Shown here: positions 1-29,640 of the stretch, piece by piece
Numbering within the stretch: position 1 is the first letter of the stretch
How the letters are laid out: each line of letters starts with the position of its first letter
Notes under the pieces: model-generated
Seen by the model: only the letters and a program-made list of their open reading frames with translations
Database searches by the model: none
Told to the model about the DNA's origin: nothing
Program-made: the position numbers and the translations under genes
From: an uncultured Atopobiaceae bacterium
GTDB taxonomy: Bacteria > Actinomycetota > Coriobacteriia > Coriobacteriales > Atopobiaceae
Assembly: GCA_944321005.1 (NCBI GenBank)
Contig: CALUJT010000002.1
Span: 1-29,640, forward strand
Reading direction: 5' to 3'
Length of the DNA stretch: 29,640 bases

Positions 1-513
1 GTGGAGAGCCTCGAGCGGCTGTGCCAGCAGCGCCGCGCGGTGGCAGCGGGGCCCGGCAGCCCCATCGCCGCGTCCGCCAAGCGCATCCTCATCACGGGCT
101 GCCCGGTGGGCGGCGTCATCAACAAGGTCGGCGCCACCATAGAGCGCAACGGCGGCGTGGTGGTCTGCGAGGACGACTGCTCCGGCGAGCGCACCAACCG
201 CTTCATGGTGGACGAGGACGCGCCGGACATCCTGCGCGCCATCGCCGAGCGCTACCTCAAGATCAACTGCTCCGTCATGACGCCCAACGACGACCGCTTT
301 GCCGCCACGCTGGAGATGGCGGAGAAGTACCGGGTGGACGGCGTGATCGAGTGCGTGCTCACGGCGTGCCACACCTTCAACGTGGAGTCCGCGCGGGTGG
401 AGCGCGCCGTGGAGGGCGCGGGCATCCCGTACATGAAGGTCGAGACCGACTACTCCGCCGGTGACGTGGGTCAGCTGGAGACGCGCATCGCGGCGTTTAT
501 CGAGACGCTGTAG
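1..513 (+). CDS. Double-cubane-cluster reductase / 2-hydroxyacyl-CoA dehydratase D-like subunit, C-terminal part
   Basis: This is the C-terminal ~170 residues of a protein of the HgdB/BcrC-FldB-like family (YjiM-like, 'double-cubane-cluster-containing anaerobic reductase'). Full-length members are roughly 380-420 residues, so the gene begins upstream of the window and the GTG at position 1 is probably internal. Visible family features are the GCPVGG turn, a CEDDCSG segment and a late CVLTACHTFN segment, whose cysteines fit iron-sulfur cluster ligation. The next gene, 8 bp downstream, is the matching ATPase activase, which supports a reductase/activase pair. Such pairs use ATP to send low-potential electrons to an Fe-S cluster. 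The substrate is unknown. The selenium genes directly downstream suggest a role in selenium or sulfur metabolism, which is an inference. A true 2-hydroxyacyl-CoA dehydratase subunit is the alternative, but no second subunit is visible. Confidence 0.8.
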   Translation: MESLERLCQQRRAVAAGPGSPIAASAKRILITGCPVGGVINKVGATIERNGGVVVCEDDCSGERTNRFMVDEDAPDILRAIAERYLKINCSVMTPNDDRFAATLEMAEKYRVDGVIECVLTACHTFNVESARVERAVEGAGIPYMKVETDYSAGDVGQLETRIAAFIETL

Positions 514-521
514 GGGGCGCG

Positions 522-1313
522 GTGACTGGCGAGAAGGACGTGACGTCCGGGCGCTTGGGCATGGGCGTGGACATCGGCTCCACGGCTACGAAGGTTGCCG
601 TGGTTGACGCCCGCGGCAACCTCGTGCGCACCGAGCTCATGCCCACTGGCTACTCCAGCGCGGACGCCGCCGAGCGCGCCCGCGCCGCCCTGATGAAAGG
701 GGACAGCCCCTTTTCATCGGCGTGCGTGGTGGCAACGGGCTACGGGCGCGTGGCGGTGCCGTATGCGGACAAGGTGGTGACGGAGATCACGTGCCACGGG
801 CGCGGTGCCGCGAGGATCTTTGGCCCGGAGGGCACCGTGATCGACGTGGGCGGCCAGGACACCAAGGTCATCCGCCTGAGGGGCGGTCGCGTGACCAAGT
901 TCGTGATGAACGACAAGTGCGCGGCGGGCACGGGGCGCTTCCTGGAGATCATGGCCGACCGGCTGGGCGTGAGCCACGACGAGCTGGCCGCGCTGGCGCG
1001 CGCCGGGGAGCCCACGCAGATCACCAGCATGTGCACGGTCTTCGCGGAGAGCGAGGTCATCGGCCTCGTGGGTCGCGGCGAGCCGCGCGAGAACATCGCG
1101 CGCGGCGTAATCGAGAGCGTGGTGGGGCGCGTGGCCACGCTCGTGGGGTCCGCGGGCGGCGCGGCGCCGTACTATCTCACGGGCGGCCTCTGCGACAACG
1201 AATACGTGGTGGAGCGCCTTGGCGAGCGGCTCGGCGCGCGCGTGTCCACGTGTCCGGAGGCGCGCTACGCGGGCGCCCTCGGTGCGGCGCTCGTGGCGCT
1301 GGAGCTTGGGTAG
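522..1313 (+). CDS. Acyl-CoA dehydratase activase-type ATPase (BcrAD/BadFG/HgdC family, YjiL-like)
   Basis: This 263-residue ASKHA-fold ATPase activates the preceding reductase by ATP-driven electron transfer from a [4Fe-4S] cluster held between two subunits. The phosphate-binding loop DIGSTATK is at residues 17-24 and GGQDTK at about 110-115. The cluster cysteines are C133 (NDKCAAGTGRF) and C171 (SMCTVF). Length is normal for the family. The GTG start lies 8 bp after the reductase stop. Residues 58-66 (MKGDSPFSS) are encoded by a copy of the dispersed palindrome at 692-718, which lengthens a surface loop without changing frame. A GAGAAGRAC motif sits in codons 4-6. Family assignment is firm; the physiological partner is inferred from adjacency. 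Confidence 0.9.
   Translation: MTGEKDVTSGRLGMGVDIGSTATKVAVVDARGNLVRTELMPTGYSSADAAERARAALMKGDSPFSSACVVATGYGRVAVPYADKVVTEITCHGRGAARIFGPEGTVIDVGGQDTKVIRLRGGRVTKFVMNDKCAAGTGRFLEIMADRLGVSHDELAALARAGEPTQITSMCTVFAESEVIGLVGRGEPRENIARGVIESVVGRVATLVGSAGGAAPYYLTGGLCDNEYVVERLGERLGARVSTCPEARYAGALGAALVALELG
692..718 (+). repeat. Dispersed palindrome copy inside the activase gene
   Basis: Arms GATGAAAGGGG and CCCCTTTTCATC flank an ACAG loop, giving a hairpin with one bulged base. It belongs to the same broad family as the elements at 2307, 6436, 9874 and 25959 (GGGACAG core). It lies wholly within the open gene and reads through in frame. Confidence 0.7.
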
Positions 1314-1386
1314 GCTGTACGAGACGCAGCCGGGCGTTCTTCTCGCCCGACGCAGGAGGGCCCGCAGGGGCCGGATGGGAGCGAAC

Positions 1387-2037
1387 ATGGCAGAGACGGT
1401 TCTCACGATCGATGCGCGGGGCGAGGCGTGCCCCATCCCCGTGGTGCGCACGCTCAAGGCGCTCGCGGCGCTCGGGGGCCCGGGCAGCGTGGAGACGCTC
1501 GTGGACAACCAGATCGCGGTGCAGAACCTCACCCGCATGGGGGAGGGCAAGGGCTGCACGGTGACGAGCGAGCGCCTGGGCGAGAAGGAGTGGCGCGTGA
1601 CCGTGACGGCCTCGGCGGCGCTGGCGGTCAGCGACGCGGAGGCGGAGTCGGCGACGTGCGAGGTGCCGGCGACGGGCGTAGTTCCGGCCGCGCCCGCGCG
1701 GAAGAACGTGGTGGTGGCCATCACGTCCGAGTGCATGGGCACCGGTGACGACGTCCTGGGGCGCAAGCTCATGGGAAGCTTCGTGTACTCCCTCACGCAG
1801 CTCGAGGAGCTGCCGGCGTGCGTGTTGCTCTACAACGGCGGCGCGCACCTCAGCTGCGAGGGGTCGGCGGCGCTCGAGGACCTGCGGGGACTGGCCGGCG
1901 CCGGCGTGGAGATCCTCACCTGCGGCACCTGCCTCGACCACTACGGCATCGCGGACACGCTGGCTGTGGGCGAGGTCACCAACATGTACGTGATCGCGCA
2001 GCGGCTCACGGGCGCGAGCCTCGTGGTGAGGCCGTAG
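1387..2037 (+). CDS. yedF: Selenium metabolism sulfurtransferase-like protein YedF (TusA-DsrE fusion)
   Basis: The 216-residue protein has an N-terminal TusA/SirA domain with the CPIP motif (C15) and a C-terminal DsrE-like domain from about residue 105. The DsrE part carries the TSECMGTGDD segment, GGAHLSCEG and LTCGTCLDHY. This architecture matches the YedF family linked to SelD-dependent selenium use without selenocysteine (Haft and Self, selenium-dependent molybdenum hydroxylases). It probably carries a persulfide or selenide on cysteine. ATG 1387 is chosen because GGGAG ends 5 bp before it; an in-frame ATG at 1375 is the alternative. The next gene, DUF3343, is a frequent partner. A GAGAAGRAC motif lies in the 73-bp gap upstream (1336-1344, reverse orientation). 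Confidence 0.9.
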   Translation: MAETVLTIDARGEACPIPVVRTLKALAALGGPGSVETLVDNQIAVQNLTRMGEGKGCTVTSERLGEKEWRVTVTASAALAVSDAEAESATCEVPATGVVPAAPARKNVVVAITSECMGTGDDVLGRKLMGSFVYSLTQLEELPACVLLYNGGAHLSCEGSAALEDLRGLAGAGVEILTCGTCLDHYGIADTLAVGEVTNMYVIAQRLTGASLVVRP

Positions 2038-2052
2038 GAACGGCGGTCGGTG

Positions 2053-2310
2053 ATGGCACGCGTGCGGGTGCCCTCCCTGGTGGTGACGTTTCCCACCACG
2101 GCGGCGGCGATGTCATGCGAGGAGTGCTGCGAGCGGCGGGGCCTCCCCGGCCGGATGATTCCGGTGCCCGGGGAGGTCGCGGCGGGCTGCGGTCTGGCGT
2201 GGAAGGCTGCCGCGGGGGACCGCGACGAGCTCGTCGCGGCGCTGGACGCCGACGGCGTCCCCGTGGAGGGCATGACCGTGATCGAGCTGCTCGAGTTCCG
2301 AACCGGTTGA
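2053..2310 (+). CDS. DUF3343 putative Se/S carrier-like protein
   Basis: This small protein of 85 residues belongs to DUF3343, annotated in databases as putative Se/S carrier protein-like. Diagnostic features are the opening hydrophobic strand ending in TFPTTAAA, a CEECC cluster at the start of helix 1, and the GRMIPVPGEVAAGCGLAWK block. The cysteines make a carrier role for reduced sulfur or selenium plausible, but I know of no biochemical proof. GTG at 2050 is an alternative start with AGGA 9-10 bp upstream. It lies 15 bp after yedF. Its stop codon TGA (2308-2310) is part of the TTGACA end of the 64-bp palindrome, so the repeat inserted at, or supplies, the gene's end. Confidence 0.8.
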   Translation: MARVRVPSLVVTFPTTAAAMSCEECCERRGLPGRMIPVPGEVAAGCGLAWKAAAGDRDELVAALDADGVPVEGMTVIELLEFRTG

Positions 2311-2370
2311 CAGGGGGACAGTCCCTTTGTCACGTTACGTAACGTGACAAAGGGACTGTCCCCCTGTCAA
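2307..2370. repeat. Perfect 64-bp palindrome (REPIN-like)
   Basis: The two 32-nt halves (2307-2338 and 2339-2370) are exact reverse complements, with TTGACA/TGTCAA ends. Each half is itself a hairpin, because TGACAGGGGGAC can pair with GTCCCTTTGTCA allowing G-U pairs. It fills the gap between DUF3343 and the desulfurase gene. The left half reappears at 9874-9904 with one change. Transcribed RNA would form a very stable stem and could affect expression of the downstream genes. Confidence 0.9.
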
Positions 2371-2389
2371 TCAGAAGGGCGTGGGGTCG

Positions 2390-3538
2390 ATGATCTACCT
2401 GGACAACGCGGCGACGACGATGCACAAGCCGCGCGAGGTCGTGGACGCGGTGGCGGCTGCGATGTGCTCGCTCGGCAACGCGGGGCGCGGGGCGTCCGCC
2501 GGTGCGCTCGACGCGGGCCGCGTGGCGCTGCGCTGCCGCGAGGCGGTGGCGCGCCTCCTGGGATGCCCGCGCGCCGACCACGTGTGCTTCTCCGCCAACT
2601 CCACGGCCGCGCTCAACGCGGCGCTGTCCGGCCTGGTGGGGCAGGGCGACCGCGTGGTAACCACGGTCCTGGAGCACAACTCCGTGCTGCGCCCGCTCGC
2701 GCGCCTGGCGGACGAGCGCGGCGCCGAGGTGGCCTACGTGGGCTGCGACGCGCACGGGCTCCTGGATATGGCGGAGCTCGAGCGCCTGGTCGTGCCCGGC
2801 ACGCGCCTCGTGGCGGTGACGCACGGCTCCAACGTGACGGGCAACCTCGTGGACGTTGCGCGTGTGGCAGAGATCGCGCACGCTGCGGGGGCGCTCGTGG
2901 TGGCGGACGCGTCGCAGACGGCGGGCTCCGCACCCGTGGACATGGTCGCCATGGGGCTCGACGTGGTCTGCTTCACCGGGCACAAGGGTCTCATGGGACC
3001 ACAGGGCACGGGCGGCATGGCGGTCGCTGAGGGCGTGGACGTGCGCCCCTGGGCGGAGGGCGGCTCGGGCGTGCACTCGTTCGAGCGGCGCCACCCCCTG
3101 GAGTGGCCCACGCGCATGGAGGCAGGGACGCTCAACTGCCACGGCCTCGCGGGCCTTCTCGCAGGGATCGAGTACATCGAGAAGAACGGGGGGCCCGCTG
3201 CGGTGGGCGCGCGCGAGCACGAGCTCGCGCGGCGGCTCTACGAGGGCGTGCGCGGTGTGCCGGGCGTCACCGTGTACGGCGCCTGGGAGGCGGACCCCGC
3301 GCTCTGCGGCAGCATCGTGGCACTCAACGTGGACGGGCTCGACTCCGCCGAGGTGGCGGACGCGCTCTCCGAGGGTTGGGGCGTCGCCTGCCGCGCCGGC
3401 GCCCACTGCGCGCCGCTCATGCATCGGGCCCTGGGGACGGAGCGTCGCGGAATCGTGCGCCTGAGCTGCGGTTGGTTCAATACCGAGGATGAGATCGACA
3501 CGGTCGTGGCGGCGGTGCGGGAGATTGCCGCAGGGTGA
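2390..3538 (+). CDS. Cysteine desulfurase family protein of the selenium/molybdenum hydroxylase type (class V aminotransferase)
   Basis: This 382-residue PLP enzyme resembles the EF2568-type cysteine desulfurase family (TIGR01977) that co-occurs with selenium-dependent molybdenum hydroxylase genes. It begins with the family-typical MIYLDNAATT. The PLP lysine is K199 in FTGHKGLMGP, and the ASQTAG segment precedes it. The likely catalytic cysteine is C340 in RAGAHCAP, as in the SufS/CsdB type; C334 is nearby. It would release sulfur from cysteine, or selenium from selenocysteine, as a persulfide or perselenide for YedF, DUF3343 or the XdhC domain. ATG 2390 fits the family N terminus; an upstream in-frame GTG at 2381 is possible. 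A GAGAAGAAC motif lies in the gene at 3179. Confidence 0.9.
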   Translation: MIYLDNAATTMHKPREVVDAVAAAMCSLGNAGRGASAGALDAGRVALRCREAVARLLGCPRADHVCFSANSTAALNAALSGLVGQGDRVVTTVLEHNSVLRPLARLADERGAEVAYVGCDAHGLLDMAELERLVVPGTRLVAVTHGSNVTGNLVDVARVAEIAHAAGALVVADASQTAGSAPVDMVAMGLDVVCFTGHKGLMGPQGTGGMAVAEGVDVRPWAEGGSGVHSFERRHPLEWPTRMEAGTLNCHGLAGLLAGIEYIEKNGGPAAVGAREHELARRLYEGVRGVPGVTVYGAWEADPALCGSIVALNVDGLDSAEVADALSEGWGVACRAGAHCAPLMHRALGTERRGIVRLSCGWFNTEDEIDTVVAAVREIAAG

Positions 3539-3592
3539 GGGCCGCAGCTTGAGTGCCCGCGTCGCGCGAATCGAGCCGTCCGGGGGCGGTTG

Positions 3593-3610
3593 GGCGCCGC
3601 CGGCGGCGCC
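3593..3610 (+). terminator. GC-rich 18-bp palindrome, possible terminator
   Basis: GGCGCCGCCGGCGGCGCC is a perfect palindrome 55 bp after the desulfurase stop, followed about 15 nt later by a short T run (CTTTTT, 3625-3630). It may end the first transcription unit. The T tract is too distant for a classical intrinsic terminator. Confidence 0.35.
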
Positions 3611-3637
3611 GCTCGCCAGGGCAGACTTTTTGTAAGC

Positions 3638-3643
3638 TATACT
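3638..3643 (+). promoter_or_regulatory. Candidate -10 box for the yqeB-mod-moa operon
   Basis: TATACT stands out in an otherwise GC-rich gap, about 80 bp before the start codon. No clear -35 box is visible. The ModE-box-like palindrome begins 30 bp downstream, a position where a bound repressor would block the polymerase. Confidence 0.4.
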
Positions 3644-3672
3644 CACTCAATGGAATCAGATGGTACGGGCAG

Positions 3673-3700
3673 AGCGTTATATTTTTGAAAATATAACGCT
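3673..3700. promoter_or_regulatory. ModE-box-like operator
   Basis: This is a perfect 28-bp dyad: AGCGTTATATTTT, TG centre, AAAATATAACGCT. Its core reads CGTTATAT-N8-ATATAACG, which matches the layout and spacing of the molybdate-responsive ModE operator known upstream of E. coli modABC. It sits just ahead of yqeB-xdhC and modABC. A molybdate-dependent repressor would therefore be expected to control molybdate uptake and cofactor synthesis here. No ModE gene is present in the window. Confidence 0.65.
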
Positions 3701-3720
3701 GGCGAGGGGGAATGCGGACG

Positions 3721-5547
3721 ATGCTGGTCGTTATTCGCGGAGCGGGGGACATCGCCTCGGGCATAGCGCTGCGCCTCTTCCGTGCGGGCATGCAGGTGGT
3801 GATGTGCGACCTCGCGGTCCCCACGTCCATCCGACGGACCGTGTGCTTCTCGGAGGCAATACGTCTGGGCGAGGTCTGCGTGGAGGACGTTCGCGGCGTG
3901 CTGTGCGAGAGCGCGGCGTCAGCGCTCGGGGAGGCTGCCGCCGGCAACGTGGCGGTTCTGGTGGACCCGGCTGCTCGCTGCGTGGAAGAGCTTCGCCCGG
4001 GAGTCCTCGTGGACGCGATTCTGGCAAAGCGCAATCTGGGCACCGCGCGCGACATGGCGCCGGTGGTGGTGGGCGTGGGACCGGGCTTCACCGCCCAGGT
4101 GGACTGCGACGCCGCCGTGGAGACCATGCGCGGCCACTACCTGGGGCGCGTCTACTACGACGGCTCGCCGATCCCCAACACGGCCGTGCCCGGGCTCATT
4201 GGCGGCTACGCGGGCGAGCGTGTGATGCGCGCGCCGGCTGACGGCGTCTTCGAGCCCTGCGTGGAGATAGGCGCGCAGGTCAAGGCTGGTGACGTCTGCG
4301 CCACCGTGAACGGTGAGCCAATGCGCGCGACCATCGACGGCGTGGTGCGCGGCCTTCTCCAGGCGGGCGTGCCCGTGCGCGAGGGCATGAAGTCCGGGGA
4401 CGTGGACCCGCGCTGCCACCCGGAGTACATCCGCAGCTCTTCCGACAAGGCGCTGGCCGTGGGCGGCGGCGTACTGGAGGCGATCCTCTCGCTCTCCGGT
4501 GCGCTGAGCGGCACGGAAGCCGTGCGCGAAGGAGCCGGACGTGCCGAGAAGAACGCGGCGCCCGCGACCGCCAGCGGGTCGACCCTCTCGGACGTCGCCC
4601 TCGTCGACGCCGTAACGGCCGAGCTCGCCGCTGGCGGGACCGTGGGGCTTGCGAGCCTGCTCGCCACGCGCGGCTCGATGCCGCGGCACGAGGGCGCGCG
4701 CCTCGCCGTGACGGCAGACGGGCGCCTGCTCGGGACCGTCGGCGGGGGCGCGATGGAGCAGATCGCGATCGAGCGCGCCCGGGCGGCGCGCGACGGGGGC
4801 GCTGCGAGCCTCGAGTGGGTGACGAGCAGCCGGAGCGACATGGCCTGCGGCGGGGACGCCCTGCTCGCCGTGCGCGCGCTCGCTCCCGACGACCTGCCCG
4901 TTCTTCTCGCCCTGAAGGGGGTTCTGGAGGCCGGCGGAACGGCGGTGCTCAGGGAGGACTGGTCCGACCCCTCCGCGCCCGTCATGAGCATCGCGGAAGA
5001 CTCGTGTCCGTCTGGCGCGCGCTGGGACGAAGCTTCCGGCATCTATCGTGAAAGCGTCGCTTCACCAAGCGGGCTTCACGTCTTCGGCGCCGGGCACGTG
5101 GGCGCGGCCCTCGTGGGGATGGCAGCCGCCGCGGGCTTCGAGTGCTACGTCTACGACGACCGCCCGGAGCTCGCCACGGCGGAGCGCCTCCCGCTGGCGG
5201 CATCCGTGACCTGCGGCTCGTTCGAGGAGCTGGCTGCATCCGCGCCCATCGGCCCACGCGATTTCGTCGTCGTGCTCACGCACGGGCATGTCCACGACGA
5301 GGCTGTTCTTCTCGCCGTTCTTACACGTGACGTACAGCCCGCGTACGTGGGCTGCATCGGGAGTCGCCGCAAGTCCGCCCTCGCGCGCGAGCACCTCGCT
5401 GTCACGGGGGTGCCGCAGGGGCGCGTGGACGCCGTGGCCATGCCCATAGGCGAGGCCATCGGCGCCGTCACGCCGGCGGAGATCGCCGTGTCGATTCTTG
5501 CCCAGCTGGTCAGTCGTCGTGCGCAGCTGCGCGCGGCAAGGGGATAG
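3721..5547 (+). CDS. YqeB-XdhC fusion: selenium-dependent molybdenum hydroxylase maturation protein
   Basis: This protein (608 residues from ATG 3721) joins two maturation factors. Residues ~1-263 are YqeB (EF2563 type), beginning VVIRGAGDIASGIA with a Rossmann-like glycine motif and containing YYDGSPIPNT and a short biotinyl-lipoyl-like stretch (APADGVF...GAQVKAGD). After a linker of about 25 residues, ~290-600 is an XdhC/CoxI protein with the N-terminal LLATRGSMPRHEGA block, CGG, and the Rossmann part GLHVFGAGHVG. XdhC proteins bind and sulfurate the pterin cofactor before insertion into xanthine dehydrogenase-type enzymes. YqeB is a marker of the selenium-dependent version. The two are normally separate genes. 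ATG 3721 has AGGGGG 10 bp upstream; ATG 3712 is in frame but too close to it. Confidence 0.9.
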   Translation: MLVVIRGAGDIASGIALRLFRAGMQVVMCDLAVPTSIRRTVCFSEAIRLGEVCVEDVRGVLCESAASALGEAAAGNVAVLVDPAARCVEELRPGVLVDAILAKRNLGTARDMAPVVVGVGPGFTAQVDCDAAVETMRGHYLGRVYYDGSPIPNTAVPGLIGGYAGERVMRAPADGVFEPCVEIGAQVKAGDVCATVNGEPMRATIDGVVRGLLQAGVPVREGMKSGDVDPRCHPEYIRSSSDKALAVGGGVLEAILSLSGALSGTEAVREGAGRAEKNAAPATASGSTLSDVALVDAVTAELAAGGTVGLASLLATRGSMPRHEGARLAVTADGRLLGTVGGGAMEQIAIERARAARDGGAASLEWVTSSRSDMACGGDALLAVRALAPDDLPVLLALKGVLEAGGTAVLREDWSDPSAPVMSIAEDSCPSGARWDEASGIYRESVASPSGLHVFGAGHVGAALVGMAAAAGFECYVYDDRPELATAERLPLAASVTCGSFEELAASAPIGPRDFVVVLTHGHVHDEAVLLAVLTRDVQPAYVGCIGSRRKSALAREHLAVTGVPQGRVDAVAMPIGEAIGAVTPAEIAVSILAQLVSRRAQLRAARG

Positions 5548-5557
5548 GGGGAGCATC

Positions 5558-6436
5558 ATGACGGCAATGACCAGAAGGGGCCTCTTCAGGAGCGCGGCCG
5601 GGGCGAGCGCGATGCTCCTTGCCGCGAGCGTCACCGCGTGCGACGCCGCGGGGCCCGCCGCGGACTCCGGAGAGCCCAGCGCCGCCGCGGAGACGTCAAC
5701 GATCACCGTCTTTGCCGCGGCCTCCCTGGAGGAGAGCCTCACCAAGGCGGGCGGGCTCTTCACGGACGCCAACCCGCAGTACGAGCTCAGCTTCAACTTT
5801 GATTCCTCGGGCACGCTCAAGACGCAGATCGAGGAGGGGGCCGCGTGCGACGTCTTCATCTCCGCGGGCCAGCTCCAGATGAATCAGCTCGACGCCGAGG
5901 ACACCACGGGCGACAACGTGGACAGCCTGGACTTTATTGACTCGGCGAGCCGCTTTGACATCCTGGAGAACAAGGTGGCGCTGGCGGTGCCGGAGGGCAA
6001 TCCCAAGGGCATCGAGGGCTTCGACCAGCTGGCCGAGCTCCTGCGCGCGGGCGACGTCTTCATGGCCATGGGCAACGCGGACGTTCCCGTGGGCCAGTAC
6101 ACCCAGGCCATCCTGGAGTTCTACGGGCTGGACGAGGCCGCGCTCGCGCAGGCGGGCTGCATCACCTACGGCTCCAACGTGAAGGAGGTCACCTCGCAGG
6201 TCTCCGAGGCAACCGTGGACTGCGGCGTGATCTACCAGACGGACGCCTTCTCCGCCGGGCTCAAGGTGGTGGACGAGGCCACGGCGGACATGTGCGGGCA
6301 GGTGGTCTACCCGGCGGCGGCCCTGCGCGAGGCGCCCAACCCGGACGGCGCCGCCGCGCTCCTGGAGTTCCTTCGCGGGGAGGAGGCATCCGCGTGCTTC
6401 GAGGAGGTCGGCTTCACCCCGCTGGCCGAGGCGTAG
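5558..6436 (+). CDS. modA: Molybdate ABC transporter substrate-binding lipoprotein
   Basis: This 292-residue protein is the periplasmic-type molybdate binder, anchored as a lipoprotein. The signal peptide has TRRGLFR, which may be a twin-arginine signal, then a hydrophobic core and the lipobox VTAC (Cys at about 24). The mature part opens ITVFAAASLEESL, followed by FNFDSSGTLKTQI and GAACDVFISA, the ModA pattern of oxyanion-binding loops. GGGGGAG before ATG 5558 decides the start; the gene lies 10 bp after the YqeB-XdhC stop. modB and modC follow. Specificity for molybdate rather than tungstate is inferred from context. Confidence 0.93.
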   Translation: MTAMTRRGLFRSAAGASAMLLAASVTACDAAGPAADSGEPSAAAETSTITVFAAASLEESLTKAGGLFTDANPQYELSFNFDSSGTLKTQIEEGAACDVFISAGQLQMNQLDAEDTTGDNVDSLDFIDSASRFDILENKVALAVPEGNPKGIEGFDQLAELLRAGDVFMAMGNADVPVGQYTQAILEFYGLDEAALAQAGCITYGSNVKEVTSQVSEATVDCGVIYQTDAFSAGLKVVDEATADMCGQVVYPAAALREAPNPDGAAALLEFLRGEEASACFEEVGFTPLAEA

Positions 6437-6510
6437 TCTGCAAATTGGGGACAGTCCCCAATTCACATAAGACTTTTCTGCAAATTGGGAACTGTCCCCA
6501 ATTTGCAGAC
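6436..6510. repeat. Composite palindromic element between modA and modB
   Basis: The 20-nt outer arms 6436-6455 and 6491-6510 are exact reverse complements. Inside lies AATTGGGGAC-A-GTCCCCAATT (6443-6463), itself a perfect hairpin; a less perfect copy is at 6483-6503. It belongs to the GGGACAGTCCC-core family. It fills the modA-modB gap and could lower expression of modBC relative to modA or protect the upstream mRNA. Confidence 0.85.
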
Positions 6511-6521
6511 GAAGGGGGACG

Positions 6522-7217
6522 ATGGACTGGTACCCGCTCATAAACTCGCTGCGCATCGCCGCCGTCGCTACGGTGGTGGTCTTCTTCGCGGGCGTCTGGC
6601 TCGCCAACCTCGTGGCGCGCGCGCCGCGGGCCGTGAAGGGCGTGCTCGACGTTGTGCTCACGCTGCCGCTGGTGCTGCCGCCCACGGTGGTGGGCTACCT
6701 GCTGCTCATTCTCCTGGGGCCGCGCCGCCCGCTCGGCGCGCTTGCGGCGGAGCTCCTGGACGTGCGCCTCACGATGGTGTGGTACGCGGCGGTCTTCGCC
6801 ACCGTGGTGGTGAGCTTCCCGCTCATGTACCGCACGGCGCGCGGGGCCTTCGAGTCCTTCGACGAGACGCTTGCGGACGCCGCCCGCACGCTCGGCCACT
6901 CCGAGCGCTGGGTCTTCTGGCGCGTGAAGATGCCGTGCTGCGCGCAGGGGATCGTGGCCGGCGCCGTGCTCGCGTTCGCGCGGGCGCTCGGCGAGTACGG
7001 CGCCACGTCTATGCTCTGCGGCTACACCCCCGGCTCCACGGCCACGGTGGCGACGACGGTCTACCAGCTCTGGCGCACCGGGGACGACGCGGGCGCCCTC
7101 ACGTGGGTGCTCGTGAACCTGGCGATCTCCGCGGTGGTCCTTCTCGCCCTCAACTGGTTCGAGGCGTACGGGCGCGGGGCCGGCACGGCGCGGGCGAGAA
7201 GGACGGTGGCGCGGTGA
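6522..7217 (+). CDS. modB: Molybdate ABC transporter permease
   Basis: This 231-residue inner-membrane permease belongs to the ModB/CysT family. It starts MDWYPLINSLRIA, typical for ModB. About five membrane segments are visible, including 9-27, 41-63 and the C-terminal VNLAISAVVLLAL. The coupling loop (EAA motif) is DAARTLGHSERWVFWRVKMP followed by GALGEYG-like ARALGEYGA, where it contacts ModC. AGGGGG precedes the ATG. Its stop overlaps the GTG start of modC, so the two are translationally coupled. A GAGAAGRAC motif occurs in both orientations near its 3' end (7137 reverse, 7196 forward). Confidence 0.93.
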   Translation: MDWYPLINSLRIAAVATVVVFFAGVWLANLVARAPRAVKGVLDVVLTLPLVLPPTVVGYLLLILLGPRRPLGALAAELLDVRLTMVWYAAVFATVVVSFPLMYRTARGAFESFDETLADAARTLGHSERWVFWRVKMPCCAQGIVAGAVLAFARALGEYGATSMLCGYTPGSTATVATTVYQLWRTGDDAGALTWVLVNLAISAVVLLALNWFEAYGRGAGTARARRTVAR

Positions 7218-8338
7218 GCCTCTCCGTCGACATTCGCAAGCGCCTGGGGTCCTTTAGCCTCGACGTGTCCTTCGAGGTCGCGGACGGGCGCGAGATCCTG
7301 GCGCTGCTGGGCCCCTCCGGCTGTGGCAAGTCCCTCACGCTCAAGTGCATCGCGGGCGTGCTCGCCCCGGACGAGGGGCGCATCGTGCTCAACGGGCGCA
7401 CGCTCTTCGACTCCGAGGCGCGCGTGAACCTCCCGCCCCAGCGGCGGCGCGTGGGCTACCTCTTCCAGCAGTACGCGCTCTTTCCCAACATGACGGTCGC
7501 GGGCAACATAGGCGCCGGCGCGGTGGGAGCCTCGCGCGAGGAGCGCGCACGCCGCGTGGCAGAGCAGGTGCGCGCCTTCCGCCTGGAGGGGCTCGAGCGC
7601 CTGCGTCCCGCCCAGCTCTCCGGCGGGCAGCAGCAGCGCGTGGCGCTCGCGCGGATCCTCGCCGGGGACCCGGAGCTCATCCTGCTGGACGAGCCGTTCT
7701 CCGCACTTGACGGGCACCTGCGCTGGGAGCTCGAGATGATGCTCGCGGACGTGCTGCGCGCGTTCCCGGGCGGCGCGGTGTACGTGAGCCACAACCGCGA
7801 CGAGGTCTACCGCCTCTGTGATACCGTGTGCGTGGTCGACCGCGGCCGCTCGGAGGAGAAGCTCACCATCGCGCAGCTCTTCTCCACGCCCACCACGCTG
7901 GCTGCGGCGCTCATCTCTGGCTGCAAGAACGTCTCCCGCCTTGACAGCTGGCCCGGGGCCAGCTGTCAAGTTGACAATCGGCCCGGGGCCAACTGTCAAG
8001 GCGGGGTGCTTGCCTGCAGGGACTGGGGCGTTTCCCTCACGACCTCCCTCCCTGTGCCGCCCAACGTGACGCACGCGGGTCTGCGCGCCCACTACCTGCG
8101 CGTCTTTGCAGACCCGGCCAACGCCGCGGGCCTGCCCAACCAGATTCCCTGCACCGTCGAGCGCGTGATAGACTCAACGTTCTCGACCATCGTCATGCTG
8201 GCCACGCCGGGCGGCGCGCTTCTGCGCTACGAGTGCGAGAAGGACGCGTGGGCGCCGCTCGCCGGCGCGCGGGAGCTCGTCGTGACGGCGGACCCGAGCA
8301 TCGTGATGCCGCTCGTGGGAGGTGAGGCGGATGCGTAG
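7214..8338 (+). CDS. modC: Molybdate ABC transporter ATP-binding protein
   Basis: This 374-residue ATPase powers ModB. It has Walker A GPSGCGKS (33-40), Q-loop LFQQYALFPN, signature LSGGQQQR (135-142), Walker B ELILLDEPFSALD (154-166) and the H-loop in YVSHNRDE. The GTG start overlaps the modB stop. The C-terminal part (about 230-374) resembles a degenerate TOBE-type regulatory region. Residues ~243-262 (LDSWPGASCQVDNRPGANCQ) are encoded by two tandem palindromes at 7941-7999, an apparent in-frame insertion that added three odd cysteine/proline-rich turns between the ATPase core and the C-terminal domain. It ends 8 bp inside moaA. Confidence 0.92.
   Translation: MSLSVDIRKRLGSFSLDVSFEVADGREILALLGPSGCGKSLTLKCIAGVLAPDEGRIVLNGRTLFDSEARVNLPPQRRRVGYLFQQYALFPNMTVAGNIGAGAVGASREERARRVAEQVRAFRLEGLERLRPAQLSGGQQQRVALARILAGDPELILLDEPFSALDGHLRWELEMMLADVLRAFPGGAVYVSHNRDEVYRLCDTVCVVDRGRSEEKLTIAQLFSTPTTLAAALISGCKNVSRLDSWPGASCQVDNRPGANCQGGVLACRDWGVSLTTSLPVPPNVTHAGLRAHYLRVFADPANAAGLPNQIPCTVERVIDSTFSTIVMLATPGGALLRYECEKDAWAPLAGARELVVTADPSIVMPLVGGEADA
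7941..7999. repeat. Tandem palindromes inserted in frame in modC
   Basis: Two 29-nt units (7941-7969 and 7971-7999) are separated by one base. The first has perfect 13-nt arms TTGACAGCTGGCC / GGCCAGCTGTCAA around CGG. The second has two mismatches. The TTGACA...TGTCAA ends match those of the 2307-2370 palindrome, although the core differs. The reading frame is preserved. Confidence 0.85.
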
Positions 8339-9350
8339 CGCACAGACGGCACGGCGCCACCCGCGCCCCGACTGCGCCCACGCGCGCGACGGGGAGGGCC
8401 GCGCCATCGAGTACCTGCGCCTCTCCGTGACGGACCGCTGCAACTGCCGCTGCGCCTACTGCATGCCGGCGGGCGGCGTCCCCATGCTGCGCCACGAGGA
8501 CGTCTGCTCCTTCGAGGAGCTCGTCCGCATCGTGCGCGCCTGCTGCGAGCTTGGCGTGCGCAAGGTGCGCCTCACGGGCGGGGAGCCGCTCGTGCGCCGG
8601 GGCCTGCCCGAGCTCGTGCGCATGCTGCGCGAGGTCCCCGGGGTTGAGGAGCTCGCGCTCACGACCAACGCCACGCTGCTCGCGCCGGTTGCGGGGGAGC
8701 TCGCCGCCGCCGGGCTCGACCGCGTGAACGTGAGCCTCGACAGCCTGCGGCCGGAGCGCTACGCCGCCATCACGCGCGGTGGGCGGCTGGACGACGCGCT
8801 CGCAGGCATCGCGGCCGCGCGCGAGGCGGGCCTCGCGCCGCTCAAGCTCAACTGCGTCCTCATGGGAGGCATAAACGACGACGAGGCGGCAGACATCGCT
8901 GGCATCGCGCGAAACGAGGCCGTTGACGTGCGCTTCATTGAGCTCATGCCCATCGGCGAGGCGGCGCGCTGGCCGCGTGCGCGCTTCGTGCCCGCCGAGG
9001 CCGTGCTCGAGGCGGTGCCGGAGCTCGGGCCCGTGGCGGGCCCGGGCGGCGAGCCGCTCCGCGACGGCGTTGCCGAGCTCTTCTCGGCCCCCGGCTGGGC
9101 GGGTCGCGTGGGCCTCATCCGGCCGATGAGCCACCGGTTCTGCTTTGGCTGCACGCGCATCCGCGTGACGGCGGACGGCCGGCTCAAGCCGTGCCTGCAC
9201 TCGGCAGACGAGGTGCCGCTGCGCGGGCTCTCGGGGGAGGCGCTCACCCAGGCGCTTCTCGCCGGCATCGCGCTCAAGCCGGCGCATCACGGAATGGACG
9301 GGACCCACGCGAGCGAGTCCGCGCGGGCCATGAACGAGATAGGGGGATAG
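8331..9350 (+). CDS. moaA: GTP 3',8-cyclase (radical SAM)
   Basis: This 339-residue enzyme performs the first step of molybdopterin synthesis, converting GTP to 3',8-cyclo-7,8-dihydro-GTP. The SAM-binding cluster motif is CNCRCAYC (C37, C41, C44), with [10 protein letters not shown] before it. The SAM-contacting [10 protein letters not shown] follows. The second cluster is in CFGCTRIRV and PCLHS. The C terminus ends in GG (NEIGG), the conserved double glycine that enters the active site. GGGAGG 8 bp before ATG 8331 decides the start, which overlaps modC by 8 bp. The first ~25 residues (basic, histidine-rich) are an unusual extension. Confidence 0.95.
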
Positions 9351-9351
9351 C

Positions 9352-10395
9352 GTGGCCGAGAAGAACGTCGGGTCCGCGGAGCCCGAGGCCGCCGTCGCGG
9401 CTAGCATCAAGGGCGACGACCTCACGCACGTGAACGAGCAGGGCCGCGCGCGCATGGTGGACGTGGGCGCCAAGCCGCGCACGGCACGGCGTGCGGTGGC
9501 CGCCGGCTTCGTGCGCATGGCGCCGAGCACGGTTGAGCTCGTGCGCACCGGGGGCGCGAAGAAGGGCGACGTGCTCGGGGTGGCGCAGGTGGCGGGCATC
9601 ATGGCCGCGAAGCGCTGCTGGGAGTTCGTGCCCATGTGCCACCAGGTGGCGCTCACGGGCGTGGACGTGCGCTTCTCCGTGGGGGACGGGGGCGTGGCGA
9701 TCGAGGCCGAGTGCCGCTGCACCGGCGAGACGGGCGTGGAGATGGAGGCGCTGACCGCGGTCTCCGTGGCGGGGCTCACCATCTACGACATGCTCAAGGC
9801 TCACCAGCGCGACATGGTGATCGAGGAGGTCCGCCTGCTCGAGAAGTCCGGCGGCGCCTCGGGCGACCTCCACTTGACAGGGGGACAGTCCCTTTGTCAT
9901 GTTATGCGGCCGCGGGTCGCCACGGTGGAGGCGGTGTGCGTCTCCGAGCGCAAGGGCACGCGCAAGCACCCCGTGGACGCGATCGAGCTCGTCCCCGGGA
10001 GCGGCGTCGCGGGCGACGCGCACGCGGGCAACTGGCACCGCCAGGTGAGCCTGCTTCCCGCCGAGGCCGTGGACACCATGCGCGACGTGCTGCCGGAGCT
10101 CGCCCCCGGCGACTTTGCGGAGAACGTGCTCACGCGCGGGCTCGACCTCAAGGCGCTGCCGGTGGGGACGGTGCTTGCCGCCGGCACGGCGGAGCTCGTG
10201 GTGACGCAGATCGGCAAGACCTGCCACAATGACTGCGAGATAAGCAAGCTCACGGGCAAGTGCGTGATGCCGAGGGAGGGCATCTTCTGCGTGGTGACGC
10301 GCGGCGGGGTCGTCCGCGCGGGCGACCAGGTGACGGTGATGACGGGAGACGCCCCCTCGGGCGGCGGGCACTCGTCGGAAGGGGGAGCACGATGA
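9352..10395 (+). CDS. moaC: MoaC-MOSC fusion: cyclic pyranopterin monophosphate synthase joined to a MOSC domain
   Basis: Residues ~1-173 are MoaC, which turns the MoaA product into cyclic pyranopterin monophosphate: [46 protein letters not shown] and [17 protein letters not shown] are all present. Residues 185-347 are a MOSC domain, with [32 protein letters not shown] and [14 protein letters not shown] domains bind sulfurated or selenated pterin cofactors and move the terminal chalcogen. The joint (residues ~175-184) is encoded by the palindromic element at 9874-9904, and residue 185 is an ATG at the normal MOSC start. Two ancestral genes therefore seem to have been joined by the repeat. A GTG start follows AGGGGG by 5 bp. 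Confidence 0.92.
9874..9904 (+). repeat. Half-copy of the 64-bp palindrome at the moaC/MOSC joint
   Basis: This stretch matches 2307-2337 with one change (C to T at the position after TTTGTCA). It is a hairpin using G-U pairs. In DUF3343 the same TTGACA supplies a TGA stop, but here it is read in another frame as TTG-ACA and does not terminate moaC. Confidence 0.85.
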
Positions 10396-11456
10396 GGCTC
10401 CTGCGCACGGAGGACGCGGTGGGGCACGTGCTCTGCCACGACATGACCCAGATCGTGACCGGTGACGACCCGGTGGCCCCCCGCTTCAAGGGCCCGCGCT
10501 TCCGCAAGGGCCACGTGGTCGCGCCCGAGGACGTCCCGGTGCTGCTCTCGATGGGCAAGCGGAGCCTCTACGTCTGGGAGCTCGAGCCGGGCATGGTGCA
10601 CGAGGACGACGCCGCGGCGCGCATGGTCGCGCTCGTGGCGGGCCCGGGCACGCGCACGTCCGGCGCGCCCTCCGAGGGCAAGATCAACGTGCTCGCCGAC
10701 CGCGACGGCGTCCTTCTCGTCGACTCCGCGCGCCTGAGCGCCGTGAACGCCGTCGACGAGGTCATGGTGGCCACGCGCCGGGGCGGCTTTCCCGTGCGGG
10801 AGGGCGACCTCCTGGCGGGCACGCGCGTGATCCCGCTGGTGATCTCCGAGGGGCAGCTCGCTCGCGCGGAGGCCGCCGCCGGTGACGAGCCGCTCGTGCG
10901 CGTGGAGCCGTTCCGCCTGCGCACGGCCGCCGTCATAGCCACGGGCTCCGAGGTTGCCGCCGGCCTCATCGAGGACCGCTTCACGCCCGTCATGGTGGAG
11001 AAGCTCGCCGCCTTTGGCATCGAGTGCGTGCTGCGCTCGACCCCCGGCGACGACCGCGAGGACGTGGTGGCCGCCATCGACGAGGCGCGCTCCGCGGGCG
11101 TCGACCTCATCATGTGCACCGGCGGCATGTCCGTGGACCCGGACGACAACACGCCCGGTGCCATCCGTGCCGCGGGCGCGCGCGTGGTCACGTACGGCGC
11201 ACCGGTCCTGCCGGGCGCGATGCTGCTCGTGGGCTACCTCGACGAGCCGGCGGGCGGGAGGCACGCGCGCCCCGTGCCCGTCCTGGGCGTGCCCGGCTGC
11301 GCGATGTACAACAAGGCCACGGTGCTCGACCTGGTGCTGCCTCGCATCGCGGCGGGCGTGGCGCTCACCAAGGCGGACTTCGTGGAGCTGGGGGAGGGAG
11401 GGCTCTGCCTGGGCTGCCCCGAGTGCACGTACCCGCACTGCCCCTTTGGGAGGTAG
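10392..11456 (+). CDS. MoeA-like molybdopterin-binding protein with cysteine-rich tail
   Basis: This 354-residue protein is shorter than classical MoeA (~400). It has an N-terminal segment VLCHDMTQI, the MPT-binding fold with [15 protein letters not shown] and [14 protein letters not shown], and [22 protein letters not shown] near the end. The C terminus carries C-x2-C-x2-C-x4-C in [16 protein letters not shown], a possible metal or Fe-S ligand set not found in E. coli MoeA. It probably inserts molybdenum into, or otherwise handles, the pterin. ATG overlaps the moaC-MOSC stop (ATGA). Similar short forms occur in anaerobes with selenium-dependent hydroxylases, as I recall. Whether it is the main MoeA or a specialised factor cannot be told from this window. 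Confidence 0.85.
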
Positions 11457-11457
11457 C

Positions 11458-11590
11458 TTCATTTGTTGGGTATTTCATCTGGAGTGGGCAAGATACACTA
11501 CAAATGAATTTCGAAAGATGCCCAGGTAGATTAAATGAGACTAACGGGGTGATACTTGGAGTACCCCTCAGGAAATACCCTACAAATGAA
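11458..11590. mobile_element. 133-bp AT-rich element with 19-bp terminal inverted repeats (MITE-like)
   Basis: TTCATTTGTTGGGTATTTC (11458-11476) is mirrored by GAAATACCCTACAAATGAA (11572-11590) with one mismatch. A third partial copy, CTACAAATGAA, is at 11498-11508. Inside is GGGGT...ACCCC (11546-11566) as a small hairpin. It is far more AT-rich than its surroundings, has no ORF and starts 1 bp after the moeA-like stop. It separates moeA from mogA. Downstream of it, GATATAA occurs twice (11624 and 11640), giving possible -10 boxes for mogA (TATAAA 11626, TATAAT 11641). No target-site duplication is obvious. Confidence 0.55.
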
Positions 11591-11659
11591 CGAGAGATTC
11601 CTCTCATCCTCAGATGACGGTGAGATATAAAGCAAGGCGATATAATCTTTGGAGAACGA

Positions 11660-12166
11660 ATGGACGAGAAGTACCGTGCGATCGTGATCACCGTGAGCGA
11701 CCGTGCGTCGGCGGGCGTCTACGAGGACGGGACGGGCCCTGCGGTCGCGGCCCTTTTGACGGAGCGCGGCTATGCGGTCATCGGGACGCGCGTGGTCCCG
11801 GACGAGCGCGCGGACATAGAGGCCGCGCTGGTCGAGTCTGCCGAGAAGGACGTGGCGCTGGTGCTCACCTGCGGCGGCACGGGCTTCTCGCCCCGCGACG
11901 TCACGCCCGAGGCCACCGAGGCCGTCTGCGAGCGCCGCGTGCCGGGGCTGCCCGAGGCCATGCGCGCCGCGAGCGCGAGGATCACGGACCGCGCCTGGCT
12001 CTCCCGCGCCACGGCGGGCATCCGCGAGCGCACGCTGGTCGTCAACCTGCCGGGCAGCCCGCGCGCGGCGGTGGAGAACCTCGAGGCGGTGGTGGGCCCG
12101 CTCGCGCACGGTCTCGACATCCTGCGCGGCGGCCCCGCGACCTGCGCCCGGGAGGGACAGCAATGA
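11660..12166 (+). CDS. mogA: Molybdopterin adenylyltransferase
   Basis: This 168-residue MogA/MoaB-family enzyme adenylates molybdopterin ahead of molybdenum insertion. Motifs are ITVSDRASAGVYEDGTGPA at the N terminus, LTCGGTGFSPRDVTPEAT and VVNLPGSPRAAVENL near the C terminus. GGAG lies 5 bp before the ATG. A 203-bp AT-rich gap containing the 133-bp element separates it from the moeA-like gene, so it may have its own promoter. Its stop overlaps the start of the HAD gene (ATGA). Confidence 0.92.
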   Translation: MDEKYRAIVITVSDRASAGVYEDGTGPAVAALLTERGYAVIGTRVVPDERADIEAALVESAEKDVALVLTCGGTGFSPRDVTPEATEAVCERRVPGLPEAMRAASARITDRAWLSRATAGIRERTLVVNLPGSPRAAVENLEAVVGPLAHGLDILRGGPATCAREGQQ

Positions 12167-12951
12167 TCCGCGCGGCATTCTTCGACATCGACGGCACGCT
12201 CGTGAGCCTGCGCACGCACGACATCCCCGCGTCCGCGGTGCGCGCGCTCGAGGAGATGCACGCGGCGGGCGTCCTGCTCTTCCTTGCCACGGGGCGCTCC
12301 ACCGCGGACCTCCCGCGTCCCATCCGGGAGATTGACGCGCGCGTCCCCTTCGACGGCTTTCTCACCTTCAACGGCCAGTACTGCTACGACGCGGCGGGCG
12401 AGGTCTTCCGCGACGCGCCCATCGACGCGCGCGACGCCGCCCGCATAACGGCCCTCGCGGCGGACGGCGCCATGGACATCGCGGTTATGCAGCTCTCCCG
12501 CATGTTCGTGAGCCGCCACACGCCGCGGGTGGTTGCCGCGGAGGCGGCGGTGGACAACGTCACGCCGGTGGGCGACCTCGCGCTCGCGCTGGAGGAGCCC
12601 ACGTACCAGTTCTGCGCGTACGTCGAGCCGGGGGAGGAGCACCTCTTCATGGACGTGTGCGAGCACGTGGAGCACACGCGCTGGAGCCCCAACTTCTGCG
12701 ACATCATCCCGGCCGGGGGCGGAAAGCCGGCGGGCATCGCCGCGGCGTGCGCGCGCTGGGGCCTCGCGCCCGAGGAGTGCGCGGCCTTTGGCGACGGCGG
12801 CAACGACGTGCCGATGTTCGGCTGCGTGGGCGTCTCCGTTGCCATGGGCAACGCGGCGGATGACGTCAAGGCGGCGGCCACGATGGTGGCGCCGGACGTG
12901 GACGACGACGGGCTTTTCGTGGCCTGCCGGGAGCTGGGGCTCGTGCCCTAG
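12163..12951 (+). CDS. HAD-superfamily Cof-type hydrolase
   Basis: This 262-residue protein is a HAD phosphatase of the Cof/YbiV class (subfamily IIB). Motif I is FFDIDGTLV (nucleophile D8, acid D10), motif II FLATGRST, motif III lysine in GGGKPAGI, and motif IV FGDGGNDVPMF. The large C2 cap lies between motifs II and III. Such enzymes dephosphorylate sugar phosphates, nucleotides or flavin precursors. The substrate here is unknown. ATG overlaps the mogA stop, so it is co-translated with the cofactor genes, which may reflect a role in removing a phosphorylated intermediate. That is speculation. Confidence 0.88.
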   Translation: MIRAAFFDIDGTLVSLRTHDIPASAVRALEEMHAAGVLLFLATGRSTADLPRPIREIDARVPFDGFLTFNGQYCYDAAGEVFRDAPIDARDAARITALAADGAMDIAVMQLSRMFVSRHTPRVVAAEAAVDNVTPVGDLALALEEPTYQFCAYVEPGEEHLFMDVCEHVEHTRWSPNFCDIIPAGGGKPAGIAAACARWGLAPEECAAFGDGGNDVPMFGCVGVSVAMGNAADDVKAAATMVAPDVDDDGLFVACRELGLVP

Positions 12952-12968
12952 CGCTCGCGGCGCTTAGC

Positions 12969-13026
12969 GTGCAAAAGTGCCTGTCCCTTTTGCACGGGCG
13001 TGGAAAGGGGGCAGGCACTTTTGCAC
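12969..13026. repeat. Palindromic element downstream of the molybdenum operon
   Basis: Arms GTGCAAAAGTGCCTG (12969-12983) and CAGGCACTTTTGCAC (13012-13026) are exact reverse complements. The first 27 nt also fold alone (GTGCAAAAG...CTTTTGCAC). TGCCTGTCCC is the core. It lies 17 bp after the HAD stop, so it may also end the transcript. The rest of the 182-bp gap to the next gene holds one GAGAAGGAC motif (13087) and a GGAGG ribosome site. Confidence 0.8.
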
Positions 13027-13133
13027 GGGCAACCTTGCGAAACCGTTAGGGGGGCATAAGGTCGGGCGATGGCGCGCGGGGCGGGCGAGAAGGACGATGG
13101 TCTCGTCACTTTTGCCGCTCGGAGGGAGCCGCT

Positions 13134-14522
13134 ATGCCCGTCATTCTGCGCGTCGCGCTCGGCAACGTCTCGCGTTGCGCGCGCGACTACTCGGTCTACC
13201 TCGTCACGCTCGGCTTTGCCGTGTGCCTGCTCTACGCGTTCAACGCCTCGGGCGACTACCTTCTGGCGATGCCGCTCACGGGATCGCAGCTCGAGGTCAT
13301 CCACAGGGCACGCGACATCACGGGCGCCTTCTCGGTCTTCGTGGTGCTGGTCTTCGCCGTGCTCGTCGCGCACGCGACCCGCTTCATCGTGCGCCGGCGC
13401 TCGCGGGAGTTCGGGACGTACGCGCTTCTCGGCATGCGCGCCCCGGCGCTCGCGGCGATCCTTGCGGCGGAGGGCGCGCTCGTGGGGCTCGCCGCGCTGG
13501 CGGCGGGGATCGCGCTCGGCTTCGCGTCGTCGCCGGCCTTCGGTGCGGTGGCGGCGTTCGTCTTTGGCGTGCCGTGGCGGCTCGCCTGGTCCTTCTCGCC
13601 GGCGACAGCGCTCGACGCGTGCGCGTGGTTCGCCGTGATCGAGGGCGTGGCCGTCGTGCTCTCCGCGGCGGACGTGCTGCGCCGGCCGCTCGTGGAGCTC
13701 CTCGAGCGGGACCGCGCCCCGGAGCGGCTCGCGTTCGCGGGGCGTCGCGGCGTGACACGTGCGCAGGCGGTGCTCGCCGTGGTTCTTCTCGCCGTGGTGT
13801 GGGGCTCGTGCGTGGTCCAGCCCGGGCTCTTTGTGCTCGCGATCCTGCCGATGGGGTGGGCCGCCTACGTGGCCACATCGCTCGTCTTTCGTCTGGTGGC
13901 AACGGGCGTGCCCGGGCGCGTGCGCCGCGGCCCCCGCTACTGGGAGGGGCTGCGCACCTTCACGCTGCGGCAGGTGGAGGGTCACGTGTCCACGGGGTGC
14001 CAGGCGCTCTCGTGCACGTGCGTGCTCGTGGCCTGCGCGGTCTGCATGATCTGCGCGGGGCTCCTGTTCTCGGTGGGGCAGCGCGCCGCCGGCCTCGCGG
14101 ACCCGGGTATGCCGGCGGAGGCGTCGCTCGCGCCCATCGGCTACGTGGGGATCTTCTACGGGGAGGCGTTCCTCGTGGCGGCCGCGGCGGTGCTCGCGCT
14201 CCAGCAGGTGAGCCAGGCCGCGGACGGCAGGCGCGCCTACGCCACGCTCCTGGCGCTCGGGACGGACGAGCGGGAGGCTCGCGGCGCCGTGCGGGCGCAG
14301 GTTGGCGTCGCCTTCGTGCTGCCCGGGGCGCTTGCCGTGGCGCACGACTGCTTCGGCCTCATGCTGGTGCGCCAGCTCGCGCGCGGCGTGCCGGACGGGG
14401 TGTTTCTCGCCATCGCGGTCTGCTCGGTCGCGGGCACGCTCGGGCTTCTCGCCCTGTACTACCTGCTCTGCGTCCGCGAGTGCTCTCGCGTGCTCCTAGG
14501 CGGGGCGTCGAGCCTTGGTTAA
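13134..14522 (+). CDS. FtsX-like ABC exporter permease, no adjacent ATPase
   Basis: This 462-residue membrane protein resembles BceB/FtsX-family permeases of antimicrobial-peptide exporters. It starts VILRVALGNVSRCARDYSVYLVTLGF, typical for that family, and has FIVRRRSREFGTYALLGMR, the cytoplasmic stretch after TM2. About ten hydrophobic segments are visible. BceB-type permeases (about 650 residues) carry a large extracellular domain between TM7 and TM8. Here that loop is only about 25 residues (GQRAAGLADPGMPAEASLAP). No ATP-binding partner is next to it; upstream lies a repeat and downstream a Fic gene. GGAGGGAG precedes the ATG. It may be a remnant or may use an ATPase encoded elsewhere. 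Confidence 0.75.
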   Translation: MPVILRVALGNVSRCARDYSVYLVTLGFAVCLLYAFNASGDYLLAMPLTGSQLEVIHRARDITGAFSVFVVLVFAVLVAHATRFIVRRRSREFGTYALLGMRAPALAAILAAEGALVGLAALAAGIALGFASSPAFGAVAAFVFGVPWRLAWSFSPATALDACAWFAVIEGVAVVLSAADVLRRPLVELLERDRAPERLAFAGRRGVTRAQAVLAVVLLAVVWGSCVVQPGLFVLAILPMGWAAYVATSLVFRLVATGVPGRVRRGPRYWEGLRTFTLRQVEGHVSTGCQALSCTCVLVACAVCMICAGLLFSVGQRAAGLADPGMPAEASLAPIGYVGIFYGEAFLVAAAAVLALQQVSQAADGRRAYATLLALGTDEREARGAVRAQVGVAFVLPGALAVAHDCFGLMLVRQLARGVPDGVFLAIAVCSVAGTLGLLALYYLLCVRECSRVLLGGASSLG

Positions 14523-14536
14523 CCGCGAGCACATTG

Positions 14537-14600
14537 CCGCTATCGGCAAATTATCCGGAAAAGAAGTAAACTAGATATACACTTAACCTGCCGATAGCGG
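14537..14600. promoter_or_regulatory. Paired inverted operator sites around the promoter of the HTH-Fic gene
   Basis: CCGCTATCGGCA (14537-14548) and TGCCGATAGCGG (14589-14600) are exact reverse complements 40 bp apart. The second copy abuts the GGAGG ribosome site. TATACA (14576-14581) between them is a plausible -10 box. This arrangement suits autoregulation by the HTH-Fic protein encoded directly downstream. Confidence 0.55.
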
Positions 14601-14609
14601 AGGATGGAG

Positions 14610-15497
14610 ATGGGGTACATCACAGTCGCAGAGGCTGCTCGGCTCTGGGGCGTCTCCGAGCGCACGGTTCGCAGCTACTGTGCCGAGGGTCGCATCCCCG
14701 GCGCCGAGCTCATCGGAAAGACGTGGGCCATCCCGGAGGACGCCGAGCGCCCCAGCCGCAGGCCGCGGACGCAGTCGAAGCCGCGCGCGCTTCTCGACGC
14801 GCTGCGCGAGGAGAAGGCAGCCGGCACCTCCGGGGGCATCTACCATCACGTCCAGGTCGAGTTCGCCTACAACTCCAACCACATCGAGGGGAGCCGGCTC
14901 ACGCACGAGCAGACCCGGCTCATCTTCGAGACCAACACGATCGGCGTCGCTGACGCCGTGCGCGTGGACGACATCCTGGAGACCGCGAACCACTTCCGGT
15001 GCGTCGACGCAATCATCGACTCCGCCAACCGGCGCCTGACCGAGCGCCTCATAAAGGGTCTGCACGCCCAGCTCAAGCAGGGTACGGCCGACAGCCGCAG
15101 GGGCTGGTTCGCGGTCGGCGACTACAAGCGCCTCCCCAACGAGGTGGGCGGGCGCGAGACGGCGGCACCCGAGGAGGTCGCGGGCCGCATGGCGGAGCTC
15201 GTCGAGAAGTACGAGGCGCTGCCGAGAAGGACGCTCGAGGACGTCGTGGCCTTCCATGCCGAGTTCGAGACCATCCACCCCTTCCAGGACGGGAACGGAC
15301 GCGTGGGCAGGCTCGTCATGTTCAAGGAGTGCCTGCGCAACGGCATCACGCCCTTCATCGTCACGGACGAGGTGAAGCTGTTCTACTATCGCGGGCTCTC
15401 GCAGTGGGGCCGGGAGCGGGGCTACCTGCTCGAAACGTGCCGCGCGGCGCAGGACGCCTTCGCCGGGCTGCTCGAGCGCTTCCGCATCGAGGGGTAG
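14610..15497 (+). CDS. HTH-Fic domain protein (probable AMP-transferase with autoinhibitory motif)
   Basis: This 295-residue protein has an N-terminal excisionase/MerR-like helix-turn-helix (ITVAEAARLWGVSERTVRSY, about 3-22, then IGKTWAIP). A Fic domain follows, with active site HPFQDGNGRVGR at about 223-234. The motif SNHIEG (about 89-94) fits the (S/T)xxxE(G/N) inhibitory helix placed N-terminal to the Fic core (class II). Such proteins AMPylate targets, often themselves or DNA gyrase/topoisomerase, and are kept inactive by the glutamate. ATG 14610 is chosen because GGAGG lies 6 bp upstream; ATG 14604 touches it. The fused DNA-binding domain and inverted sites in the promoter suggest it controls its own transcription. 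Confidence 0.88.
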   Translation: MGYITVAEAARLWGVSERTVRSYCAEGRIPGAELIGKTWAIPEDAERPSRRPRTQSKPRALLDALREEKAAGTSGGIYHHVQVEFAYNSNHIEGSRLTHEQTRLIFETNTIGVADAVRVDDILETANHFRCVDAIIDSANRRLTERLIKGLHAQLKQGTADSRRGWFAVGDYKRLPNEVGGRETAAPEEVAGRMAELVEKYEALPRRTLEDVVAFHAEFETIHPFQDGNGRVGRLVMFKECLRNGITPFIVTDEVKLFYYRGLSQWGRERGYLLETCRAAQDAFAGLLERFRIEG

Positions 15498-15511
15498 GTG
15501 CGGAGCGCGGG

Positions 15512-15527
15512 GGATGACCCGTCATCC
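15512..15527. terminator. Small hairpin between convergent genes
   Basis: GGATGAC-CC-GTCATCC lies in the 33-bp space between the convergent HTH-Fic gene and the - strand membrane protein gene. It could serve as a bidirectional terminator, though it has no T tract on either side. Confidence 0.35.
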
Positions 15528-15530
15528 GCC

Positions 15531-16682
15531 CTACCTTTCCAGCATGCGAACGACCTTGTGGACGTTGTCGAGGATGAGCTCGGCGGGGGACTTCTCATGC
15601 TTGAGCTGCGGGACGCTGCCGGCGAGAGGCCGGCGCGCACAGAAGCAGATGGCCTGTTGGGCCCCGGGAATGTCGCCGCGCGACGCGTACCCGTTGAGGA
15701 GAAGGGCGTCCGCCATGTCGGCGGCCAGGTCGAGATGGCCCGTGGCGAGAAGCGTCGACAGGAGGTCGGCGACGTCTGCGGACGTGAGGTCCCGCGGCAC
15801 GGGAACGTCCCCCTGGGTCACCCCCTCCGACCATCGGACGCACGCGCGCGCCCGAGCGACCATCTGAGCGCCCTTTGGCGTGAGCCTGGCGCCGAGGTCG
15901 ACCATGGAAAAGCGAATGAGCAAGACGATCATGGAGAGCGCGAACTGGGCGGCGATCACGGGCGTGCTCGGCTCTATGCCAATGAGCAGAAAGCCGAGCA
16001 TGGCCCATACAAAGACCAGGAAGCCGACAAAGGGGCAGAAGAGGAAGCTGTAGAAGCTGCCCGGACCCCGGACGAGCTCGGTGGCATAGAGGGCGCCCGT
16101 GCTCTCGGAGAGGATCCTGCCGAGACGGGTGAGGTGCCGCCCCGGATCTCTGGCGTACGCGCAGAGGTCCTCCATGCTTGCGCTTTGAGTTTTGGGAGGC
16201 ACCACGAGCTCGCAGGCGTCGCGGTCATAGCGGTCGAGGTCCCCCGTGTTGATGGTGAGCCGGAGCCGCGTGCGGTACAGGAGCTCCTGGCCGCGATGCG
16301 AGAACAGGCCCCCGCGGGAGGGGGCGCCGCCCGACTCGTGGGGCGTCCCGCCCCCCTCCTGCCCGGCAAAAGCCGAGGTGGCTGCGTCGCTGGACTCCGC
16401 AAAGGAGGCGAGCCCGCGCCCGATCATGCGAACGACAACCGCCATGGTGACTTTGCAGGCGTTTTCCCGGTTGTGCACCTCGCTCTCCCGTCGGAACCAG
16501 AGCGCACCGAGGAGCAGGGGGTGGATGGCGGGGGCGGTGTGCGTGGGCTCAAGGTCGTCCGGCACCCCAACCTCCTTTGGGGAGGTCAGGCGATGTGCGA
16601 CGATGCAGCACACGGCATAGGCCACGGGAACGCCCCATGCAAGGGCGACGTCCCGGAGAGTCTCGATCAGAGATGGAGGCAT
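15531..16682 (-). CDS. Predicted membrane protein, distantly DUF2207-like
   Basis: The 383-residue product starts MPPSLIETLRDVALAWGVP. AGAAGGAG about 10 bp upstream of ATG 16682 decides the start. One membrane segment is at about 12-30, and two more (210-234 and 240-260) are separated by a short IEPS loop. The region IHPLLLGALWFRRESEV with a later LTPKGAQMVARAR recalls the C-terminal half of DUF2207 membrane proteins, but the match is loose. A glycine-rich, low-complexity stretch lies near 108-128. The function is unknown. A 497-residue ORF on the other strand covers the same DNA; I rejected it because it lacks domains and a ribosome site. Confidence 0.6.
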   Translation of the reverse strand: MPPSLIETLRDVALAWGVPVAYAVCCIVAHRLTSPKEVGVPDDLEPTHTAPAIHPLLLGALWFRRESEVHNRENACKVTMAVVVRMIGRGLASFAESSDAATSAFAGQEGGGTPHESGGAPSRGGLFSHRGQELLYRTRLRLTINTGDLDRYDRDACELVVPPKTQSASMEDLCAYARDPGRHLTRLGRILSESTGALYATELVRGPGSFYSFLFCPFVGFLVFVWAMLGFLLIGIEPSTPVIAAQFALSMIVLLIRFSMVDLGARLTPKGAQMVARARACVRWSEGVTQGDVPVPRDLTSADVADLLSTLLATGHLDLAADMADALLLNGYASRGDIPGAQQAICFCARRPLAGSVPQLKHEKSPAELILDNVHKVVRMLER

Positions 16683-16811
16683 GAGGTGGCGCTCCTTCTG
16701 GTTGTGGCGCTTCTCCTCAAGTGTATCCGGGCGTCCGGGCTGGCGGAAGACCGTGCGCTGGCGAGAAGAACGAAGAGCAGGCGTACGGGTAGCTGCGCAA
16801 CAGCCCGTTTC

Positions 16812-16840
16812 TTGTGCGGAGGCTCTCACCCGGTGACAAT
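16812..16840 (+). promoter_or_regulatory. Weak promoter candidate for the XRE-TipAS regulator
   Basis: TTGTGC and GACAAT are separated by 17 bp, ending 35 bp before the start codon. A short CTCACCCGGTGA near-dyad overlaps the spacer and could be an operator. The rest of the 193-bp intergenic gap holds one GAGAAGAAC motif (16763) and nothing else I recognise. Confidence 0.3.
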
Positions 16841-16875
16841 GGCCTTGCAGAGAGACCCGAGCAAGGAGGAACCCC

Positions 16876-17703
16876 ATGGCCATCAAGGACGTCATCGCCG
16901 AAATTCGCAGGGAGGCGGGCATCACGCAGGAGGAGATGGCGCGCAGGCTCTACGTGACGAGGCAGGCGGTGTCTCGCTGGGAGCAAGCTGAGACCACGCC
17001 CGGGATCGACATGGTCAAGCTCATCTGCGTCACCTTTGGCGTGCCGCTCGAGCGCTTCTTCGACATGCCCATGAGCTACTACTGCCAGTGCTGCAGCATG
17101 CCCATCCCCGACGAGGAGATGCACGGCACCGAGGCGGACGGCTCCAGGAGCGCGGACTTCTGCAAGTACTGCTACGACCACGGCGACTTCACCGCCAAGG
17201 GCATGACGATGGACGAGTTCATCGAGGCCACGGCCCCCATGGAGGCAAAGGCGCTCGGCGTCTCGCTCGACGAGGCGGTCTCGCTCATGGCAACGCTGCT
17301 GCCGCACCTCAAGCGCTGGCGCGAGGTCGCCGGGAACGAGGAGGCCTACGGCGACGAGGTCCGGGCTGCCTACGGCGACGAGGTGATGGACGCGGCCAAC
17401 GAGAAGTACGTGGCGATGGGGGAGGCGGCGCACCTGCAGGCCGAGGAGCTGGCGCTGGCCATCAACGAGCAGCTGCGCCGTGCGATGGAGGCGGGAGACC
17501 CGGCCGGCCCCGAGGCTCGCAGGCTCGTTGCGATGCACGGCCACTGGCTGCGCATGTACTGGCCGGAGGGGCTCTACACGCCCGAGGCCCACAAGGGCCT
17601 GGCGGACGGCTACGTCTCCGACGAGCGGTTCCGCGCCTACTACGAGAGGGTGGCGCCGGGTGCCGCGCAGTTCCTGCGCGACGCGATCCACGCGTGCGCG
17701 TGA
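16876..17703 (+). CDS. XRE-family regulator with zinc ribbon and TipAS-like ligand domain
   Basis: This 275-residue protein has three parts. Residues 1-60 are an XRE/Cro helix-turn-helix (AGITQEEMARRLYVTRQAVSRWE). Residues 66-110 are a putative zinc ribbon, with C70/C73 in CQCCSMPI and C96/C99 in FCKYCY, and the typical GTEADGSRSADFC spacing. The C-terminal ~100 residues resemble TipAS, the antibiotic-recognition domain of TipAL: HWLRMYWPEGLYTPEAHKG followed by YVSDERFRAYYERVAPG. TipAS normally follows a MerR domain and binds thiopeptides and other hydrophobic drugs. This may therefore be a drug-sensing regulator with a swapped DNA-binding head. AAGGAGGA lies 5 bp before the ATG. It is divergent from the membrane protein gene with a 193-bp gap. 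Confidence 0.82.
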   Translation: MAIKDVIAEIRREAGITQEEMARRLYVTRQAVSRWEQAETTPGIDMVKLICVTFGVPLERFFDMPMSYYCQCCSMPIPDEEMHGTEADGSRSADFCKYCYDHGDFTAKGMTMDEFIEATAPMEAKALGVSLDEAVSLMATLLPHLKRWREVAGNEEAYGDEVRAAYGDEVMDAANEKYVAMGEAAHLQAEELALAINEQLRRAMEAGDPAGPEARRLVAMHGHWLRMYWPEGLYTPEAHKGLADGYVSDERFRAYYERVAPGAAQFLRDAIHACA

Positions 17704-17727
17704 TTCTGCCCTGCGACTCGCCCTGCG

Positions 17728-18228
17728 TTACCCCGCGAGCGCGCGCAGCGCGTCGGCTGCCGCCTGCGACGTGAGGTGGAGCCTGAGCCCGATGGGGCTC
17801 ACCTCGAGCCCTACGACGGGCGACCCCTCGTAGGTGGTGACCTCGAGCACCTTGACCTCGTCGAGGTCTGCGGCGTCCTGCCCGAGCTTCTGCGTCTCGG
17901 GCTGCCACAGCTCGAAGGCGTACTCCGCGTCGGCGTCCGGCTCCGCGGCCAGGCCGCTCTCGTCGGAGAGCGGGTCGAAGGCGCCCTCGATCTGGTCCTG
18001 GTCGGTCAGCTCGCGCACGACCTCGCCGGTCTGGGCGTCCCTCACGACGAGGCGGGAGACCTTGCCCCAATCGACGTTCGAGAGCGTGTCGGCGAGCTCC
18101 TGCGCCTGCGAGGCGAAGTCCTCCGCCTGGCCGGCGATCTCGTCCGGCCCGGGCAGCCCGAAGCACCCCGCGAGGGGCAGCGCGACGGTCGCGGCGAGCA
18201 GGGCGGCGATGGCGGTGCGTGCTCTCAT
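17728..18228 (-). CDS. Hypothetical lipoprotein
   Basis: The 166-residue protein starts with a clear lipoprotein signal: MRARTAIAALLAA, then lipobox LPLAGC with the acylated cysteine at about 22. The mature part has a helical start (GQAEDFASQAQELADTLSNVDW) and then a compact region rich in acidic residues containing VSRLVVRDAQTGEVVRELTD. No known domain was recognised. GGGGAG before ATG 18228 decides the start over the longer ORF. It lies 60 bp downstream of the AlkD-like gene on the same strand, with a GAGAAGAAC motif in between (18244). It converges with the XRE-TipAS gene. Confidence 0.78.
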   Translation of the reverse strand: MRARTAIAALLAATVALPLAGCFGLPGPDEIAGQAEDFASQAQELADTLSNVDWGKVSRLVVRDAQTGEVVRELTDQDQIEGAFDPLSDESGLAAEPDADAEYAFELWQPETQKLGQDAADLDEVKVLEVTTYEGSPVVGLEVSPIGLRLHLTSQAAADALRALAG

Positions 18229-18287
18229 GAATCTCCCCTCGACGTTCTTCTCGCCAATTCTACCCATCATCTCGGGGCACTGTCGCG

Positions 18288-19010
18288 TCACACCTTGAGC
18301 GACTGCAGGTACGCCTTCTGCTCAGGCGTGATGCGGCGGCTCTCGCGGGCCTTCTGGAGCGCCTTGTCGTGCGTCCAGGGGTCGAGGGCGATCGGCCGCC
18401 GCTCGAAGAGGGGAAGGGTCGCCGCAGGCTGCTTGATGAGGGCGAACGAGAAGTACCAGGCGCGCGCCATGTTGACGTAGTACTCGGAGCGGTCGATGCC
18501 AGCGACGAGCGCGAGGTGCTCGGGCTCGAAGGCATCGTCCAGGAAGAGCGTCATGAGCTGGACCACCCCAAAGCGCACCGTGTACTCCGGCTCTGCGGCC
18601 ACCCATCCGCGGATGCGCTCGAGCACCGCCGGCAGGTTGCGCCTGAGGGCGGGGACGCGAATGAGGTCACAGGTCGCCCAGTTGTCAACGTGCGGAAGAA
18701 AGGCGTCGAGCAGCTCGAACGCCTCAGCGGGCGTCTTTGCCATCCGGCCGATGAGCTCGCCGTGCAGGTTGTTCTCGTCATAGGTCTCGTGCGGGAGCGC
18801 CGCGAGGAACGCGCGCGCCTCTTCGGGACGCTCGCTTGCGAGCCGGCGGGCGTAGCCGCGCAGAGCCGGCGTGCGCACGCCGAGGATGCGCGCGGGGTCG
18901 ACGGTCGGCACGAGCTTTGCCTGGAATTCCCGGTACGCGGGATCGGCGAGTGCCTCGAGCTCGCGTCGGATGTGGTCGACAACGCCGTCCTTCGGTGCCT
19001 CTCTCCTCAT
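18288..19010 (-). CDS. DNA alkylation repair protein, AlkD-like
   Basis: This 240-residue protein belongs to the HEAT-repeat-like DNA alkylation repair family (COG4912/AlkD-like). Family features are the N-terminal DPAYREFQAKLVP with VDPARILGVRTPALR, then HETYDENNLHGELI, and VDNWATCDLIRVPAL, in which the WATCD segment lies in the presumed lesion-facing groove. The C terminus has YYVNMARAWYFSFAL and ARESRRITPEQKAYL. Such enzymes remove bulky or positively charged alkyl bases without flipping them. AAGGGGGG lies about 6 bp before ATG 19010. Its 5' region overlaps the candidate promoter of the oppositely oriented higBA locus. Confidence 0.88.
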   Translation of the reverse strand: MRREAPKDGVVDHIRRELEALADPAYREFQAKLVPTVDPARILGVRTPALRGYARRLASERPEEARAFLAALPHETYDENNLHGELIGRMAKTPAEAFELLDAFLPHVDNWATCDLIRVPALRRNLPAVLERIRGWVAAEPEYTVRFGVVQLMTLFLDDAFEPEHLALVAGIDRSEYYVNMARAWYFSFALIKQPAATLPLFERRPIALDPWTHDKALQKARESRRITPEQKAYLQSLKV

Positions 19011-19020
19011 GTGACCCCCC

Positions 19021-19048
19021 TTGACACGAACATATGTTTCTATACAAT
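19021..19048 (+). promoter_or_regulatory. Candidate promoter of higBA
   Basis: TTGACA (19021-19026) and TACAAT (19043-19048) are separated by 16 bp, in an AT-rich island 64 bp before higB. It is one of the best sigma-70-type matches in the window. A second TTGACA at 19085 with GATACT at 19106 would give an almost leaderless transcript. Confidence 0.5.
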
Positions 19049-19111
19049 GAGTCTACCACATGGACCGTAGCGGCGGAATTGACATTGACAATAGTAACGC
19101 GAGTCGATACT

Positions 19112-19389
19112 ATGATTAGGTCATTTGCAGACAAGGATACCGAGCGGCTCTCGTCGGGATTTCGCGTTGCACGGTTCGTGGCGTTCGAGCGTGTTGCACT
19201 GAGAAAGATTCGTCAGCTGAAATCGCAAACGAGCTGTCTGACCTCAGAATACCGCCGGGAAATCGTCTCGAGGCGCTGAGCGGAGATAGAGCTGGGCAAT
19301 TCAGCATCCGCATCAACGACCAGTTCCGGGTCTGTTTTCGGTGGGTCGAGGGAGGTGCCGAGGATGTCGAAATCGTCGACTATCACTGA
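19112..19389 (+). pseudogene. higB: higB-type toxin gene with a single-base frameshift
   Basis: The first part reads MIRSFADKDTERLSSGFR ... VALRKIRQLKS, the N terminus of HigB/RelE-like host-inhibition toxins. It then runs off into an unrelated tail and stops at 19279. In another frame, from about 19227, the rest of the toxin continues: ELSDLRIPPGNRLEALSG, then SIRINDQFRVCFRW, ending DVEIVDYH at 19389. HigB homologues have four residues between RQL and EL; here there are 11 nt instead of 12, which points to a one-base deletion near 19216-19226. The 278-bp length (3n-1) agrees. The toxin is probably inactive unless the frame is restored by slippage or the base was lost in sequencing. Confidence 0.85.
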
Positions 19390-19708
19390 GCCTGTTCACA
19401 AGGGAGAGATGGTTGTCCCCATTACTCCGGGCGAGCTGCTGCGCGACGAGTTCCTCGTGCCCATGGGCATCTCGCAGTACCGTCTTGCCAAGGAGACGGG
19501 CATTCCCGCCCAGCGCATCGGACAGATCGTGTTGGGGCGCCGCTCCGTGACTGCCGACACCGACCTGAGGCTCTGTCGCTTCTTTGGCCTGTCTGACGGG
19601 TATTGGCTGCGTGCGCAGGCGGCGTACGACATCGAGGTGGCCCGACGCACAATCGAGCCCGAGCTCAGGAAGATAAAGCCCTTCTCCAAGCTTGCTGCTG
19701 CTTTGTAG
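19364..19708 (+). CDS. higA: HigA-type antitoxin
   Basis: This 114-residue XRE-family antitoxin carries PITPGELLRDEFLVPMGIS at the start of the domain, the helix-turn-helix QYRLAKETGIPAQRIGQIVLGRRSVTADTDLRL, and the C-terminal YWLRAQAAYDIEVARR that follows in all HigA proteins. GAGGGAGG lies 8 bp before ATG 19364. It overlaps the 3' end of higB by 26 bp, the usual toxin-first layout. HigA binds the locus promoter and neutralises HigB. It is intact although the toxin frame is broken, so it may persist as a regulator or protect against related toxins. A terminator follows. Confidence 0.9.
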   Translation: MSKSSTITEPVHKGEMVVPITPGELLRDEFLVPMGISQYRLAKETGIPAQRIGQIVLGRRSVTADTDLRLCRFFGLSDGYWLRAQAAYDIEVARRTIEPELRKIKPFSKLAAAL

Positions 19709-19750
19709 TCCACGCCACGCGGACTCTGCCAAACATCTCTCGCCACTCGA

Positions 19751-19773
19751 GGCCGCCCAAAGGGCGGCCTTTT
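19751..19773 (+). terminator. Rho-independent terminator after higA
   Basis: GGCCGCCC, AAA loop, GGGCGGCC and TTTT form a textbook intrinsic terminator, 42 bp after the higA stop. Confidence 0.85.
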
Positions 19774-19857
19774 GTCATCCGACATGCAAAGAAAAATCAA
19801 TCCGACCGCTCATCCCGGACCGTCGCTGCGTTAATAGGGATAGAAGGAGGTGGCGCC

Positions 19858-20364
19858 GTGGGCGAGAAGAACGAGCGGACGGACGAGGCGGAGCGCCTGG
19901 TCGGCGAGCACTACGCGGACGTGCTGCGGTACTGCCGCAGGCACGCGCCGGCGGGGCTCGCCGAGGACGCCGCCCAGGAGACGTTCCTGCGCTTCGTCCG
20001 CGCCCGCTCGCGCTACCGGGAGCGGGGCCGCGCCCGCGCCTACCTCGTCACCATCGCACGCAACGTCTGCGCCGACATGGCGCGCGACCGCGCGTCGTCG
20101 TGGGCGGAGCTCCCGGAGGCGATTCCCGGCGGGGGCGACCCGGGCGAGGCGGACGACCGCCGCGACCTGGCCTCGGCCCTTGCGCGGCTGCCCCGCGCCC
20201 AGCGCGAGGCGCTCGAGCTCAGGTACGGGGAGGGCCTCACGGTCGGCGAGGTGGGCGCCGCGCTGGGTATGAGCAGGTTCGCGGCGGCGCGCGCCCTGTC
20301 GGCGGCGCTCGAGGCGCTGCGGGCGGACCTGGGCGTTCGAGACGAGAAGGGCAGGGAGGTCTGA
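19858..20364 (+). CDS. ECF-type RNA polymerase sigma factor
   Basis: The 168-residue protein has sigma region 2 (HYADVLRYCRRHAPAGLAEDAAQETFLRFVR, then RARAYLVTIARNVCADMARD) and region 4 (LASALARLPRAQREALELRYGEGLTVGEVGAALGMS). There is no region 3, as in extracytoplasmic-function sigma factors. The GTG start follows AGAAGGAGG by 7 bp; the longer upstream reading frame lacks a site. The next gene encodes a membrane protein 1 bp after its stop, the position where an anti-sigma factor usually sits. An ABC transporter follows. The sigma factor probably drives this operon in response to an envelope or antimicrobial signal, which is inferred from layout. A GAGAAGAAC motif is in codons 3-5. Confidence 0.9.
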   Translation: MGEKNERTDEAERLVGEHYADVLRYCRRHAPAGLAEDAAQETFLRFVRARSRYRERGRARAYLVTIARNVCADMARDRASSWAELPEAIPGGGDPGEADDRRDLASALARLPRAQREALELRYGEGLTVGEVGAALGMSRFAAARALSAALEALRADLGVRDEKGREV

Positions 20365-20365
20365 G

Positions 20366-21130
20366 ATGAGGATGCGAGAGAGACGCGCCCTCGAGGACGC
20401 GCTGCGAGAGCACTACCGGGCGGCGCCCGGCACCGACGCCGCCGCGCCCCGCGCGCTCGTGGAGGCGGTCGCGGCGGAGATGGCCCGGCCCTCCCGGCCG
20501 CGAGCCGCGGAGGCGGTCGCCGGGCAGGCGCGCCGCGTCGGGGCGTGGGCGTGGGCGCTGCACGGGGCGCTCGTTCTTCTCGCCGTGCCGTGCGCTCTCT
20601 CCGGGGTCGGCGTCGGGACGGTCGCGGCGGCCCTCGGGGCGGCGCTCGCGCTCGCCTCGCTCGCGGGCGTCACGCGCTCGCGCTCCTGCGGCATGGCCGA
20701 GCTCGAGGCCGCCTGCCCCGTTAACGCCCAGGCTGCCGCGTGCGCCCGGGGGCTCGTGCTCTGCTGCGCGGACGCGCTCGCGATCTCCCTGCTCGCCGCC
20801 CTCGCCGGCTCGGCGGGGGGCGCGCCCTGGGCCGTGCTCGCCCAGGGGCTCGCGCCCTACCTCGCGGCCCTCGGGGCGGGGCTCCTCGCCGCCCGCCGCG
20901 CGGCGAGCCCGGACGCGACCGTCGCCGCCGTCGCCGCCGCGGCCGGGGTGTGCGCCGCCTGCGTCCTCGTGCGCACCATCTGCCCGGCTGCCTTCGGCCC
21001 CGCGGCGGCGCTCGCCTGGTGGGCGGCAGTGGCCGCAGCCCTCGCCTTCGCCGCGGCCCAGGCCCGCGCGTGGCTGCGCGCGGCGGCCTCCGGCTTCGCC
21101 GACGCGCCCGCGCCCGCCGGGGCGCTCTAG
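20366..21130 (+). CDS. Multi-pass membrane protein, possible anti-sigma factor
   Basis: The 254-residue protein has a charged cytoplasmic N terminus of about 55 residues (RRALEDALREHYRAAPG ... VEAVAAEMARPSRP) and then about six alanine-rich membrane segments, near 60-80, 83-102, 124-146, 154-175, 188-210 and 213-232. No known domain was recognised. It follows the sigma factor with 1 bp between stop and start, and GGGAGG lies about 7 bp before the ATG. Position and topology suggest it binds the sigma factor at the membrane. The sequence has no zinc-finger HxxxCxxC motif, so this is context only. It might instead be part of the transporter. Confidence 0.7.
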   Translation: MRMRERRALEDALREHYRAAPGTDAAAPRALVEAVAAEMARPSRPRAAEAVAGQARRVGAWAWALHGALVLLAVPCALSGVGVGTVAAALGAALALASLAGVTRSRSCGMAELEAACPVNAQAAACARGLVLCCADALAISLLAALAGSAGGAPWAVLAQGLAPYLAALGAGLLAARRAASPDATVAAVAAAAGVCAACVLVRTICPAAFGPAAALAWWAAVAAALAFAAAQARAWLRAAASGFADAPAPAGAL

Positions 21131-21253
21131 CGGAGGCTAACCAACATACATTCTGCGCCGCAAGACAAACGCCAACTGGCAAAACTCATCCGCTTGCGTG
21201 CAGCGTGCATGGTATTGCTCGTCAATGACCACCTACGAGGGAAGAGATCGAAC

Positions 21254-22183
21254 ATGGAACTGACGCTCGACCGGCTGACCCGGGAGTTCGGGCCCAAGAT
21301 CGCCGTGGACCGCGTGAGCGCGACGCTCGGACCCGGCGTCTACGGCCTGCTCGGCGCCAACGGCGCCGGCAAGACCACGCTCATGAGGATGGTGTGCGGG
21401 GTGCTGCGCCCCACCTCGGGCGAGGTGCGCTACGACGGCGCGCCCGTCGCGCGCATGGGCGACGAGTACCGCGCCCTCCTCGGCTACCTGCCGCAGGACT
21501 TCGGCTACTACCCCGAGTTCACGGCGCTCGACTTCATGGAGTACATGGCCGCCCTCAAGGGCCTCGGCCGGCGCGACGCGCGCGACCGCTCGCTCGCGCT
21601 GCTGGAGCGCGTGGGGCTCGGCGGAGAAGAACGGCGCCGCATTCGGACCTTCTCCGGCGGCATGCGCCAGCGCCTCGGCATCGCGCAGGCCGTCCTCAAC
21701 GACCCCGAGGTCCTCGTGCTCGACGAGCCCACGGCAGGTCTCGACCCCAAGGAGCGCGTGCGCTTCCGCAACCTCATCGCCGGCTTCGCGCGCGACAAGA
21801 TCGTCCTTCTCTCCACCCACATCGTCTCGGACGTGGAGCACATCGCCGACGAGATCCTCGTGATGAGGGCGGGATCGGTGGTGCTCTCGGGGCCGCCGGC
21901 GGGGCTCGTCGCTGAGGCCGAGGGGAGGGTCTGGGAGGCCGTCATCCCGGCCGAGCAGGCCGAGGCGCTCGAGGCCGCGCTCACAGTGGGCAACGTCCGC
22001 CACCTCGAGGGCGGGCGGGCGCTCCTGCGCTACGTGGCCGACGAGCCCAGGGTGCCGGGCTCCGCCCCCGCCGAGCCCACGCTCGAGGACCTGTACCTGT
22101 ACGTGTTCCGCGACGGCGCTGCCGGGGCGGGCTCGCCCCGCGCCGCCCGCGGGTCCCACTTCAAGGAGGGACGCCATGGCTAG
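21254..22183 (+). CDS. ABC transporter ATP-binding protein
   Basis: This 309-residue ATPase has Walker A GANGAGKTT (about 34-42), Q-loop LGYLPQDFGYY, signature FSGGMRQR, Walker B EVLVLDEPTAGLDP and the H-loop in LLSTHIVSD. The PQDFGYYPEFTALDF stretch and the C-terminal domain (about 220-309) resemble BcrA/NatA-like exporters for peptides or drugs. A 123-bp gap separates it from the membrane protein gene; I see no clear promoter there. It overlaps the permease gene by 8 bp, so ATPase and permease are coupled. A GAGAAGAAC motif lies inside (21624), with a reverse copy at 21803. Confidence 0.93.
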   Translation: MELTLDRLTREFGPKIAVDRVSATLGPGVYGLLGANGAGKTTLMRMVCGVLRPTSGEVRYDGAPVARMGDEYRALLGYLPQDFGYYPEFTALDFMEYMAALKGLGRRDARDRSLALLERVGLGGEERRRIRTFSGGMRQRLGIAQAVLNDPEVLVLDEPTAGLDPKERVRFRNLIAGFARDKIVLLSTHIVSDVEHIADEILVMRAGSVVLSGPPAGLVAEAEGRVWEAVIPAEQAEALEAALTVGNVRHLEGGRALLRYVADEPRVPGSAPAEPTLEDLYLYVFRDGAAGAGSPRAARGSHFKEGRHG

Positions 22184-23441
22184 GCTCATCTTGTTCGAGC
22201 TCAAGAAGATGCTCTCCCGCCGCGTGGCGCTCGTGGCAAACGTCGGCGTCGTCGTCTTTCTCGTCGCCATCATGGCGCTCAACGTGGTCCAGACCAAGAC
22301 GGAGAACGCCCGGGGCGAGATTGTCTCCGGCACCGAGGCGATCGCGCAGATGCGCGCCGACGCCGAGGAGCACGCGGGCACGATAACCGCCGAGTGCGCA
22401 GCGGCGGACATAGCCGCCTACCAGGAGACGGTCTTCTCGCGCATCGACCGCGACGCCGTGACCCAGATGACGGGCTCGGCCGTCTATGACCTCATGTTCC
22501 AGAGCTTCTCCGACGAGGAGGTCTACGAGCTCTACAACCCCTACTGGAGCTGGCTGCTGCGCCCCTGGCGAATCTCGGGCGAGGAGCCCGCGCAGACAGC
22601 CGTCCGCGTGACGCCCGAGATGGCGGCCGACTGGTACGGCGCGGCGGCGGGGCTCACCCAGCAGTCCCTCGACGACGGCCAGGGTGGCATGTGGGAGTAC
22701 TCCGACGCCGAGCGGGCGTACTGGACGGACCTGCGCTCCTCCGTGCCAGAGCCCATCGAGTACGGCTACTCGGGCGGCTGGGGCAACGTGGTCGACTGCG
22801 CGGCCTTCCTCGTCTTCCCGATCCTCGCCGCGTGCGTGACGCTGGCGCCCGCGTTCTCCTTCGAGTACAGCTCCGGCGCCGACGCGGTGGTGCTCGCCAC
22901 CCGGCGCGGCCGCTCGACGCTCGTGGCCGCCAAGGTCGTGGCGGGGCTCGCCTACGCGACCGCCCTCTTCGCCCTCAGCGCCGCCATCATCGTGGGGGCC
23001 TCGCTCACCTTCTACGGGGCTGACGGCTTCGGGCTCTCGATCCAGAGCATGGCGCTCACGTCACCGTACCCGCTCACGGCGGGGCAGGCCGCGCTCGCAT
23101 GCGTGGGGCTCATGTACGCCGCGTGCCTGGGCTTCTCGTGCCTCACGCTCGCGCTCTCGTCGCGCACTCCCTCGACGCTCACGGTCTTCCTCGCGGACGT
23201 GGCGCTCGTGCTGCTCACGGGACTCGTCCCCTCGGCCGGCGTGGGTGTGCTCGAGCGGGTGCTCGCACTCTTCCCGATCAACTTCGCCAACTTCAGTGTG
23301 CTCTTCTCGGCGCTCGAGTCCTACCCGCTCGGCCCGGTCGTGCTCGACCTCATCGGCACGGTCCTTCTCGTCTACGCGGCGCTCGTGCTCGTCTCGACCC
23401 CCGTGGCGGTGGTCTCGTTCAGGAGGCGCCAGGTGGCGTAG
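22176..23441 (+). CDS. ABC transporter permease (ABC-2-like)
   Basis: This 421-residue protein starts LILFELKKMLSRRVALVANVGVVVFLVAIMALNVV, the N-terminal membrane segment typical of ABC-2-type permeases. A hydrophilic extracytoplasmic region of about 160 residues follows (about 45-205), rich in acidic residues. About five more membrane segments follow, beginning NVVDCAAFLVFPILAACVTLAPAF. FSFEYSSGADAVVLATRRGRS is the short cytoplasmic loop likely to touch the ATPase. It is co-transcribed with the ATPase upstream. The substrate is unknown; the sigma factor in the same operon suggests envelope stress or antimicrobial peptide export. Confidence 0.88.
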   Translation: MARLILFELKKMLSRRVALVANVGVVVFLVAIMALNVVQTKTENARGEIVSGTEAIAQMRADAEEHAGTITAECAAADIAAYQETVFSRIDRDAVTQMTGSAVYDLMFQSFSDEEVYELYNPYWSWLLRPWRISGEEPAQTAVRVTPEMAADWYGAAAGLTQQSLDDGQGGMWEYSDAERAYWTDLRSSVPEPIEYGYSGGWGNVVDCAAFLVFPILAACVTLAPAFSFEYSSGADAVVLATRRGRSTLVAAKVVAGLAYATALFALSAAIIVGASLTFYGADGFGLSIQSMALTSPYPLTAGQAALACVGLMYAACLGFSCLTLALSSRTPSTLTVFLADVALVLLTGLVPSAGVGVLERVLALFPINFANFSVLFSALESYPLGPVVLDLIGTVLLVYAALVLVSTPVAVVSFRRRQVA

Positions 23442-23462
23442 CCGCTTAGCTTCCGTAGTTTG

Positions 23463-23502
23463 CGATTAGCGGAAGTGAATTCGAATTCACTTCCGCTAAT
23501 CG
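23463..23502. repeat. Perfect 40-bp palindrome upstream of the second Fic gene
   Basis: The halves 23463-23482 and 23483-23502 are exact reverse complements (CGATTAGCGGAAGTGAATTC and its complement). It lies 21 bp after the permease stop and 57 bp before the Fic start. It does not share the GGGACAG core. It may be a transcription terminator or an operator site for the Fic protein's C-terminal winged helix. Confidence 0.85.
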
Positions 23503-23558
23503 AGATTACGAGAAGCAGAATGGGGTCCTACGGGAAGTCAGAACGGGGGGTGGGGGAC

Positions 23559-24749
23559 ATGCTGTCAGCGGTCGGCTACGAGGAGCTTCCTTGGCACATC
23601 GATCCAAACGAGCGGGACCTCATTCCCCGAAGCGCTCGCAGGAGGATATCGACGACCTATCAGGTGTCCATTCCAGCCACCATTGCCAATCTCAGCCTGG
23701 CGGTCTCGGAGGCCACCTCAGCGCGCATCGACGATCTGCTGATGAGACTCGCCCGCTTCGACGAGGCACAGGCTGCACGTGGCTACGATCTGCCTGCGCT
23801 CCTGCTGCGGAGTGAGTCCGCGGCAAGTTCTCAGATCGAGCACCTCACCTCGAGCGTCCGCAATGTCGCCCTTGCCGAGCTCTCGAACGACGCTCCGGCT
23901 AACGCGCGCATCGTTCAGGGCAACGTCGCGGCCATGCGTGAGGCGCTCAAACTGCCGCCGGAGATCTCGATTGAGCAGATCAAGGCGATTCATCGCTCCC
24001 TGATTGAGCCAACGGGGGCGTCGTTCGGGGGAGAGTTGCGAGACGAGCAGGTGTGGGTCGGCGGGACGGCATATATCCCGCATGGGGCACTCTTCGTTCC
24101 GCCCGTCCCAAGCCGCATCACAGGCTGCCTTGAGGATCTTGTCGCTTTTGTCAGCAGGGACGACGTCAGCCCGATTGCCAAGGCGGCGCTTGCGCACGCG
24201 CAGTTCGAGACCATCCACCCCTTCATCGACGGAAACGGGCGCACGGGCAGGGTCCTTCTCCACCGTATTCTCAGAAACGAGGGCGTGCTCACGCGCACCA
24301 CGCTGCCCGTCTCCGCAGGGCTTCTCCACGACGTTGACGCCTACATGGGGGCAATCAAGGCCTATCAGGGTGGCGACTACCTGTCCATTGTAGAGAGCGT
24401 GTTGAGCGCGCTCGAGCTCGCCCTCGTCATCGGCGGTCGAGTCTCCGGTCTCATTGACGATGTGATGGAAGGCTGGAGGTCTGCCATTTCCGAGCGCGCC
24501 GGGTCGGCCATCTGGCGCCTTCCGCCGCTGCTGGCAGAGCAGCCTGTTGTTACCATCGCATATGTCGCGGAGCACCTGTCGATCACTCCGCGTGCCGCCT
24601 CGACCCTGGTCGCGAGGGCGTGCGAGTACGGGATGCTGCGCCCCCTAGGGTCGCGCCGGCGCGGCGACTTCTACCAGAGCGACGGGCTCATCGACGTTCT
24701 TGAGGAGATTTCGAGCATGGCGGGCATTCGTCGCATGCTCGCGCGGTGA
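23559..24749 (+). CDS. Fic-family protein with Fic_N and winged-helix domains
   Basis: The 396-residue protein (from ATG 23559) has an N-terminal Fic_N-like region (VSIPATIANLSLAVSEATS), then SSQIEH at about 90-95, the position of the inhibitory (S/T)xxxE(G/N) helix, with His in place of Gly/Asn. The catalytic motif HPFIDGNGRTGR is at about 220-231. The target-clamp stretch is VWVGGTAYIPHGALFVPP. The C terminus is a winged helix (VAEHLSITPRAASTLVARACEYGML). Such proteins AMPylate targets. Start choice is uncertain: GGGGGG lies about 8 bp before ATG 23559, while ATG 23520 has only a weak site. It is unlike the HTH-Fic protein at 14610, with the HTH at the opposite end. Confidence 0.87.
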   Translation: MLSAVGYEELPWHIDPNERDLIPRSARRRISTTYQVSIPATIANLSLAVSEATSARIDDLLMRLARFDEAQAARGYDLPALLLRSESAASSQIEHLTSSVRNVALAELSNDAPANARIVQGNVAAMREALKLPPEISIEQIKAIHRSLIEPTGASFGGELRDEQVWVGGTAYIPHGALFVPPVPSRITGCLEDLVAFVSRDDVSPIAKAALAHAQFETIHPFIDGNGRTGRVLLHRILRNEGVLTRTTLPVSAGLLHDVDAYMGAIKAYQGGDYLSIVESVLSALELALVIGGRVSGLIDDVMEGWRSAISERAGSAIWRLPPLLAEQPVVTIAYVAEHLSITPRAASTLVARACEYGMLRPLGSRRRGDFYQSDGLIDVLEEISSMAGIRRMLAR

Positions 24750-25100
24750 GACAAAGGGGACGGCGATCTGGTCGTCCTCGCTTGGCTCGGTGCCGTCCAT
24801 GAGGGTGGCCCACTCCACGGAGACGTCATCGACGGAGAGCTCGCCGTCGCACGCGACCTCGTAGCTCATTGGCTCAAAGAACCCGGAGTTGGACTCGGTG
24901 GATACCGTCGCCGTGCCCGGCGCTGCCTACGTCACCCGCACGGTGTAGTAGATGACGTCCGCCTCCGAGCTCACGTACTTCTCGTTGGGCGAGACCGTCT
25001 CCTCAAAGACAACCGTTCCGCCTGAGGAGGTCCCGCAGCCGAGAAGAACGAGTGCGCACGCCAGGCAGAGCGTCGCAAGAACCGCAGTCAGTCTCCTCAT
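24750..25100 (-). pseudogene. Degraded lipoprotein gene with an in-frame stop
   Basis: From ATG 25100 (AGGAGG 6 bp upstream) the frame reads MRRLTAVLATLCLACALVL with lipobox LLGC, and then FEETVSPNEKYVSSEADV. A TAG stops it after 57 codons (24927-24929). The same frame continues open with AAPGTATVSTESNSGFFEP, then SYEVACDGELSVDDVSVEW and DGTEPSEDDQIAVPF, which looks like real secreted-domain sequence. The 3' end is cut where it meets the Fic gene at a GACAAAGGGGAC repeat fragment. I read this as a lipoprotein gene broken by a nonsense change and truncated by rearrangement. The remaining 24750-25158 holds nothing else except a GAGAAGAAC motif at 25041. Confidence 0.65.
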
Positions 25101-25125
25101 GTGCGCCTCCTGTCATCGCCTGCCC

Positions 25126-25131
25126 TATAGT
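25126..25131 (+). promoter_or_regulatory. Candidate -10 box of the UPF0178 gene
   Basis: TATAGT lies 27 bp before the start codon. No convincing -35 box is seen. Confidence 0.3.
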
Positions 25132-25158
25132 CTAGTCACTCACCGGCAAAGGAGACCC

Positions 25159-25683
25159 ATGCCACGCACCCTCTACATCGACGCTGACGCGTGCCCGGTC
25201 ACGCGCGAGGCGCTCGCCTGCGCGCGGCGGGCGCTCGTACCTGTCGCGATCGTGGGCAACACCACGCAGAACCTCGAGCGGCACATCCGGCTCGACGATC
25301 CGCGCGACGCGGACCATGCCCGTGGCCGCGACGCCATGCACGACGGCTTCTGGGTGGACGTGCTCGACGTGTCCGTTGGCGCGGACAGCGCGGACTTTGC
25401 CATCGTGGAGCGCCTGCAGCCGGATGACGTGGTGGTCACGCAGGACATCGGCCTCGCGAGCATGGTGCTGGGGCGCGGCGCGGCGGCCATCGGCGTGCGC
25501 GGGCGCGTCTACACCAAGGCCACGATCGACATGGACCTCTTCATCCGTCACGAGGAGAAGAAGGTGCGCCGAGCCGGTGGCCGCACGCGCGGGCCCGCGG
25601 CTTTCACGGACGAAGACCGCGAGCGCTTCGCCCGCAACCTCGCCGACCTTCTTGCCGATGCGTTCCACGCGCCATCGGCTTGA
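25159..25683 (+). CDS. UPF0178 (YaiI/YqxD, DUF188) family protein
   Basis: This 174-residue protein belongs to the widespread UPF0178 family, a PIN-like fold of unknown function. Markers are the opening LYIDADACPVTREAL, the central VDVSVGADSADFAIV-like block (ADSADFAIVERLQPDDVVVTQDIGLA), RGRVYT and the late FTDEDRERFARNLADLL. Conserved acidic residues (D7, D9 and those in DSADFAI and TQDIGLA) suggest metal-dependent nuclease chemistry, but this is unproven. GGAGACCC precedes ATG 25159. No operon partner is evident. Confidence 0.92.
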   Translation: MPRTLYIDADACPVTREALACARRALVPVAIVGNTTQNLERHIRLDDPRDADHARGRDAMHDGFWVDVLDVSVGADSADFAIVERLQPDDVVVTQDIGLASMVLGRGAAAIGVRGRVYTKATIDMDLFIRHEEKKVRRAGGRTRGPAAFTDEDRERFARNLADLLADAFHAPSA

Positions 25684-25710
25684 TCGGCAGGTTCGTTCGC
25701 TGCCGTATTG

Positions 25711-25928
25711 CTGCGAGGTTTGGCCGTTCGTGCGATGTTCAGCGCGTGCGCTGCAAGGTTTTGCCCTTCGTGCGATGCGATTTTGGGGACAACGAGGGTC
25801 TCGCGAAACCCCCTTGCTGAGAATCCGCAGGAAATAAAATCAAAACCGAAATCAAAATCGGTACAGGCCTCAATAATGCATCGCACGAAGGCGCAAACCT
25901 CGCACGAATTCTCGTCAGCATCGCACGA
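25711..25928. repeat. AT-rich dyad-symmetric island with CATCGCACGA repeats
   Basis: A 27-nt unit ending TTCGTGCGATG occurs twice in direct orientation with exactly 40-bp period (25711-25737 and 25751-25777, three mismatches). An inverted copy lies at 25879-25905, and a further CATCGCACGA is at 25919-25928. The central part is AT-rich and has its own ACCGA...TCGGT hairpin. There is no convincing ORF. The long dyad could fold into a large RNA or mark the ends of a decayed mobile element. It fills the 297-bp gap between the UPF0178 gene and selD. Confidence 0.65.
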
Positions 25929-25958
25929 GCACCAGTTTCTTGCAATCTCGTATAAGGC

Positions 25959-25983
25959 GACAAAGGGACGCCCCTTTTCATCA
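25959..25983 (-). repeat. Palindrome fragment at the end of selD
   Basis: On the - strand it reads TGATGAAAAGGGGC, then GTCCCTTTGTC, a mosaic of the repeat types at 692 and 2307. The selD stop codon TGA is its first triplet. Confidence 0.6.
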
Positions 25984-27030
25984 CCCGCCAACGACGACGC
26001 TCTTCTCGCCGCGGGGGACGGCGCGGCCGATGATCGCCGCGGGAAGGCCCTCGTCGCGCAGGGCGCCAGCCAGGCGCTCCGCGTCCTTCTCGGGCAGGGC
26101 CAGAAGCAGCCCGCCAGAGGTCTGCGGGTCAAAGAGCACGTCAGTGAGGTCGAGCGGCAGCGCCTCGTCGAGCGCCACACGCGGGCCGAAGAAGTCTCGG
26201 TTGCGGTAGGTGCCGGCGGGGATGAGCCCGAGCGCAGCCATCTCGCGGGCGCGTGCCATGACGAGCACCGCGGCAGCGTCGATCACGAGCGTGACGCCGG
26301 AGGCCTCGGCCATCTCGCAGGAGTGCCCCATGAGCGAGAAGCCCGTGACGTCCGTGGCCGCGTGCGGCCAGGCGCCCAGCTCGCGGGCCAGGCGGATGGG
26401 AGCCTCGTTGAGCGTGGTCATGGAGTCCGTGGCCACGCGCACGCCGGCGTCGTCCAGGATGCCGCCCTTGTGCGCGGTGGTGAGGACGCCCGTGCCGAGC
26501 GCCTTGGTGAGCACGAGCGCGTCACCCACGCGGGCGCCCCCGTTCTCCAGGCGCTCGTCCAGCTGCACGAAGCCCGTTACCGCGAGGCCGTACTTGGGCT
26601 CGTGGTCGTTGATCGAGTGCCCTCCCGCCACGACGCACCCGGCGCGCCGGCACGTCTCCGCGCCGCCGGCCAGAATCTGGCCTGCGACCTCGATGCCCAG
26701 GCAGTTGGGGAAGCACAGGAGGTTGAGCGCGAGCGCGGGCCGGCCGCCCATCGCGTAGACGTCGGAGAGCGCGTTGGTGGCCGCGACCTGGCCAAAGAGG
26801 AACGGATCGTCCACCATGGGCGGGAAGAAGTCCGTGGTGGCTATGAGGCCGCGGCCGTCTCCCAGGTCCCACACGCAGGCGTCGTCGGAGGCGTCAAAGC
26901 CCACCACGAGCTCCGGCGCGTCCAGGCGCGGCAGTCCGGACAGCACACCCGCGAGCTCTCCCGGGGCGATCTTTGCCGCACAGCCCGCGGCCTCCACCAG
27001 CTCCGTGAGCCTCACGCCCGTCATGTCCAT
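25981..27030 (-). CDS. selD: Selenide, water dikinase (selenophosphate synthetase)
   Basis: This 349-residue enzyme makes selenophosphate from selenide and ATP. Active-site Cys and Lys are in AAGCAAKIAPG, with cysteine in the position that is selenocysteine in some homologues. The ATP/metal residues lie in ATTDFFPPMVDDP and AATNALSDVYAMGG, and GGHSINDHEPKYG and ATDVTGFSLMGH follow in family order. ATG 27030 has GGGGG 5 bp upstream; ATG 27042 lacks a site. It stands alone, away from yedF and the YqeB-XdhC gene, but should feed them. No selA, selB or tRNA-Sec is in the window, so a role in selenium-modified molybdenum enzymes is likely but not proven to be the only one. Confidence 0.95.
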   Translation of the reverse strand: MDMTGVRLTELVEAAGCAAKIAPGELAGVLSGLPRLDAPELVVGFDASDDACVWDLGDGRGLIATTDFFPPMVDDPFLFGQVAATNALSDVYAMGGRPALALNLLCFPNCLGIEVAGQILAGGAETCRRAGCVVAGGHSINDHEPKYGLAVTGFVQLDERLENGGARVGDALVLTKALGTGVLTTAHKGGILDDAGVRVATDSMTTLNEAPIRLARELGAWPHAATDVTGFSLMGHSCEMAEASGVTLVIDAAAVLVMARAREMAALGLIPAGTYRNRDFFGPRVALDEALPLDLTDVLFDPQTSGGLLLALPEKDAERLAGALRDEGLPAAIIGRAVPRGEKSVVVGG

Positions 27031-27097
27031 CGCAGCCCCCATCCGACAAAACCTGTCCCAAAATCTCAGAAAGAAAAAACACGTCCCCAATTAACAG

Positions 27098-27129
27098 ACG
27101 CCCCCGGGGCGCGCAGGTCCCGGGGGCGT
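27098..27129 (-). terminator. GC-rich hairpin after the YegP-like gene
   Basis: Arms ACGCCCCCGGG and CCCGGGGGCGT (11 bp, perfect) surround a 10-nt loop, 30 bp downstream of the - strand gene. The T tract is poor. Between it and selD lies an A-rich stretch (27070-27080) with worn fragments of the GTCCC repeat family. Confidence 0.6.
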
Positions 27130-27158
27130 GCCGAGTCGTCAGTTCCTAGCCCGCGCGG

Positions 27159-27530
27159 CTAGTTCTCGTCTGCCGCGAGGGAGGAGTCGCACTCCGCGCG
27201 CGTGCGCTCGATGCGCCTGAGCAGGGACTCCTTGAGCTCGTACGTGTGCGAGCGGGCGATGTCGCCGGCCTCGTGCGTGATGAAGCGGAAGAAGTAGTGG
27301 CCGTCGAAGTCCTCGTAGATGCGGAACTTGGGCGTGGACTCGCGGTCGAAGGCGTCGATCGTGCTGTCCTCGATCTCCGCGTCTGCGGCGGAGGCGCGCA
27401 CGCACTCGATGCCGTGCAGGCACTCGTCCTTGGACGGGAAGATGATCGACGACATGAGGATGTGCCCGTTGGAGGCACAGAGGTTGAAGCAGTAGCGGCC
27501 CTCGTTCTCAACCACGACGTACTGACCCAT
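27159..27530 (-). CDS. YegP-like (DUF1508-type) small protein
   Basis: This 123-residue protein appears to be two related halves. The first half is YCFNLCASNGHILMSS with FPSKDECLHGIECVR, which matches the DUF1508/YegP pattern (xFxLKASNGxxI...SK..C..GI..V). The second is KFRIYEDFDGHYFFRF followed by ARSHTYELKESLLRRIERTR. DUF1508 repeats are small beta-rich units of unknown function. ATG 27530 is preferred over the upstream TTG because GGTGGTG lies just ahead. It is preceded on its own strand by a 360-bp region without a gene and followed by a hairpin terminator. Confidence 0.72.
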   Translation of the reverse strand: MGQYVVVENEGRYCFNLCASNGHILMSSIIFPSKDECLHGIECVRASAADAEIEDSTIDAFDRESTPKFRIYEDFDGHYFFRFITHEAGDIARSHTYELKESLLRRIERTRAECDSSLAADEN

Positions 27531-27892
27531 AGGAATCACCACCAAACTCGATTTACCTACCGATTACAAAAGGTTAGCTCGGCCGACCTCGGTTGGATGC
27601 GGGAGGTTCGCGGGCGGTCGGATTTGCTCGGGGAGGCGACGCGCAGCGGGCCAATAGACGGCAGCTGCGGGGAGGCGGGCAGGAGGGGCGGACGATAAGA
27701 ACGGCGTCCCGCAACGTGGGAACGGTTACGACCGGCCCGAATGGGGTAGGTATTCCATACACGCCACGGGCTGGCGTGGTCGGGGGACGCGCCAGCCCGC
27801 CAGCTCACGAGAGGGGCCCCGGTCGCAGGTGGCTGCGACCGGGGCCCCGTTGTTTCAGGTGGCGAGAAGAGCGGGTGGGCTGGTCCTTCTCG
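27531..27892. other. Gene-free region with three hairpins
   Basis: No credible gene is seen. Hairpins: GGGCTGGCG/CGCCAGCCC (27768-27776, 27790-27798); a 15-bp perfect stem GGGGCCCCGGTCGCA / TGCGACCGGGGCCCC (27813-27827, 27834-27848), a strong terminator candidate for the iorAB operon; and GCGAGAAG/CTTCTCGC (27862-27869, 27886-27893), an inverted pair of the GAGAAGRAC-type motif touching the iorB stop. A short - strand ORF (27557-27808) has no features of a real protein. Confidence 0.6.
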
Positions 27893-28513
27893 CTAGCGGG
27901 CCTCGCCGCGGAGCGCCGCGTCGCGGCCGGCCTCGAAGGCGGCGAGGTTGGCGTCCACGGTCGCCGCGGGGACGCAGGCGCGCACGGCGTCGCGCCAGAG
28001 CTCCACGTCGAAGGGCAGCGCCGTGGAGAGCGCGCCCACGAGCACCACGTTGGTGGAGCGGGGCGTCCCCAGGCCGCGGGCGATGACGCCGGCGTCCAGC
28101 AGGTGGGCGCCCATCTCGCGCAGGCGCTCGTCCACACGCTCGGGCATCTGGAAGTTGCCGATGTTCACGGAGACGGGCGTGATCTCTTCGTCGTTCACGA
28201 ACATGCGGCCGCCGGGAGCGAGGAAGTGCTGGGCGCGCAGGGCCTCCACGGCCTCGAAGGCCACCACCACGTCGGCGCAGCCGTCGTCGCAGACCATGGT
28301 GGAGACGTGCTCGCCCAGGCGGATGACGGTGGAGACGGACCCGCCGCGCTGGCTCATGCCGTGGATCTCGGAGACCTTGACGTCGAGGCCCGCGTCGGCG
28401 GCAACCGTGGCGAGGAGCTTGCCGGCGAGGATGGTGCCCTGGCCGCCCACGCCCACGAGCAGGATGGTCTTGGTGCCCGTGACGAGGGCGCCGTTCTTCT
28501 CGGTATCTGCCAT
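27893..28513 (-). CDS. iorB: Indolepyruvate:ferredoxin oxidoreductase, beta subunit
   Basis: This 206-residue subunit works with IorA to oxidise aryl pyruvates from aromatic amino acids to aryl-acetyl-CoA, reducing ferredoxin. It carries the gamma-type domain of 2-oxoacid oxidoreductases: ILLVGVGGQGTILAGKLL (about 17-34), then SEIHGMSQRGGSVSTVIRLG, which binds CoA or contacts the TPP subunit. The C-terminal FDVELWRDAVRACVP is family-typical. AAGGAG lies 7 bp before ATG 28513. It follows iorA with 4 bp between. In anaerobic gut or oral bacteria this supports amino acid fermentation and may supply reduced ferredoxin. Confidence 0.95.
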   Translation of the reverse strand: MADTEKNGALVTGTKTILLVGVGGQGTILAGKLLATVAADAGLDVKVSEIHGMSQRGGSVSTVIRLGEHVSTMVCDDGCADVVVAFEAVEALRAQHFLAPGGRMFVNDEEITPVSVNIGNFQMPERVDERLREMGAHLLDAGVIARGLGTPRSTNVVLVGALSTALPFDVELWRDAVRACVPAATVDANLAAFEAGRDAALRGEAR

Positions 28514-28517
28514 GGGT

Positions 28518-29640
28518 CTACTCCTTCGTGATGCAGCCGAACGGGCAGGACTGGACGCACTGGTCGCACCCGACGCACTGCGTGGGGTCGATCACGGCCG
28601 TGCCGTCCTTGGCGCGCCCGAGGGCGGGGCAGCCGATCTTGACGCACTGGCCGCAGGCGCGGCAGTCGCGGATGGTGGGCAGCTTGCCGCGGCTGCGGTC
28701 GATGAGGCGGCACGGCGCCTTGAAGACGATGACGCTGAGCTGGTCGGCATTGGCCACGGCGGCCTTGAGGGCGGCGCGCACGGCCTGGAGGTCCTGGGCG
28801 TCGACCTCGACCACGTCCTCCACGCCCATCGCGCGGCACAGGGCGAGAAGGTCGAGCGCCTTGCCGGTGGGGTTGTCCAGCGGGCCGATCTTGTGCGAGC
28901 TGTCCGTGAGGGTGACGCCGTTCACGGGGTTGCCCTGCGTGCCGGTCATGGCCGTGGTGCGGTTGTCCAGGATGCAGAGGGTGCCGGTGCCGCCGTTGTA
29001 GATGGTGCCGAGCATGCTGGTGATGCCGGAGTGGGCGAAGGTGGAGTCGCCGATGACGCCGATGACGGGGCGGCCGGTGTGCTCGGTGGCGCCGGCGAGC
29101 TCCATGCCGTGCGCCATCGAGAGGGAGGCGCCCATGTCGATGACCGTGTGACACGCGCCGTAGGGGGCGACGGCCCCCAGCGTGTAGCAGCCGATGTCGC
29201 CGGTGACGATGGCCTTCATGCGGCGCAGCTCGGTAAAGACCAAGCGGTGCGGGCAGCCGGGGCAGAACGCCGGCGGGCGCGGCGGGAGGTCCGTCGCGGC
29301 GGCGAGGTGCTCGGGCTCGGCCACGCCGAAGGAGGCGCGGATGAGGGCGGGCTTGAGCTCGCCGGCAACGGGGAGCGGCGCCGCGGGCGGCTCGGCGAGC
29401 TCGATGCCGAGGGCGCGGACGCGCGAGGAGAAGTAGTCGCTGGCCTCCTCGATCACGTAGCACGCGTCGACGGAAGCGGCAAAGTCCGCGAGCGCGCGGG
29501 CGGGCAGCGGCCAGGCGAGGCCCAGCTTGAACGTGGAGGCCTCGGGCAGCGCCTCGCGGACGTGCTGGTAGACGGCGCCGGCACAGATGACGCCGATCTT
29601 CTCGCTGCGGCGCTCCACGCGGTTGAACGGGCACGTCTCC
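28518..29640 (-). CDS. iorA: Indolepyruvate:ferredoxin oxidoreductase, alpha subunit (N-terminal part missing)
   Basis: The C-terminal ~374 residues of IorA (family length about 600) are present; the frame stays open to the window edge, with TCPFNRVERRSEKIGV upstream of the first possible start, so the gene continues beyond. The TPP-binding part has PAFCPGCPHRLVF, GDIGCYTLGAVAPYGA and GDSTFAHSGI with NDxxT-like DNRTTAMTG. The C terminus is a two-cluster ferredoxin domain: CRACGQCVKIGCP and CVGCDQCVQSCPFGC. It is the catalytic subunit, co-transcribed with iorB. Confidence 0.95.
   Translation of the reverse strand, partial: ETCPFNRVERRSEKIGVICAGAVYQHVREALPEASTFKLGLAWPLPARALADFAASVDACYVIEEASDYFSSRVRALGIELAEPPAAPLPVAGELKPALIRASFGVAEPEHLAAATDLPPRPPAFCPGCPHRLVFTELRRMKAIVTGDIGCYTLGAVAPYGACHTVIDMGASLSMAHGMELAGATEHTGRPVIGVIGDSTFAHSGITSMLGTIYNGGTGTLCILDNRTTAMTGTQGNPVNGVTLTDSSHKIGPLDNPTGKALDLLALCRAMGVEDVVEVDAQDLQAVRAALKAAVANADQLSVIVFKAPCRLIDRSRGKLPTIRDCRACGQCVKIGCPALGRAKDGTAVIDPTQCVGCDQCVQSCPFGCITKE

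Follow-up and report, generated by a model that had tools for sequence, protein, structure and literature searches.

Sequence tags that mark self DNA for uptake are best understood in two families: according to a review, the known uptake tags belong to the Pasteurellaceae and Neisseriaceae, and a 2025 paper describes monoderms as lacking uptake specificity. Passages of PMC3630211 put the Neisseriaceae DUS at roughly one to several thousand copies in each genome (about 1,900 in N. meningitidis), with an invariant core and lineage dialects, and a passage of PMC7371117 describes DUS distribution as atypical in integrative elements. For the Pasteurellaceae USS, the relevant passages report that one orientation is commoner in frame, with a bias to gene ends (PMC2346458), and a GCGG core within AAGTGCGGT or ACAAGCGGT (PMC12616744). 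In the actinobacterium Micrococcus luteus, tad genes are required for transformation, as stated in part of PMC4322843.

Here we analyze GAGAAGRAC, a 9-mer that recurs in a stretch of 29,640 nucleotides (hereafter, the window) and across the genome from which it comes. Like the Neisseriaceae DUS, the motif is non-palindromic, has 1,212 exact copies shared equally by both strands, and is rare in relaxase-linked stretches, as DUS are atypical in integrative elements. Unlike them, it has the core GAGAAGNNC, without the CTG-centred GCCGTCTGAA, and its host is a monoderm with a single Tad-like T2SSE match in its own genome. It shares with the Pasteurellaceae USS a 9-base core and one orientation that is commoner in frame, but it lacks the GCGG core, is unrelated in sequence and again belongs to a monoderm; whereas USS are biased to gene ends, sense copies here favour gene starts and antisense copies are unbiased. 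As in M. luteus (PMC4322843, PMC6370729), genes for a Tad pilus, ComEA and ComEC occur together in an actinobacterium, but the passages of those two papers mention no uptake sequence. Based upon these likenesses and the results below, we propose, with a probability of roughly 0.7, that the motif is a DNA uptake sequence marking self DNA for natural transformation.

Abundance and form of the motif

The original prediction counted 28 exact copies in the window, 13 on the forward and 15 on the reverse strand, between positions 531 and 28501. All of these figures were reproduced (Table 1), confirming the observation of a recurrent 9-mer. In 100 dinucleotide shuffles of the window, the mean was 0.28 copies and the largest count 2. 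The claimed hundredfold excess thus holds against dinucleotide shuffles, but falls to about sevenfold against an order-3 Markov model in a 317-kb sample (83 observed vs 10.4 expected, and 101 vs 14.2). Whole-genome figures are pattern counts over 2,235,813 bases, while k-mer, Markov and codon statistics come from sampled stretches; the former gave 600 + 612 = 1,212 copies, as compared with 60 for the reversed pattern. The proposed check of k-mer frequencies against a Markov model therefore left the motif far above expectation, not close to it. Density is higher in the window (0.94/kb) than in the genome (0.54/kb; Poisson P 0.004), and the copies showed no even spacing (gap CV 0.98). Variants with a single mismatch in the core showed no clear enrichment (0.5-1.8 fold by position, relative to a Markov null inflated by the motif itself).

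GAGAAGRAC is one form of a longer, degenerate element, approximately GNC-GAGAAG-NN-CG (GNCGAGAAGNNCG), with the consensus GNCGAGAAGRACG. The uptake-like reading of the motif stands, but the 9-mer alone is not the true element. In the genus of the window, the form is GNC-GAGAAG-RA-CG, about 12 bases long and non-palindromic, and GAGAAG-NN-C is the shared core.

Table 1. Copies of GAGAAGRAC and the gap-located inverted pair in the window, with placement according to home-made gene calls.
Feature	Position	Strand	Context
motif copy	531..539	+	in gene, sense frame 0
motif copy	1336..1344	-	gap
motif copy	3179..3187	+	sense frame 0; arm of divergent pair 3155-3184
motif copy	4546..4554	+	sense frame 0
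motif copy	4900..4908	-	antisense in gene, Val-Leu-Leu codons
motif copy	5305..5313	-	antisense in gene, Val-Leu-Leu codons
motif copy	7137..7145	-	antisense in gene, Val-Leu-Leu codons
motif copy	7196..7204	+	in gene, out of frame (sense frame 2)
motif copy	8237..8245	+	sense frame 0
motif copy	9358..9366	+	sense frame 0, just inside called gene start
motif copy	10710..10718	-	antisense in gene, Val-Leu-Leu codons
motif copy	11843..11851	+	sense frame 0; arm of in-gene convergent pair 11842-11890
motif copy	13087..13095	+	gap
motif copy	13589..13597	-	antisense frame 2 in gene
motif copy	13782..13790	-	antisense in gene, Val-Leu-Leu codons
motif copy	15224..15232	+	in gene, out of frame (sense frame 2)
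motif copy	16763..16771	+	gap
motif copy	18244..18252	-	sense frame 0 near called gene start
motif copy	19864..19872	+	sense frame 0, just inside called gene start
motif copy	20573..20581	-	antisense in gene, Val-Leu-Leu codons
motif copy	21624..21632	+	in gene, out of frame (sense frame 1)
motif copy	21803..21811	-	antisense in gene, Val-Leu-Leu codons
motif copy	23361..23369	-	antisense in gene, Val-Leu-Leu codons
motif copy	24252..24260	-	antisense in gene, Val-Leu-Leu codons
motif copy	25041..25049	+	gap
motif copy	26083..26091	-	sense frame 0
core inverted pair CGAGAAGAGC ... GTCCTTCTCG	27863..27892		abuts stop end of called gene 27893-28513
motif copy inside inverted pair 27863-27892	27883..27891	-	gap
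motif copy	28493..28501	-	sense frame 0, just inside called gene start

Spread among relatives and in mobile DNA

Relatives share the motif: of 27 genomes sampled in the genus, 26 carry 695-1,674 copies, and G170 carries 330. Thermophilibacter provencensis is one of the motif-rich species. It is also abundant in several other genera of the family (probably Atopobiaceae) and in single genera of two other Coriobacteriales families, and the NN preference of GAGAAG-NN-C differs between lineages. In G170, a member of the same genus, GAGAAG..C is enriched as in our own sample, but there is no RA preference (RA share in gaps 2/26, vs 52/94 in our own sample; samples from other genera are small). A de novo k-mer count over 180 kb of G170 revealed no signal to match the motif in G195 (where z reached 18); the best were CACGGCCACG (20 vs 3.0 expected), the core form CGAGAAGCGC (22 vs 4.0) and, within genes, AGAAACGA (12 vs 1.0), the three top k-mers being about equally enriched. 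G170 may thus have a replacement motif. Since it has neither the RA preference nor a defined second consensus, lineage dialects around a shared core are only suggested by these sequences. The idea that G170 has lost its competence genes was rejected, as ComEC, ComEA, Tad genes and DprA are all kept.

Motif sites are conserved at the same codon among relatives at 0.80, vs a baseline of 0.68, and 19 of 49 aligned site columns in this test occur in one species. Taken by itself, the RAC form showed no per-site excess of conservation (0.002, se 0.038). Of six control motifs, one scored above the motif, presumably owing to a handful of conserved columns. Of the expected conservation among relatives, abundance is shared, but conservation of single sites is modest and sites turn over.

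Since none of 31 genomes of the genus matched the prophage portal family PF04860, mobile DNA was tested through relaxase regions. Relaxase matches occurred in 8 of these 31 genomes; 8 of 10 hits were taken (those in G304 and G352:C7 were left out), and two G195 flanks were added to the 8 stretches, the rate being the same without them. Across 193 kb, these relaxase-linked stretches contain 15 copies, as compared with 184 across 340 kb of control stretches (P 7e-21, with copies taken as independent), or 0.08/kb vs 0.54/kb at mostly similar GC. Antisense copies numbered 7 vs 3.1 expected, and in controls 56 vs 6.1. The relaxase-linked total is near the Markov background (15 seen, 8.2 expected), and per-stretch counts overlap (mobile 0-5, controls 4-16). 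Any chromosomal signal that builds up slowly would be expected to show such depletion.

An unlikely alternative is that a nucleoid or segregation protein of Coriobacteriales binds the motif throughout the chromosome, at about one site per 1-2 kb and with no relation to uptake. Such a site would fit the wide spread, the lack of polarity, the near absence from relaxase-linked DNA and the turnover of single sites at conserved density. By itself, however, it predicts neither head-to-head pairs, some of them positioned as terminators would be, nor lineage shifts beside a shared core, and we know of no nucleoid or segregation protein with about 1,000 exact 9-mer sites. A restriction-modification or methylation target is much less probable. 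The asymmetric core of 6-9 bases would suit one, and scarcity in mobile elements could reflect avoidance; but chromosomes usually avoid restriction sites, whereas this motif is enriched in the chromosome, the relaxase-linked count is not below background, and the same core occurs in many genera, unlike fast-changing restriction systems.

Strand symmetry and inverted pairs

The claimed lack of strand bias is borne out by the even genome-wide split and by 44 stretches, over which strand overdispersion was absent (chi-square 34.0). With strands assigned by GC skew rather than from a finished ori-ter map, these stretches have 222 copies on the G-rich and 252 on the C-rich strand (P 0.18). The broader CGAGAAGNNC tilts slightly to the C-rich strand (574 vs 669, P 0.008), a tilt nowhere near the polarity of Chi. 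Genome-wide over-representation of a short asymmetric motif would also suit a signal for recombination (Chi-like) or for DNA translocation (KOPS/AIMS-like), but Chi and KOPS/AIMS signals are strand-polar, and the symmetry observed here excludes the Chi-like polarity raised as an alternative in the original prediction; we give this reading very little weight.

Convergent pairs, defined by CGAGAAG arms 3-40 bases apart, number 12 in our 317-kb sample, with 6 of the 12 in gaps. The use of the motif in hairpins, claimed for the window, applies to the convergent pair in the gap at 27863-27892, but the other convergent pair, at 11842-11890, is in a gene. Each of the 27 genomes sampled in the window genus has 20-76 inverted pairs (reversed control 0-5); across the class, 54 of 396 genomes have 20-76, the counts in the other 342 being 0-15 and those for the reversed pattern 0-13. 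A stringent perfect pair was found in 39 stretches among 84,980 species genomes, 38 of them labelled Atopobiaceae or Coriobacteriaceae and the remaining one Saccharothrix. Runs of at least four T within 15 bases of an arm accompany 14 of the 40 perfect pairs in these stretches, vs 1.5% of random positions (not gap-matched), which suggests terminator-like placement for some pairs. This would be a further likeness to the Neisseriaceae DUS, which are present in terminators. Inverted pairs in gaps and neighbouring T-runs could also mean that the motif acts in termination or at the RNA level and simply recurs. We consider this most improbable: 132 of the 184 copies in the 317-kb sample are within genes, 56 of them antisense, and so few convergent pairs contradict it for single copies.

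Placement in genes and codon usage

Genes were called with a home-made caller that does not work on stretches with a GC content of 46-55% (coding fraction 0.00-0.48), and six rows in which it failed (G221, G248, G174, G056, G044 and G060) were excluded from pooled codon statistics. Apart from the copies in genes, the 184 sites in the sample include 52 in gaps, or about one per kb over 53 kb. Sense copies were seen 76 times, with 60 expected from synonymous-codon shuffling, whereas the 56 antisense copies compare with 7.4 after shuffling (sd 2.5, max 16, 300 shuffles) and the antisense form G-N-C-GAGAAGRAC-G was seen 18 times vs 0.5 expected (30 codon shuffles). The window alone gave 10 antisense copies vs 0.8 expected, 13 sense copies vs 8.9, and 5 in gaps. 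Thus, the excess sits in antisense and gap copies, and the motif extends beyond Glu-Lys-Asp/Asn codons read in sense.

Antisense copies were said to be read as GTY-CTT-CTC (Val-Leu-Leu), which is true in frame for 9 window sites, and to force codons that are seldom used; in the sample, 7.8% of Leu codons are CTT and 6.1% of Val codons are GTT. The antisense excess survives shuffles that preserve protein and codons, which supports the claim that selection acts on DNA, not protein. By our gene calls, the copies at 1336, 13087, 16763 and 27883 lie in gaps as claimed, but 18244 is inside a gene, and 25041 is in a gap instead. Sense copies favour the first fifth of genes (27/76), with no such bias among antisense copies (10/56). 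An artefact of codon usage or base composition, which would account for the 68 of 184 sampled copies (37%) that are ordinary in-frame Glu-Lys-Asp/Asn, is excluded by the nearly eightfold antisense excess over codon shuffles, and is further refuted by the density in gaps, the scarcity of the reversed pattern (just 60 copies) and the near absence of the motif from relaxase-linked stretches of mostly similar GC.

Competence genes and a proposed mechanism

A comEC, comEA, dprA, tad and prepilin peptidase set is present across the window's own genome and its relatives. The suggested search for com and pil genes found ComEC, DprA, prepilin peptidase and one T2SSE match, resembling the Tad ATPase, in the own genome (85% complete), together with a partial ComEA-like protein upstream of ComEC. 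The Tad locus was read in relatives, the own genome having yielded the ATPase alone. In the window genus, DprA and prepilin peptidase are present, and a Tad-type ATPase was found in 7 of 7 genomes tested. As for type IVa pili, strong PilB-type ATPase hits occurred in only G118, G242 and G239 of 26 genomes and, in a second search, in only G369 of 21; in G308 (family f7), no T2SSE match exceeded the cut-off. Of 140 family genomes, 137 have ComEC, both with and without the motif, and com and tad genes are also present in motif-poor genera. None of the twelve Tad-locus proteins of G195 tracks the motif by presence or absence across 13 other loci, several of them short pieces with distal genes out of view, and ComEA in 27 loci (that of G195 included) does not follow it. 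Since ComEC is nearly universal and the Tad locus is alike in motif-rich and motif-poor lineages, no receptor stands out.

The uptake-sequence interpretation is supported by strand symmetry, inverted pairs, depletion in relaxase-linked stretches, lineage variation beside a shared core, and the com and tad genes. From these we infer a transformation drive. The tag on free double-stranded DNA would be bound at the cell surface by a receptor, probably one of the minor pilins of the Tad/Flp pilus, and the pilus would pull the bound DNA to ComEA; ComEC would then transfer one strand inward, and DprA and RecA would recombine it. Tagged fragments would enter more often, returning tag-creating and tag-keeping mutations to genomes, so that tags would accumulate where protein or RNA constraint is weak, namely in antisense positions, N-termini, gaps and terminator hairpins. 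Newly arrived mobile elements would be without tags.

We know of no uptake or transformation in Coriobacteriales. None of the matches listed in a literature search, with bioRxiv and most subscription journals outside its scope, was an earlier report of an uptake tag in Coriobacteriia, Actinobacteria, Actinomycetota, Atopobiaceae or Olsenella, in agreement with the original prediction; the Actinobacteria matches listed dealt mostly with Neisseriaceae and Pasteurellaceae. For the 9-mer GAGAAGGAC, titles among the matches listed suggest primers, aptamers and the like. It is probable, if slightly less so than the uptake reading itself, that Coriobacteriales independently evolved their own code for self-DNA uptake, the third of its kind and the first of any monoderm, in which GAGAAGNNC is read via the Tad/Flp pilus and lineage variants limit gene exchange between genera. 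If true, a monoderm code would mean that specificity can exist without either an outer membrane or type IVa pili. A third instance would also become available for deciding whether uptake bias alone, as argued in part of PMC1939737, or selection makes tags accumulate. Lineages with and without the tag would allow a receptor search by co-evolution. Finally, the tag might offer a practical handle for transforming these bacteria, for which few genetic tools are, to our knowledge, available.

Abundance and form of the motif

An exact recount of GAGAAGRAC (the RAC form) in the 29,640 bases of the window returned the 28 copies of the original prediction across the same span (13 forward, 15 reverse), against a mean of 0.28 and a maximum of 2 in dinucleotide shuffles. 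The window's own genome (2,235,813 bases in 294 contigs, 85% complete) contains 600 + 612 copies, compared with 33 + 27 of the pattern read backwards. The bases around the copies are biased too: position -3 is G at a frequency of 0.72, position -1 is C (0.84) and position +9 is G (0.64). When copies in short gaps were anchored on GAGAAG only, the consensus was G-N-C-GAGAAG-R-A-C-G. One-base variants were about 2.5-fold enriched at the two bases that follow GAGAAG, and 0.5- to 1.8-fold at the other seven positions. The lack of strand bias reported originally held across 877 kb of sequence from the genus (44 stretches), in which the strand split showed no overdispersion (chi-square 34.0). In the same stretches the RAC form was not tied to GC skew (222 vs 252, P 0.18), while a broader form was slightly commoner on the C-rich than on the G-rich strand (669 vs 574, P 0.008). 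The even strand split and the lack of a skew tie for the RAC form speak against a polar signal of the Chi or KOPS kind, the first of which had been put forward as an alternative.

Constraint within genes and in gaps

Genes were called with our own simple codon-model caller in 317 kb of the same genome (the window plus stretches from 15 contigs). This sample holds 184 copies: 68 sense and in frame (Glu-Lys-Asp/Asn), 8 sense in other frames, 56 antisense, and 52 in gaps, where the density is about 1 per kb. When synonymous codons were permuted within each gene, preserving protein and codon usage, 300 shuffles gave on average 60.4 sense and 7.4 antisense copies (antisense maximum 16). Protein content thus accounts for most sense copies but not for the antisense ones, and the antisense excess rules out a codon effect as the source of the motif. 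The window alone has 10 antisense copies against 0.8 in shuffles, and in the whole sample the extended antisense form G-N-C-GAGAAG-RAC-G occurs 18 times against 0.5. As had been proposed, antisense copies in the Val-Leu-Leu frame force the seldom-used CTT, which makes up 7.8% of leucine codons. Sense copies are concentrated in the first fifth of genes (27 of 76, P 0.001), a bias that antisense copies lack (10 of 56).

Twelve convergent core pairs occur in the 317 kb, 6 of them in gaps. Among the 40 perfect pairs in 39 stretches of named genomes described below (one from Saccharothrix included), 14 have a run of at least four T within 15 bases of an arm, compared with 1.5% of positions drawn at random without matching for gaps. 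Judged by sequence, pairs with T-runs look like intrinsic terminators.

Coordinates of the core pair and of other features
Feature	Location	Description
Core pair	27863-27892, window	Abuts the called gene 27893-28513 at its stop end
Metabolic gene cluster	5612-11456, window	Solute-binding protein, permease and ABC ATPase matches, then MoaA-, MoaC/MOSC- and MoCF-type proteins, with an XdhC-like gene upstream; probably a cluster for molybdate transport and the molybdenum cofactor
Two small genes	Contig C172 of the own genome, L062 1543-2095	In the space separating comEC from the following gene; presumably a toxin-antitoxin pair (RelE/ParE-like, Phd/YefM-like); missing at the equivalent place in G195, another member of the genus
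Repeat array	L033, genome G116 (genus g44), C1:1-20000	Words including GGGGAGCAC and CAGCGGGGAT are repeated 44-49 times; we take it to resemble a CRISPR array

Phyletic distribution and divergence of the motif

The motif is likewise abundant in relatives. Of 396 genomes counted in the class, 27 belong to the window's genus (probably GTDB Thermophilibacter, with family f1 probably being Atopobiaceae), and 26 of these carry 695-1,674 copies (reversed control 46-70); the remaining one, G170, has 330 (control 88). A cleaner measure is the inverted pair CGAGAAG-N3-30-CTTCTCG, which codon choice is expected to favor less. Such pairs number 20-76 in 54 of the 396 genomes and 0-15 in the other 342 (reversed control 0-13). 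The 54 comprise every one of the 27 genus genomes, along with members of the other f1 genera g3, g8, g9, g10, g12, g18 and g22, all four sampled g44 genomes (family f3) and one of g66 (family f5). In f3 and f5 the pairs mark these single genera, the sampled sister genera having few pairs, which may reflect repeated loss or transfer of specificity; G374 (family f9) is borderline at 15 pairs. Among 84,980 named species genomes, the stringent perfect pair was found in 39 stretches, labeled Olsenella, Thermophilibacter, Parafannyhessea, Lancefieldella, uncultured Atopobiaceae and a Coriobacteriaceae MAG, plus the one Saccharothrix; none was found in the viral contigs searched.

Antisense copies of a broader core, GAGAAGNNC, exceed expectation even where the RAC form is weak: in fetched stretches of G170 (83 vs 28 expected; RAC form 6 vs 2.6), G278 of genus g24 (38 vs 12; 1 vs 0.8) and G217 of g18 (47 vs 15; 5 vs 2.0). 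For the broader core, the corresponding antisense counts were 18 vs 10 in two g25 genomes, 29 vs 20 in six other low genomes, and 3 vs 4.0 in pooled g6, g13 and g14 stretches. In gaps, the two bases after GAGAAG are GA or AA in 52 of 94 cases in the own sample and 2 of 26 in G170; within genes the own sample shows a weaker preference (56 of 210 antisense). Other words were over-represented in members of the genus, namely CACGGCCACG (20 vs 3.0 expected) and, within genes, AGAAACGA (12 vs 1.0) in 180 kb of G170, and TTTTCAGGAC, some other repeat, 10 times in 160 kb of G195 (0.0 expected).

In 19 orthologous gene groups from 13 genomes of the genus, codons in antisense CGAGAAGNNC were kept at 0.80, against 0.68 for the same codons elsewhere, although one of the six motifs used as controls outscored it; the RAC form alone showed no per-site excess in these groups. 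With G170 added (14 genomes), 19 of 49 motif columns were in a single species. Motif density is kept while individual sites turn over.

Scarcity in relaxase-linked DNA

Eight relaxase-gene stretches from seven genomes and two flanking stretches in one of the seven, G195 (193 kb in all, presumed mobile from the relaxase match), were compared with 17 control stretches from four of those genomes (340 kb). The former contain 15 copies in total (0.08 per kb; range per stretch 0-5) and the latter 184 (0.54 per kb; range per stretch 4-16; P 7e-21, taking copies as independent), with mostly similar GC (0.62-0.71 vs 0.66-0.72). Since the Markov expectation for the mobile set is 8.2, the motif there is near background rather than avoided. 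Integrative elements of Neisseria have been detected by their atypical content of DNA uptake sequences (DUS; PMC7371117).

Candidate uptake machinery

Genes of the com/tad type are found in the genus and family: ComEC (PF03772) in 137 of 140 family genomes, including 101 of 101 high-quality ones and the window's own; DprA in 30 of 31 genus genomes; a prepilin peptidase in every one of these 31, one under the protein family's cut-off; and a T2SSE ATPase match in all 26 genomes searched for it, of which 7 belong to the genus. Among the 26, a strong match of the PilB type is restricted to G118, G242 and G239, with weaker partial matches in some others. In these three and in G369 the strong match accompanies a Tad-like ATPase; G239 is from a motif-poor genus. 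G195 has a locus which, from position and resemblance, we take to be a Tad locus (a 59-residue Flp-type pilin and TadE/F/G-like proteins) and, away from it, a presumed ComEA-ComEC pair. Transformation of M. luteus requires tad genes (PMC4322843). Because motif-poor lineages carry com/tad genes as well, and neither ComEA nor any of the twelve Tad-locus proteins compared tracks the motif, no receptor is singled out. Within genus g9, numbers differ between G245 (629 copies, 20 pairs) and G114 (248 copies, 5 pairs); this contrast offers a natural pair for a receptor hunt.

Interpretation

Taken together, the abundance, strand symmetry, excess beyond codon constraint, terminator-like pairs, scarcity in relaxase-linked DNA, common core with lineage variation and com/tad set make an uptake sequence a better match than any of the other genome-wide signals that we know. 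A nucleoid-binding signal is a possible alternative. A 2025 paper describes uptake in monoderms as lacking sequence specificity (PMC12153270), and a review assigns tags of this kind to Pasteurellaceae and Neisseriaceae (PMC5031613). DUS dialects share a core in differing surroundings (PMC3630211), which the variation in core and following bases may recall, although a single consensus was defined here and the samples outside the genus are small. The motif core is unrelated to the CTG-centered DUS and to the GCGG-centered uptake signal sequence of Pasteurellaceae. Thus, if GAGAAGRAC does act as an uptake sequence, its origin would be independent of both.
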